NCBI GenBank assembly: GCA_023213315.1
Contig: JAKCPI010002806.1
Location: forward strand, 51,945 to 115,944
DNA from: Euborellia annulipes
Taxonomy: Eukaryota; Arthropoda; Insecta; Dermaptera; Anisolabididae
Length of the DNA stretch: 64,000 nt
Reading direction: 5' to 3'
Shown in pieces: positions 1-64,000 of this stretch; position 1 is the stretch's first letter; every line of letters starts with the position of its first letter. A program made the translations under genes and the position numbers. The notes below the pieces were generated by a model, which worked only from the letters and a program-made list of their open reading frames with translations, made no database searches and was not told the origin of the DNA.

Positions 1-236
1 GCGCCAATGGAGCAGCGCACATATAATGTCTGCTCTATTGGCTCTAATGTCTCTCGTGCCTTGCGTTAACTTGCCGCTCGTTCTTTTATTGCTTCTCAAA
101 CTTATTTAAAAATTTTATCAGTTCAAGTCTAAACGTAGCACATTTATTTCTAGTCAATTAGATCCTAATTGAGTTCTTAATATAAATTTAATATTAATAT
201 ATAAATACATTTTTAAATATTAATCTAAAAAACTTA
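1..236. other. AT-rich DNA, nothing recognised
   Basis: No ORF, repeat family or RNA motif could be supported in this short stretch before the first Rep-A copy. Confidence 0.5.
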
Positions 237-1093
237 AGTAAAAAAAGTCAATTGATTCAAAATTTCCATAGGCTCTGTGTATTTTAAATGTTTTCAAAAT
301 TTTAATCTCTTTTGGATATTTTATACACAATAGAGAAAAATTTCATAAGAATTGGAATTTTTTTTTTAATGTGTAAAAAATTCTAAAGGGATTTTGAATC
401 AAAATTAACATGCAAATCGCCATAGGGATTTAACATTGGCTCTATGGAAGGAAGAAAAATATGAAATACTACATCAGTAAAGTGTACTTTAAACAATTTT
501 GACGAAAAATTTTACTGATATACTTTTTAAAGAGCATCTAAAAAATAGTTGATTTTTATGAATTTTAATTTAAAAAGAAAAATATTTATATTCTATTACC
601 ATGGCAACCATTTCTCCTATCTTTTTTCTATGAAATACATGACTAAAGTGTGCTTCAAAAGATTTCAAGAGCAAAATGATGTAAAAAATAATTGATTTAT
701 GAATTTTAAACAAAATCGTTAAAGAGCGAATTTTGAGAAAATCTAAAAAAACTGAAAAAGTACATCAGTAAAGTACTAGTACTTTTTGGCCGATTTTGTT
801 TAAAAGCTTATTTTCACGACTTCGGGGGGTGCCTAACTTAAATATAAAATTTCAACCTCGTAGCACATTTCTTTCATGATTAAAATCGTTACACATGGGG
901 GACTCACTTTTTTGGACTCAAGACATGTATTTCCATTAAAATTTCGACATCGAATTTTTGACATGATCGCAATACTTTCTCTTATATACCATCAAGAGAA
1001 AAGATATTGGACAATATGGCGGCCATAAGGCTCAAATGCCAGGTAGCCGCCATATTGTCCAATATCTTTCTCTTGATGGTATATAGTAAAAAA
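237..1093 (-). repeat. Rep-A copy 1 (long variant, minus)
   Basis: This is the first copy of the commonest repeat in the window. Read on the minus strand it runs from a CTTTCTCTT end, through ATTCGATGTCGAGATTTTG-type sequence, an AAAGTACTAGTACTTT palindrome, and blocks around TTAGATGCTCTTTAAAATG and CATGGTAACAAAATATAAAT. This long variant also carries a block with TCCCTATGGGGATTTGCATG. It has no coding capacity. The same blocks recur in the same order at 16.2, 18.7, 41.5, 51.7, 55.8 and 60.1 kb, which is what defines the family. Its transposition mechanism is unknown. Its AGAAAGT end is interrupted by the palindrome at 983-1085. Confidence 0.75.
983..1085. repeat. Near-perfect 41-bp-arm palindrome
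   Basis: The arms at 983-1023 and 1046-1085 are inverted copies, reading ATGGCGGC into GCCGCCAT around a 22-base spacer. They replace the short TATATA hairpin loop normally found at this end of Rep-A, so this is either an insertion into, or an amplification of, the Rep-A terminal hairpin. Confidence 0.8.
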
Positions 1094-2093
1094 AGCTGTT
1101 TTGTACATCAGAACCTAAAATGTTTGAATAATTTTTTTACTCATCATAATTAATTTATTCATTTTCTTTTTATCATGATAAAATTTACTCGAGTGTGAAA
1201 TTAATGGCATTTATTAATGCATAGCGATTGTAATTTGATGTTTAATAAACAATTGCCCGGGTATTTTCAGGCCGATGTATTTATGACATTTAGGCAACAA
1301 CGTTCGGTGGTCAATGCACATGGAATTGCAATGATGGCCAATAAAAAAATAGAGGAGATAGGTAATTAAATGAGGTTCGCGCGTTCTGGGTGGTCCAGCG
1401 GCTGGGCGGTGAGCCCAAAGGCTACAGCATCCGAAGAGAGGGGGCCAAAGGGGCCGAGCCCCGGGGGCCCCAACCCGTCCCGGTCCGGGCCCCACTCGCC
1501 CACACGATCCCCAGCTTCTCTAAACTATGATAAAATTAAATAAAAATGAACGCAGCTACGAAAAAAAAAACATGCACTTCATATTAAACAGATTTTCTTC
1601 AAGTGACGCTTCTATTGAAAAAAACTGACACAACACTAATAAGCAGTTTGGAATAATATTAAGCGGCGGCTGAGAAGTAAATAGTTGGTGAGCTGGAAAG
1701 AGCAAGCATCATCATCACTTGGTGAAAGCAATTCAAAAAAAAAAAAAAAATGCTTAGAGCATATTACGAAATTAGTTAATACTACGTACATACGCAAAAA
1801 AAAAAAAGATTTACGCTTAATTGACATCATACCTGGAATAAAAGAAGAGGATTTTTATAAATATAAAAATTTTAATATAGCCGTCTAAAACACTTGGTGA
1901 CGACCGTATTTTCAATAATTTAAAAGCTCTAAACGCCACATAAATTAAAATTTATAGTAGAGCTCTAAAAAACAGTAGCTCCAATGAGAGAGCAAGAAAA
2001 ATACAAAAACTACATTGAAATTAATTTGTATAAAATTTTGAAAAAATTTTATCTTGAAATTTATGCTGAAGATGACCGTGGTACAGTCGGCGC
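1094..2093. other. AT-rich DNA with one GC islet
   Basis: This is mostly AT-rich sequence with A-tracts at 1560, 1737 and 1795. The only structured part is the GC-rich islet annotated at 1376-1505. Short ORFs here lie across A/T runs and look like chance. Confidence 0.5.
1376..1505. other. GC-rich islet, unidentified
   Basis: About 130 bp of strongly GC-rich DNA sits in a very AT-rich background. Open frames exist on both strands. The plus frame reads FWVVQRLGGEPKGYSI and continues proline/arginine-rich, and the minus frame encodes a 93-residue G/P/R-rich ORF. I recognise neither. It could be an exon or promoter islet, or a fragment of transferred or retroposed DNA. No clear splice sites bound it. 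Confidence 0.3.
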
Positions 2094-2241
2094 TTCAAGT
2101 GCCTGAGAGTGGAGATTTGAGCTTAGTTAATCAAGCCAATATAAATAAATTTTGAATGCAATTGAAGGGCAGAAGCTAGTTTTTTGCCAACATGTTGGTT
2201 GCCTAAGCTTAAGGTTCAAGGAGCAAATCTGGCGCAGCCTG
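2094..2241. mobile_element. Mite-T copy 1 (TA-flanked inverted repeat)
   Basis: The element begins CAGTCGGCGC and ends in a degraded inverted copy, GGCGCAGCCTG, with TA on both sides. Inner arms carry the family blocks TTGAGCTTAG and GGTTGCCTAAGCTTAAGG. TA flanks and CAG ends are typical of non-autonomous Tc1/mariner-type elements. No transposase is encoded. Confidence 0.7.
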
Positions 2242-2339
2242 TACGATGTTAGTCAACTAAAAGTCAGTTGCTTAATTTTTAATTAACTAGCTAACCCTCG
2301 GATAAGATGACTTTCGAGTCCCCCCAAGGGCGGATACAA

Positions 2340-2522
2340 GGGGGGGGGGGGGATCCCCCCCCCCCCCCCCCAAAAAAAACTATTTTTTTTTAAAAAAAAT
2401 TTTATTTTAAAATAAATAAAATTAATAAATAATAAAAAAATTTGATTTTTTTTTTTTTAAAAAAAAAAATTTTTTTTAAAAAAAAAAAAAAAAGGGGGGG
2501 GGGGGGGCCCCCCCCCCCCCCC
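2340..2522. repeat. Mirrored homopolymer block (G-run/C-run, A/T-runs)
   Basis: G-run then C-run at 2341-2370, A/T-runs between, and again a G-run then C-run at 2495-2522. The flank GGGCGGATACAAGG at 2327 matches, inverted, the C-rich end of the hAT-like element at 18378-18647. It therefore probably descends from such an element end. Homopolymers this long are also prone to sequencing or assembly error. Confidence 0.6.
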
Positions 2523-4087
2523 TCTCCGGATTCCCATCTAGTTAAGTAAATCATATGATTAAATTAGAGCTCAGATGGTAGTTAGCAAGAAAGACCCAAT
2601 GTTCGGTATAAGGGGTGAAATTAGAAACACAAGATTTGTTTATTTATTTTTATGAAAATTTTGAAATTTTTGTTAAAAAATTAATTAACTTTAAATAATT
2701 ATTTTAATATTTATTTTTAATTAATTTTAATTTAATAACAAGGCTGCCCCCCCCCCCCCCGGACCGTCTTGCTCGCCTTCAGCTAGCAAAACTGTCTTCT
2801 GAAGGCGAGAATTGCAAAATTTTTAAGTTTTAAATTTCCCTCACTGACTCCACATCCTCTGTCTCTGACCAATCAGCCAGAGAGAGTTGTAAACAGGAAC
2901 ATAAAACGGAACTCAGTGGCTAGCGCTTTATATTATAGTATGATTTGTATAAATGATGCTTTTATTAAGTTGCTAACTTCACAAAACTTTTCTTATACCT
3001 GAGATAGCTAATTAACTCGAATTTTTCTTGTTTTCTATTTCGATGATTTACCATCTATCGGTTAGTTGACTAGCTGTGAAGTAACCGGGCCTAAATAATA
3101 ATTAATATCAGTTTAAATAATATATTTTGTTATTAATGTTAGCTAATTTTTTGTAATGATTGTTGAATAAATCTTACTGATATCTTTACATTTCGATGAT
3201 TGTTGAGAAGGATGCTATGCTATGGAGTGTTGATGTTCGCATCCTCAGTAGTTCAATTATGTAGTAGAAACAGCCTAAGTCAAATATATATTTTGATTTC
3301 TTGAATGTTTTTCATTTTTTTATTCTGGTTTTTTAAATAAATACGGATACGATCGAATAGTTAATAATTTGGCTCTAAGTCCTTCCTGTATCTATTATTT
3401 TAGAATGTATAAATCGGTGATTGACACTTTTATATTTAAAATCACTGACCCTTTCAATAAAGATTCGAAAGCAAGTGATTCTAATTCCACTCTGAAATAT
3501 TTAGCACTGTTCCGTTAGGTTAGGGTCCGAGTCCACTCACTCTCTTATCTCATGTATTTAACAGCCAGGCCGCTTTAAAGCTACAGACCAATAATAGAAA
3601 TCAAGACAAAGAACCTTTTTAAATTTTAATGTCATTAGTCATCTTTTAAAAGCAAATTTTATTGATTGATGTGTATGAAATAACAAAAGCGATTTAATGA
3701 ATTTTAATATTATGTAGTCTAATAATTACCACCTGAGAAAATAATTAAACTTGGTCTTTTTTTTTTGTTTGGGATTTCAAGTGAACTAGGGACGTTAGGA
3801 ACAAAGAAAAGAAATAGAAATAACACAATGGCTGACAAGGGTTTTAAACATTGCGCATTTTCTTTCTTTTTTTCTTTCTTTTCTCCCCTCTTCGGAAACG
3901 TCAGTTGGCCTTAGAGTGCAGACAACTATTGCTCCATCGGAACCACCTTAAAAGAATCACCAGCAAGCAACTTTCGCTATGTGAATTCTTCAGATATGTA
4001 ATCATCCCGAATGAATGCGGCTTTTAGACACTCAGTCATCCTGAAAGATCCATACGGAAAAGATTGATACTGAATAGAGGACAGTGC

Positions 4088-4116
4088 CATCATCATCATC
4101 ATCATCATCGTCATCT
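4088..4116. repeat. (CAT)n microsatellite
   Basis: About nine CAT/ATC triplets with one interruption (CGTC). Confidence 0.9.
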
Positions 4117-4647
4117 TTTCAACGTTAAAATCGAATTAAAGAGGAAAGGTCACATTTTAGGGAGAACTACTCTTGGACAAGATATTCTATTTCGCAACCG
4201 CTATTGTCTATATAAGATGTTATAAATGATCATATTTCACTCGTCGAGGTCATGTGCTCATTTGAAGGGATCAAACAACTCTTTTTCAATATTTTCACGT
4301 GGTATTTGACCAATTGGGACTTGGCAATTCGAATATTATGCAATCTATCTTTTTAATCGAATTTTTCTAAATAAGAAACAGGTATAATGAATCTGAGACA
4401 GTGTTTTTTTCAATAGTGCTGCACATATAGAGCAATAAAAAAAAAAACTGCTGTGTGTGCGCTGCTCCATTTTAAAAACTGTGTCTAAGGGTTTAAATTT
4501 TCCAAATTTCAAAGAAAAAATTTTTTAATTTAGTTATTTAATATATAATCTAAATAATTCACTAGTTAAAAAATTTTTAAAATTAAAATTATTTAATATT
4601 AATTAAAAGTAAACACTAGGTTTAATTTAAAAAAAGGAGTTTTATTT

Positions 4648-4689
4648 GGTTTATGTACATTTCGATGTTAAAATATCATCATCAGAACT
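4648..4689 (-). ncRNA. Hammerhead-like ribozyme motif (Rz-1, left arm)
   Basis: The minus strand reads GUU, CUGAUGA, one U, a helix II hairpin GAUAUU/AACAUC with one mismatch, GAAA, the mini-helix UG-UA-CA, UA, then AACC. Helix I is GUU/AAC. This matches the type I hammerhead plan with a minimal helix III. The extra U after CUGAUGA differs from the textbook core. Self-cleavage is inferred, not shown. Confidence 0.55.
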
Positions 4690-4779
4690 TTATTACAAAC
4701 TTTGTATGTAATAAGAACAGAACCAGAACCTTATTACAAACTTTTTATGTAAAAAGGTTTTGATGTTTGTATGTAATAA

Positions 4780-4818
4780 GGTTCCGATGATGTTTTAACA
4801 TCGAAATGTACATAAACC
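4780..4818 (+). ncRNA. Hammerhead-like ribozyme motif (Rz-1, right arm)
   Basis: GGUU, CCGAUGA (one change from CUGAUGA), a hairpin of U/A pairs, GAAA, UG-UA-CA, UA, AACC. Helix I GGUU/AACC is intact. This copy lacks three bases of the helix II side seen elsewhere and has a U to C change in the core, so it is probably inactive. Confidence 0.45.
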
Positions 4819-5755
4819 AAATAAAACTCCTTTTTTAAACTAAACCTAGTGTTTACTTTTAATTATAATATTCAATATTCAATTAAATTTTTCTGACCTT
4901 AGCACATCTTATTATTTATACTGATGGATCGAATAACCAACCCTGGATCTATAGCCTACCCAGGACTTATTTACACGAAATCAATGAACATTCAACACAT
5001 CCGCAAAGTGTCAATTGCTAAGTGCAAGGAAGAAAGCAGGCTAGAGATCCTGGGGGAAATCAAAAGTGTCCAATTTTTAATTTTCTAAAGGCTAGATGCT
5101 TCACTTTTAGTCTATTAGAAAATTTATCCGACAGATGGCAAATAATCGATGTAGTAAATGAGAACTAACTAAATTGATCCCTTCAAATGAGCACGTGACA
5201 TTTTTTTCACATATAATTAGCTATCGGAGTTATAAGGGAAGTTTTGTAAAGTTAACAACTTAATAAAGGCATTATTTTTAAAAATTATTAAAAAATAAAA
5301 TTTAATAGGAAGAGCTTTGTTTGAAAAAAAAAATGGAATTTTTTTTTAAATCTACATTTAAATACATTGCCAGTCAATATATCCTTTAAGTTAGCAAATT
5401 TGCGAGATGAATTTGTGTTAAAATTAAAATAATTAAAGCTAATCATTTTTTTAAAACAAAAATGTCCAAAAAAAATAAATAAACAAGGCTTGTGATCCTA
5501 ATTTCACCTTATACCGAACTTTGGATTTATCTGGGATCTTATATAATTATATGATTAGCTTAACTTGAACTGAAAAGACTCAAAAGTCTTAGTTAACTAG
5601 CAGAAAATTTTACAAAGGTTTTTTTTTATAATTATTAATTTCTCTTCGAATTATTTTTGCTTTTTTTAAATAATTACTCTAAATGTTATATATCATATGA
5701 TTAGCTTAACTTGACTCGAAAGTCATAGTCAACTAGCTTATAGTTAATTAGAACT

Positions 5756-6527
5756 AAAGAAAGCGGTTTTAATTAGTATTTCAATAAAAATAAAATTATT
5801 TATACAACTTTTAATCATTTTTGTTTATATTTTTTTATAACATTTCAATATAGACGTAATTCACGTTGAAAGTTCTGCTCTGATATTTTTAGTATATAAA
5901 AAGAATCGTGCAGCGACTATAACTCAATTTCTTTTCTCTAACTCGAACAACATACCCATACTCACTTATCATTTTAGTTAGTTCAATTACTAAACTTGGT
6001 CTTTACGATTTTCGATAAGCAAGCTTACAGGATGATCGTTAAAACAATTGTTTCCTTAATTTACTATCGGTAAAAGCAATTCAATTACATCTGGGTATTT
6101 GGTATTAATGTTAATGAAGAAAAAAATTGATACGTTTTTTATTACGCAATCATTAAATAAGAAAGAGAAAAAAAATTAATCACAATATTTTTAAAGATAG
6201 GACTATTTGAATCAAAATGAATTAGTCGATCTTGAAAATTTTTCATTGTTGAAAAAATCGGAAATTTAATAATATTAAAAAATTTCAGAAATTCATAAAA
6301 AATTTTTTTTTTCTTTAGATAAAAAATTAAAATATAATAATTTACTCTGGCTAAAAAACAAAAAAAACAAAAAAAAAAAAACAAAATGATTTATAAATAG
6401 GCCTACCCTAAAATAATCTTAAATTTTTCAAATTTAAAAAAAAAAATTTGTTGAACCCCCATCAAAAATTTCTGGCTACGCCTAATAGAGTATATTAGAT
6501 TTTTTAATAAAACAAAATTCACTCATA
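5756..6527. other. AT-rich DNA, nothing recognised
   Basis: Homopolymer-rich sequence. The short open frames (for example 6142-6384 on the minus strand) are F/K-rich translations of A/T runs and are not credible genes. Confidence 0.5.
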
Positions 6528-7115
6528 AAAAAATCTGGTCGTACAGCACACAACATTCTCTTGCCTCCGATAATTGAAAGTTTTGTTCTGTACTTTTCCC
6601 ACCAGATTATTTGAGTCGACATATATTTAGTTTATGCCAATACAGTATATTATTTGTAAAAAAAAAATATATATATATAAATTTTCAATCCTTTTTCATA
6701 TACTGTCGTGCTTTAATTTTAATATACAGCTTTTTTTTTTGCCCCAGTGTAAAATTCTTAAACAGTTTGTGTAACAGACTTCCTAAACTAGTTTATGTTT
6801 GAAGATAAAACGAGAATATACATTTTATAGAACATTTAAAAAATAAATGATGTAGAGTGGAAAAAAAAAAAAACTGAAAAAGTACATCAGTAAAGTACTG
6901 GTACTTTTTGGCCGAATTTGTTCAAAAGGGCCCAGGGGGATCTAATTTAAATATAAAATTTCTCTCGTATCTCACTTCCTTCTTGATTTAAATTTAGAAC
7001 AGACATTTTTTTATCTCAGGGGGGCCTCAAATCGTGTATTTCTATTAAAATCTCGATATGAATTCAATACTTTCTCTCTCCATATATATATATAGGTAAG
7101 AGAAGGTAAAAAAAT
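6528..7115 (-). repeat. Rep-A copy 2 (short variant, minus)
   Basis: An almost complete 590-bp copy. It has the AAATCTGGT hairpin end at 6528-6616, GTCGACATATATTTAGTTT, GAGAATATACATTTTA, TACATCAGTAAAGTACT at 6883, and a TTTCTCTCTCCATATATATATATAGGTAAGAGAA hairpin end split around 7070-7105. Together with 60052-60655 it shows the extent of the short form. Confidence 0.75.
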
Positions 7116-7766
7116 ACTAATATATCAAATATTACTGTAGACGTACGTATCTCAACAAAATTGAACTAAATATGTGTATAAGAAAGAAAAACTATAAACA
7201 TTCAATTTATATATATATACATATACATACAGTATTAATAAAATGAACAGATGTTGGCTATAAACTAAAACCCTCACCCCCCACCCTCCGGCCGCTTTTA
7301 ACTAAACTTGACAAGTTTGTTAAGTCCCTCGGTGTCAAGGTTTATAGCAAATAAAATAAAATAAAAAAACTGATGATTAAACTAATTACATTAGGACAAA
7401 ACACGTCAATAGCCTTGCAAACGTCGTTGTTTTTTTTTCACACTCAAAACAACATTGTAATACTAGTATCAGAAGAAAAAACAATTATTTTTCAGTTTTA
7501 AGTTTCATTTAACACTAATTTTTAATTTTGTTAATTACAATAAACAAGGTTGAGATCACTATGACTCGCGAGCCACAGTTATATTCTATAATTTTTGTAG
7601 CTCAGAAATTAGCTTCTAGTGCTAGAGATCGAGGGTTTGCTTTTCCTTATAGGCGAAAAAAAAATTTGTTTTAATTGAATAATAATAATAATAATTTTAT
7701 TTGTTGACGTTTGTCGTACAAATTTAATTGAATAAGCTGCCAATTAATTGATAAATGTTCTTTTAG
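7116..7766. other. AT-rich DNA, nothing recognised
   Basis: Contains (TA)n and ATA repeats near 7205 and 7680 only. Confidence 0.5.
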
Positions 7767-7778
7767 ATTTATAATGTA

Positions 7779-7939
7779 GCCTGTGACCCATGGCTCAAAG
7801 AGAAGACATTAGCTTCACAGGGTCCCGGGTTCGCTTCCCGTCCCAAACGAGAAAATTTTATTTAATTTGAATTGGCACCAATAGGGATGGTGTCTAAATG
7901 GCCTTTAATGCCGAAAGGCCTTAAAAAAATTTAAAGGAA
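7779..7939 (+). mobile_element. tRNA-derived SINE with 12-bp target duplication
   Basis: The 5' head is tRNA-like: an A-box-like CATGGCTCAAAGAG near 7790 and a B box, GGGTTCGCTTCCC, near 7827, in which CCGGG and CCCGT nearly pair as a T stem. A family body follows with GGCACCAATAGGGATGG and a GGCCTTTAATGCCGAAAGGCC-like hairpin, then an A-rich tail. ATTTATAATGTA occurs at 7767-7778 and again at 7940-7951, a perfect 12-bp duplication expected from LINE-driven insertion. Partial relatives lie near 24.0 and 39.1 kb. Confidence 0.75.
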
Positions 7940-7951
7940 ATTTATAATGTA

Positions 7952-9185
7952 TTTTACTGGTAAACTTTATTTAATTTAATCCACATCTTTTTATTTCCTT
8001 TAAGACAAAGATTAGTATAAACTTTGAGAAATCAAGTAGAGTAATACAGTGAGCAGGGCCGCCGAGAGCCTTAATGGAACTGTATATTAAATTCTAGCCT
8101 CCATCCTCATCAAAAAAATAAATTTTATCTATACATAGGCCTATATGCTCCTGAGAAAGAAAAAAAAAATATTTTTTTCATAACCAATCAAGTGTTAGAG
8201 CTTAAAAAGCCCTTTCTTAAAAATAATTTAATTTTTTTTTTATTAGAATGGTTAAAATTTAAAGGTTCTGGACCCCTTCAAAAGATTCACCACCTTTCTG
8301 TGTCTACGGTCCTGGTACTGAGGAAATAGCAGTTAATAAAATGAACAAAAAATATTTCTACTCATTTAGAACTTGAACGTTTCCACTATTGATATTCAAA
8401 GTACTCTTCTTTTTTACTTTTTTATTTTAGTCCTTACTATTCCTTTAAGAAGCTATAAATAAAGGATCTAAAGAGAGCTTACTTCTATATACTGGTATAT
8501 ACCTCCTACATATCTATATATTGATTCATTCAGAATGCATTTGATTTTCTCCTCCCGGATTAATTAATACAGTTCTAAGTGAAAGCAACGGCGAAATTAA
8601 TTAAATTAGCCCCGCCCCGTCTCATTCCCTCTCTACGATGTAAATAGATAATTCATAATGCTAAATGTTCCCGATTCTATCAATCGATTTAATTTAATCA
8701 TTGTGATAGGATCATTTTTGAAACTCCCCCACTCCGCTAGACAGATAAACAAATTTATTTATATTTTTTTTAATGAAATTTATGCCGGTGCTCAAAATTA
8801 AGTTTTTATTATATATATAAAGATTCAAGGCTCTTTTCCGGTTATTGTGATCGATTTTAGGTGTTTTTCTTTTACGTCTTTTCGACATATAAAATAAACT
8901 GATGTGCCTAGCACATAAGCGTCCGAGCTCAAATTAGATAAACAGTCAACACAATCATCTCGCAAATATCATTAACTTTAACGATATATTGGCTGGTACT
9001 TTACAGTCCCATAGGACGTCATTTGAAAAAGAAAGTCAATTTTATGCAAAAGTTAACGAATATATATAAAAACTTTACTAAATTTATTAGGAATAGTAAT
9101 TTCCTAAATTTAATTATTAGAAATAAATTGAATTCAATAAATTAAAATCATCTATATTAGATATATAGTTTGTTATATACCACTG
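7952..9185. other. AT-rich DNA, nothing recognised
   Basis: No gene, family repeat or RNA motif was found across this 1.2 kb. TA and A/T runs are frequent. Confidence 0.5.
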
Positions 9186-9651
9186 TGATCAAAAAGTAAT
9201 GACTTCAAATAAAACACATATTGTAAAATGTATTTCATCTCCTTCAAATTACCAACCCTTCCAAAGATCTTCGAAAAATTTGTTATACTCAATTTTCGGG
9301 AAGGTCTTGAGCATCTTCTTCGATTATCTCCTCAAAACGATGATCACGAAGTGGTTTTTTGAGTTTCAAGAATAGTCAGAAGTCAGACTGAGCCAAATCA
9401 GGTGAATAGGACGGCTGCAGATGAATGGTGTTTTTGATGAAAAAGTCGCGAACAACCAAAGTCATGTGAGATGGCGCATTATCGTGACGAAAAAAAACCA
9501 AGAGTTATTTGGCTTCTTGAGGCGTATTGCTTCACGCATAACGTCCATATAATATTCCTTATTGACATTTTGACCATGCGGAAGAAATTCATAGTGGACA
9601 TCACCGCAATAGTCGAAGAAAACTGAAAAGTCTTACTACTTTTTGATCAGC
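9186..9651 (-). mobile_element. Internally deleted mariner/Tc1-type element
   Basis: Terminal inverted repeats TGATCAAAAAGTAATGAC (left) and TGATCAAAAAGTAGTAAGAC (right, read inverted) bound a 466-bp remnant. TATAC lies just outside each end, consistent with TA targeting. The interior is the 3' part of a transposase on the minus strand, so the N-terminal DNA-binding half is lost. Confidence 0.8.
9205..9640 (-). pseudogene. Mariner-type transposase, C-terminal remnant
   Basis: Minus-strand translation in shifting frames gives FFDYCGDVHYEFLPHGQNVN, then MREAIRLKKPNNSWFFF, remnants of the HDNAP and YSPDLA catalytic blocks, and finally IEYNKFFEDLWKGW with FEGDEI. These are the order and motifs of the C-terminal catalytic domain of DD34D-type mariner transposases, which cut and paste DNA at TA sites. 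Several frameshifts and stops (for example after KGW) and loss of the helix-turn-helix half make it non-functional. It differs from the copies at 13.7 and 34.2 kb, so it is a separate lineage. Confidence 0.75.
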
Positions 9652-9660
9652 GTATATGTC

Positions 9661-10149
9661 GTAAACACTTCGTGAAATTAGACATTTCATGAACTGCAGA
9701 CAGATAGTGTAATAGTCGGTCACTTACATGAAGTGACTAAAACTTTTAGAGAGTTCTTGAAATGCAATCTTAGACAGATCGTGTAATGTTCAGAATTACA
9801 TGAAATGCCTAAGTTATTTAGACAATTCATGAAATGTCTAATAGCCGTTTTGCCGATCGTGTAATATTTGTGAAGCCAATAAATATCTTAAAACAAGTCG
9901 AATTTCGCGCTCAACAACTCACAGGTTCATGCGCATTTACCATGATGCATAGTATCGAGTCTAAATAACTTAGACATTTCACGTAATTCTGCAACAATAC
10001 ACGATCTGTCTAATGCCCTATTGCATTTCATGAACTGCCTAAAAATTTTATACACTTTGTGTAACTGACCGACCATTACAAGATCTGTCTGCAGTTCATG
10101 AAATGTCTAGACAGTTCACGAAATGTTTAATTTCACAAAGTGTCCATGA
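9661..10149. mobile_element. Foldback element, 0.5 kb, long inverted arms
   Basis: The left arm (9661-9790) has ACACTTCGTGAAATTAGACA, CATTTCATGAACTGCAGACAG and TAATAGTCGGTCA. The right arm (9960-10149) has the inverted equivalents ending TTTCACAAAGTGTCC. Internal sub-repeats of CATTTCATGAA and GATCGTGTAAT recur within both arms. It abuts the mariner remnant. No ORF. Confidence 0.75.
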
Positions 10150-11334
10150 TTATATATATATATGATTGAAAATTTAACTCTCTGTCATTTTACAATAATC
10201 TTTCTCTCTCTATTTATATATATATATGGGATTGTAAAAAAAAAAATTCGAGACTAAGATGGAATCCTTTTTTTTGATAATTGAAGCAGAGAGGGTTTTC
10301 ACCTGAGGCTGTATTTACCCTCGGCTCTCTCTCTCCCTTTAATTTACACAGAAATATTCTTTTGTGTTTCACGTTCTTTTGTTTCATTATTTTATAACAA
10401 TTATTTACCAACAAAGATATAAAAAGTCCCAAATAATGAATTATAAATATCTTATCTAGTAAAAAGATCTCAATTAAAAGCAAATCCATCGGATGAATGC
10501 ACGTCTTTTAGAAGGAAATGAAGATTTCCTAACCCCGAGATCTGAATGGTTTCCTTGTTTCTATTCTGCTACTATTCGATTAAATATTACTTCTTCCTTC
10601 TAATCAGAGCTTCTTTTGATCTAATGAAAATTTCTAGGAAAAAGGAAATCAAATCCATTCGAGTGTTATTTTATTAAAAACTTTAGTTAGTTATCTGAAA
10701 ATTATTCACATAAATAAATTATTATACTTTTTTTTTTTACTTAATTCATTGATCAAATTCAAACTAAGTTTTGCATCCCAAGATCAATCAAGAATTTAAT
10801 TTAAACGTAATTAATATAATAGATAGATGGTCCCTAGACTAAAGATCGGAGTTATCTAACTTGTACAAGTTGAGGATTCTAAAAGTTTGAACTCACCTTC
10901 GATTTTCTTACATTTATTTGATATTCAATTAAATTCATTAATGTGAATTTACATAAGGTAGTTTTAATAAATAAAATTATATTTGTTTTTAACATAACTT
11001 TTTACTATTAAATCAAAATGTAATTTATTATCCTTAATTATTTCGTTATTGTATACATTGCACTCTTTTAATAATGATTTAAATAAAAATTATTTACTAA
11101 TTAAAGATTCAACCTATATTTATCCCACCCATGGCTTATGTTTTATTTAAAAATTCAAATTTATTCTATACAAAACGGCTTGGACAAAAAAAAATTCTTT
11201 TATAATTTCTCATTACGTGAAACAAATTATTAATTTTAATTCTGATTCATTTAAATAAGAAATATTATGTGATATATTTGTCTAAATGAAGGAAGTTAGA
11301 GTTGAGTATCTCTCCTCGATAGGAGTTTTCTTAA
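10150..11334. other. AT-rich DNA, nothing recognised
   Basis: TA microsatellites at 10153 and 10216. The 91-residue minus ORF at 10214-10489 has no recognisable motif and no supporting context. Confidence 0.5.
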
Positions 11335-11880
11335 TTGTTGTTTGGAAGTCATTTCTGCTCTCGTTCTTGATTCTCATCTATAAGAACAGTTCTCGTTCTC
11401 GTTCATTATTGTAATTTGGATTTCTCGTATCCTTATCGTTCTTGATTGTAGTTGTCTGGATGTCATTCTGTTCTCATTTTTGAGTCCCATCTGTAAGAAC
11501 ACTTCTAGTTCTCGATATCGTTCTCGTTCTTGATTGTTGTCTGGAAGTGTTTTCTGTTTTCGTTCTTGATTCTCATCTATAATAAAACTTCTCGTTCTCG
11601 TTCATTATTGTTATCTGGATTTCACGTATCGTTCTCGTTCTTGTTTGTTGTCCGGAAGCCTTTTCTGTTCTCGTTCTTTATTCTCATTCTTCATTATTGT
11701 TATAGAAATCCATTCTCGTATCGTTCTCGTTCTTGTTTGTTTTCTGGAAGCCTTTTCTGTTCTCGTTCTTGATTCTCATCTATAAGAACACTTTTCATTA
11801 TCGTTCATTATTGTTTTCTAGATTTCTCGTATCGTTCTTATTCTTGATTGTTGTCTGGGAATCATTTCTCAGCTCAAAAA
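11335..11880 (+). repeat. Degenerate minisatellite, period about 85-115 bp
   Basis: About five and a half copies of a TCTGGAAGTCATTTCTG ... TTCTCGTTCTTGATTCTCAT unit start near 11341, 11456, 11541, 11652, 11743 and 11855. Within each unit TCTCGTTCT is itself repeated, so the array is a higher-order repeat of a short CGTTCTYGTTCT motif. The two ORFs here are translations of the array, not genes. Confidence 0.8.
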
Positions 11881-13624
11881 AAATTCTCCATCTAACTTGT
11901 AAATTTATAATTTTTTATTTTTATTTTTGAATTGAAAATAATTTCCAATTAAAATATAATCCTACCTGTAATTTATTTTTGTTTTATTTTAATATTCCAT
12001 AAAAAGTGAAAGTACTCCATTATCATGATAGAGATACTAAGTATAATGATTAAAAAAATGTTTTTTTCAATTCGATGTCTCTCTTTCTGAAAAATAACTC
12101 TCGAAACAAAAGGCCATTATGAATAATATTTTTTTTTTTTTATTCGATTCAGGCTAATTTATAAATTGTTAGTTGGTTGATAGGGGATAAAATATTTCTT
12201 ATTTTTTAGACAAAAAAAATTTTGTTTGTAGAGATGTGATATGATTCATAATAGTTTTCGAATTATTATAAATAATTAAAAAAAATAATGAATTATCTAT
12301 TATTATGAATTTAATATATAATCGAAATTTTTCTACATATTTTTGACATGAATTAGCTTCAATTAAATAATATTTTGCTTAAAATGTTAAAAACTCACTC
12401 ATTTATCATTTTTATTATTTATGAGGAATATCGAATTAGCATTATACTCAATGCCATTTTTTATAAAAATTTTTTTTTTTTAACATTTATGAATAAAAAT
12501 AATTTCCTAATTGTTTTTGTTTGTTTGTCGAATGGCTATGTGAAAATAATATAATTCACATAATGAATATTTATTATTTATAAATTTATTGAATGAAATA
12601 AACAACAGTAGTTTGAGAGTTAATTGTTCTATCAACTCAAAAAAAAAAAAAAAATGAGTTAATTTAAAAAATTTGGCTCTTGCAGAAAAATTTTTTTGTT
12701 TAAATATCCTCTGAGTTGTTTATAGATACGCCTTACTCCGTCAACAAATAAAAAGTTATTTAAAAATATATTAGCTATTCAACATCAACAATTTATACAA
12801 TATTGGTATTTTTTTTTTTTTACAAAGCATTTAGGGTAGGAATTCGAAGGGTTCGGGGCCCCTCACAAGGGGATTTATCCCTCTTCCCTTTGGCGACTAT
12901 AGCTGAGCTATTCACAATCAGAAAAGTTATTGTTTTTAGATTCTTTGACATTCTCATCGGTTTAAAAAATTTCACGATTAAATGGAAAACTTTAAATTAT
13001 TGTGTTTGATTGGGCAAAAATTTGGTGCTGTGCGACTAGTCACACCAGATTACATTCCCCCCCCCTCCCCAAGAAACTCCTCTAGATTCACTCTTGTCTT
13101 AACATGAAATTCAAATTACTACGATTAACCCAAAATAAAATTCCCCAGCTTTTAATTTTGAATAATCTCAAAAAAAGTTCAAATTTTGTATTTAAAAACA
13201 GAGTAGAAAATTTTAATAGCTTCAATATTTAAGAAATCCAATTTCTTACTTCTACTTTAACTCGTATAATCGATTGAAATTGTTTCATTTTTTTTCTCTA
13301 CATTATTAATATTCATGTTTTTTTTTTTCATGTTTATAATTATTATCATATATCATAATAATATTCACTGTTATCAATTGCACCTTCGTATACGCATAGT
13401 AACATCGATTTTAGGTTTATCTGATTATTATTAAGTCTCACAAGCCTTAGAACACTCCATAAAATGTTTAAATTATGTTTAGCAAAATGTTTTCCGTTTT
13501 ACTTTTGTTTGTCAATTCTTTTAGAATGTTTAACATCTACCGATATAAATGAAAATTAAATTCCCAAACAAAATATATATTTTTCAAGTTTTCTTATCTA
13601 ATAAAAACCCCCCTGATGGCCATA
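11881..13624. other. AT-rich DNA with a small Rep-A fragment
   Basis: The only family match is a Rep-A hairpin fragment near 13025-13053 (GTGCTGTGCGACTAGTCAC). The rest is homopolymer-rich with no credible gene. Confidence 0.5.
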
Positions 13625-14456
13625 TTAATTGGTATATAGATGGTATAGTAGTCTGTCAGTTTTTCTTATTGTTTTGATATCTGTCAATAATAAAAAATAC
13701 CCCCGTTTCAATATTCGTACCAGAACATAGTTTTTCATCATTTTGAAAATGTCGAATTCCACCGGAAAATGTGGTTTTGCGGGGATCTTTAAGAACCTTC
13801 TTTCATTTGAAAAAAAGTGCTGCTGAAAGTCATCGTTTGTTGGTGGAAGCTTACGGTGACCATGCCCTGTCCGAAACACAGTGCAAGGAGTGGTTTCGAC
13901 GATTCAGAAGTGGTAATTTTGATTTGAGAAACGAAGGACGTGGAAGACCACCAAAAAAGTTTGAAGATGCCGAACTACAAGCATTGCTCGATGAGGATGA
14001 CACTCAAACTCAAAAACAACTTGCAGAACAATTAAATGTGACACAAGCATGCATGGGCGACCAGCATGGGTCACCAGACACGAAAAAGTGATTTTCCAAC
14101 ATGATAACGCCCCAGCACACAAATCAAAACCGGTCAGAGACACCATTGCCGCACTTCACTGGGATGTCTTACCCCACCCCCTACTCACCAGACTTGGCGC
14201 CTTCTGACTTCCACTTATTTGCTTCCATGGGACACGCGCTTGTGAACAGCACTTCGGTTCTTAGAAGAAGTCGAAAAATGGCTCGATGAATGGTTTGTTA
14301 AAAACTAAAAGCTTCTACTGGCAAGGCATACCAATTTAGAGAAAGATGGCAAAAATGTGTGGCAAGCGATGGCAAATACTTTGAATAAAATAAATTGTAC
14401 CATTTTCCAAGAATAAACTTTCAACTTAAAAAGGGCGGTTTGATATTTATACCTGG
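13625..14456 (+). mobile_element. Mariner element, internally deleted (mauritiana-like)
   Basis: The right end reads, inverted, CCAGGTATAAATATCAAACC and is followed by TA, resembling the CCAGGTGTA ends of mauritiana-group mariners. The left end (TTGGTATATAGATGG) is more degraded. The interior encodes both ends of a transposase but lacks the centre. Confidence 0.75.
13749..14388 (+). pseudogene. Mariner transposase pseudogene
   Basis: The N-terminal part is intact in one frame (13771-14040): HLKKSAAESHRLLVEAYGDH, then CKEWFRRFRSGNFDLRNEGR, then KKFEDAELQALLDEDDTQTQ and KQLAEQLNVTQ. This is the paired helix-turn-helix DNA-binding region. After a junction at about 14050, where some 150-200 residues including the first catalytic Asp are missing, it resumes in another frame with VIFQHDNAPAHKSK (second Asp), shifts again to PPYSPDLAPSDFHLFASMGH (third Asp), and ends ERWQKCVASDGKYFE-stop at 14386-14388. 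At least three frame changes make it dead. It would have been a DD34D enzyme of about 350 residues. Confidence 0.9.
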
Positions 14457-14488
14457 TAATTAAATAGATACATTATTAGATGATAGTA

Positions 14489-14622
14489 CAGTCGGCGCCA
14501 CAAGTGCCTGATGTGATCGAGAGTGGAGCCTTGAGCTTAGTCAACCAAAGCATACATACATTTTGGTTGCCTAAGCTCAAGGCTCCACTCTAGAGCATAT
14601 CAGGCACTTGTGGAGGTGACTG
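14489..14622. mobile_element. Mite-T copy 2
   Basis: A compact 134-bp palindrome: CAGTCGGCGCCACAAGTGCC at the left, and GGCACTTGTGGAGGTGACTG as the inverted right end. GAGTGGAGCCTTGAGCTTAG and its inverse form the inner arms. TA flanks the left end; the right-side TA is mutated to TG. Confidence 0.85.
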
Positions 14623-15311
14623 TGCATATAATAGATGTCAAAAATAAACAAGATATGACAACTTAGAACTGAAAACCCTATTAAATATTTCGTTTACATC
14701 TGTACTATACGTATCAAAATTGATTAATAAGAAAACTGATATTTATTTGTCGTCATTAAAAAAAAATGTTCATTTTTTTTTTAACTAATACTGTTTTCAT
14801 AACATAACAACTGTATATACTGTATTTCTTTTTACTCTTATTATTTATAATTAATTTTATGTAACAATTTTCTTATCAACTTTATAGAATCATGCGTTGT
14901 TTAACGACTTTCTGAGAAACGCGTTGTTAAGTGATTTCATCGTTGTGCAAACATCTCTAGTGTACTTACATAAACCTGGGAGGTATAGAATAATACTCCT
15001 ACTTTACTATAGACTTAATAAACAATGTACATTTAAGCTGGATTAGAATAGGGAGTTGCGGTGATATCAAAAAGAATAAAATGTCAAAAAGAGACAAGAA
15101 ATCCTAATTTAAAGATACTAATTATAGTCAGGACGTTTTTGGAATTAAAGGGTGGTGGGCGTGGTCTCATTTATAGAAACAAAAAAAAACTAGAATGGTA
15201 ATAATAATAATTAATTAATAATTAGAATATTTCTAAAATAAAAAAAATTGATTAGTATAATTTCTTAACTCCAGCTGGGAAATAATAATAAAATTTTATA
15301 AATTCATTGTA
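14623..15311. other. AT-rich DNA, nothing recognised
   Basis: No supported feature. Confidence 0.5.
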
Positions 15312-15546
15312 CAATAGGAGGCACAAGTGCCTGATGTGCTCGTTAGTGGAGCCTTGAACTTAGGCAAATGCTTGGCCGTCGGATGTGTTGTATTAAAAAT
15401 AGCTTATCCCCATTTCGTTGATAAAAAAAGAGAATTTATTTATTTTAATATTGGTTTGGTTATTTATTGTAATATTTGTTTGGCTGACTATCATTTTGGT
15501 TGCCTAAGCTTAAGGCTCTACAATCGAGCACATATGGCGCCGACTG
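15312..15546. mobile_element. Mite-T copy 3
   Basis: Left end CACAAGTGCCTGATGTGCTC with a damaged tip. Right end GAGCACATATGGCGCCGACTG followed by TA. It is longer than copy 2 because of an AT-rich core. The 84-residue ORF overlapping it reads through the MITE arms and is not a gene. Confidence 0.8.
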
Positions 15547-15548
15547 TA

Positions 15549-16184
15549 TATAAAAATTTATTTAATTTTTTAATCAACTAATGTTCTGAGACTTTATTAT
15601 TTTAAATAAACTACATATTTATTTAAAACGTGGACTTATAACTAAAATTCAGCAAAAAATACTTTTTTTTTTTTATATAAGAACCGAAATCCCTTAAAAA
15701 AGAATGACAACACCTCGACACTGTCAGAAGAATTTTCGACAGTGTTAAAGTACTGGGTGTTGTTGGGCGGTCGCGAATATAAATAATAAATATATGAAAA
15801 AAAATATTTTTTTAAAACCAATCTGGGATCCAAAATTGATTTACAGTTTTATGAAGCGTTTTTTTAATTCGTAAAATTTTCGTTCTTTTTTTATTTTTCA
15901 TCTATCAATATCACGTTTCGTCGTTTTCCGTCTATATATCGCCGTCGGCGAAATTTCCTTCGCTCCGCGGACTTGATTTCATCCTTAAAAAAAAAAAAGC
16001 TTATTTTAATGGCGATCGTATTTATAAAAATTAAAAACATGAATTAAATGACTTTATAATAATCAATATAAGATCATCATTATAATTAAATAATTAAATC
16101 ATGTTTTTTAATCTAAATAAAATAATTTAAAAAGCACCTTAGTTAACTTGACCCCTTACATTTCATAAGCAAAAAAAAAAAATA
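15549..16184. other. AT-rich DNA, nothing recognised
   Basis: Contains a small CGTTTCGTCGTTTTCCGTC / GCCGTCGGCG patch near 15915-15960 of unknown nature. Confidence 0.45.
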
Positions 16185-17430
16185 AAAAAGTCAATTGATT
16201 CAAAATAGGCTTTGTGTATTTTAAATGTTGACTGCTTGAAATAAAGTAAAGTATGGTTATTTTTTAAAATTTTAATCTCATATTTGATATGAGAATTCAT
16301 AAGAATTGGAATTTTTTTTTTTTAATGTCTAAAAAGTTCCAAAGGGGACCCTCTTTTGAATTGAAATTAACATGCAAATCCCCATAGGGATTTAACATTG
16401 GCTCTATGGAAGGAAAATTCTGAAAATGAATTTGAAAAATCTGAAATACTATTAAGAGTAAAGTGTGCTTCAAACAATTTTCACGAAAAATTTTATTGAT
16501 ATACTTTTTAAAGAGCGTCTAAAAAATATTTGATTTATGAATTTTGATCACGATGGTCACATTTTAAACACTGTTACCATGACAACCATTTCTCCTATCT
16601 TCTCTATTAATTTTAAGAGTAAAGTGTACTTCAAAAAATTTCTAGGGCAAAATGCGAATATACATTTTAAAGAGCGTGTAATAAATAATTGATTTATGAA
16701 TCGTTGGAGCAAATTTTGAGAAAATCGAAAAAAAAAAAAAAAAAAAAACTGAAAAAGTACATCAGTAAAGTAATAGTAAAAAGGTTATTTTCAAGGAGGG
16801 TGCCTAACTTAAATATAAAATTTCAACCTCATTTCCTTCATGCTCAAGTATGTCCTCACGGGCATTCAGACACACACGCAGATCAATTTACGGGACCCAC
16901 TTTTTTAGGCTCTGAGGACGTTAAAACATGTATTTCCATCAAAATTTCGACATCGAATTTTTGACATGATCGCAATATTCTATATATTTCATATATGAAC
17001 CTTGTTACGCATTAGTGTGTCAAGCGCCAGCTACAAAGTTTTGAGAAAATTAACTTCAAAGTTTTTTGTTTTCATTGGATTATATGGACCCTGTTACGCA
17101 TTAGTGTGTCAAACGCCAGCTACTGAGTTTTGAGAAAATTAACATTAAGTTTTTTTTTGTTTTAATTGGATTATATGGACCCTGTTACGCATTAGTGTGT
17201 CAAACGCCCGCTACCGAGATTTGAGAAAATTAACATTAAAGTTTTCTGTTTTCATTGGATTATATATAATTTTTTTTTGTCAATTGTTCAAGTAACATTA
17301 AATATAAATTTTTTTAGAACATATTTCATAAAAAATACTATTAATTATAGCATTTGAAACAATATTCCGTGCAATTTTTAATTTTTTGGCGCTTGACACA
17401 CTAATGCATAACATGGTCCATATAGGGTAA
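16185..17430 (-). repeat. Rep-A copy 3 (long variant, minus), with inserted array
   Basis: A long Rep-A copy (16185-16990), including the CCCATAGGGATTTAACATTG block and GAAAAAGTACATCAGTAAAG. Its terminal hairpin is split: one half ends TATATATTTCATATATG near 16995, and the other half, ATATAGGGTAAGAGAAAGT, appears at 17405-17425. The intervening 400 bp hold the 90-bp tandem array and an inverted partial unit. Confidence 0.75.
16999..17267 (+). repeat. Three-unit tandem repeat, period 89-91 bp
   Basis: GTTACGCATTAGTGTGTCAA starts at 17004, 17093 and 17184, followed each time by ACGCCAGCTAC-like sequence, TTTTGAGAAAATTAAC and TTTTCATTGGATTATATGG. An inverted fragment (GCTTGACACACTAATGCATA) lies at 17393-17412. 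The array sits inside the loop of a Rep-A terminal hairpin. Confidence 0.9.
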
Positions 17431-18377
17431 GAGAAAGTAAAAAATAAAATTGAATACAAAACTCTTTTATTGCAAATTTTTTTTTTTAGAAATAAACTTA
17501 CGATGGCCATTTCTTTTAGAATTATTAAAGCAAAGGAAACATGTGTAAATATGTTTTTTATTATATATATCAATTCCCAAAACCATTTTCTCTCATTTAT
17601 TTATTTTTTTACTTGTTATACATCAATTGTTTTGCAATAGATCGGTTAATTAAATAAAAGAAACCCTCATCAAGTTGTAGGTTATTCGTTTTCGGTATAA
17701 TTACAAAATTACTTTAATAGTCCGGACGATTAAAAATGGCCGTGTGAAGCGAGCCATGGAAATGGCAACAGGGCGTACCGTGGAGGTGGCAACAGGGCAG
17801 GTCGGCTGCAGGTGAGCCTTCTCACACCTGAAACGTTGATGGCTGACACTCTTGCTTTTATTCGCCTCGAGGCCCCGAAATCTTCGGCTCCCAGGGCCTC
17901 CTCATCTCAGGAGATTTCAATTTATTCGCAACATATTAACAATTTAATTATAAGGTATTTTTTTTTTCTTAGGACACCCAAGATAGAGGCTTAGGAATGA
18001 GAGGGGGGACTAAGTGGAGCCAGCTCTCTCCCTACCCATTGATTAATTTTTTGTTTAATAGTTCACAAATAAAATAATATATAATTATTAAAGAATAATA
18101 TATATTAGTTATGTCAGAGGGGTTAGAGAAAAAGGATTTTATTTTATTATTTCTAATATCAGTTTTTGGACTGAATCTTTATTTTCGGTTAAAGTAGACT
18201 TATTATTTTTAGTAAAAAAAATCTGGTGTGACTGTTCGCACAGCACATTCTGTTACTCTCGGTAATTGACAGATGTGTTCTGTACTTTATATTAATCGAC
18301 CAAAAAGAACTAATGATATAAAGAGGATGCAGCCAATAATAAATAAAAAGCATCTATTTTGTTAACACTCTTTATTT
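17431..18377. other. AT-rich DNA with one GC islet
   Basis: Holds the islet annotated at 17735-17905 and a Rep-A hairpin fragment near 18222-18292 (AAAAATCTGGTGTGACTG). No gene is supported. Confidence 0.5.
17735..17905 (+). other. GC-rich islet with candidate 5' splice site
   Basis: GC-rich sequence contains an imperfect direct duplication of GGAAATGGCAACAGGGCG / GGAGGTGGCAACAGGGCAG. This is followed by GGCTGCAG|GTGAGCC, a consensus-quality donor at 17812. The open frame before it reads KRAMEMATGRTVEVATGQVG. It could be a 5' non-coding or small exon of the host gene, or a chance islet. No acceptor was identified, and I do not recognise the peptide. Confidence 0.25.
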
Positions 18378-18647
18378 CAGTGGCGGATCCAGATGTGTTT
18401 CTCGGGGGGTGGGGTGGGGGGTTCCTGGAGTGACTGGTCGCACATCACACAATTTTTTCTTAATTTCAGTAATTTAAAGCCGCATTCTGTACTTGTTTGC
18501 CAGAATATAAATACAAATCAAATTTTTAAGTATTAATTTTTAAAATTTTACATTAAAAATACATTTTTTTCGAAAAAAAGTATTTTTTTCAATTCTCAGG
18601 GGTTAATTACCCCCCCTTTACCCCCCCCCCCCTTGTATCCGCCTTTG
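18378..18647. mobile_element. hAT-like non-autonomous element with 8-bp target duplication
   Basis: The left end is CAGTGGCGGATCCAGATG, and the right end, inverted, is CAAAGGCGGATACAAGG. CTTTATTT lies at 18370-18377 and again at 18648-18655, a perfect 8-bp duplication, the hallmark of hAT transposition. The interior has long G- and C-runs and a piece resembling the Rep-A TGTGAC hairpin. No ORF. Confidence 0.85.
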
Positions 18648-18655
18648 CTTTATTT

Positions 18656-18698
18656 AGGAACATTTCGGCTATGATCAACAAAGCCATCATCAGTCCTT
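18656..18698 (-). ncRNA. Hammerhead-like ribozyme motif, isolated
   Basis: The minus strand reads AGGA, CUGAUGA, U, helix II GGCU/AGCC with an 11-base loop, GAAA, UG, UU, CCU. Helix I is AGG/CCU and helix III is reduced to the single A-U pair. The core is intact. No partner arm was found in the neighbouring 100 bp. Activity is inferred from layout only. Confidence 0.55.
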
Positions 18699-18739
18699 CA
18701 AGAGTATAATTTATATTATTAACATACAAAATAGATATT

Positions 18740-19690
18740 GTCACAAGAGATATTTACTAATGTACTTTTTCAGTTTTTTTTTTCGATTTTCTCAAAATTC
18801 GCTTCAACTATTTTGTTTAAATAAATCAATTATTTTTTAGATGCTCTTTAAAATGTATATTCTCATTTTGCCCTTGAAATCTTTTGAAGCACCCTCTTGT
18901 ACAGTGAGGGACAATATTAAGTCCCACCCATGTGTTTTCTATTTGTGATTATTTCATTGCTTTTATAAAAAAAAATGAAAATTTTCTAGATTTGAACCAT
19001 TGAAGTTCCCATTAAAAAATATTTAATATTTTTTTAAAAACAATGAAATAATCACAAGTAGAAAACCCATGGGTGGGACTTAATATTGTCCCTCACTGTA
19101 CTTAATAGGAAAGATAGGAGAAATGGTTGCCATGGTAACAAAATATAAATCTTTGTCTTTTTAGATTAAAATTCATATAAATCAACTATTTTTTATATGC
19201 CCTTTAAAAAGTATATTTTTCGTGAAAATTGTTTGAAGTACACTTTACTGATGTAGTATTTCAGATTTTTCAAATTCACTTTCCGGCTCTTTCTTCCATA
19301 GAGCCAATGTTAAATCCCTATGGGGATTTGTATGTTAATTTCGATTCAAAAGGGGGTCCCCTTTGGACTTTTTAGACATTTAAAAAAAAATTCCAATTCT
19401 TATGAAATTTTGTATTTATTTAGGAATCTAAAAAATATCCAAATATGAGATTAAAATTTTAAAAAATATTTATTTCAAGCAGTCAACATTTAAAATACAC
19501 AGAGCCTATCGAAATTTTGAAACTTTTTTTTACTAATGAAATGCAAGTGGTCATTTTTGAAACTAAGGTGCTATGGGAAACTAAATATATCTCGACACAA
19601 AAAATCTGGGGTGACAAGCACGGTGCACAACTTTCTCTTACCGAGGGGTATGCTGTGCCCCAGATTAAAAAAAAATCTTTTAAAGAGTTA
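18740..19690 (+). repeat. Rep-A copy 4 (long variant, plus), hosting Mite-B
   Basis: It starts within the TGTACTTTTTCAG block and runs to the TCTGGGGTGACAAGCAC hairpin near 19605-19660. It includes CCCTATGGGGATTTGTATG and CATTTAAAATACACAGAGCC. Removing 18902-19098 and one TA restores CTCTTGTACTTAATAGGAAAG, matching the uninterrupted Rep-A at 56310, which proves the nesting. The 60-residue ORF at 19517 is Rep-A sequence. Confidence 0.8.
18902..19098. mobile_element. Mite-B copy 1 (TA-flanked palindrome)
   Basis: A 197-bp near-complete palindrome. Each end reads CAGTGAGGGACAATATTAAG inward, followed by TCCCACCCATG and TGATTATTTCATTG. TA is duplicated at 18900-18901 and 19099-19100. This is a Tc1/mariner-type MITE. 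Other copies are at 41699 and 49855. Confidence 0.95.
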
Positions 19691-21010
19691 AGAAGATGAA
19701 TTATATAAAAAATTATTCAATTTGAAATGGGTATAATAAATTTCTTGGTTTAAAAAAAAAAAATTTCACTAGATATAATACGCATTGATTTTTTAATTCC
19801 CCAAGAATTTAAGCTCATTTTTGAGCCTTTATTTTATCAGAGATTTGTTTATATATAGATTGGGGATCAAATAATTGACATCGGGACAAAATGTCGGAAA
19901 TAAATGTTTTAAAACCGAGATTATCCCCGGGTCAAATTAGGGATGTTTGATCACACAACAATATTTATAAAAAAAAGGGATATTGTCATTAAAAACAAGT
20001 GCACAATCATATCGCATTACTTATAATAAATTTATCTTAATTGGATGGTTAATTAACTAGAAATAATTTAATATGTGTTGATGTTTCAAATAACGTCCAA
20101 TGAGACTAAAGATCGATATTGATGAATATTTTAGTATTTTTCTTATTTATTTATTCCTTTTAATATCAATTTACTTATATTTCTAATAAAATAAATAGAA
20201 TATCATCAATTATTCGCAAGGTTAAGCATTATTATCAATTGACTTTGAATATTTATTTTAAAATTTAATTTCTACGAAATCATAGAGGGATGGAATTTAT
20301 TAAATTTCATAGTAATTTACCCACTCCAGAACTATATTTCAAGAATATTAGATAAATTGTAGAGCATGAAAAAAAGTACTCAATAACAAGGGCGGGGAAT
20401 AAAATTTTTCCAATATTTCATAAATAGATTTTACGTGGATGATGACCACGAGTTAGCCGAGCTAAGGAATTTTCCCATATTCTTTATGCAGAGTTTTCAC
20501 TCCCCTTGTCAGGCCGTGTGACCGACCGGATTATTTCTCGGTTGCGTCTATTTAAAATTAAATTCATCAAATCCGCATAGGAATAATGCGGTCAAGATAG
20601 AATATTTTACGGGGTTTACCCAATTTCAATTCTTATTTGCATTTTTTTATCTTAATTTTTGTAAATAAAATTGGCTTTATATAATAAATAAATAAAAATT
20701 AATTTGCCAGTTCGTATGATTCTATTATAATTTTTTAATTAATTTATTATTATTTTCAATAATGTAGAGGCTGAATAAATTAACATAAAAAAAAGAAAGA
20801 AAAGCATAGATAAAATTTTCAAATTATTACAGAAAAAATTCAATTTTTTTTTAAATTAACTTAAAAATTTTGTATTATATACTAACCAGTAATTAAATTT
20901 TTAGATGTTCGCGGCTCCCCTGAGATTCAAGTCGATAATCTACGGTCTCCCTAAATGTTTTTTTTTTTTTTGGAATTCATTTTACATTATTAAATATTAT
21001 ATTTAATTAT
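19691..21010. other. AT-rich DNA, nothing recognised
   Basis: 1.3 kb without a supported gene, RNA or family repeat. Confidence 0.5.
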
Positions 21011-21533
21011 TAGGGATGGACGAAATCCTTTAAAAAGGATCGATTCGCAGATCGGACGATCCGATTCACTAATCCGATCCGATTGCAAAAGAATTAGCAA
21101 TCCGACAAGCTCGGGTGATCCAATCCGCTAATCCAATTCGTTTTAATAAAAGGATCGTTGTTCCAGATCCGCGATAAATCTGATAGGAACTTGCGGTTCA
21201 AAAATCCGGCCGGATTCTAATAAAATTTCCGAATTAAAATCTCGCTCTTCGGCCATTTTAAGGCGTTTGGATCAAAGATATTTAAAATAGATCTATCAAA
21301 GGATATCTTTATTAAAAACTGAGGATTGGCAATCCTTTGAAAAAGATCACAAAAATCCGAGATTGCTTAGAAAAGAATTATCGATCCCAGATCCAGAATA
21401 ATTTCAATCCAAATCCTTTAATCGGCCTCCACTTTCGATTTGGATCGCGATCCAGATCCAAACAAAAAAGGATTTCGATCCTGATCTTAAGATCGGATTT
21501 AAATCAAAACGATCGCGATCCTGCCCATCCCTG
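21011..21533. mobile_element. hAT-like element built of GATCC/CGATC motifs
   Basis: The ends are TAGGGATGGACGAAATCC (left) and, inverted, CAGGGATGGGCAGGATCG (right). Flanks share AATTATT, a likely imperfect 8-bp duplication. The interior is a dense series of GATCCGATTCG-like and CCAGATCC-like units pointing both ways. ORFs here are translations of these units. Superfamily assignment rests on the CAGGGATGGGC end type. Confidence 0.6.
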
Positions 21534-22772
21534 AAATTATTAAACAAAAAAATATAATAATTTATTGTGACACCAGCAGGAAGATTTACTAGGAAATGTG
21601 AAAATAGTATATATGTTTTGTCACAGGTGTGACAATTTGACTTATTAGGGCCTCTTAGGCAACTTTGAAACCACATGCGACACGTTTTTGACACATTTCT
21701 TCTTTAACGAAAATGTTTATATTATATTTGTATTTATTTCAAATAAAATTACTATTTCCGGGGTATTGTCGGCATTATTAAGAAATTAAATTGAGTCAAT
21801 TGTCAAAAAAGACGGAAGAACGCGCACGGTCACATTTTTTAAAAACTATTAAACCATGACTAAATAGTAGGAGAAGAGGGGGGGGGCGAAGGCTACTAAG
21901 GATGATTCTCTTCTCCCATCGACCAAGAATTTGTTCCCCTATTCTTAATGTATTCTCTGTAAAAGGAAATGAATCATGAATTAAACACCTAGGGGAAACC
22001 TTTTTTTTATTTTATTCAAGTGCCCTGTGTCATTCTCTCGCCACCTGTCTTTAATTTTGATTCAAGTGCTACTTAATGATATTTCACATTCAAAGGATTT
22101 AATAGAAAAAAAAGCTATATTGTTTTCTTTTTCACTTTAAATTTAAAAACTTTTTTTTTTTTTTTTAAAGGAATTCGAGCATATGACAAAACAAAAATAA
22201 TTTCCCGTTTTTTTACGTTTTTCTCATACTATTGGTTTATAAAATATTTTGATTTGTTGATCGTATTGGGGGTTTGGGACATTCCACAAAAAAAAAAAAA
22301 AAAAATTAAAATTAAATTTCAAATTTAATTTGACTTTCATTTTATTTAGTATTTAGAAATCTTTTTTGTTTTTTATATTTAGATATAAATTTTACAATTT
22401 GTAGCATTTAATTATAAATCTTTTAATTCGATATATAAGAGCCGCCCCTTTGTTTAGTTGAGAGCCGCTCGATCCCAGGATTAATTCAACGGTGATAGGG
22501 ATTTATCTCTATACAATAGAGGGGTGAGATTGATAATTCAGTAACTTTATTCAGAAAAAGAAAATCATCGTTTTTGTTTTAATCAAAAAATGATAGAAAA
22601 TCTACTTTTAAAATTTTATATACTTTGCGTGAAATATTACATGAGTTGTAGGGTTTGAATGAATATATTGTACTACTATAAAAAATATGTTTAAATTATT
22701 AAAAAAAATTTCATTATGGTTCTCTAATATTGCAAAGAATACATAAATTTCTTTTCATTTCTCATATCTTAA
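21534..22772. other. AT-rich DNA, nothing recognised
   Basis: A/T runs and a G-run at 21879. A modestly GC-richer patch at 22440-22530 is unidentified. Confidence 0.5.
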
Positions 22773-23138
22773 GGTGCGCGTCTCAGGGTGCTAATTTTGG
22801 GAGACTCCAGCGGCCACAATTTTGAAGCTATCGACCTCAAATTTTTTTAAAATTAAAGCTATTTAAAATATCTACAACTTATAGAAGCCCTTTTTTTGAT
22901 TTTCGAAAAAATAATTTTTTTTTTTAGATTAATCGTATTAAATAAAAGATATTTTTAAAAAATTCGCTCTATAACTTATAGATAATTAAATTAGTAATCA
23001 TTGTGTTGAAAAATAATTAATTTTTTACCGTTAATTAATTAGCTGGAATCTTTCAAATGAAATGGAATAAATCCCTTGAAAAACTAACGCCATCTCTTGC
23101 CGCCTAGAGTAACTCGGTAGTGAATCGAGACGCGCACC
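22773..23138 (-). mobile_element. Mite-P copy 1 (TTAA-flanked)
   Basis: A 366-bp element with ends GGTGCGCGTCTC and GAGACGCGCACC and intact TTAA on both sides (22769-22772, 23139-23142). TTAA targeting is characteristic of the piggyBac superfamily. The interior (TGGCCGC, GATCTATAAC-like AT-rich body, GCGGCAAGAGATGGCGTTAG inverted) is shared with 27372 and 58164. No ORF. Confidence 0.9.
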
Positions 23139-23142
23139 TTAA

Positions 23143-23970
23143 TTCATTTCATATTAGAGAAATCATAACTTCAACAATTAATTACTCAAAAAGTTATAGA
23201 AATTTTGGGACGAAAATAATTTTATTGTAATCCTTAGAAGGTCCTCTTTAAGCTTATAAAATTTGGCTTTGAAATTCAAACGGGAAGTTGTCAAAATAGA
23301 GCGTGACAGACAGACAGACAGACATTTGCGAACAATACATTTAGAAAGATCATAAGATTAAGAAATAAATTCATAAAACGTATTAACTTAAATTACATAA
23401 GATTGCTATATTTAATTAATCAATTCTATTCCTCTGAGATAAATAAACAAATAGACATTTCTTATCGTTGATGGGAAGTTCAGAGAGATCTCTATTTGCT
23501 TTTTTAATCTTTCCCTTTTTTTTTTTAGGATATGATAACAAATTTATTTCAAATATTATGACAAAAATTTTTCTTATTCTCTAATAAAAAAGATGAATAA
23601 TATATTAAACAAAAGGAAATTATTTAATGTTTATCACATTTTCTCTTGGTAATATTTGCAGAAGAGAAGATTGAAGATATCTTCTTCTTTTTTTTTCTTT
23701 TTAGATAAAATTTTATACATTAATCTGAATAAAGCGTATGAATGGGGAAAATATTAAACTTGAGATGAAGTTTTTATATATTAATAAATAAAAACACATG
23801 AACAAAGTTTTTTTTTTTTGTTAATAAAAAGATATTTATTAATAATTAGTAAATAAATATAAAATTATATAAAATGCAATATATTAAAATAGAGAATAAT
23901 AAAAATCAGGTTTCTAATTAATTTAACTAGCATAAAACCGGGACTCTTTTTTCAAATTTTTTATACATAT
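23143..23970. other. AT-rich DNA, nothing recognised
   Basis: Includes a (CAGA)n patch at 23306-23322 only. Confidence 0.5.
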
Positions 23971-23974
23971 TTTG

Positions 23975-24100
23975 GCTCAGAGAGAAAACTTTAAGTTCCC
24001 ATGACTGTCCTTCCCGCTCCAAGCGAGAAAAATTTATTTAAATCGAATTGAATATCGGTCTTTAGATGCAGAAAAAGACCGTCAAAAAAATTAAAAAAGA
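23975..24100 (+). mobile_element. Fragment of the tRNA-derived SINE family
   Basis: Aligns with the 7779 element through GGCTCAGAGAGAAAACTTTA, CCCGCTCCAAGCGAGAAAA and a GGTCTTT...AAAGACC hairpin before an A-rich tail. The B box has been lost by deletion. Confidence 0.55.
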
Positions 24101-24448
24101 ATTTTATAAATAGCTAAATTACAAATAAAACACGAGGTGATATGTTTCAATTTATTATTTATTGGTATAAACACTTTGTACTTATTTCGATAGTTGATAT
24201 AGAACTCAACTGGTTAATCAATAAAAATTATATTTATATAATCTAAAGAATTTACCTTGGGCTCTATTTTAAACATTTTTATAATTAAAATAACTTAAAA
24301 ATAATTAAAATTAAACACTAGGTTTGTTTAAAAAAAAAATATATTTATTTTTAGAAAGGTAAAAAGAGTAAAAAATCTTAATTTATGAGGAATTTAATTA
24401 AAATTAGAAAATTTTATATCAATATAATTTTTAAAATTAAATAATAAT

Positions 24449-24843
24449 TAAAAGTATACACTAGGTTTAGTTTAAAAAAGAGTTTTATTTGGTTTATGTA
24501 CATTTCGATGTTAAAACAACATCATCAGAACCTTTTTACAAAATTTGTATAATAAAGTTCTGATGTTTGTATGTAACAAGGTTTTGATGATGTTTTAACA
24601 TCGAAATGTACACACATACGTTACAGACAAATATACATACATACGTTACATACAATTGTACATACATTCGTTACATTCAAATATAACATACAAATGCTAC
24701 ATACGTTACATACAAACATCAGAACCTTATTTCTTACCAAGTTTGTAATAAGGTTCTGATGATGATGTTTTAACATCGAATTGTACATAAACCAAAGAAA
24801 ACTCCTTTGTAAAACTAAACCTAGTGTTTACTTTTAATTATTA
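24449..24843. repeat. Rz-1 palindromic element, copy 2
   Basis: Ends ACACTAGGTTTAG and AACCTAGTGTTTA. The left arm is at 24450-24540, the right arm at 24740-24843. The core is expanded with ACATACGTTACATACAAA-type short repeats (24610-24720) and an extra internal motif copy at 24580-24615. Confidence 0.75.
24752..24794 (+). ncRNA. Hammerhead-like ribozyme motif (best Rz-1 copy)
   Basis: GGUU, CUGAUGA, U, helix II GAUGUU-UU-AACAUC (six pairs), GAAU, UG-UA-CA, UA, AACC. Helix I GGUU/AACC and helix II are perfect. The only core change is the last A of GAAA to U, which would break the A15.1-U16.1 closing pair. The predicted cleavage point is between AUA and AACC. Confidence 0.6.
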
Positions 24844-25012
24844 TTAAATCATTTTAATTTTAGAAATTATATTGATATAAATTCTTATTTACCAATTTGT
24901 AAACTTCTCTAAGATATACTCAAAAGAAGAGATATTTTCTAATTTTAATTAAATTCGTCATAAATTAGGATTTTTTACTCTTTTTATCTTTCTAAAAATA
25001 AATATTCCATTT

Positions 25013-25690
25013 GAAAATGATAAATTGGTGGCATCTTTGCTTTATATATCGTATAATACTCTTTAGAACTAACGAAGACGGAAATTGAAGAGATTTCTGA
25101 GTGAATCACGTATTTCTTCGAGTGTTTGTTTATATTCCCGCTTTTGATGAGATCTTAATTGAATATTGAAATTGGTTTCTTTGAACACTTAACTTTCCTC
25201 ACCTGAATTTCTAGAAAAAATATTTAAAAAAAAAACACTTACGTTGGCTGATTCAAGTGTTGATTTAATTGACCGTTTCGCTAATATTTGGCCCACTGGG
25301 CGGATCGGGTGACGGAGGGGCCCAAGGTCGTCGAGAGCCCTTCGGCTCATTTCCCGAGAGGCGCATTACTACAAAAAAAAAAAAAAAAAAAAAAAAAAAG
25401 AAAAGAAAATAAACAACGCTTTTTTAAAATTTCAATTTAGAATTTTTATCTTTTTTAATTAACATAAAAATAATATGTTTTACCTATTTTTTTTTTTTTT
25501 TTTACCTTCCTAAGTTAAATAATATTTCTAATTCCCTCTAGGAAAGAGAAAAAAATTCAAATTCAACTTATCATACTGTATTCATCTCTTAAAATTATTT
25601 TCTGATAACGTTATATTTCAATAAAGAATAGAGATGGTTGTGGTGATGATTGAACAGGATTGCAATGGGCAAAGCAGTCAGCGAAATTAA
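25013..25690. other. AT-rich DNA with GC islet and poly(A)
   Basis: 25285-25368 is GC-rich (GGCCCACTGGGCGGATCGGG ... CCCGAGAGGCGC) and is followed directly by a 27-base A-run, which looks like a retroposed transcript 3' end. The source is not recognised. Confidence 0.4.
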
Positions 25691-25694
25691 AAAA

Positions 25695-25734
25695 GCCGAT
25701 GTTTCGGGAACGCATCGCTTCCATCTTCAGGACA
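25695..25734 (-). ncRNA. Hammerhead-like ribozyme motif, isolated
   Basis: The minus strand reads GUC, CUGAAGA, U, helix II GGAA/UUCC with an 8-base loop, one C, GAAA, CA, UC, GGC. Helix I is GUC/GGC with a G-U pair. H17 is C, the preferred base. An inserted C before GAAA is a defect. Confidence 0.45.
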
Positions 25735-25744
25735 TATAGCCTTC

Positions 25745-25915
25745 GAATATTTATTAATAATCCATGGGTCATTGAATTCGGGGTCTAACCAGTAAAAACA
25801 CAATTCTCATCGGGGCCTGGAACATCTTTTTGAAATCTGCGACCAGTAGATTCAAATGGAGCTAGATCTGGTGAATATGGGGGATGTGGAATTAATTAGA
25901 ATCGTAAATCGTTTA
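25745..25915 (-). pseudogene. Mariner-type transposase fragment
   Basis: The minus strand reads PHPPYSPDLAPFESTGRRFQ, then DENCVFTG-stop, and runs into an inverted-repeat end (AATGACCCATGG). The element end ACTGGTTAGACCCCGAATTC matches the 3' end of the 34.2 kb element, so both belong to one lineage. Only the last 5-10 percent of the transposase survives. Confidence 0.65.
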
Positions 25916-26144
25916 ACCATCATTTTATCAACAGATGAATGTCTTCTATGATTTTACAAATCCTAGGAAAGAAGGAAAAAAAAGACAAAAAAAAGGGAAG
26001 GAAGAATAAAAATCTTTTTAAGGTTGGAAAAGTATTTTTGTAAATATAGTGTAAGAAAAAAATTATTTGAAATTGGAATGAATTTATTTTAAAAGAATTT
26101 TTATAATAAATTTTATTTTTAATTAAATTATCATCTAATTATAG

Positions 26145-26335
26145 ATAAATAAATAACAGTAGGTTAAGTTTCAAAATGTTTTTATTTTTAGTTTATGCGC
26201 ATTTCGACGTTAATACATCTTCAGAGCTATAACACAAATTGAGTTTTTGCTGTTAATTTCGAAATGAGCTAAAAATAAAAACCTTTTGAAACTTAACCTA
26301 GTGTTTTTTTTTTTATTTATCTATAATTAGACGAA
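26145..26335. repeat. Rz-2 palindromic element, copy 1
   Basis: Outer arms (ATAAATAACAGTAGGTTAAG / CTTAACCTAGTG ... ATTATAG) flank AAACATTTTGAAACTT-type sequence. A ribozyme-like motif is in the left arm; the right-arm copy is truncated (TTCGAAATGAGCTAAAAAT). Copies: 29935, 46600. Confidence 0.75.
26190..26228 (-). ncRNA. Hammerhead-like ribozyme motif (Rz-2)
   Basis: The minus strand reads AGCU, CUGAAGA, a hairpin ending ACGUC, GAAA, UG-CG-CA, UA, AACU. Position 7 is A, which hammerheads tolerate. Three bases of the helix II 5' side present at 30119 are missing here, and helix I has one mismatch. Confidence 0.5.
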
Positions 26336-27371
26336 AATTTAATTAAAATTAATTTAATGTTATATCATAACTGAATGAAAAAAACGTCACAATAATTTAT
26401 ATTCTGATATTTTTTTGATTCCAACCTCCTATAAAATACCCAAACATTTATCGAATTAAGGATATAAAATCTGAGTATGCAAATAAGTTAAAATCTTGCG
26501 TGAATTTTTTTTTTCCTCTTTCGTTAGGTATATATATAATAAAATTTAGTCTAATATTAAATAAAATAAATTTAAATAAAGTAATAAAAACTATATTTAA
26601 AATTTTCTGATTAAAACCTTTAAAATGATAATGCATTCTTTATATTCTATCTCATTTTCCCGTCTAAAAGTAAATTGAGTAAAAGAAGAAAATTTAAATA
26701 AAATTTTATATAAAATTGATTTATCCCATCTCTTTTTTTTCCCTCTCGTATTTTAAATTTAATTAAATATCCTTTATTTAAAAATTTTTCTCTATTATAT
26801 AAACATAGAAAACGCTGAATTTTTTTTATTTTTCGTTGTTGTTTTAACCCTGAAACTGAAATTAATCCAACCCCTGTATTCACTTAAGCTTTATTTATTT
26901 ATCTTATTTTATAAATTTATTTATTTATGTGTTTACGATTTTAGTTGGCCAAATGGATTAAGGAATTAAAAAAAAAAAAAAAACGAAAAAATCCCGCCCT
27001 TTTTTTTAATATTTGAATATTATTTTTTGAAATTTTTTTATTATATTTGAAAGGAAATTATATTCGATATTAATTTATAATATAAACAATGGCTTGTCTA
27101 AATACAATGTAATATAGAGTCTGTTTTATTTGTATAAATCCTTTCTCTCTCTATTAGATTTTCAAATCTACAAACACCCACGTAGAGTTCATTTAATGAA
27201 TTTATCTTTACTAAATTTTGTATTATCAAACAAAAATGATAATTAAAAATAAACAATTTAGTTTTTTTTTTTATTAAAGCATTTCAAAATCTTATTTAAT
27301 AATAAATTTTTGAAATAAGCGAATAAAATAAAAAATCAATTTGTTATATTAATGTTGTTAAATATATTTAA
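26336..27371. other. AT-rich DNA, nothing recognised
   Basis: The minus ORFs at 26448-26636 and 26647-26883 are K/F/N-rich with no motif, and I regard them as chance. Confidence 0.5.
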
Positions 27372-27755
27372 GGTGCGCGTCTCGAAAAGCCGTTAGAACA
27401 CGATTGACTACCGAGTTACTCGAAGCGGCAAGAGATGGCGTTAGTTTTTCCCATAGGGATTTATTCCATTTCATTTGAAAGATTCCAGCTAATTAATTAA
27501 GGGTAGAAAATTAATTATTTTTTAACACAATGATTACTAATTTAATCATCTATAAGATATAGAGCGGATTTTTTAAAAATATCTTTTATTTAATGCGATT
27601 AATCTAAAAAAAAAAATTATTTTTTCGAAAATCAAAAAAAGGGCTTCTGTAAGTTGTAGATATTTTAAATAGCTTTAATTTAAAAAAAATATGAGGTCGA
27701 TAGCTTCAAAATTGTGGCCGCTGAAAACTCCCAAAATTAGCAGTAGTAGCCCCGA
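27372..27755 (+). mobile_element. Mite-P copy 2, right end degraded
   Basis: TTAA then GGTGCGCGTCTCG at the left. The body includes GCGGCAAGAGATGGCGTTAG and GGGCTTCTGTAAGTTG. The right end stops at AATTAGCAG...CCCCG with the terminal repeat lost. Confidence 0.85.
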
Positions 27756-28379
27756 TATTTTGAGTTTCGCTACTTCATTTTTTAAAACATTTTTCGAGTC
27801 CAGTCACAGTTCAAACTAACTACAGATTATGAATAAAAATCGATCCATTAATTTCATACCAAGTTCAAACTCAAAAAATCTAAACACCTACACAGTAAAC
27901 AAATGAATAACAAGACAATGAAACAACACTAATCGATTAATCAATTATTAAAAAAAATATATAGTATATATATATACTTTGTTAAATTCTATAATTAATC
28001 CTCTTATGATGGATTTTATATAGAGAGTACAAAATAATAATAATATAATTAATGCTTCTTTACTTTGTTGATTTAATTTTTTTAATTCAAAAAAAAAAAT
28101 ATATATATATATAGCCTATATTTACAATATTTAAATTGAGAAAACTTAGTATCGACGCCAAAGTTCATATTTCCATTGTACAATAATTTGTTATTATTTG
28201 TTTCAAAGTGAAATTATTATTAGTTTCAAACTACAATCATATCAAACTATAATCATAAGCTTTAACGTGAAAATTAACCCCATAGAGAGCACCAGTGACC
28301 CATATGAACATACTATTTTACCACCAAAAAAAAAAAAAAAAAAAAATTAATTAGGCTTAAAATATCAACCAAACATAGG
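27756..28379. other. AT-rich DNA, nothing recognised
   Basis: TA repeats and A-runs only. Confidence 0.5.
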
Positions 28380-28800
28380 AGAAATTAAAAACACTAGGTT
28401 ATACGTTTCAAATTAAACTTAATAAAAAATTAATTTTTAATAAATAATTGAAACTTATGACCTAGTGTTTTTAATTTATCCAAAATCAATTTTAATTTTT
28501 TCCTTATTTTCGTTTTAAAAACGCAACTATCATCAGACCAGAAAGACAAGAAATTTTGTTTTTCTTACTGTTATAACTGGCAACAAATTTAAACAAAAAA
28601 AATGTATGTATTTGTAATTGTGTACAAGTTCATTTTTGTTTTTCGTCACCATCTTCAAGATCTATATTTTGTTCACATATTAATATAATCTATTTTATTA
28701 ATTAACAAATTATTTCGAAATTTTAAATTTGTTGCCAGTTATAACAGTAAGAAAAAAAAATTTTTCTTGACTTTCTGGTCTGATAATAGTCGCGTTGTGT
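28380..28800. repeat. Two adjoining palindromes, ribozyme-element-like
   Basis: 28383-28480 is a small palindrome with CACTAGGTTATACG and CTTATGACCTAGTG ends. 28510-28800 has arms TATCATCAGACCAGAAAGAC and GACTTTCTGGTCTGATAATAG with GTTATAACTGGCAACAAATT inside. CUGAUGA and GAAA elements are present on the minus strand of the left arm, but the intervening hairpin is unlike the other families. Confidence 0.6.
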
Positions 28801-29130
28801 GATCGAAACTGTTAAATTGCAATGCCTAGTAAATTCTGATGAATAAAATTTATTTTTATTAGTTCCTGCAATAATACAAATTAAAAAAAAAAAAATTGTT
28901 TTTTGGAAACTTCAAACATATCGCCTATATTTTCATTTTGAAATGATATTTTTTACTATTCAATAAAATTTAACAAATCTGAAAATTTAGCTTTGTTGCT
29001 GTAGCCTATATTAATAAACAAAAAAAAATCTGTTGGCGGGATTTATATTGTATCAATCTTTTATTAAATTAAAATTAAATTAAAAAACACTAGGTTAATT
29101 GTTTCAAAGGTTTTATTAATTAATAATTAA

Positions 29131-29174
29131 CACTTAATACGTATTTCGACAATTATTTGTCATCATCAGAAGTG
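29131..29174 (-). ncRNA. Hammerhead-like ribozyme motif (Rz-3 left arm)
   Basis: The minus strand reads CACUU, CUGAUGA, U, helix II GACAA-AUAA-UUGUC, GAAA, UA-CG-UA, UU, AAGUG. Every core base is present, helix I (5 pairs) and helix II (5 pairs) are perfect, and mini-helix III is closed by A-U. This is the cleanest copy in the window. The single U between CUGAUGA and helix II is the only deviation. Confidence 0.65.
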
Positions 29175-29176
29175 AT

Positions 29177-29224
29177 TACATTCTTGATGATGACAAGTAA
29201 TTGTCGAAATACGTATCAAGTGTT
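29177..29224 (+). ncRNA. Hammerhead-like ribozyme motif (Rz-3 right arm)
   Basis: CAUUC, UUGAUGA, U, GACAA-GUAA-UUGUC, GAAA, UA-CG-UA, UC, AAGUG. H17 is C. The first core base is changed (C to U) and helix I is partly disrupted, so it is a decayed partner of the left arm. Confidence 0.5.
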
Positions 29225-29262
29225 AATTTTTAATGAAACAAATAACCTAGTGTTTAATTTAA

Positions 29263-29930
29263 TTTTAATTTACAAAATGTTTCAACGAGAGCCTACGGTC
29301 GAAAGTTTAAATTTCTGTATTAATCGAAAAATCCATCTAATTGTTGGCTATTTTTAATATTTTTAAAGGTTCCAATTTAAGAGAAAAAAAAGAAATATTT
29401 ATTTAAATAAAAAAAAAAAATTCATTTCTTAAATAGGAAATATGGAATCATAACGGGTGTGGTTAATAAAATAAAGAACAAACATAAAAGGCAGATGTTT
29501 TTTTTTTTTAAACCTACAGTATTTGCGGCATTTCGACCATTATCAGAGCGAACGACTTCTCATTATGGTTTTAAAGAAAGAGAGAGGAGTTAACCATTTA
29601 TTTAAATGATCCTTCTGCTAATAATATATCTCTCTTTTCTCTGCCTGCCTGCCTTTGCCTTCTTGGATCGATTGCGATTTTTTTTTTCTGAGAATTCTGC
29701 GTTTTTGATGTACAGATTTTTTTTTTTTGTATACATTACAAAACATTTATTTCGAAAAGAAATTATTATAGATTTAAGTTTCAAGGAAAAAAAAAATGAA
29801 TGTAAATGGTGTTAAAATCGTGCCGGCTTAAGACAATCAGAGAGCTTACTTTAGACTATGGAGTCCATTTTGTTTAATTAAATTCTCATCTAATTATAGA
29901 TATAAATTAATTATAATTATATAATATATA
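29263..29930. other. AT-rich DNA, nothing recognised
   Basis: A weak ribozyme-like relic (CATTTCGACCATTATCAGAG) lies at 29530-29550. ORFs on both strands at 29602-29815 overlap each other and are T/K-rich. Confidence 0.5.
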
Positions 29931-29985
29931 TAATAATTAAAGAAATAAATTACACTAGGTTAAGTTTCAAAAAAATTTTATTTTT

Positions 29986-30023
29986 AGCCTATGCACATTC
30001 GACGTTAATACATCTTCAGAGCT
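29986..30023 (-). ncRNA. Hammerhead-like ribozyme motif (Rz-2, decayed)
   Basis: The minus strand has AGCU, CUGAAGA, a hairpin, ACGUCGAAU and GCAUAGGCU. It has lost an A of GAAA and is probably inactive. Confidence 0.4.
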
Positions 30024-30108
30024 AAGACACAAACTATTACATTATTTATTAATAACCAAATAATTGCGTATAATATAATATAATAAATAATGTAATAGTT
30101 TGTGTTAT

Positions 30109-30150
30109 AGCTCTAAAGATGATGTATTAAAGTCAAAATGCGCATAAGCT
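30109..30150 (+). ncRNA. Hammerhead-like ribozyme motif (Rz-2)
   Basis: AGCU, CUAAAGA, U, helix II GAUGU-AUUA-AAGUC, AAAA, UG-CG-CA, UA, AGCU. Helix I AGCU/AGCU is perfect and helix II has full length. Two G to A changes (CUGA to CUAA and GAAA to AAAA) hit the catalytic core, so this copy is dead but preserves the layout. Confidence 0.45.
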
Positions 30151-30367
30151 AAAAATAAACACATTTTGAAACTTAACCTAGTGTTATTTATTTATCTATA
30201 ATTAGATGAGAATTTAATTAAATAAGAATGTTTCAACTAGTGAATTCTTTGGGCTATTTTGTATTTGAGATACAAGCCATTCCATTTTTGGCAGATCATC
30301 GCTTCATACTCTTGATCATTGAAATTCTATTACTTTCTCTTACCTATATAGTAATATATTAATATAT

Positions 30368-30530
30368 AGAGAGTACAAATAAACTCAAGGTTATATATTT
30401 CAAATTAATTTATTTATCAAATAAAATAGCAATGACACTTCCGATGATGACATAAAAGTCGAAACGCGCTTAAAGTTAATTTGATAAATAAATTAATATG
30501 AAATATTCAACCTTGAGTTTATTTGTACCG
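30368..30530. repeat. Rz-4 palindromic element
   Basis: Perfect outer arms (TACAAATAAACTCAAGGTTA / AACCTTGAGTTTATTTGTAC) surround arms of TTAATTTATTTATCAAAT. It sits in the loop of a Rep-A terminal hairpin (30335-30367, CTTTCTCTTACCTATATAG). TA at each boundary suggests TA targeting. Confidence 0.8.
30436..30466 (+). ncRNA. Hammerhead-like ribozyme motif (Rz-4)
   Basis: CACUU, CCGAUGA, U, helix II GAC-AUAAAA-GUC, GAAA, CGCGC, UU, AAAGU. Helix I ACUU/AAGU can form. The core has one change (CUG to CCG). Confidence 0.45.
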
Positions 30531-30774
30531 GTCAATTTTGAGTTTTACTATCACTTCATCCCCATTTAGGCATTTTTTCGGGGTGAAAAATTGGAAAATA
30601 ATGAGTTATTATTATTGTGTTTACTATTATTTACTAAACGCACATTGTTAGGAAATACAACATTAATAAGTAAGAGAAAGTAAAAATGAAATCATTAAAA
30701 AATATTTATTTTAATAATGCGATATTTGTGTTTCTGTGAAACATCTCGCGGGCAGCAAAAATTTTCAAAACGGC

Positions 30775-31372
30775 CCCTGTTTTAGATGCTCTTTAAAATG
30801 TATATTCTCATTTTGCTCTCAAAAATGTTTCAAGCACACTTTACACTTGTACTTGAAAATCGTGATAACAAAATATTTTTCTGTTTATTAATTTCATTAC
30901 TAAACCGCCGGAAAATAATACAAAATCAGGTATATTCTCTAAAAACAGACGTTAAAATTTAAAATCAACAAATGGGTGTTAAAAAGTAATGTAAAAACAA
31001 TCAGCGTTAAAAAATGCTATTCTATAAACAACACATGTTAACATGTTGCTTTTATTTCAAAGCTATCAAAACCATAACCTTACTTTTTAGGTTAAGGACG
31101 CCATTTTTTTTTAAATATGTCGTTAAAATATTAAAGGCACCTCCTAGACATGACATTAATTTTTAACACTATTTACTACATGTTAACGCTTTAGCTTTAT
31201 AGCTTTTGTTTACAGAATAGCTATTTGAGGCAAGGAAGTCTTAAAATGAATTAATGTTGTTAAAAGTTAACGTTTTTGCTTGGGGAATAGACCTGATGTG
31301 ATAAGCACAGAACACAATTACCGAAGGTAAAAGAAAGTTGTTGCTGTGTGACCAGTCACGCCAGATTTTTTT
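30775..31372 (+). repeat. Rep-A copy 5, split by Rep-C
   Basis: 30780-30926 has TTTTAGATGCTCTTTAAAATG and the following block. 31296-31372 has GATAAGCACAGAACACAA and the terminal hairpin ending GTCACGCCAGATTTTTT. Rep-C occupies the gap. Confidence 0.75.
30927..31295 (+). mobile_element. Rep-C copy 1 (369 bp)
   Basis: The left end is CAGGTATATTCTCTAAAAAC, and the right end, inverted, is CAGGTCTATTCCCCAAGC followed by AAAAACGTTAA. These form imperfect terminal inverted repeats of about 28 bp. The body is full of GTTAA/TTAAC units (CAGACGTTAAAATTT, TAACACTATT, GTTAAAATATTAAAG). Two more copies, at 48595 and 54040, fix the boundaries. No ORF and no clear target duplication. Confidence 0.75.
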
Positions 31373-32455
31373 ATAAGAGAAATAAAAAAAAATTTGGTTG
31401 CCTCTCTCTTTTTTTTTTTTACTCAGAAATTAAATTAATTATTTTTCAATTTCAAAGAAACACAAAGGTGGTATTTATTTAAATACTAGCCGAGGTAGTT
31501 TATAAAAAAAAGACCCTGATTGCCCAACGTGTTGAGATTAATCCGCCCTTTTGTTGAAGGTGCCGAGGTACAGGAAAAGGGCCATCACTCGTGAGAATGC
31601 AAAATATCCGTCTGGGAATAATTATTTTCCTGCGTGTCGTTAAAGATAGCAGCAATAGAATATATATTTTCCGCATTTGTTGTTGTTGTTGTTGTTATTA
31701 TTGTTGTTGTGGTGCAAGATGGCGATATGAATCAGCACTGAATGGATGGTTGGGGGGAGGGGACGGCGACAACGACAACGACCGAAACTCGAACCCCAAA
31801 CCCCGGGGAGTAAAAACCCTCCTCGAATATGAATTCGCGACATATGGCTGCCGCCTCTTACTTTCATTGATTCCAATTTGTTTTCCTCTTTAATTTCTCA
31901 ATTTTATATTCTAATTTAATTACTTCATTAATTATTGTCACTGGATTAACTTTGTGTTTTTTTTTTCTCTCCCTCTTCTCTCTCATTAAAAACAAGAGGC
32001 TATGTAACCAGAGCATGACTTTATCAAACATTTTTTTTTTTTTTTAAACAAAGTAATATTTTTAATTTCCATTTTTAATTTTTAACTTTTAAATCTTACT
32101 GTAAATTTAATTTAGAAGAGAAAAAAAAAATTTGTTATGCTTAATCCGTAGACTACTAGAATTCCCCCAACCATTAACGTTATCCAACGATATAAGAAAC
32201 AGCGTTAAACGAGATCAGAGATAAAAAAAAATATATATGTGACATGGAATACAATAGTCCGGTTAATCGGTTTTACCGATTTTTTAGAATCGGATAGAGG
32301 CCAAGAAATTTTTTATTGTCAAATTCCAAGCCGGACAATGCAATGTTGTATAAGTGCATTTATTCGTTTTTGTCTATTAATTCAAAGTTTTTAATTATAG
32401 ACCACATTTTGTATTAATTTTTTATTAAAAATATCAATACTCGAAGTTATTTATA
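31373..32455. other. AT-rich DNA with GC-richer islet
   Basis: 31677-31708 is a (GTT)n microsatellite. 31710-31860 is a GC-richer islet (GGATGGTTGGGGGGAGGGGA, then CAACGACAACGACC). Overlapping ORFs on both strands translate the triplet repeat and are not credible. Confidence 0.45.
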
Positions 32456-32458
32456 TGT

Positions 32459-32672
32459 AATGAAGTTAGGAACAACATATACGATCATTCCCATGAAGTC
32501 AGCAACACATAAGATCATCCCCATGAAATTGGCAACATTTACGATCATCCCCATAGAAGTTAGCAACATATAGGATCATCCCCATGAAGCTAGCAACACA
32601 TACGATCATCCTCATGAAGTTAGCAACACATACTATCATCCTCATGAAGTTAGTAACACATAGGATTAGCCC
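32459..32672 (+). repeat. Minisatellite, 30-bp period, about seven units
   Basis: Units of ATGAAGTTAGCAACACATAC + GATCATCCCC repeat seven times with point changes. The 60-residue minus ORF of repeated (FMRMIVCVAN) units is simply the translation of a period divisible by three. Confidence 0.95.
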
Positions 32673-32890
32673 CATATACAATCGATGGATTAGACACCAT
32701 CATCAACAAGTGCTTACATAAAAAGCATGATGTTTCCAATAAGTACTTGAAAAAGACTGCAGAATAACTAGTCGAAACGATTAAGAGTATTTATACCTTC
32801 TCTTACCTATATATGTAATATAGAGAGAGAAAGTATTGTGATCATTAAATAAAATATGGTCTATTATTAAAAACTCGGATAATAATTATT

Positions 32891-33057
32891 CGAGTTTGGT
32901 CGCCTGGCAGGTAGGCAATCCAAATGACCAAACTCCGCTTTAGAGCGGATAACTTGTAAATTTAACAATTTCGCATGTCTGATCCACTCTAGTACAAGAA
33001 ATAAAATCAAATAATTTGTCATTTTCGGTTGCCTAACTTCCAGTAACCAAACACGAA
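32891..33057. mobile_element. MITE with GGTAGGCAA arms, copy 1
   Basis: Left arm GAGTTTGGTCGCCTGGCAGG-TAGGCAA, right arm (inverted) GTGTTTGGTTACTGGAAGTT-AGGCAA. Inner arms are CAAATGACCAAA / GTCATTTTCGG. A shorter copy lies at 38047-38148. No ORF. Confidence 0.7.
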
Positions 33058-34162
33058 TTTCTACAATTAAAAAAACAAAAAGTATTTTTTTTAGCTAAAT
33101 TACTTAGGTTATTTATTTAATAATTAAATAAATAATTTTAGAAGGGATTCCCTTATAATATTTTCCACAAACAAGTAGGCTGTTGCCAAGGAAATTTTGT
33201 AAATAAGTCTTTAGACAACGTTTCTTTGTCTTGTATAAATGTATAAATTTAAAATGATTTATTTTATTCGACACACACAAAAGAAATTTTAACACTTCAT
33301 TGTTTTTCGTTCCTTGTTTGCTTTTTAATTAAAATTAAGTCTATAAACATTTTTAACGGCATTATATTATTCTCTTCTTTAAAGAAATCCCTGTCTTTCA
33401 ATTAATTAATATTCACAATAATATTATAATACCCAAATATGACACTATTCTCGTCTAAATGTCTATATATACAAAATTTCGATAAAATATTAAAATATTC
33501 ATTTTACAGCTTCTTTTAAAATATATTATATATATATTCGATTCTTGAGGCGTGTCGCTTTTTCTGAATTTCTTTCTACTTAATTTCTCTATTTATTTTG
33601 GGCCCCGGGTGGGCGGCTCGGCTCTTATCTCTTGCCTCTAATGGAGTCTGTTGACTTATCGAAGAGTCTGGATTCCAACGTGGAAAAGCTCAGGTAATTA
33701 AAGAAAAAAATTACTCTTGAAAAAAGATGATCGTGTCTTCTCTTTAGGCTCGTTCCAAGGTTAATTTCTTCGTCTCCCAGAGAGCTTTTAGTCTTAATGT
33801 CCATTCGGAGTTATCAGAAAAGCGAAGAATGAAGAGAGCCAATGAACGAACTGAACGCACTTGAGCCCAAAGTCCTAATCATGTCACAATCTCATAATTC
33901 CAGTATTATTACATTTTAATGCGAAAATGTCATGAAAGCAGAAAAAAAAGACAAGAGGATATTTAACCAAGGACTATAAAAGACGATCCGTGTCAAAAGA
34001 ATTTGGTCACGCTTTATTTCGAATAAAAAAATGCACCGGCTTCATGCTTCTTAAAGTCTATTGAAAATAAATAAATAATTCCACATCTCTTTAATTGAAT
34101 ATTATTATGAATATAAATAATAAAAGAAAAAAAGTCGACATTTACTTTCTCAACGGTTAGTA
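33058..34162. other. AT-rich DNA, nothing recognised
   Basis: 33540-33900 is somewhat more GC-rich (GGGCCCCGGGTGGGCGGCTC) but has no sustained coding frame or family match. Confidence 0.45.
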
Positions 34163-34204
34163 ACACATGGGTCATTAGGTCCCAGGATTGATGACGCCAA
34201 TGTC

Positions 34205-34820
34205 ATGCCGTTTTGTTTTTCCATCTTCAAAAGTGTAAAAGTTTCATGAAATTCGGATATACTGAAGGTCAAGTGAAGCTACATTTGTTTCACCAAGACA
34301 ATCCACCGATCCACAAGTTGATGAAAACGATGGTGAAATTGAACGCGATAACTTTCACACCCCCCATATTCACCAGATCTGGTTCTATTTGGTTTCGAAG
34401 ATCTCAAATAAGAAGCTCCAGGGAAAGAGATTTGGTTCCGATGATGAGGTTATAGCTAGTCCGATATGGTAAAAAATAATCAATTATTTCGATTATAGTA
34501 AATAATCGATTATTTCGATTAATCGATTATTTCTATTAATAGATTATTTCGATTAATCGATTATTTCTATTAATAGATTATTTCGATTACCCGATTATTT
34601 CTATTAATCGATTATTTCGATTAATCGATTATGGTAAATAATTGGTCATTTTTTCAAAATCGATGTAACCAATAAGAAAATAATCGATTAATCGATTATT
34701 TTGCACAGCCCTAGTAATAACCTATTTTGGGGCCAAAGAAAAAAAAGGCACCGTAAGTTTAGAAAAGCGTTGTAATGATTGTATCTCTACGGAAGGTGAT
34801 TTTAAGTATAAATAAAGTCC
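34205..34820 (+). pseudogene. Mariner-type transposase pseudogene
   Basis: The catalytic-domain relic reads LFHQDNPPIHKLMKTMVKLN (HQDN carries the second Asp). It then changes frame to PHPPYSPDLVLFGFED-like sequence (third Asp), KLQGKRFGSDDEVIA, and after the nested insertion LEKRCNDCISTEGDFKYK-stop near 34815. The entire N-terminal half and first Asp are absent. The C-terminal sequence LEKRxNDCIxxEGD differs from the 13.7 kb pseudogene (ERWQKCVASDG), so it is a separate lineage, shared with the 25.8 kb fragment. Confidence 0.8.
34453..34711. mobile_element. Nested hAT-like element of TCGATTATTT repeats
   Basis: Ends AGTCCGATATGGTAAAAAAT (left) and, inverted, AGGGCTGTGCAAAATAATCG (right), a hAT-type end. 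The core is about ten alternating units of TAATCGATTATTTC, each self-complementary. It separates two parts of the transposase relic, so it arrived after the mariner. A sister copy sits inside Mite-T at 62383-62557. Confidence 0.65.
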
Positions 34821-34882
34821 AATTTCGCCAAAAAAATGTGTTTTACTGGTTAACCCCGCGACTTAATGACCCATGTGTCATA

Positions 34883-36240
34883 TTAGTACCGTGAGCTTCT
34901 TTTTAAAACTATTATTGTCAATCTATTGGCCCACAAAATGACATATGAGACCGAAAATAAACAAGCAAATTGTTAGCCAAATTATATTAAGAGAGATAAG
35001 TAAGCTCAGTGTAGACATGTCTCGTTTAATGTATCTAAATTGGTGTGTCACTTTTTGAGTGACTGATGAGTTTGATTTGACCATGACAGTCCCGTTCGCA
35101 TCTGCGATGGACAAAAGAAGATTGAAAGGATTTTGACATGTCTTTAGTCCCTTATTTTTTTTTCTTTTTTCAAAAACTGTTTTGACAATGGAACATATTT
35201 AATTGTATTATCTCGTTAGTGGAATTTTACGGAATAAAACGAATTTCTTATACAAAAATAAAATACAATTGTAGAGATGAATAACAAAAATATACAGGTA
35301 ACACCTATATATCCGTACAACACGGCATCCTAGATTTCACTCTAACGCGGTTTGAAAAATTATATTTTGTCAAGTGGATATTAAAATATTAAGGGGCTAC
35401 CGGAGCGGAGTGGTTACGCATGTTTTTCCCGATAAGATGGCGTAGTGTGTCTTGAAAGTATGCCCAAAAAATCAAGTAATTCAGAAATTTGCCAAGAGAT
35501 GTCAGAATGGTAGCTAATAATATTTAATGCATTTGGTTGATTTTCATTGATCTTTTAACAATAAATACTATTATAAATGTTATTATATATTATGTATCTT
35601 TTATAAAAGCATAAAAATATATAAATATAGGCTAATACTATATCGTCTGTTAGACTAGCCTGCCATCTATTGCAAGAATGCTGAACTAATTTGACAGTTG
35701 GTTTTTAAATAAATCATCTAAGCTTATTTTAAAAATTTCTTAATTAATATGTGATTAATAATAACAATAATTTCATTTTTAAATTTAAAAAAAATTAAAG
35801 ATTATTGGGACAGATTGTTTTTTTGTATTTGTTTGATAACAAAAAAATTAATTACGATAATTTTTTAATAAGTCATTAAAAAAATTATAGCTCGATGTCC
35901 CAATAATCTCTTATGAATTTAATTCATTTAAAAAAAAACCGCATTGAAAAATTCCTTATAATAGTCTAGTTTTTTTTTTTTAAGTACGTTTAGACGTCGC
36001 TCCTGGACCCCCTTAAATTCAATCTAATTTTATTGGAAAAATTTTAATAATTAAAATATATACAAAAAAAAAAAAAAATTGTTTGTCAAAATTTCAAGCA
36101 AGGTGTTGAGTTACATGCATATATCATTTATACAAAGTTATTTTTGTAATAAACAATATTATTTTTCAAAAAAAAATTTATTTCAATTGGATTGACTACC
36201 ATTCCATTTGAAAAAAATAGAGACAGGCCCTAAATGGTCT

Positions 36241-36275
<35 letters not shown>

Positions 36276-37170
36276 CCATATATCCATTTGAGCAAATTAT
36301 AAAATTTGTTTTCCAAAATTTCTACTTGAGACTATGGAATTTAAATAATATACAGAGGAAGGCGCTATTTTTTATTTATTTGTTTCTGATTTAGAGCTCC
36401 TCGTTTCTCTAACTGACAAAAACTTTTCAGTTTTTTTTTTTTTTATTATTATTATTTTTTTTACATTGTTTTAATGTTTATAATACAAACTGGAAAGGAA
36501 AGAGGAGAATATTAACTATTGTTTTTAAATATTATCCGTGTCAAAAGGTCTTTTCCACGCCTTTAGGAATTTAATACATATAAAGTTGGGTTAAAATAAA
36601 ATTATACGCTTCAAGCTTTTAAAAATTCATAATACTCTGAATCCCGCCAAAGGAGACCTATTCCTTTTAATGAATTTTAATATTATTTTAATAGGCGTAT
36701 ATCATAATAAATAATAATATGCAAATGAATGAGACAAAAATTTCACTATTATTTCTTTTTTTTTGTATACTATCCGTCACAAATGAACTTTATTTATCTA
36801 TCATCTAAATTCCGAGTGAAATGAAATTACACGCTTCATGCTTTTTTAAAAATATTTTTGTAGGCTATATAAAAATTTTTAATTTCAAAAACAAATAAGT
36901 TTTTAGTTTTATTTCAATCCGAGCTGATGGAGATAAATTAACTAGCTAATAATAACTCTTTTAGATCGGGGGTCGGCAAGCGGTCTAAATATCTTTAGAC
37001 AGGCAGCACAGTCAAAAAAAAAAATTGCAAGTCAAGGCTAAGTAGCTACACCAGGGACGACTATTTAACCATGCGATAATTCGTTATTGACCGCAGGTTG
37101 CCGACTCCTGGTTGAGTCGCTGCTCAGGCCTATTTTTTCAAGGATATTTAAAAACTTATAATTAGCCTAT
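34883..37170. other. AT-rich DNA, nothing recognised
   Basis: 2.3 kb with (TA)n at 36243-36273 and T-runs. No gene, RNA or family repeat is supported. Confidence 0.5.
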
Positions 37171-37186
37171 ATATTATTTCATAGAC

Positions 37187-37397
37187 TCTTCTTCTAACTT
37201 GACCTTATCCCTATGTGGGGTCGGCAAAATTAATTTATAAAGAAATGAGACCGAGACAAGCCGACCCGTCTCAGGCCCCTTGATATTAAAAAGGGGGAAA
37301 CAAAGGCTGACATAAAGGAAAGAAAGAAATGACAGCCTTAGCTAGGGTAAATCGTGGTCGCCTGCGTCCATGTACTCACTAGAAAGCCCCTGAGTGG
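37187..37397 (-). mobile_element. SINE-like retroposon S2, 16-bp target duplication
   Basis: ATATTATTTCATAGAC is present at 37171-37186 and 37398-37413, a perfect 16-bp duplication. Read on the minus strand, the element begins CCACTCAGGGGC and ends with GCCGACCCCACATAGGGATA, then a GAAGAAG tail. The hairpin plus microsatellite tail resembles a LINE (CR1/L2-like) 3' end, suggesting mobilisation by such a LINE. No ORF. Confidence 0.8.
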
Positions 37398-37413
37398 ATA
37401 TTATTTCATAGAC

Positions 37414-38046
37414 CATTAGTATTAGGGTCCGACCGAAACAAGATTTTCAGCCGAAACCGTAACCGAAACCGAATATTCGGTCGGTTCCTAATTAGTATAT
37501 ATATCTCAATAATAAATACTAACAAGATGGAAATTGGAATTATATATATTTATAATTTACAAAAAAAAAGTAAAATAATTAAATTTTACTTATTTTTTAA
37601 AAGTATATTTGAATTATATTGTTGTAGTATGACTCATTATTTTTTTCTCTTTGTTACAGGTATACTTCATTCGATTTCAAAAAAATTTTCAACCCCGTAC
37701 TGTACTGTAAGTAAACTCAAAATTGTTTATGATTATTGTGTTGGGGGGATCAAAAGAGGGCGAAACCAGTGACGTATTAAAGGGAGGGCGGAGGGGACGA
37801 CCGCCCCCCTCTTCCAGATAAAAAAGTAAAATAAAAAATCTATAGAATTTGTGGTTTTTGTGTAAAGTTATGTAAATAGAGCCAGTTTTGAAAACTAGTC
37901 ATTTAAAGAAATTAAGATTTTTTTGTATAAAATATTTTTTTACATTTATTTTATACTAACAATTTTAAATCTCAAATTATCTTAACGTAGAATTTGAAGG
38001 TATTATTTAAAAAATTTTCATTCCCCAAAGAGGCCTGAAATGACTT
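37414..38046. other. AT-rich DNA, nothing recognised
   Basis: 37437-37485 carries CCGAAACC / TTCGGTCGG repeats, possibly a tiny hAT end relic. The 81-residue ORF has no motif. Confidence 0.45.
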
Positions 38047-38148
38047 AGTGTTTGTTTGCTGGAAGGTAGGCAAACCAACTGGCCAACTTGTGTGCGCGCG
38101 CATCCTCTCTGGTCATTTGAGTTGCCTAACTTCCAGTGAATAAACGCT
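38047..38148. mobile_element. MITE with GGTAGGCAA arms, copy 2
   Basis: AGTGTTTGTTTGCTGGAAGG at the left; inverted right end AGCGTTTATTCACTGGAAGT. About 102 bp, a core-deleted relative of 32891-33057. Confidence 0.7.
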
Positions 38149-38559
38149 AAAAAAAATAATCTTCAATCTTTTTAATAAATCAGAGCAATTGTTATACTTG
38201 CACTTTGCTCTTGTCCTTTATGAATTTATCATTTAGATTATTTTAATAAATTAAACCTCTTTTTTTTTTAACTCGAGAAATGCAACTTCAAATTGTATCT
38301 CTCCGGCATTGATTTCAGTCACATAATGGATTCATTTTGTCTGACAAGTAATAATCTGTGCTTCAATTAATTTGCTCAAATATAAACTTAATGGGCTCAG
38401 CTAAAGGGAACAACAAAATTACCTTAAACAATAATGCTTCAATTACCGAGCGTTAAAAAATTAAACAATAAAATAAAAATCAATCTGTCTGTTAGGACAT
38501 CTTTTAGTTCATTTTTCAAACCAATTAAGTTAAATAAAAATAAATTTTCAATTGATATG
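38149..38559. other. AT-rich DNA, nothing recognised
   Basis: No supported feature. Confidence 0.5.
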
Positions 38560-38578
38560 AAATACTTAAATTTTAAAT

Positions 38579-38804
38579 CTCCTTCTTCTTCTGTCCTCGC
38601 CTTATTCCCCCGATGCGGGGTCGGCGGACTTTACTTTTTCCCTCCAACCCTTTCCCATTTTTGCGACCGAGAAGGATAGAACAGGCCGGCCTGTCGCACG
38701 GTCTGACGCCTGTTGAAAAGACAGATATACAAATAACAAGATTGCCTGGCCCAGCTTGGGCAGCTCGTGGTCGGCTCGTGGCAGCGATGTGGGCCCCTGA
38801 GCGA
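38579..38804 (-). mobile_element. SINE-like retroposon S2, 19-bp target duplication
   Basis: AAATACTTAAATTTTAAAT flanks the element at 38560-38578 and 38805-38823, a perfect 19-bp duplication. It is GC-rich relative to its surroundings. On the minus strand it starts CGCTCAGGGGCCC and ends GCCGACCCCGCATCGGGG then AGAAGAAGAAGG. The same start, hairpin and tail occur in the 37187 copy. The three overlapping ORFs here are chance frames in GC-rich SINE sequence. Confidence 0.9.
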
Positions 38805-39034
38805 AAATACTTAAATTTTAAATAAAAATGTTTATTTATACAATATATACGTAAAAACTTTTTCAATTTCATATCTAAAATCAAATTATTAAACCATAAA
38901 AAAAAAAAATTTATGAATTTAATAATTTATATATTTTTTTTTTCTCACACATTGACTTTATATAAAAAATTCAATAAATTAATCTAAGAGAAAACTTTTG
39001 TGATTTAATAAAAATTTCCTCGAGGCTACGAAAA

Positions 39035-39135
39035 CATTTTTTTTTTTTTTTTAATTTTAATTGGCCTTTAGACCAATGTCTAATTCGGCATGTTCAATGC
39101 AAAGAGGAAAGGATGCAAATGGACGATCAAAAAAA
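39035..39135 (-). mobile_element. 5'-truncated tRNA-SINE fragment
   Basis: On the minus strand GACATTGGTCTAAAGGCC is followed by AATTAAAATT and an A-run, matching the 3' part of the 7779 SINE. Confidence 0.4.
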
Positions 39136-39995
39136 AAAAAATACATATAAATATATATGTAAACATAAAATGATAATCATAAAAAAAATAGATCAAAATG
39201 AATGACTAGCGTCAAAACAAATAAATAATTTCCGCTTTTTAAGATTTATAATAACAAAATGAAAAATCTTTTATTGCAGTGTCTTAGCCAGTTGCATATG
39301 AACTGTATACGATCAAAACCGTTTTATAAAGACTTTATTTAATAAATGACATAGTTTATTCATGAACTCACAGAGAACACACATTAAAATGATCGCAATA
39401 CTTTCTCTCTATATATATTTCATATATAGGGTACGAGAAAGTAAAAATAATAATTTTTGAATTTTTTTTTCTAAAAAAATAATCAACCCCCTCACCCCCA
39501 CCCCTTCTCTCTTTCTCCAAAAGAATCAAATCCTGGCCTGAACATAGAGAAACTCTATTTATGGACCATTTACATTAAAAAAAAAAAACTTTTGGGTTCA
39601 CGAGTAAGTTTCCTCATTTATTAAGTATAATCATTTCAACTTCCCCATCTTCTAAACATTTATAAAGTAATGAAAATACTATTTTTTTCTAGTAATTTCC
39701 AAATAATTAAAAATAAAAAACCATACCCGAATTAAAAATTTAAATTTGATTCATTTATAATTAAGAAAAATCATCTAATTAAACCATTTGGATAAAATCA
39801 TCATATTAACCCTCATCTCTTATTAAGCTTTCTTTTAATGAATCTCATAATTGAGTAAATTCTCTTTAATACTAAAAACACTTAGCAAATTAAGGCTGTT
39901 TCTGTTTTTCTAAAAGAAAAAGACGAGACATGAATGTTTAATGGTAAATGTAGGAAAAAAAGAAACTTCATCTACGACCCAGCATTTAATTTTTA
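39136..39995. other. AT-rich DNA with a Rep-A end fragment
   Basis: 39389-39442 is the Rep-A terminal hairpin alone (ATGATCGCAATACTTTCTCT then TATAGGGTACGAGAAAGT). Nothing else recognised. Confidence 0.55.
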
Positions 39996-40418
39996 AACTA
40001 AAATAATTTCAATAGTTAAAAGTAAAGACTAGGTTTAGTTTAAAAAAATGAGTTTTATTTGGTTTATGTACATTTCTATGTTAAAACATCATCAGAACCT
40101 TATAAAAAACTGTATGTATTGATAATAAGGTTAGTATGATGATGTTTTAACATCTAAACCTTATTACAGGTTCAGATTATGATGTTTTAACATAGAAACA
40201 TTATTACAAACTGTAATACGGTTCTGATGATGATGTTTTAACATCGAAACCTTATTACAAACTGTAATACGGTTCTGCTGATGATGTTTTAACATCGAAA
40301 CCTTATTACAAACTGTAATACGGTTCTGATGATGATGTTTTTACATAAACCAAATAAAACTCCACCTTTTTTAAACTAAAGTAGTGTTTACTTTTAACTA
40401 TTGAAATTATTTTAATTT
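39996..40418. repeat. Rz-1 palindromic element, copy 3, with internal array
   Basis: Outer arms AATTTCAATAGTTAAAAGTA / TACTTTTAACTATTGAAATT. The left arm has a ribozyme-like motif on the minus strand (40061-40099; GGUU/AACC helix I intact, GAAA kept, helix II damaged). The right half is expanded into the tandem units at 40190-40345. Confidence 0.75.
40190..40345 (+). repeat. 51-bp tandem units carrying a partial ribozyme core
   Basis: Three near-identical 51-bp units have GGTTCTGATGA at 40220, 40271 and 40322 (the middle one with a CTGCTGA change), then a GATGTTTTAACATC hairpin and GAAACC. TTATTACAAACTGTAATACG, itself a hairpin, links them. Compared with other Rz-1 copies, TGTACATAA after GAAA is deleted, removing helix III and the predicted cleavage site. 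Confidence 0.8.
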
Positions 40419-41490
40419 AAAAATGTTTAAACTAGTGCCTACGGTGAATTCTTTAGATTATATATATAATTTTTATTTTTAATTTGTTCAATATATTTAT
40501 TTTTTTTTTTTTATTCAAACCCTTGATTAACCGACCTCTATGGGACCGGACATTAGGCCGGAAAAACGAATGGCTGGTTAATTTTTTTTTTTACAATTGC
40601 TCTATTTTTACCTTACCAAATACATTTCTTAATTATACATATGTATTTAAAAAGCCTGATAATCATTTACTAAAATTAAGATTCTTGTTATTAGAGTATA
40701 AATGTTCTTTTGGTTTTATGCATTAGATTAATGAAAAACCATTTCATTAAAAGTTAATGAATGTGTTCTCTAAAAAGAGATTAAATCTGAACAAAAAAAA
40801 AAAATTTGAATTGAGAAGGCTCTTTAAAATGAATCAAAGAATTAAATTTAAAAATCTTTTATAAGTTCCTCCATTTAATTACTCTGGTTTCAAAACTATT
40901 CGGTCTTCTTGGATCACAATACTTCTTTTTTTTTTCAATAGTGTCACATTTTTTTCTTTCTTGAAATTATTTTAGGAGTATCTTGGCTCTGGCTCTCTGT
41001 TCTGATTGTATCTCAGTGTAGACCCCGCCCTGTAGCCATCAAACAACGGATATCATCATTTTGGTTTTCTTCTCTTAGTTCTTTCTCGATAACAGAAAAA
41101 TCCTTCAAAGTTTTTATCTTCTTGAATGTTGAGAAAAGTTATCTATTTAAATGATGAATCAATCTGGATGTGGTGGTTACTTGAAAATACTTATCTATTT
41201 CAAAAGATGCTTACTTGATGACAGAGCTTGATAATATTACGCAGATGTGGCTCTAATATCCATGAATCACTGGAAAATATAAACGATTTGTCGTCGAAAA
41301 TGCAATTTATCTTTATTAATTTGGAACAAAATAACTAATTTTTTTACTTACTCATTTTTTTAAAATCCATATCGGTTTTTCACTGGCAAACTCAACTGGA
41401 ATGGGGCACTTAAAAGCCGCCAGAAAACATTTATTATATAAATTTTTAGTCTGGTAATCAATTATTCCTAATTGACTAGGAAAAGAAGTA
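40419..41490. other. AT-rich DNA, nothing recognised
   Basis: 1.1 kb with no supported feature. The 80-residue ORF at 40484 lies across a T-run. Confidence 0.5.
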
Positions 41491-41698
41491 CTTTCTCTTA
41501 CCTATATATGTAATACATGGAGAGAAAGTATTGCGATCATGTCAAAAATTCGATGTCGAGATTTTGATGGATATACATGTTTTGAGGTCCCCTGAAAAAA
41601 GTGGGTCTAACAAATTGGTCTATGTGTAATGATTTTAAGCATGAAGGAATTGAGGTACGGGATTGAAAATTTATATTTAAGTTAGGTACAGTGAGGGT

Positions 41699-41897
41699 CA
41701 ATATTAAGTCCCACCCATGCGTTTTCTACGTGTGATTATTTCATTGTTTTTAAAAAAATACTATATATTTTTTAATGGAAACTTTAATGGTTCAAACCTA
41801 GATAATATCCAATAAAGATTTTCATTTTCTTTTATAAAAACAATGAAATAATCACAAGTAGAAAACGCATGGATGGGACTTAATATTGTCCTTACTG
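41699..41897. mobile_element. Mite-B copy 2
   Basis: CAGTGAGGGTCAATATTAAG to the inverted right end, with TA at 41697-41698 and 41898-41899. Excision would restore GTTAGGTACACTCCTGGACA, close to AGATAGGTACCCTCCCGGAC in Rep-A at 57766, giving a second clean empty-site comparison. Confidence 0.95.
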
Positions 41898-42049
41898 TAC
41901 ACTCCTGGACACTTAAAATAAGCTTTTGAACAAAATCGGCTAAAAAGTCCTAGTACTTTACTGAAGTATTTTTTCGGTTTTATCGAATTTCTCAAAGTCG
42001 GCTCTAACGATTTTGATTAAAATTCAAAAATCAATTATTTTTTACATGC

Positions 42050-42106
42050 ATTATAGTGGAGAATTGGAGATATCAGCCAAATTGGATCTCCAATTCTCCA
42101 CTATAT
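42050..42106. repeat. Short perfect hairpin insertion
   Basis: TATAGTGGAGAATTGGAGAT and ATCTCCAATTCTCCACTATA are exact inverted copies around a 14-base loop. They interrupt the Rep-A ACATGC...TCTTTAAAA block. Confidence 0.85.
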
Positions 42107-42402
42107 TCACATCACAGCCAAAACCTCAAAAGCAACTATTTTTTACATGCTCTTTAAAAAATATATCAGTAAATTTTTTTTGAAAGTTGTTTGAAGTACA
42201 CTTTACAGATGTACTTTTTCAGTTTTTTTCGATTTTCTCAAAATTGGCTTTAACGATTTTGATTAAAATTCATAAATCAATTATTTTTTAGATTCTCTTT
42301 AAAATGTATATTCTCATTTTGCCTTGAAAATTTTTTTAAGCACACTTTACTGATGTATTTCAAATTTTTTTACTTATGAAATGCAAGTGGTCAAGTTAAC
42401 TA

Positions 42403-42575
42403 CCCACACAGCACGGAATATTGCAATCTTGCTCAATGTTGACAATATTGCGGCAACATTGATGCAATATTGCAGCTCAAACAGCAATATTGCTAGTTTG
42501 GAATATTGCCGCTGCAATGTTGCCAAGATTCGCAATGTTTCTGCAACATTGCTGCAATATTTTGTGCTGTGTGGG
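42403..42575. mobile_element. CCCACACAGCAC MITE with TA duplication
   Basis: A 173-bp element, CCCACACAGCAC to GTGCTGTGTGGG, made internally of many AATATTGC / GCAATATT and CAACATTG units pointing both ways. TA at 42401-42402 and 42576-42577. Excision gives AACTAAGGTGCTATGGG, identical to the uninterrupted Rep-A at 19562-19578. The two overlapping ORFs are translations of these units. Confidence 0.9.
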
Positions 42576-42712
42576 TAAGGTGCTATGGGAAACTAAATAT
42601 ATCTCTACACAAAAAATTTGGTGTGACAAGCACAGTACAAACTTTTTCTTGCGGTAAGAGGTAGGGTAAGAGAAAGTTATGTGCTGTGCGACAATCACAC
42701 CAGATTTTTTTT

Positions 42713-43933
42713 TATAAATATCATCAAACTATTTAATATGCAGAATATTATCGTAGATACACATAAATAAACTCACCAATTCGAATAAAACATGCTGTGT
42801 TGATGATCACTTTTCTTCTAAATAAAACAAATGTCATAAATTTTTAATTATAGGAAGGGTATTTGTTTATTTTTCTACTTCTTGATTAGTGGCTCCCCTA
42901 GCGGGCTTTCTAATGACTATTCGGGAGCAAGGCCCGGCAGCTGAGTTGAACCTGTCATTCAAAGAATACACATCTCAGTTTCTATCAAAATTATATAATT
43001 ATACTAAATAAATCATTTTTTGTAACGAAAATAATTTTAAAATATTTAATTTTAATTTAATTTATATCAATTTTTTTATATAAAATATTTGTCATTTTTC
43101 ACATAAAATGAACGCACCCAACAACATTTTATACTCTTTGAGTGAAGCTTTCCTTTCTCTGGCATTCATTTAAGTTTTAATTCTAAAAGTGAATTTGTGT
43201 GTGTGTCAATGTGATAAATTTTCGTCGATTCCGGTATTACAAAGGCTGTTTTATTATAAATGGTGAGCTTATTTTCTTTTTATAATTAATACACTTGTAT
43301 AAAATAAATATCTTTATTTGATTAGAAATATAAAACACGTATTAATCATAAATGACTTCACTCTTCATATTATTTTATTTTATTATATTTGTAGAGATTT
43401 TCATATAAATTTTTTGTATTAAAACATATTTTAATTTAAATATGATATTTATTTTATAATTTTTTTTTATGATTTGCTTTGGATACTTTTTTTATATAAA
43501 ATCATTTATTACCTATGACGTAATAAACGATTTTAAATTGACGAGTTCTAATAATAACCCTATAAAACCATTGTCGTTTATACAACAATTAGACACAACA
43601 ATTCAAACAATTAGACACAACAATTCACTCTCTCTCTCTTTCTCTTTCTCTTCTTTAAAACATATCTATTTTATTTACTATTATTAATAAAATAAATTTC
43701 CGAGAATTAAACATTTTTATATAAAATGAGAAATGATCTGATCAGGGCGATAGGCTTCTCGTCCCAGCCTAAAGCGATGGTAGTTACGGACGGGTAGTAA
43801 TAATTGTTTGGGACGGAACAGGCCAGGGGTACAAAATTCCTTAATTTTTTTTTTATCCCTACTCCATTACGCTATAAATATGAAATGTTTCTCAAAAAAT
43901 TCGTTTGAAAAAATAAATGATCAAAATTTATTA
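42713..43933. other. AT-rich DNA, nothing recognised
   Basis: Slightly GC-richer patches at 42890-42960 and 43740-43830 have no recognised content. The 72-residue ORF at 43469 includes a (CT)n run. Confidence 0.45.
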
Positions 43934-44837
43934 CAGTCTTAGGACAAAATAATATGAACACCGGACATATAGAAAATATTTTATTAGGAGAATTTTTAAT
44001 TATAGACCACATTTTTGTATTAAATATTTATTAAAAATATATAAATACTGTACAACGTTTCAACTGCTTATTCTATTTATTATTATTTAATACAAAAATG
44101 TGGTCTATAATTAAAAATTCTCCTAATAATAATATTTCAAACCACAAAAGCTTTAATAAACACATTTGTAGAAAATATTTATTTATTAAAAATGTGTTGC
44201 GCCACCATTTGCTTGGAGAAATTTTACAAATTATTTGGGGGTACTCTAGGATGTATAATCTAAGTTTTCGACCTCGAGGACCCTGAGCTAACTTGGAGAG
44301 GGGGAGGGAGGTGCAAAATCCACAAAATTTTTTGACTTTAATTTTCAGTTTTTCGCTTATAACTAAGTAAATTTTGGATAGTATAGTACAATACAAAGTT
44401 GTAGAGCATTAAATTTGCTAAAATTTGGTTGATCAAACGAATTTGTAGACTTAATATTAACCGAGATACAGCCGATCAAAGTTTATATTTGTTTAGCATT
44501 TCGAGAAACTTTGTCTAACTTTGATCAGCCGTATCTCGGTTAATATTGAGTCTACAAATTCGTTTTATCAACCAAATTATACCAAATTTAATGATCTACA
44601 ACTTTGTATTGTTTTATGGTGCCCAAAATATATAAAAAAAACTGCAGAGTCCTAAAATTTTGAGGTTGTTGCACCCCCTCCTCTCCCGATCTAAGTTAGT
44701 ACAGGGTCCTCGAAACTTCCTAGAGTACCTCCAAATAACCTGTAAAAATTTCTACAATCAAATGGTGACTCAAAACATTATTAATAAATAAATATTGTCT
44801 ATATGACCTGTGTTCATATTATTTTGTCTATCCCCTG
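43934..44837. mobile_element. 0.9-kb near-palindromic TA-flanked element
   Basis: The right end, inverted, is CAGGGGATAGACAAAATAAT, and the left end is CAGTCTTAGGACAAAATAAT, each next to TA. The arms of about 350-400 bp include TTTTCGACCTCGAGGACCCT / AGGGTCCTCGAAACTTCC and TTAACCGAGATACAGCCGAT / GATCAGCCGTATCTCGGTTA. They meet at about 44500. It looks like a Tc1-type foldback MITE. ORFs within the arms are palindrome shadows. Confidence 0.85.
43978..44145. mobile_element. Nested palindrome inside the left arm
   Basis: TATTAGGAGAATTTTTAATT-ATAGACCACA and its inverted copy flank a core with ACTGTACAACGTTTCAACTG. The right arm of the host lacks this segment, so it is a later insertion. A fragment (TTTTTAATTATAGACCACAT) also occurs at 32388-32407. 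Confidence 0.75.
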
Positions 44838-44839
44838 TA

Positions 44840-45507
44840 TGTCCCGATTAAATAATTTACCTGGGGAGAAAGAATAAAATTCACTGGGATTTCTAAATAT
44901 CTTAAAAAGGATTCTTTGGAACACAAAGAAGAAATATTCTCATTATAGATTTAATTTTATCAATAATTTATGTTCTATTAGGCATTGGAAGAATGTAAAT
45001 TATATAAATATATAGTCCCCTGTATATTGGAGTGGTGTAGCCATAGGGCTAATCCCTCGCCAAATCCTTTAGCAAACAAAACAAAAAAAATATTCTTCTT
45101 GAGATGTAGCTGTATGATGGAAAGGAAAAAAAAAAGAAAAATAAAAGAGAAGGTTTTTCAAAAGAAAAAAAAAAAAGTCCACTTGGCCTTTATTTAATAA
45201 CAACGTAGACGTTTCGGTCACGTCTTTCGAACTTTCTTAAAGATATTGTTGTTTTAAAGGGATACATCCTGTTTAATAAACAACCCTTTTAGTGTTGATT
45301 TGTTTATATTGAATATATTCGCATACACTTCGTCTGTTATTTCCAAAATCCTTTCTTACCTAGCTTATTTTTCTTTAACACCGCAAGACAAAAAAATTCT
45401 TTTTTTCAATGCAAATTCCATTTAATATCTTTTAAAAATTTTTTTTATTTACTTACTGATTTATTTAAAAAACAATTGTTATACAAATTTTTGACTAGGA
45501 AAAAGAA
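44840..45507. other. AT-rich DNA with ribozyme-like relic
   Basis: 45207-45231 (minus GACC then GAAACGUC) resembles the 3' half of a hammerhead-like motif with helix II and the core damaged. The 70-residue ORF is K-rich and not credible. Confidence 0.4.
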
Positions 45508-45670
45508 CTTTCTCTTACCTATATATGTAATATTTAGAGAGAAAGTATTGCGAAAATGTCGATGTCGAGATTTTGATAGGATATAAATGTTTTGAGGTTC
45601 CTTGAGTCCAAAAAAGTGGGTCCCGCAAGTAGTAGTTTGTCTATTTTCTAGAATAAAGGTTATATATTCA
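45508..45670 (+). repeat. Rep-A copy 7, 5' fragment
   Basis: Holds the 5' hairpin (CTTTCTCTTACCTATATATG), CGATGTCGAGATTTTGATAG and AAAAAAGTGGGTCCCGCAAG, then stops. Confidence 0.8.
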
Positions 45671-46599
45671 AAAAAAGGGGTATGACGCTAAAATAAATAC
45701 AAATTTAGGCTATATATATATATATATATATATTTACAAAGGGCGAAAAGTTATGTTAACCCCGTGTTTCCGACTTTTGACAAGAGGGAATTTTTAATTT
45801 ATTATACTTACCAGCATCTGTTAACTACTTGGAATTATTTTTATGTAACATTTAGTATCTCATTATCATTCATAATCACTTGTGTTTTTTATGATCATTT
45901 TTCACACAAACATTATTGTTATAATTAATATAAAAGTAATAGGATTGTTTTAGACGATTTTGTATCATAATAAATAATAGGTATAAATCACGGTTGTATG
46001 TGAATAATTGCCAAGTGCGTATACCAATACCAGAGTACATTTTATTGATTTCCAACACGATTATGGATATAAATCAAACGGCGGACACTTACATCCCCCT
46101 GCGGGCCGCCAGTGAATAAATGGAGTAAGTGTCAGCCAGGACTTAAGGCTCCATCCCAAATGCCGGCCCCCAATCGCTAGAAAAAGATCAAATATTTTTT
46201 TTTATTGCCTTTTTATGGATTTTTCCATTCAATTAAACACAACTGAATTCACTTTAAATCTTTACAAAAGCGAACAAAAAAAAAAAAAAAAACTGTATGA
46301 CATCTTACTTATATTTGTTTTTATTTATCAATTTTTTTTTTAGAGCCTTTTTTTACCAATAGTTAATTTTATTTTATTGAATCATATTTTAGACTCTTAA
46401 AGGTGTATTTTAACCTAAAAAGATTTTGAAAAAGCTCTGTTTAAGGGCCAGTTTCATTATTTCAGGAAAAGTAACATATTTAACCAAGTGCGTAATAGTA
46501 AACAAAAAGTTCTTTATAAAAAATTTTGTCCGGAAATTTTATATGTAAAATCAATGGTGAAAAAATATTTATTTAAATAAATTTCCATCTTATTGTAGA
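45671..46599. other. AT-rich DNA with one GC islet
   Basis: (TA)n at 45712-45732. 46078-46180 is GC-richer (CCCCCTGCGGGCCGCCAGTG, GCCGGCCCCCAATCGC), unidentified. Confidence 0.45.
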
Positions 46600-46765
46600 T
46601 AAATAACACTAGATTAAGTTTATAAAGGTTTTATTTTTAACTTATGCGCATTTCGACCTTAATACATTATCTTCAGAGCTATGTGTTAAGGTCGAAATGC
46701 GCATAAGTTAAAAATAAAACCTTTTAAAACTTAACCTAGTGTTATTTTTAATTATAATTAGATAA
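46600..46765. repeat. Rz-2 palindromic element, copy 3
   Basis: AACACTAGATTAAG / CTTAACCTAGTGTTA arms with a very short centre. The left arm holds the motif at 46638-46680; the right arm retains only GGTCGAAATGCGCATAAG. Confidence 0.75.
46638..46680 (-). ncRNA. Hammerhead-like ribozyme motif (Rz-2, decayed)
   Basis: The minus strand reads AGCU, CUGAAGA, a hairpin with altered bases, GGUC, GAAA, UG-CG-CA, UA, AGUU. The core and helix III are present. Helix II is disrupted relative to 30119 and helix I has one G-U pair or mismatch. Confidence 0.4.
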
Positions 46766-46914
46766 AAATTTAATTAATTTTAAGAATGTTTCAACTAGTG
46801 CCAATGGTGAATTCTTAAATATTTTATTGTTTGCAGATGGCCGTAAGGAAAATCAAATATTAATTATAAGGACTGTCGGACAAAAATAAATACTTTTGCG
46901 TATTATCCGTTTAT

Positions 46915-46960
46915 TTGTAAATATTTCGATTCCAGTGATATAGAATCATCTTCAGTACAA
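46915..46960 (-). ncRNA. Hammerhead-like ribozyme motif (Rz-5 left arm)
   Basis: The minus strand reads UUGUA, CUGAAGA, U, helix II GAUUC / GAAUC around a ten-base loop, GAAA, UA, UU, UACAA. Helix I UUGUA/UACAA and helix II are perfect. Helix III is the single A-U pair closing a two-base loop. All core bases are intact (position 7 is A). Confidence 0.6.
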
Positions 46961-47087
46961 TCAACAGATGTTTTGCAAAATCGTTACTTTCTTCTATGAA
47001 TTCAATTTTTATAATCCATTCATGGAATGCTCAGCTATTTTGTTATATTGGATGGGAGAAAGTAACGATTTGCAAAACATCTGTTGA

Positions 47088-47139
47088 TTGTACTGAAGAT
47101 GATTCCATATCACTGGGATCGAAATATTGATATTTACAA
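47088..47139 (+). ncRNA. Hammerhead-like ribozyme motif (Rz-5 right arm)
   Basis: UUGUA, CUGAAGA, U, GAUUC / GGAUC, GAAA, UA, UU, then an insertion GAUAU before UUACAA. The A to G change in helix II keeps pairing as U-G. The insertion separates the helix I partner. Confidence 0.5.
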
Positions 47140-47514
47140 ATAAACAGATAATACGCAGAAGTATTTATTTTTGGCCGACGGTCCTTATAATTAATATTTA
47201 AAATATTTTATTGTTTTAATAGATTTATTATGAACTGCGACTGTCAGCAAACAATTTCGATGGAGAAGTCCCAAAATATTCAGTTCTAAAATTAAACTAA
47301 AATATTGATACAAATATTGTATAATTTATTTAGGAAAAGAGCATATTTCCCACTTGACCATGTGTGATTAAACTAGCCCTTAATCGAGAAATTAGTAGTA
47401 AAATAGAAAATAGAGAAGTATAGAATATAGAAATAGAGTAGTATACATTAATGATGGCTTATAGTAGTTGCACAATTTCGTCCCTTTTTTTTGTTTTTAA
47501 CTTTTACCTATAAA

Positions 47515-48058
47515 AAATCCGATAGTGAGATTTTAATTGAAATACAAGTTTTGAGACCAAAAAGTAGGTCCCGCAAAATGGTATGTGTGTCTGTCTATGA
47601 ACAAATGTATGAAGGAAATGAGCAAGGAAGTTGAAATTTTATATTTAGGTTAGCTACCCCCCTGAGGCAAGAAAATAAGCCTTTAAATAAAATCGGCAAA
47701 AAAGTACTAGTACTTAACTCATGTACTTTTTGAATTATTTTTGATTTTCTCAAAATTCATTCTATCGATTTTGATTAAAATGCATAAATCAATTATTTTT
47801 TAGATAATCTTTGAAATGTATATTCTTATTTTGACCTCTAAATTGTTTGAAGCTCTCTTTACTCTTTGTATTTCATATAGGAGAAATGGTTGCCATATAC
47901 AGAAAATAGAAATATTTTCTGTTTATAAATTTTACATCTTGAATTCTAATGTACCTTCGGGAACTAAATATATGTCGACACAAAAATCTGGTGTGACATT
48001 AAGAGAACACTTTCACTTTCATTTACCGAAGTTCGATCAATCACACCAGATTTTTTTA
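47515..48058 (+). repeat. Rep-A copy 8 (short variant, plus)
   Basis: It lacks the 5' hairpin but keeps GAGATTTTAATTGAAATACA, CTAGTACTTAACTCATGTAC, TTAGATAATCTTTGAAATG and the terminal hairpin ATCTGGTGTGACATTAAGAG ... AATCACACCAGATTTTT. The 84-residue ORF is Rep-A sequence. Confidence 0.8.
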
Positions 48059-48381
48059 TTTATTAAATAAATAAAATTTCTTCTAAATTTTATTCTTCTG
48101 ATATTGATAATTTCGTTTCCGTTGCTTAACCTCTCCTTCTATAAATGATATTAATTAATTTTATTAATATATATCTGTCAGGAAATTTTTTTTAATGGTT
48201 TTATATTAATTTTTTTCATAGCAAACTTTTTAATTATACATTTTTATTTTTATATCTCTATAAATCACATTGACTTTTTTTTTATTATTATACCTGTCAA
48301 TCAAAAAAGAACAAAAAATAAATAATTTTTTTTTTAGATACCTATATATATGTTTATAACAAAATTCAACTTTTACTTTTT

Positions 48382-48417
<36 letters not shown>

Positions 48418-48594
48418 CTTTTAAACAAAACATTTTTTTATTAATTAATTCCCTCAAAGTTCTTTTAAAGTTAATAATTTTTTTTTAAACAAAATTTAGC
48501 AACTTCGATATTAAAAATTTTTTATTAATATTCTACTCTAATTTGTGTTTGGTTCCATTAAATAATTGCCTTCTGTCTTTTAATCAGATCTATT
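48059..48594. other. AT-rich DNA with (TA)n
   Basis: The (TA)n microsatellite at 48385-48416 accounts for the IYIYIY ORF on the minus strand. Nothing else. Confidence 0.6.
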
Positions 48595-48686
48595 CTCTAA
48601 AAACAGACGCTAAAATATGACATCATAAATTGGTTGTTAAAAAGTAAAGTAATAACACCAGCGTTAAAAAATACTATTCTCTAAAC

Positions 48687-48854
48687 CAGTGGTTTCCAAC
48701 CTTTTTTGCTGTGCGGCCCACTTTTTCCGTAAAAAAAACGCTGAGGCCCAGTATATGTATATAACCTATATATACTGTATATAATTTTTATCATTTCTTA
48801 GACATCCACGGCCCAGTTCCAATCATCCCGCGGCCCACGGGTTGGGAACCACTG
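48687..48854. mobile_element. hAT-like MITE with 8-bp target duplication
   Basis: A 168-bp element, CAGTGGTTTCCAACC to GGGTTGGGAACCACTG, with GTGCGGCCCA / GCGGCCCACGGG subterminal arms. CTCTAAAC occurs at 48679-48686 and 48855-48862. The intact Rep-C copy at 54124 (CTATTCCCTAAACCAAG) shows the empty site. End sequence and 8-bp duplication are classic hAT features. Confidence 0.95.
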
Positions 48855-49317
48855 CTCTAAACCAAGTTTTAACAGTACTTTTTAGCACCAGGTGTTAACG
48901 ATCCATATGAAGATAGCTATGTTTTCTGCTTGTTCGCGCTGTACCCCTATAACCTCCTGCGCATTTGCATTACTAACTTGATTTGTTATTCTCAATCTAG
49001 TAGACATATCTAACATACTAGCGTTAAAAAATGCTATTCTCTAAACAAAGTTTTTAAAAGCTACAAGTTTTGAGAACAAGTTGCTTTTATTTCAAAGGTA
49101 TCAAAATCATAACCTTACTTTTTAGGTTAAAGACGCCATTTTGTTGCATTAAATAAGGCGTTAAAATATTAAAGACGCCCCCTGATAATTTTATTAATTT
49201 TTAACACTAATGACTAAATGTTATTCCTTGGGCGTTAAAGTTTTTGCTTACATAATTGTAAGTTCCGCGATGACCTAGCTGGAGCTCGGTGGTTTTTTTC
49301 TTTAAAATGTTTAGAAT

Positions 49318-49733
49318 ACATCAGTAAAGTACTAGTACTTGAAGTATCCCAAAGACAAAGCCTAGCATAATTTCATATTGTTAAAATTTGAAATAAATCA
49401 GACTTAATTTTTGAAAAAATAAAAAAGTACATCAGTAAAGTACTAGTACGTACGCCTGGTTTCCTAAAGAAGGGATCAATTGTAGTTTGTTTTCTATACC
49501 ACAAATAATAAATATTTAAAGTTTGAAAGAAATCGTCAAAGGATATGTTGAGAAAATTGAAAAAAATCTAAAAAAAAGTACATCAGTAAAGTACTAGTAC
49601 TCGAGGTTTCTCTAACTTAATTTGTTTTCTATATCACGAATAGTAAATATTTAAAATTTGAAAGAAATCGGTAAAGGGAATTCCGAGAAAAATGGAAAAA
49701 AACTAAAAAAGTACATCAGTAAAGTACTAGTAC
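49318..49733 (+). repeat. Four-unit array ending in GTACATCAGTAAAGTACTAG + TAC
   Basis: The motif occurs at 49318, 49428, 49578 and 49711, each preceded by an A-rich AAAAAACTAAAAAA tract. It is joined by diverged 110-150-bp spacers with ATAGTAAATATTTAAAATTT and GAAAGAAATCG. The motif is the one found once per Rep-A copy, so a Rep-A-like core has been amplified here. Confidence 0.8.
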
Positions 49734-49854
49734 CCGAATTTTCCCAAAGATGAGACCTAGGGCATTTTCATATTGGTGCTAGAAATAGTAGATATTTAAA
49801 ATTAAAAAAAAATCGTTAGAGCCGTTTTCGAGAACTGATGTGCTTACAAACGTA

Positions 49855-50062
49855 CAGTGAGGGACAATATTAAGTCCCACCCATGTGTTTTCTACTTGGG
49901 ATTATTTCATTGATTTTATAATAGAAAATGAAAATCTTTATTGGCAATTTTCTAGGTTTGAACCATGAAAGTTGCCATTAAAAAATATATCATTTTTTTA
50001 AAAACAATGAAATAATCACAAGTAGAAAACACATGGGTGGGACTTAATATTGTCCCTCACTG
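49855..50062. mobile_element. Mite-B copy 3
   Basis: 208 bp, CAGTGAGGGACAATATTAAG at both ends (inverted), TA at 49853-49854 and 50063-50064. Confidence 0.95.
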
Positions 50063-50191
50063 TACATTGCTCGTTTAATAGTACGATTAGTAGTCGTATA
50101 ATAGTCGTATTAGATTTGAAGCAAGGAGGTGTTAAAATGAATTAACGCTGATTTCAGATGTTAAAACATTTTTACTTAGGGAATAGACCTG

Positions 50192-50804
50192 ACTATGTGT
50201 TTAGAAGAAAATGTAAACGATTGAACAAACTAAACCAAACCAGATTTAAATAAATCCATCGTTGTTTATTTTCTCTTTAATTAAAAACACGAAATTAGTG
50301 TCGGTTTCAGTTTTGTTAAAAAAAAAAGACGTAAATGTAGAATAAGAGTCAATAAAGTTGTTTTTCTCCCTTAATTTTTCAGTATTGACTCTCTCTTTTG
50401 TTTCAATATTCGCCTAAAATGTTCTTCTTTAACTTGTTGGATTTCGTCAAAACTCAAATGACTCGTTATTAAAAATTTTATTTAATTTTTTTTTAATAAC
50501 CCTCAACTTCATTAATTTTTCTATTGATCCATAAAGAAGGCGTAATATATCCATTTTTTTTGTCTTATGGATTCATTAATAAATACTATATACTCTCTTG
50601 AAATGAAGAAATGATTCCTCTTATTTAATCATTAAAAAAATTAATAATAAAATCAAAAAGGGGAAAAAAAGAGGTCGATATTATTTTTTTATTATTCTTC
50701 TATCATACGTACTTTGTTATTTATTCCATTTCATATGAAACACCGTTTCAAAAAATAATAATAATAAAATATTCAACAAATTGGTTCACTTTAGACGCTC
50801 ATGA
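50192..50804. other. AT-rich DNA, nothing recognised
   Basis: No supported feature. Confidence 0.5.
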
Positions 50805-51090
50805 TATGAATGTTTAATAATTGTAATAATTTCATCGTTTCGACGATCCTTCATCAGAACCTTTTGAGAATTTATACAAAGGCATATTAATGAATACGAA
50901 AATATGAATGTAAATCATTTTATTTACTTCTTTCATCCCAAAAAAATTCATGTCGAAATTTTGAGATGTAAGAGTTAAATAAAACACAAATAACTTTGTT
51001 TACGTTCATATTTTAATATATTCATTAATATCCCTTTGTAAAAATTTTCAAAAGGTTCTGATGATTTGTCAAGCTAAAAAAATAAAATCT
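50805..51090. repeat. Palindromic element with ribozyme-like left motif
   Basis: Minus-strand 50830-50860 reads AAGGUU, CUGAUGA, A, a short GGAUCGUC hairpin, GAAACGAU. Arms with TTTTGAGAATTTATACAAAG / CTTTGTAAAAATTTTCAAAA and ATATGAATGTAAA / GTTCATATTTTAA flank a centre at 50940-50980. The right arm repeats GGTTCTGATGATTTG. The motif is partial: helix III and helix I are not clean. Confidence 0.55.
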
Positions 51091-51169
51091 CTGTTAATAA
51101 ATTATTGATTTTTTGTTGATTCCACTTTACGAATCAGTACTGAGTAAAGAAGCAACAAAATATCAGGAA

Positions 51170-51475
51170 TGAAAGAAGAAAACGCAGCCAGTCTTTAAAA
51201 AATATATTTTTAACAGCTGACGTTTCGGCGTTGGTTAAAGCCACCTTCGGAGCTAAAATCAACGAAACATTTTTCTTTTATAAATATAGTTTTACAATCA
51301 TTATTACAGAATGAAAATCATACCTGTTATCATTATATACATATATTTTGAATGGTATTTAGTATTGTCTTTTGATATAACATTAGAAAAAAAAATTGTA
51401 AAACCAAAGCCGAAACGTCAGCTGTTAAAAATATATTTTTTAAAGACTGGCTGCGTTTTCTTCTAAATTTCATCC
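51170..51475. repeat. Rz-6 palindromic element
   Basis: AGAAGAAAACGCAGCCAGTC at the left and its inverse GACTGGCTGCGTTTTCTTCT at the right. Next come TTTAAAAAATATATTTTTAA and CAGCTGACGTTTCGGC / GCCGAAACGTCAGCTG. The loop is AT-rich. The left arm holds a full-length ribozyme-like motif; the right arm only its 3' part. Confidence 0.85.
51215..51254 (-). ncRNA. Hammerhead-like ribozyme motif (Rz-6)
   Basis: The minus strand reads AGCU, CCGAAGG (two changes from CUGANGA), U, helix II GGC-loop-GCC, GAAA, CG, UC, AGCU. Helix I is AGCU/AGCU, helix III is the single A-U pair with a CG loop, and H17 is the preferred C. The GAAACGUC ending is as I recall it for Penelope-like element hammerheads. Confidence 0.5.
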
Positions 51476-51721
51476 CTGTTACAAATTCTACCAGCCATAA
51501 AATTCCTTTATATAAACAACAAAATACTAAATAAAACTATTTTTGTAAACTTAAGACATTGCTTTGATTTTTTAATGTTATATTATGATGACTTTTTTTT
51601 GACCTTTCCACTTCATAATTTATAGATCAGAGCTTCATAAAGTGGTGGGAGGAGTTAAACGCTTAGACCCACCAATAATAAAATTAACCTGGTATATAAG
51701 TATATAAAACCAAAATTATTT

Positions 51722-52380
51722 TTACTTTGTCTTACCTATGTATGGTGAGAAAGTATTGCGATCATGTCAAAATTATTTGATGTCGATATTTTGATTGAAT
51801 TACATGATTTGAGGTCCCCTATTGGACGTCTGTGAACAAAATATCTCAAGAACGAAAAGAACTAGGAGGTTGAAATTTTAAATTTATGTTAGGTACCCTC
51901 GCGACAGTTAAAATAAACTTTTGAACAAAATCGTTCAAAAATTACTAGTACTTTACTGTAGTACTTTTTCAGTTTTTATTCAAATTTCTCACAATTTTAA
52001 CTAAATTAAAATTCATAAATCACTATTTTTTAGATGCTCTTTAAAAAGTATATTAGTAAAAATTTTTAAGTACTCTACTGATGTAGTATTTCAGATTTTT
52101 CAATTCTTTTCCTTCCAAAGATCCATTGTTAAATCACTATGGGGATTTGCATGTTAATTTAGATTCAAAATGGGGTCCCCTTTGGAACTTTTTACACATT
52201 TAAAAATTTTTTTTTTCCAATTATGAAATTTTGTATTTATTTAGGATTCTCTATTGTGTATAAAATAAGCAAATACGAGATTAAAATTTTGAAAAATAAC
52301 CATAGTTTATTTCAAGCAGTCAACATTTAAAAAAATCTGTTGTGACTAGTCGCACAGCACACAACTTTCTCTTACCTTTC
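51722..52380 (+). repeat. Rep-A copy 9 (long variant, plus)
   Basis: A 5' hairpin remnant, TTGTCTTACCTATGTATGG...GAGAAAGTATTGCGATCATG, then the internal blocks, CACTATGGGGATTTGCATG, and the AAATCTGTTGTGACTAGTCG end. Confidence 0.8.
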
Positions 52381-52384
52381 CTAA

Positions 52385-52505
52385 GAAATAAATATAAATT
52401 TTTTACTTCTCCGTGGGGTGCCTAACTTAAATATAAAATTTCAACCTTTTAGCTCTTTTCGTTCTTGAGATATTTTGTTCACAGACACACACACACACAG
52501 ACAGA
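52385..52505 (-). repeat. Rep-A fragment, inverted against copy 9
   Basis: CTTAAATATAAAATTTCAAC and GTTCTTGAGATATTTTGTTC are the reverse complement of 51830-51900, ending in a (CA)n run. The two copies together form an inverted pair. Confidence 0.75.
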
Positions 52506-54039
52506 TTTCCGAAACGTCAAACCATAAACTTGACCTGCTTAACTCTTCTTGTTTACTTAACTATTTATATTCAACAATTTACCTTATTTTATATTATAAA
52601 AAATTGATTCTATTATTTTACAAAGTAGCCGGGACACGTGTCTTTTTATTATCGAACACGATATAAAATTTGTTCAATTTGAAATTTAATAAATATCGAA
52701 ATAAATGTGATATTGCGAGTATAATAAAAACAATACAGGTTGATCTTTTTATTTTTCTAAATGACGTCATTTCACGACTGTATCGATTCGCTTATCTATA
52801 ATTGCTCTCTATTTGGGAAGAAAGGATTCATGATGGCGTCTTTGGAAAAAGCCATCGGTGTCCCCTGGCAATAATTTAGTCCAGAATGTCGTACGTGAGA
52901 GGGAGAGAGAAAAATCTATAAAAATTGAGCAAATAAAAATCCCATTCATGTAGCATCTCGACAAATAATCTAACTAAATCCAATAAAGCATATATGCTTA
53001 AAATGCAAGACGATATGGGAAAAAATTTCTAATCATGAAAAAAAAGTTCAAAAGATCTTTTTTTTATTTTATTTGATATTTCCCTCCACGTTTCTATAAC
53101 AATCTATAATAATAGGCTTGTATTTATTGGATATAAAATTTTATTTTTATTTTTCACTTATGTAGCACAGAATTTAGCTTTTTTACGTTTCAGATCTTAT
53201 TCACCTAATTTTCGATTTGAGTTTCTTTTAATGAGCATTCGTTATGCTTCTCATTCACTCTTTAACATGAAAAAATTTTTTCCTTAAAAGGAATATAAAT
53301 ATATTTTTATTATCATTTAGAATCCGGATTTTTTTTTTAAGTATATTCTAATTATTATTAATCACAATCACTTTTAATTGCGCTTCCTGTTTTTTCGCAT
53401 CCCCTAAAACCCATTAAAAAAAAGAGGAAATTAATATTTTAGAACGATGTCAATTTTCCCCTAAAATATCAAATTTAAAATTCTCAAGATCCTTTCTTTT
53501 TTCCCTCTTTATATGAGAATATTTTAATAATTTTATTAAACTAATCAAGTATTGAATTTCCATTGAGCCATATGTCAATTTTATTAAAAGAATTTGGAAA
53601 TTTAACACTCCCTTCTCGTTAACGTTTAAGAGTGTCGTAACTCAATAGGGTTAGAAAGAATCCCTAAAGGAGTTCACGTCTCGGTCCAGAAATGCCATAA
53701 TATTTTGTCCATTTTGTTTTTTTTTTTATAAAAATAACATATTTATTGAAATTTGACTCGCTGTATAAATGACCAATAAAAGCAAGCTCATATACCCTCC
53801 ATTATCATCATCATCATCATTTAGCAAATCATTCATTCAACACTTGAATGATTTTTAGGACAAATCAAACCATATTGTTTGGCATATGACAAATTTCCTA
53901 AATTGAATAAGAAATAAAAAAAAAATTATTGTTATAAAAAAATAATTTCCACATACTTTATTTCCGGAGAAATTTCAAAATAAATGTTTCTACACTCTTA
54001 ATTTATAATTATTACACAAATTCAAATTAAAAATACAAG
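52506..54039. other. AT-rich DNA, nothing recognised
   Basis: A (CAT)n patch at 53803-53820. 52800-52915 is slightly GC-richer with a 14-codon ATGATGGCGTCTTTGG frame ending at TAA, too short to call. Confidence 0.5.
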
Positions 54040-54432
54040 CAGGTCTCTAAAAACAGACGTTAAAATTTAACATCATAAATTGGGTGTTTAAAAAGTAAAG
54101 TAATAACACCAGCGTTAAAAATACTATTCCCTAAACCAAGTTTTAACAGTGACGTTAACTTTTTAGCACCAGGTGTTAACGATCCATATGAAGATAGCTG
54201 TTTTCTGCTAGGCCTATCTGACACACCAGCGTTAAAAAATGCTATTCTCTAAACAAAGTTTTAACGGCGACGTTAACAAGTTGCTTTTATCTCAAAACTG
54301 TCAAAATAACCTTACTTTTTAGATTAAAGACGCCATTTTTATGCATTAAATAAGGCGTTAAAATATTAAAGACACTCGTTGACATGACATTAATTTTTAA
54401 CACTATTGACTAAATGTTACCGTTTTGGCGTA
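54040..54432 (+). mobile_element. Rep-C copy 3, right end truncated
   Basis: CAGGTCTCTAAAAACAGACG to GTTACCGTTTTGGCG. It provides the uninterrupted sequence for the hAT insertion site in copy 2. The terminal GAATAGACCTG is missing. Confidence 0.8.
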
Positions 54433-55822
54433 ATTTTAAAGAAATTTTATTAAAAATTTGAAAACTTATTTCATCCACGAGTGCCGAGAAAACAACATTT
54501 GCCCTTGAAGATTAAATTTATAGAATAAATTAAACAAATTTTATTAATTTCAAAAAAATGTACATTATTAGTTTCATTTATCTGTAAGGTACATTGTTAA
54601 TATAGACTACTTGTATCTACAAAATATTTAAGTGTGTATGAATGAAAAAAAAAAAAAATCCAATTTGTTTCTTCCTTTTCTATAAACATTTTGTAACCAA
54701 TTTGTCGCGAGGGTTTATTATAAATATTTTTCATTCATGAATATTTGATAGCGTTCCTTTTCATATTTTTTTTTTTTATAAATAAATAATAAACAACAAG
54801 TGTTAAACTATGTTATAATTTCAAGTAAACAGAAATTTTCATTCTAACAATTATGGTATGTGGCGAAAACCTAACTAGTTAATTAAAATGTCTCGCTAAC
54901 CCTAAAAGGTTGGGAAACTCTGTAGATTAAGACAAACATCATAAACGTAAAGTTAAAAGCTTTTCGAAAAGATAAGTTGTAAGAATTAACACGCCTTTTT
55001 CAAATTTTAATTTCTTTCACAAGAAGCTCTGAATATCTTTACTTGCAAATTTAATCATATTTACTTAACCTTTTAGAGTCACAGACGATTGAAGAAAATT
55101 TTTTTATTTACTCATTTAAAAAACAATAAAAAAGTCGAACTTTTTATTTTTTTTCAATTCTTTGTTTTGTATAATACGGACTACTATTTCATTACTATCA
55201 TAATATACATTAATGAAAAACTAAATTAAAAAAAAATAATGGTTTTATTTATTAATAAATTGAACAAGAAGGAGAAAAATAATTTCATTTTTTTTTTTTA
55301 ATTTATAAATATTTATGACAAAAAAGCATGTGGCGCTCAGTGATGACTTAAGGAATTGTCTATTCTTAGACCCTCGGAGCGCCCAACGCTTTTAGCTTAT
55401 TCAAAAACTTTAACAAAAATTTCTCTTTCTAGCTCTATTTAAATAAAGGCATTTTTTTATTTTTTTTTTTTATTTTGTACGAGTATTATATTTTTATTTT
55501 AAAATTTTTAGTCTTTTTTTTAATAAAAGGGGATAAATGGCCCATAAATATAAAGTTTCAGATCTATAGCCCATCGGGAGGTTCTTTGAAAATTGACAAA
55601 TTCACGTATAAAGCACCACATTAGTTTTGTTCTAATTTTTAATTTAAATCTTTCTGTATTTATCTTTAATTCTATCTAATGTAGGGCCTACTGACTGAAA
55701 CTACATATATGTATCCACAAAAAATCTGGTGTGAAAAGCACAGAACACAAATTTCAATTACCGAAGGCAAGAGAATGTTGTGTGCTGTGTGACCATACAC
55801 ATCAGATTTTTTACTTTCTTTT
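54433..55822. other. AT-rich DNA, nothing recognised
   Basis: Homopolymer-rich with no supported feature apart from a weak Rep-A hairpin relic (55722-55812, AAATCTGGTGTGAAAAGCAC ... CACATCAGATTTTTT), which may be the end of a lost copy abutting the next one. Confidence 0.5.
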
Positions 55823-56512
55823 TATAGAAAGTATTGTGATCATGTCAAAAATTCGATGTCGAGATTTTAAATTTTATCTTTGTAATACCTACTATTGTAA
55901 TTGATAATAGTGTTAATAATTGATTTTCGGTTTAACTGTGGTTTATTTGTAAAAATTACAACGTTTCAGTTACTCATTCTGTGGCCTTCTTCACAATAAC
56001 GTTTTGAGGTCCCCTGAATCCAAAAAAGTTTGTCTGTGTCTGTTCAATTTAATACATGTAGGAATTGTGCTAGGATGTCGAAATTTTACATTTAAGTTAG
56101 ACACCCACCTAGGGGGTGTGAAAATAAGCTTTTAATGAAAATCAGCCAAAAAGTACTAGTACTTTACTGATGTAGTGAGTTTTTTTCGATTTTCTCAAAA
56201 TTCGCTCCAACGATTTTGATTAAAATTCAAAAATCAATTATTTTTTAGATGCTCTTTAAAATGTTCATTCTCATTTTGCTATTGAAATCTTTCCAAGACC
56301 ACTTTACTCTTATACTTCATAGGAAAGAGGAGAAATGGTTACTATGGTAACAAAAATATAAATATTTTACATTTTGAATTTTAATATATTGGCGGAAACT
56401 AAACATATGTAGACATAAAAAATCTGGTGTGACAAGCAAAGAACACAACTTTCTCTTACCAGAGGTACGAGAAAGTTGTGTGCTGTGCGAGCAGTCACAC
56501 CGGATTTTTATA
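55823..56512 (+). repeat. Rep-A copy 10 (short variant, plus) with insertion
   Basis: GTCAAAAATTCGATGTCGAG at the left, intact internal blocks (TTCATAGGAAAGAGGAGAAA serves as the empty site for Mite-B copy 1), and a nearly perfect terminal hairpin at 56418-56508. 55868-55997 is an insertion that splits GAGATTTT from TGTTTTGAGGTCCCC. It holds a decayed ribozyme-like motif (minus 55954-56000, GAAGA, GGCC..., GAAACGUUG). Confidence 0.8.
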
Positions 56513-57289
56513 CTACACTTGTAATTAATCGTCACCAAACAAAAAAAAAACTTATCAAGAATTTTATTTATTTATTTTAAATTTGTTAAACTCGATTAGA
56601 ACGTGTATTAATTAATTGAAAGAGATGTGTCTGTCAGCTGGTGTTCTTGTAAGGGTGCACCCCTACAACCCGAACAACCCGAAAATCCGGGCGGCACGTT
56701 AATAGCACTCGCAAAAGGGTTGCAAGTAAACGAATCTCGTTGCCAGCTGGAACACTTAATTCCGTCAACATGGGAGATAATAATGCTGTTATGAGTATAT
56801 CATAGTCAATGGTATAAAGTTGGCAATAACATGCAAAACCGAAATGCCAGGCTGGTTTTAATATTTTATGGTTTGAGCCGGCAGCCAAGAACTTTAGACA
56901 TAATAATCGGCTTCAGTTCCTTATGTTTCGGAATTAGCCCCTTTCCTTTATTATTCTCACTTAGCTGGCGACAACCCAGGTGAATTTCATGAGTTCACCA
57001 CTTAATTTCTATTACATTCATTAAAAAAAAAAAAATTAAGCCAAAAGGATTAACACATTTTTTTTTTTTTTTTTTTTTGTTATTCGAAAGTAACTATAAA
57101 ATTTCTTACACGATAAATTTGAAGTGATTGTAGAATTATGAATTTGACGTTTTAAAACTATTACTATTTAGTTATATTTTAAACTTTTACAAATTCATCC
57201 CTTTATGGCTAACTATCTATTTATGAAAAATGCGACCCTAAACTTTCCTCGTTACAAACACCGATTTTTTTTCTCCTCTTTCCTTTTTT
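56513..57289. other. Unassigned sequence with GC-moderate islet
   Basis: 56635-56960 is less AT-rich than its surroundings and holds an uninterrupted 84-codon minus-strand frame (56634-56888). That frame starts MAAGSNHKILKPAWHFGF and includes LLATLLRVLLTCRPDFRVVR. I do not recognise it and see no splice or promoter support. It could be an exon, a retroposed fragment or chance. Confidence 0.3.
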
Positions 57290-57840
57290 ACTTTCTCTTA
57301 ACATATATATGAAATATATATAGAGAGAAAGTATTGACGTTCATGTCAAAAATTCGATGTCGAGATTTTGATGCATGTTTTGAGGTCTCCAGAGTCCAAA
57401 AAAGTGGGTCCCGCAAATTGATCTGTTTGTATGTAACATTAAACATGAAGGAATTGAGCTGCTAGGATTGAAATTTTTACAATTAGATATTACTTCATGT
57501 ACCCGAAAAAATTAAGGGGTGCCGCCGGGAGTCGAACCACGGATCCACCGATTTGCGCTCACTGTGCCCTTACCGCAAATCCTTAGCGCAAATCGGTGGA
57601 TCCGTGGTTCGACTCCCGGCGGCACCCCCTTACATCTTTTTTCGGGTACATGAAGTAATATCTAATTGTATAAATTTCCGTTTCGCGGCTTACCTACGCG
57701 ATATATATAATATCTTAAATATTATATATAATTTCTTATTTATAGATTGAAATTTTATATTTAAGATAGGTACCCTCCCGGACACTCAAAATAAGCTTTT
57801 GAACAAAATCGGCCAAAAATTACTTTTAAATTAATTTTAT
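57290..57840 (+). repeat. Rep-A copy 11, interrupted
   Basis: Intact 5' hairpin (CTTTCTCTTAACATATATAT / ATATATAGAGAGAAAG), CGATGTCGAGATTTTGATG and AAAAAAGTGGGTCCCGCAAA. After a foreign block (57480-57745) it resumes at GATTGAAATTTTATATTTAA and ends in ACAAAATCGGCCAAAAA. The flanking duplicate GGATTGAAATTTT / AGATTGAAATTTT brackets the insertion. Confidence 0.8.
57480..57668. repeat. Palindrome with tRNA B-box in both arms
   Basis: Arms of about 80 bp (AATTAGATATTACTTCATGT ... GGTGCCGCCGGGAGTCGAAC, inverted on the right) surround a 28-base centre. Each arm contains GTGGTTCGACTCCC, a perfect Pol III B box, on opposite strands, next to CGGCGGCACC. It may be a head-to-head pair of tRNA 3' halves or a SINE foldback. 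No cloverleaf can be drawn. Confidence 0.7.
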
Positions 57841-58163
57841 TAATATTCTAATATTCGCACTTGACTAGACATAGATATATTTAACAAATCTGTATGTTTT
57901 ATTTGTTGGAGGACCTAACGCCCCCTGGTTTAGAACCCAGGTTCTCCAACCTTTCCGTGGCATCGGTCTCCTAATAATAAAATATAAAATAACTTTTTAA
58001 TAATTCAATGTGTTTTTCTCAAATACGATGGGATACATAAATTAGTTTTGTTTTCACATGATCAACACACTTTTTACTTTATATTACCTATATATATAAT
58101 ATATAGTGAGAAAGTATTGCGATCTCGTTATTTTTGATTAATTGTCCAACTTCTCCTCCTTAA
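57841..58163. other. AT-rich DNA with weak tRNA-like patch
   Basis: 57908-57970 (minus strand) has GGAGACC and GGTCCTCC complementary ends and a CCTGGGTTCTAAACCAGG arm, but no D or anticodon arm. A Rep-A 5' hairpin fragment lies at 58075-58127. Confidence 0.4.
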
Positions 58164-58560
58164 GGTGCGCGTCTCGAAAAACCGTTACTAGACGATTCAG
58201 AAGCTGGTTACTCTAGGCGGCAAGAGATGGCGTTAGTTTTTCCCATAGGGAAAAAAGCGTTTTATTCCATTTCATTTGAAAGGTTCCAGCTAATTAATTA
58301 AAGGCAAAAAAATTAATTATTTTTTAAAACAATGATTACTAATTAAATTATCTATAAGTTATAGATCGAATTTTTTAAAATTATCCTTTATTTAATGTAA
58401 TTAATCTAAAAAAAAAAATTTTATTTTTTCCAAAATCAAAAAAAGGGCTTCTATAAGTTGTAGATATTTTAAATAGCTTTAATTTAAAAAAAATTAGAGC
58501 TCGATAGCTTCAAAATTGTGGCCGCTAGAAACTCAAAATCAGCACCCCGAGACGCGCACT
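58164..58560 (+). mobile_element. Mite-P copy 3 (TTAA-flanked)
   Basis: GGTGCGCGTCTCG to CGAGACGCGCACT, TTAA at 58160-58163 and 58561-58564. It matches copy 2 in the same orientation and copy 1 in reverse. Confidence 0.9.
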
Positions 58561-58564
58561 TTAA

Positions 58565-60051
58565 TGAAATTTTCGCTTCATTTGTAAGCTTGTGGATTGC
58601 CTATCTTCCAGGCTTCAAATATTGTATTTACCCCCACCATACTCCTATTTAAAAGACTTATATAAAGAAATAATATGACAAATATTGAGTTTAAATTAAG
58701 TCTATAAAATGAATATTCTATTATTATATTTAATTGAGTATAATTAAAAAAAAAATTTAATTTAATGCATTAATTGCTTGCTGCTCTCCCTCTATATATA
58801 TGTGTATATGTGTATGTTTTATTATAAAAACATTCTTGTATAATTTATTGTTTAAAAATATTTTTTAACATAGGTTTTATTTGCTTTGCACGAATACGCG
58901 CTCCCCCACCTCCCTTTAAATTGCTACGCCCCTAATAAAATATTAAATTTTTTTTTACCTAAATCATGATAGAGAGAGAGAGTATGATATCATATTTGCA
59001 ATTATCTCTTTTCTAGTAGGAAACCTGCACGCCTTGACATCCATTTGCAAATCATCCCCCCTCCCCCTCTGCCTAGCATAGCCCCACCCACACCCATTCC
59101 ATTCTCTTTTTTACTAATTCTTTTATTTTAATACACCTCTCTTCATTTTCATTTTTTAATTAGCTTAAAATCTGTTTAATAGTATATATAAATTTTTTTT
59201 TTTTGACTATTTTGATAGAATATTATTAATTTATTTAATAGATACATACAAACACGAAGTAATTAAATTAAGTATGCCTTTTTTTTACCTTAGTTCAAGC
59301 ACAAAGTTCGTATAAAAGGAAAGTATGGCGATTATGAAACTATTTAGGAGTTTTGACATCCTTACTGTCTAAAAACGCTTGTTCTCTTGACAGATAATTT
59401 ACCTAATAAATTTAGCGACGTGCTAAATAAAATTTATTAAATTGATATACCGATAAAAAAAAAAATGCTTGAGTATTATTCATTTTTTTGTTTAAAAAAA
59501 AAAAAAAATCTAAATAATTTCAATTCAATAAAAAAGCATTTTTTTCAAAAATAATTATTTATCAAATAACTTAATCAATTTCTTTAATTATGATAAAATT
59601 AGCTTATTTTTCTAAAAAAAAAATATTTATTTAGTATTTGAATCATTTTAAATTATTTTAAAAATTATATATTTTATCAATTTAAAAATTGAAAAATTAA
59701 ATCTCACAATTATTTTTTTATAAATCGTCATATATATTAAATTTCAACTTGTCGTCATGGCTTGTGACGTCATAACTTGCAGCGTCAGGGCCTTTGACGT
59801 CACGGCTTGTAACGCGACATGCTGATAGAGAAACGAAAAAATTTGTGTCGATCAAAATAAAGTTTCACTTTAAAAAATATCTCGATAAAGAAACCCTTAC
59901 GTTTTGGTGACGTGGGCTAAAATTTCATCTATCGTATTTTCCGCTCCTCTGCAAGGCCGAAGCCAAAGAAATTTTAGGGGTTGAGATGGTCCTAGTGATA
60001 CCCCTCCTCGAATGAATAAATTTTTTTAGGAATATAAATTATTTTTTATAT
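58565..60051. other. AT-rich DNA, nothing recognised
   Basis: A GA microsatellite at 58970. 59750-59815 holds four degenerate GACGTCAnnGCTTGTnAC units. No gene is supported. Confidence 0.5.
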
Positions 60052-60655
60052 ACAAAAATCTGGACAGCTTACAATTTTCTCTTACCCACGGTAATTGAAA
60101 GTTGTGTTCTGTGCTTGTCACACCAGATTTTTTGTGTCGACATATATTTAGTTTCCGACAGATGTACCATCAAACTATAAAATTTATAAACAGAAAAATA
60201 TTTGTATTTTGTTACCATGGCTACCATTTCTCATATCTTTCCTATGAATAACCAGAGTAAAGTGTGCTTTAAACAATTTTGAGTGGAAAAATGAGAATAT
60301 ACATTTTAAAGGGCATCTTAAAAACAATGAATTTTAATCAAAATCTGTTTGAGGAAATTCTAAAAAAAAAAACTCACAAACTACCATAGTAAAGTGCTAA
60401 TACTTTTAGGCCGATTTTATTTAAAAGCTTTTTTTCACGTCTCCGTGGGGAACCTAAGTAAAATATAAAATTTCAAACTCGTAGCTCATTTTTTACATAT
60501 TTTATTTTGATCACGGAGAGACAGACCACTTTAATGGACTCAAAGACCTCAAAACGTGCATTTCCATCAAAATCTCGCTACCGAATTTTTGATAGGAATC
60601 CAATACTTTCTTTGTATATTTTAACATATATAGGCCTATAGGTAAAAGAAAGTAA
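60052..60655 (-). repeat. Rep-A copy 12 (short variant, complete, minus)
   Basis: Runs from the ATCTGG...CACCAGATTTTTTG hairpin (60056-60133) through GTCGACATATATTTAGTTT, CCATGGCTACCATTTCTC and GAGAATATACATTTTAAAGG, to the second hairpin (60607-60652, TTTCTTTGTATATTTTAACA ... GGTAAAAGAAAGT). At 604 bp it defines the canonical short form. Confidence 0.85.
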
Positions 60656-60734
60656 AAATGAATGTTGGTTATTCATCTCTTGTAAAGTAAATAGTTGACA
60701 ATGAAATTTTAATTTCATTTGAAAATTAATTATT

Positions 60735-60818
60735 CAAATGCCTTCGGGCTTGGTGTAGTTGGTAGCGCACCTGTCTTGTATACCAAGGGTCACGAGTTCG
60801 GATCCCTGGCACTCCGAT
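60735..60818 (+). repeat. tRNA-like sequence (pseudo-tRNA or SINE head)
   Basis: TTGGTGTAGTTGGTAGCGC fits an A box and D arm, and GAGTTCGGATCCC fits a B box about 45 bases later. TCGGGCT and ACTCCGA can pair at six of seven positions as an acceptor stem, but the T stem and anticodon stem are mismatched. It is therefore a decayed tRNA or tRNA-derived retroposon rather than a working tRNA. Confidence 0.5.
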
Positions 60819-61759
60819 GATTTTATTTAAGTCATTTTGAACCCCAAATAGATAATTACTAAAATACTGAGTATCGTAAAAAGTCTTATTGCCAATTGTT
60901 AAAATAATTAAGTAGGCCTATTAAAATATTTTTACTAGTAAATAAAGTTTCGGCAAATCCTGATAAAAGGGCGTACAATTTAGAGAAATGGATTTCAAAA
61001 CGGTTACAATTGCGGAAAACATCTGTTCACCCAATAATATTATATAAATAAGACATTTCAATTAATCTCCTACACTGTTATCTAATATATCTTTTGATAA
61101 GATCTTTCGAAAGAGATGTCCAGGGTGCAGGTCCCGTCAAAGCCGGGAACAAATATATAGAAAAGTATGTCATTCATAACAAGATTTTTTTTTATTACAT
61201 TTAAAAAAATGGGCCAATTGGGCAATGATTGAACAATTGAGCTCGTACAATGATGAATGATTGCAAACACAGGCAACATTATTTTTTTATAAATTTTAAA
61301 TAAACATACAATAGAATTAACAAGGCCTGGAGAGTTGACTGGAAAATTTTATTAAGAATCGTGAGCGAGTAACTTTTTGTTAAAAATAATATTAAATTTC
61401 TCTTACAATATACTAAAGAGATAAAATCAAAATTCTTTTTAAACTCGGACTAAATTAGATTTTTTTTTTAAATAAATATCAATCTTATTTCTAACACGAT
61501 AATATAATTTGCTTAAAAAATATAAATAAATAAGAGGTTTTAATTTCATCTCTGTTGATTTGAAGTAGTATATTTATTAATATGAGAGTGTCAAATATAG
61601 GGACTGAAATTTCATATTTTATTTATTTTTTACTTTTTGAGGTCCTAAAAAAGCGCGTCCCGTAAAAATCTAACAAAAACAAGAATAAAAGGAGCTATAA
61701 AGTTGAAATTTATATTTAGAATATGGACCCCTGGCATGCAAAACGAAATAGTCCTAGTA
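60819..61759. other. AT-rich DNA, nothing recognised
   Basis: 61612-61720 is a weak Rep-A relic (TTGAGGTCCTAAAAAAGCGC, GGAGCTATAAAGTTGAAATT). The 65-residue minus ORF has no motif. Confidence 0.45.
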
Positions 61760-61937
61760 CAGTCGGCGCCACAACTGCCTGATGTGCTCGAGAGTCATGC
61801 TCGAGAGTGGTGTATTGAGCTTAGTCAACCAATTCAATACTTTTAAAATAAATAATTCATCTTTTTTTAAATTAGGGAAAACTTTTAAGACAACACTTCC
61901 GAAGTCTAAGTATTTTCAAGGCTTCACTCTCGAGCCA
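61760..61937. mobile_element. Mite-T copy 4, right end replaced
   Basis: TA then CAGTCGGCGCCACAACTGCC, with a local GCTCGAGAGT duplication. The right arm stops at CTTCACTCTCGAGCC (61922-61936). It is followed at once by a tRNA-like B-box block (GTCCTGGTTCGAGTCCAG, 61952-61969), so a tRNA-derived sequence has joined or inserted at this arm. Confidence 0.7.
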
Positions 61938-62249
61938 TGAAAGCGTGGAGGTCCTGGTTCGAGTCCAGAGGCGCAATTTTTGCCCAAGCAAACAAACACA
62001 TCTCGCAAATTTCCAATCGTGAAACAACATATTGACTGGCGTTGTTTGAAAAATTTTCATCATTTTACCTTGTTCGTACTTTAATAAAGTTCTTTATTTT
62101 CTCAAAATTTGCTTTAACAATTTTGATTAAAATTCATTAATCAATTAATTGTTACATGTTTTTTTTTCATATTCCCCAAAAATTGTTTAAAGTTCACTTT
62201 ACTCTTGTAGTTGTAAACCAGAGAAATTATCTATAATTATAACTATGTA

Positions 62250-62585
62250 CAGTCGGTACCACAAGTACCTGATATGCTCGAGAGTGGAGCCTTGAATTTA
62301 GGCAACCAAATGCCTAGTGTTGCCTTTAAAGTAGATTTTCCCGTTCCATTAAAAAATATTATTTTATTATAAAAATATTCGTTTGGTCGACGAAACTCAA
62401 GATTCCACTCTCGAATAGGGCAAAATAATCGCTTATGAAAAAGTCCCGATTATTCTCTATAAAAAAAGCGGGGGAAAATTAATCGATTATGGGAAAATAA
62501 TAGATTAAACGGAATAATCGATTATTTTTTTCCATAATCGAACACCACTGCTTTCGAGCACATCAGGTTCTTGTAGCTACGACTG
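62250..62585. mobile_element. Mite-T copy 5 with nested insertion
   Basis: CAGTCGGTACCACAAGTACC to the inverted end GTAGCTACGACTG, TA at 62248-62249 and 62586-62587. The right arm is split by the TCGATTA-rich block at 62383-62557. Confidence 0.85.
62383..62557. mobile_element. Nested hAT-like TCGATTA element, copy 2
   Basis: The right end, inverted, is CAGTGGTGTTCGATTATGG. The left is TAGGGCAAAATAATCGC. The interior has ATTAATCGATTATGGG and GGAATAATCGATTA. It interrupts CTCGAA|...|CTTTCGAGCACATC of Mite-T. Related to 34453-34711. Confidence 0.6.
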
Positions 62586-62587
62586 TA

Positions 62588-63433
62588 CTAACAGAAACTA
62601 AATATATCCCAACACAAAATCTGGTGTGACAGACTCAAAAGGTAGGAGAAATTTGCATAATGTGCTGACCAGATCAAAAAAAAAAATTTTAATTGTATTA
62701 TTTTTCAACTTTCACATTCAATTCACATATTTGGGCACAATTTGAGAAAATATGCTCTTAAACCAAATTAGGATCTGTTTGCAGCTCATCCCTACCGGAT
62801 GAAACTTAATAAAAGCTTTATCAAAATGTGCAGCCAACTAACACATCTGATAAGGCTTCTTGGTGCCAACTTGGAAATTGTCCATTGTCAACTAAAATTG
62901 AATTTCGAAGGAAAAGTTTCCTTTAGCGCGCATTCATTGACGTTTTCAAAGAATTACCAAACTATTCGAAGAAGCCACCCTTACCCTTACCCCCTCTCTC
63001 CCTCTCTCTCTCGCTCTCAACTCCTGATATAATTCTTGATCTTCTTTGACATGTTCCAAATCAAATATAATAACATAAGATGCACACTTTTTTTTGGAGT
63101 TTGATTGGAAATCACAGGAAATATTCCACAGGTGTTTGAAGAGAGAGAGAGCGGAAATATTTTACGTCAACCCACACACTTGTTTTCATAGGTGAAAGTA
63201 ACGAAACTTCATATATTATCTAAAATAATATGGCTTACATATATTTCCAAATTTAATCCTTTATCCAAAATATTGATTTTAAATCTGATGGGGAATGTAA
63301 AATAGAACCACGTTTGGGATAATGAAAGACGTAATATATTCATGAAAGTACACCTTCCCTTTTATTAGTACCCCACCGATTTGCTCTTGCTTTGACGTTG
63401 GAGTTGACAGAATCTTTTTTTTTTTTTTTGCAG
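62588..63433. other. Intron sequence upstream of the Cirl exon
   Basis: A Rep-A hairpin relic lies at 62610-62680. The remainder to the acceptor is single-copy-looking, with a pyrimidine stretch at 62985-63020. The 77-codon ORF at 62799 has no motif. The pyrimidine tract and CAG at 63415-63433 are the acceptor of the exon that follows. Confidence 0.6.
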
Positions 63434-63626
63434 AACAACCCCGATACGACACGGCTTATGCGTGCGAGGGCAAAACCCTGAAAATCGAGTGCAAACCCGG
63501 GGAACTGATCCATCTTATCAGGGCTAATTATGGACGTTTCTCAATCACCATTTGCAACGACCATGGAAATACGGAATGGAGTGTCAATTGTATGTCGCCT
63601 AAGTCACTTCGAGTCCTTCACAACAG
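63434..63626 (+). CDS. Cirl: Latrophilin (Cirl) exon: start of SUEL/RBL lectin domain
   Basis: The only host coding sequence recognised. The exon is 193 nt, entered after two bases of a split codon and left after two bases of another. It reads [39 protein letters not shown], then [20 protein letters not shown] and VLHN. This is the N-terminal two-thirds of the galactose-binding lectin domain of latrophilins, with the ANYGR signature and four Cys. The DPC and KYL...C parts of the domain must lie in the next exon, beyond the window. Latrophilins are seven-pass adhesion GPCRs in the plasma membrane; the extracellular lectin domain contributes to ligand binding in neurons. A T-run plus CAG acceptor and AG|GTATGG donor bound the exon. 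Codons are much less AT-rich than the surroundings. The signal-peptide exon was not found upstream. Confidence 0.92.
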
Positions 63627-64000
63627 GTATGGAATCATCAACTGATTGCCTTTCCAAAAATGGCAACCCTATGAGTTGACAAACATATCCCTATCCTTCA
63701 CAAATTTAAACAAACAAATAATTTTAAGTGAAATTATGGCGCTAATTATGTAAGAATTTAAATGAAGGAATAAAATATATCCCCATTTTGGTATAATTTA
63801 TTTATACCGTATCAAAAATTTTAGTTTCGATCTCTATTCTATGGCCTTCATCAACAGGGATGTGACATCTTTTTGTGAAAAAGTCCATAGAATAAAGTTT
63901 TTATTACTATTATATTTTTTCTTGAAAAAAAGAAATGAACGCAGCAAGTTTTTTTTTTTTTTAATTCAGCATTTTCAGGTCAGCTAATAACATGTATGTT
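63627..64000 (+). other. Intron downstream of the Cirl exon
   Basis: It begins with the GTATGG donor. 63826-63866 on the minus strand contains UUGAUGA, A, GGCC..., GAUC and GAAACU, a decayed hammerhead-like motif similar to the one at 55954-56000 (shared GGCCAYAGAAT core). The window ends inside this intron. Confidence 0.6.

Follow-up and report, generated by a model that had tools for sequence, protein, structure and literature searches.

Type I hammerhead ribozymes have a conserved core that reads CUGANGA / GAAA / UH, and in the textbook form of this core there is no unpaired nucleotide between A9 and the pair 10.1-11.1. Minimal type I hammerheads were reportedly found in Penelope-like elements (PLEs) and Terminons by Cervera & de la Pena (2014) and Lunse et al. 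(2017). As described in reviews, these minimal ribozymes lie in the pLTRs, have the type I order with a near-absent helix III, and are proposed to cleave as dimers (PMC7761336, PMC6155905), while the role of hammerheads in PLEs is given as unknown (PMC7761336). The Pen families of Adineta vaga, which are EN-containing PLEs, are reported to have inverted as well as direct pLTRs, an optional 31-bp tail on one side, TSDs of 8-10 bp and a head-to-head orientation with palindromic junctions, with a few cases in which other sequence is trapped between solo pLTRs (PMC3846280; by term count, the word hammerhead is absent from the main text of that paper). In Poseidon PAc of Anolis, a GIY-YIG PLE with a hammerhead at the pLTR-ORF junction, RT initiation is described as internal, which accounts for the tail, both target strands are cut and extended with a preference for AT-rich DNA, and the hammerhead cut only in the presence of PLE protein and insertion in vitro did not require the ribozyme (PMC11167929). 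Retrozymes are described as tandem repeats with a type I hammerhead in every unit and as having circular RNAs (PMC7229834, PMC7761336), and the repeat-type hammerheads of Aedes aegypti as having a palindromic stem III (PMC3088659).

The window analysed here (the whole stretch of 64,000 nucleotides, from an animal assembly of 903 Mb) contains non-coding repeats, built as pairs of head-to-head arms with predicted hammerheads, that, judged from their sequence, are probably PLE-derived and non-autonomous (probability roughly 0.85). The palindromic elements are ~150-440 bp long, non-coding, and consist mostly of two head-to-head inverted arms. An arm carries a minimal type-I-like motif with a short helix I and a single nucleotide linking A9 to helix II, and the very short helix III lies on a usually self-complementary segment (e.g. 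AUAU, AUGUACAU or ACGU). Most of the hammerhead motifs in the window are located within such arms, and many of the copies there are broken.

The first-pass annotation had claimed that repeats in the window share a covarying hammerhead layout, which was confirmed. A strict descriptor (helix I ≥4 bp, CUGANGA, 0-1 nt, helix II ≥3 bp, GAA, A15.1...U16.1, H17) found four perfect matches in the window (47093+, 46955-, 40095-, 29169-), versus none in 20 dinucleotide shuffles of the window, while tolerating one core mismatch left a small excess (9 matches; mean 2.2 and maximum 5 in 6 shuffles). With a looser score and bulges of 0, 1, 2 and 3 nt, bulge 1 stands out at high scores: it alone gave matches at ≥34 (5; shuffle mean 0.15), and it gave 4 at ≥36 (shuffle mean 0.0). 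At scores of 26-30, bulges 2 and 3 equal or slightly exceed the shuffles (bulge 3, ≥30: 2 vs 0.5). In the 296,386 bases of the window plus loci L001-L071, which were chosen by searches, there are 90 perfect-core motifs (overlaps included), compared to 0-1 per shuffle in 10 shuffles. Rfam gave no hammerhead match in the window, either at the gathering score or at E≤5.

Of the 65 distinct perfect-core motifs in the search-selected set of the window and L001-L071, 63 have exactly one nucleotide separating A9 from helix II (0-2 allowed). The annotation was right to caution that this base departs from the textbook core, which the window-type motifs do not follow at this position, but it is no sign of decay, since the insertion is systematic. 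Because of it, the label 'hammerhead-like' is preferred for now. A nucleotide next to A9 could make catalysis slower or abolish it.

Families A, B and C provide the covariation data, and their elements are as follows (strand given where one applies):

4569-4892: A1, palindromic element of family A, with tail on the left (~4541-4568)
4641-4694, minus strand: A1 left-arm hammerhead motif (CM R1 71.7 bits, training member)
4775-4825, plus strand: A1 right-arm hammerhead motif, with U4C and a 3-nt deletion (CM R1 60.5 bits)
24220-25005: nested family A elements, with inner palindrome 24427-24867, outer arms 24341-24412/24934-25005 and a separate A end with tail at 24220-24336
24484-24537, minus strand: A2 left-arm hammerhead motif (CM R1, training member)
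24747-24800, plus strand: A2 right-arm hammerhead motif (CM R1, training member)
39989-40424: A3, palindromic element of family A, with tail on the right (~40425-40460)
40054-40104, minus strand: A3 left-arm hammerhead motif, with a 3-nt deletion in the helix II region (descriptor, CM R1)
40169-40347, plus strand: 51-nt tandem array inside A3 (TRF, sequence, partial CM R1 matches)
26113-26352: B2, palindromic element of family B, degraded
26183-26233, minus strand: B2 left-arm hammerhead motif, with a helix II deletion (CM R1)
29910-30223: B1, palindromic element of family B, with tail on the right (~30224-30248)
29979-30028, minus strand: B1 left-arm hammerhead motif, with deletions (CM R1)
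30104-30157, plus strand: B1 right-arm hammerhead motif, with core mutations (CM R1, training member)
46573-46777: B3, palindromic element of family B, with truncated right-arm hammerhead and tail on the right (~46778-46816)
46632-46685, minus strand: B3 left-arm hammerhead motif (CM R1)
29065-29272: palindromic element of family C, with tail on the right (~29273-29306)
29125-29178, minus strand: family C hammerhead with perfect core (descriptor; CM R1 training member)
29175-29228, plus strand: family C right-arm hammerhead motif, with C3U (looser score, CM R1)
28378-28481: palindrome with the A/B/C outer motif AACCTAGTGT (1 mismatch in one arm) and without hammerhead

The repeats had been called unrelated, which stands in part, but not for A, B and C: these have AACCTAGTGT in common outside the hammerhead (16 window matches with ≤1 mismatch, 2.3 expected), and their tails are similar to one another. 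The family C motif reads CACUU-CUGAUGA-U-GACAA..UUGUC-GAA-AUACGUAU-U-AAGUG, and one B copy has a 9-bp TSD immediately outside arm and tail. Across 12 motifs of families A, B and C, taken from window and genome and including both arms of two elements, 90.9% of cells are paired (22-37% in slid controls), 17 cells have two-sided changes (shuffle mean 6.2) and the covariation score is 0.382 (0.181 in shuffles), none of which was reached in 500 shuffles. Two weaker measures, i.e. two-sided change in 6 of 11 pairs and 8 further pair types, were reached by 29 and 341 of the 500 shuffles, respectively. The covariation beyond palindrome symmetry on which the ribozyme reading had been made to depend beforehand is present, with the A/B/C motifs exceeding 500 shuffles on the main measures, and the motifs combine the type I core CUGANGA / GAAA / UH with covarying helices I and II.

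Covariance model (CM) R1, in which several A, B and C motifs are training members, was built without families D and E, and recovered the held-out D motif (E=5.5e-7) as well as both E arms (3.5e-5 and 7.4e-5); families F and G were not found by it. The D, F and G features are:

30373-30528: palindromic element of family D, with a single central hammerhead
30432-30482, plus strand: family D hammerhead motif with U4C (found by CM R1, not trained on D)
51163-51481: palindromic element of family F, with right tail (~51482-51516)
51207-51262, minus strand: family F hammerhead-like motif, with U4C, and A9 changed in the window copy
18649-18701, minus strand: motif G, CUGAUGA-U-GGCU..AGCC-GAAA

The family D motif reads ACUU-CCGAUGA-U-GAC..GUC-GAA-ACGCGCUU-A-AAGU, and the U4C change that it carries is also found in family F, where 13 of the 14 motifs whose core can be read have it; the regular expression matched at 8 of 10 loci. 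Family F is multicopy in the genome and has a candidate TSD (51153-51162/51517-51526), the score of which is reached by ~5% of random pairs. Motif G, which had been listed as a palindromic ribozyme repeat at 18656, lacks a clean cleavage site, and the region 18500-18800 contains no palindromic partner for it.

Family E is the most informative, with the following features:

46817-46832: left TSD, 16 bp (exact 16-nt repeat with 47201-47216)
46833-46854, minus strand: one-sided tail, which genome copies likewise have at a single end
46855-47199: palindromic element, two arms with a spacer of ~65 nt (self-alignment; multicopy in genome)
46910-46964, minus strand: hammerhead of the tail-proximal arm (descriptor, CM R1)
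47084-47144, plus strand: hammerhead of the tail-distal arm (descriptor, CM R1)
47201-47216: right TSD, exact repeat of the left TSD

The tail-proximal motif reads UUGUA-CUGAAGA-U-GAUUC..GAAUC-GAA-AUAU-U-UACAA. Among 30 E loci in the genome, the random 99% score (18) for the tail was reached at exactly one end in 28, and a tail at both ends was seen in none (0/30). A TSD score ≥9 was obtained for 17 of 23 distinct E sites, compared to 14 of 506 control pairings, and was absent in the other 6 of 23. The TSDs in family E and the one B copy vary in length (~9-18 bp).

That the repeats are ribozyme-bearing, non-autonomous retroelements, possibly derived from PLEs, as was proposed at first pass, is supported by the PLEs of the same genome, which carry hammerheads of the same layout. 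There are at least 118 GIY-YIG matches (150 of 710 candidates scored), and in 14 of 30 fetched loci a perfect-core hammerhead with the same 1-nt insertion lies 430-535 nt downstream of the GIY-YIG match on the same strand; these 14 represent two PLE families and are partly two halves of one pair. An ORF with RT and GIY-YIG endonuclease, by which EN+ PLEs are defined, is present in L070 and L071, and in the latter hammerheads flank an 852-aa RVT_1+GIY-YIG ORF on both sides; a hammerhead in the pLTR, as in PLEs, is found in L071 and the 14 loci. Neighbouring GIY-YIG pairs face outward in 9 of 12 cases. L069 holds a PLE palindrome of 6.46 kb in head-to-head orientation (arms ~3.2 kb, 99.3% alike); hammerheads lie at its two outer ends and close to its centre, and 70 extra nt (tail) are present at one end only. 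In L070 alone, a PLE pair is adjoined by a small palindrome built from the pLTR of that pair. Palindromes and genome PLEs have the head-to-head or inverted pLTR arrangement in common, and of the PLE-like one-sided tail and short variable TSD, both occur in family E and in one B copy, and the tail in L069. The proposed search for GIY-YIG and RT in relatives succeeded insofar as hammerhead-bearing PLEs were found, but it gave no parent, as no autonomous PLE in the 30 fetched GIY-YIG loci has a hammerhead or a tail that belongs to any of the window families. In the window, no ORF reaches 120 aa when counted from a start codon, and no RT or GIY-YIG was found in the 10 scanned of its 49 stop-to-stop frames (≥75 aa), so that the repeats are at most PLE derivatives and not PLEs.

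Each palindrome could also be debris of PLE insertion, i.e. an independent, twin-primed inverted-pLTR insertion of an autonomous PLE rather than a palindrome that is itself copied, which we regard as a real but lesser possibility. Outward pairs are frequent among the PLEs of this genome, inverted pLTRs are described as usual in PLEs (PMC3846280), the centres of families A and B are variable, and E arms are slightly more alike within one element (0.927) than between elements (0.892-0.920). Against this, the E copies have a common central spacer, in either of two orientations, and in the fetched E loci the alignment spans most of the query (84-89% in the better orientation), which suggests that family E was propagated from a palindromic master. 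Relative to the tail, this spacer is reversed in 6 of 23 sites, and simple copying of one RNA is therefore an insufficient explanation.

Rather unlikely is that the motifs are fossils, of which no copy cleaves and whose layout persists solely through descent of the arms from PLE pLTRs. The extra core nucleotide and U4C in D and F would fit this, as would folding, which predicts that a full-length palindromic transcript forms a hairpin that buries the ribozyme. In family E, however, the 11 core positions change far less (0/253 cells in the tail-distal and 5/253 in the tail-proximal arm) than the rest of both arms (134/2047 and 103/2047, respectively), and both cores are intact in 21 of 23 sites, although completeness and intactness are biased upward because the copies are the best of 2,814 candidates (40 scored). 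The constraint could reflect the source PLE and not the small elements.

Derivatives of DNA transposons resembling MITEs, with transposase-moved terminal inverted repeats and an incidental or hitch-hiked hammerhead likeness, seem very improbable: the elements are indeed short, non-coding, palindromic, multi-copy and inserted at AT-rich sites, and the window has other palindromes without hammerheads, but instead of equivalent inverted termini and a fixed-length TSD, family E has a tail at one end only and TSDs of variable length, the covarying core is under constraint, and the GIY-YIG retroelements of the genome have the same hammerhead layout and head-to-head pairing. Metazoan retrozymes, i.e. 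small circular-RNA retroelements with type I hammerheads, which the first-pass annotation had also mentioned, are very improbable too, since despite the matching element size, type-I-like motif and 51-nt array at 40169-40347, the window elements are inverted pairs and not direct tandem repeats with a hammerhead in each, and the array units hold CUGANGA-helix II-GAA without helix III and cleavage site.

As non-autonomous PLE derivatives, we infer, the repeats would be inverted pLTR pairs without the former central ORF, copied in trans by PLE protein. Reverse transcription of RNA from a palindromic copy would take place at an AT-rich cut site and start inside the tail; the insertion would then have a tail on one side, a symmetric arm end on the opposite side, and a TSD. 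The first palindrome probably arose from cDNA synthesis primed on both target strands, with the two cDNA 3' ends meeting, or alternatively from fold-back self-priming. The hammerhead would cut RNA in which just one arm is present and free, perhaps as a dimer or helped by PLE protein, and in the full palindromic transcript each hammerhead would base-pair with its own complement, which should mask it. Whether the palindrome is itself a device is doubtful: both strands would encode arms with a predicted hammerhead each, the hairpin would disarm the hammerhead and single-arm transcripts would cut themselves, which can be likened to a viroid of two polarities. If so, the hairpinned full-length transcript of either strand would survive as a template for reverse transcription, both cores would be preserved by selection, and the use of both strands would account for the reversible centre. 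Palindromes with both cores kept yet predictably masked bear on the question whether masking protects the template, and, with two arms, a tail and no ORF, they are a minimal substrate for learning what PLE proteins require. PLE derivatives could also be present among the repeats annotated as MITEs.

Compared to the known systems, the window elements are, like metazoan (non-LTR) retrozymes as described in PMC7229834, small and non-autonomous with type I-like hammerheads, whereas retrozymes are tandem repeats and the window elements inverted arms. With the hammerheads of Aedes aegypti they have the self-complementary helix III segment in common, which suits a dimeric ribozyme, while their palindromic element structure is not part of that description (PMC3088659). 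Poseidon PAc, as reported, is an autonomous tandem element, unlike the window palindromes. Type I order and a near-absent helix III are found in PLE and Terminon hammerheads too; unlike these, as the reviews describe them, the window motifs have a near-universal nucleotide between A9 and helix II and occur on both strands of a palindrome. The Pen families of Adineta vaga, as they are described, are alike in inverted pLTRs, one-sided tail, TSDs and head-to-head layout, and differ in that the window elements have no ORF, consist essentially of two inverted pLTR-like arms and are present in many copies. The literature already describes inverted pLTRs, tails, TSDs and PLE hammerheads; new are the ORF-less, multi-copy palindromes in which the core is intact in both arms (21/23 E sites) despite its predicted burial in the full transcript.

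A hammerhead layout, which the first-pass annotation had claimed for the small palindromic elements of the window (families A-F, with G as a lone motif at 18649-18701), was recovered by a descriptor search with four perfect matches compared to none in 20 shuffles, and with nine matches compared to a shuffle mean of 2.2 when one core mismatch was tolerated. When the spacing between A9 and helix II was fixed at 0, 1, 2 or 3 nt, a score of at least 34 was reached by 1 nt alone, and at scores of 26-30 the other spacings gave about as many matches as the shuffles, or a few more. Perfect-core motifs numbered 90 in 296,386 bases (the window plus L001-L071, i.e. loci fetched from the same assembly) versus 0 or 1 in shuffled sets, a count from which no density can be derived because these loci were chosen by searches and partly overlap. 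The descriptor, bulge-score and perfect-core comparisons with shuffles rule out chance or an artefact of AT-rich sequence (the window is 72% AT). The motifs sit in inverted-repeat arms, with the 5' sides of both pointing to the centre. Family D differs in carrying just one motif, at its centre, and G lacks a palindrome. The Rfam search of the window returned no hammerhead match, and a hammerhead pattern scan of viral contigs gave 0 matches. Clear hammerheads in palindromes H (50851-51064) and I (28508-28808) were rejected, no consistent helix II being seen by eye; H holds a weak covariance-model match (51049-51088, forward strand, E=0.0046).

The extra base, already noted in the first-pass annotation, is a regular feature of the motif. 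The 90 motifs, which include overlapping or duplicate loci, reduce to 65 distinct sequences; a single nucleotide separates A9 from helix II in 63 of these, none in one and two in another (three or more being disallowed in this count). The extra base is U in most motif types and A in two families of Penelope-like elements (PLEs). Among 12 A/B/C motifs, 17 cells of helices I and II changed on both sides in step versus 6.2 expected (0 of 500 shuffles), the covariation score was 0.382 versus 0.181 (again reached by 0 of 500), and 90.9% of cells were paired versus 22-37% in slid structures. Two coarse measures were weak, namely pairs with a two-sided change (6; reached by 29 of 500 shuffles) and further pair types (8; reached by 341 of 500). 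Since the pairing is within one arm, this covariation is not a product of palindrome symmetry. A covariance model of A/B/C retrieved the untrained families D and E, and did not retrieve F and G. The exact A/B core pattern occurs 105 times in the genome (903 Mb, 25,949 contigs) versus 0 for the reversed control, and perfect cores in the fetched loci carry further helix I types (UCCA/UGGA, CUCA/UGAG, UGCA/UGCA, UGUC/GGCA and UGCC/GGCG).

In most types the A15.1-U16.1 segment is self-complementary (AUAU, AUGUACAU, AUGCGCAU, AUACGUAU or ACGU), while in the CUCA type a 3-bp hairpin replaces it. By analogy, such a segment would fit, as expected, ribozymes that pair as dimers, for which PMC3088659 gives Aedes as an example. 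For RNA folding, 12 strands of 6 elements were supplied, and the 8 that fit the motif expression were folded (8 motifs, 5 elements). In the isolated arm, helix I reached 0.77-0.91 and helix II 0.97-1.00; because both are at 0.000 in every full palindrome folded, the modelled hairpin excludes the ribozyme, and the two would be mutually exclusive at equilibrium without tertiary contacts. More hammerhead-like sequences were seen by eye in flanks at 7190-7270 of L069 (e.g. GGA-CUGAGGA-U-GGUUU..AAACC-GAA-ACGU-C-UCC) and 1270-1310 of L008, and sequences of this kind may be very abundant across the genome.

The window itself has no ORF of at least 120 aa from a start codon, while one stop-to-stop frame reaches 129 aa. 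It is animal DNA, as the first two features below indicate, and is perhaps intronic. Other features of the window are:
63346-63642, probable SUEL-lectin exon (26.3 bits, less than the curated threshold of 31.4)
13747-14088, mariner transposase relic (HTH_48)
40169-40347, 51-nt tandem array within a family A element, core and helix II repeated per unit, helix III and cleavage site lost, two hairpins per unit left
24341-24412 and 24934-25005, 72-bp arms, 96% complementary, around a family A element and adjoining a second family A end; an arrangement of nested or rearranged palindromes
28378-28481, small palindrome with the A/B/C outer motif in both arms, without hammerhead
18898-19101, 41686-41901 and 49849-50068, ~200-bp palindromic family without hammerhead, the first copy of which appears to break into a larger repeat (241-974, 16133-16977, 60064-60658 and others) and would thus provide an empty site
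22769-23127, 27368-27742 and 58160-58564, ~370-bp interspersed repeat, copies 88-94% identical, with no visible connection to the hammerhead elements

A search for reverse transcriptase and GIY-YIG beside full-length relatives, which the first-pass annotation had proposed, led to PLEs. GIY-YIG (PF01541) has at least 118 genome matches (best 150 of 710 candidates scored), and among the matches listed 12 neighbouring pairs share a contig, 9 outward, 2 tandem and 1 inward. In 14 of 30 fetched GIY-YIG loci, belonging to two PLE families, the same strand carries, 430-535 nt downstream, a hammerhead that has a perfect core and the extra base; left out of the 14 are weak matches with a 3-bp helix II (L040-L042), the motifs of L051 (of which one lies upstream and the other on the strand opposite GIY-YIG) and the family E motifs in L061 and L062. 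Locus L071 holds, in direct order, a hammerhead, an 852-aa RVT_1 and GIY-YIG ORF and a hammerhead, i.e. terminal repeat (pLTR), ORF, pLTR. L069 is a 6.46-kb palindrome of two ~3.2-kb arms (99.3% identity). One strand carries an 825-aa ORF and the opposite strand a split version of it; hammerheads lie at each outer end and close to the centre, and a single end has 70 more nt, running on from the pLTR toward the ORF start. GIY-YIG was not listed in a Pfam scan of the 825-aa ORF, but the GIY-YIG profile search matched it (31.3 bits) and a 146-aa frame on the opposite strand does show the domain. L070, a head-to-head PLE pair with a hammerhead at each end, adjoins a small palindrome with the same pLTR as its PLE neighbour (83% identity over 89 nt); both hammerhead copies in the latter look broken, and its outer end partly recurs, inverted, beyond the pair. 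Two family E copies (L061 196-485, L062 165-492) lie ~1 kb from decayed GIY-YIG matches, and may represent one duplicated site or point to a parent element.

Family E (reference copy 46833-47200) had 2,814 candidates at first look; the best 40 were scored and 30 loci fetched. The random 99% tail score was met at exactly one end in 28 of these 30 (L025 and L035 being weaker) and a tail at both ends in none. Merging shared flanks (flank score >90; L012, L018, L027, L029, L032, L034 and L038 removed, L027 by its right flank only) left 23 distinct insertions, where a first count had given 26 sites. Their target-site duplications (TSDs) scored at least 9 in 17 of 23 sites versus 14 of 506 mismatched pairings, at least 12 in 11 of 23 versus 1 of 506, and below 9 in 6 of 23; that of the window copy is 16 bp, and one B copy has a 9-bp TSD. 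In the TSD test of 14 window elements only E was clear; scores for B3 and F were reached by ~5% of random pairs.

Over the 11 core positions of E, off-majority cells number 5 of 253 in the tail-proximal arm (all in L022 and L035) and 0 of 253 in the tail-distal arm, versus 103 and 134 of 2047 non-core cells, respectively, cells being non-independent and copies chosen for similarity. Both arms keep an intact core in 21 of 23 sites, which excludes conservation restricted to one arm, and constraint within a source PLE would give the same trace as constraint in the E elements.

For family F, the best 40 of 1,882 candidates were scored, and among these it was matched side by side in both orientations on several contigs. 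The motif was matched in 8 of 10 F loci, and 13 of the 14 motifs whose core is readable have C at position 4; in L076 there is, in addition, an intact CUGAAGA motif whose helix II is GGUUC/GAACC instead of GGC/GCC.

The best-supported mechanism is that PLE protein would copy the small elements in trans, starting inside the tail, and that priming on two target strands would place insertions head to head, the 3' ends of the RNA lying outermost. Alternatively, a rotifer paper (PMC3846280) ascribes the head-to-head arrangement, as a proposal, to self-priming on antisense templates; the data fit either one. Family E was likely copied as a palindromic unit, since its copies share a centre, whereas for A and B, which have a similar tail with a varying end, this is doubtful because their centres are variable. 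The degree of identity between arms, whether of one E element or of different ones, would fit inherited and remade palindromes and does not settle between them. The central spacer, whose orientation to the tail is flipped in 6 of 23 sites (L023, L024, L025, L028, L030 and L033), needs arm recombination, a switch of template or the use of both strands. A DNA-transposon MITE is rejected on the one-sided tail and variable TSDs of E, and a retrozyme on arms that are inverted instead of direct.

Such copying of the small elements by PLE protein would resemble what PMC11167929 describes for Anolis PAc, in which reverse transcription begins inside its RNA, AT-rich sites are preferred, and both target strands are cut and extended. 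The PAc hammerhead cleaved only with PAc protein added and is termed a protein-assisted ribozyme, so a negative cleavage result with RNA only would not be final for the window elements. No description of ORF-less PLE palindromes that occur in many copies and bear hammerheads on both strands was found in the partial texts searched, a set outside which Cervera 2014 and Lunse 2017 fall; PLE hammerheads, inverted pLTRs, tails and TSDs are already known.
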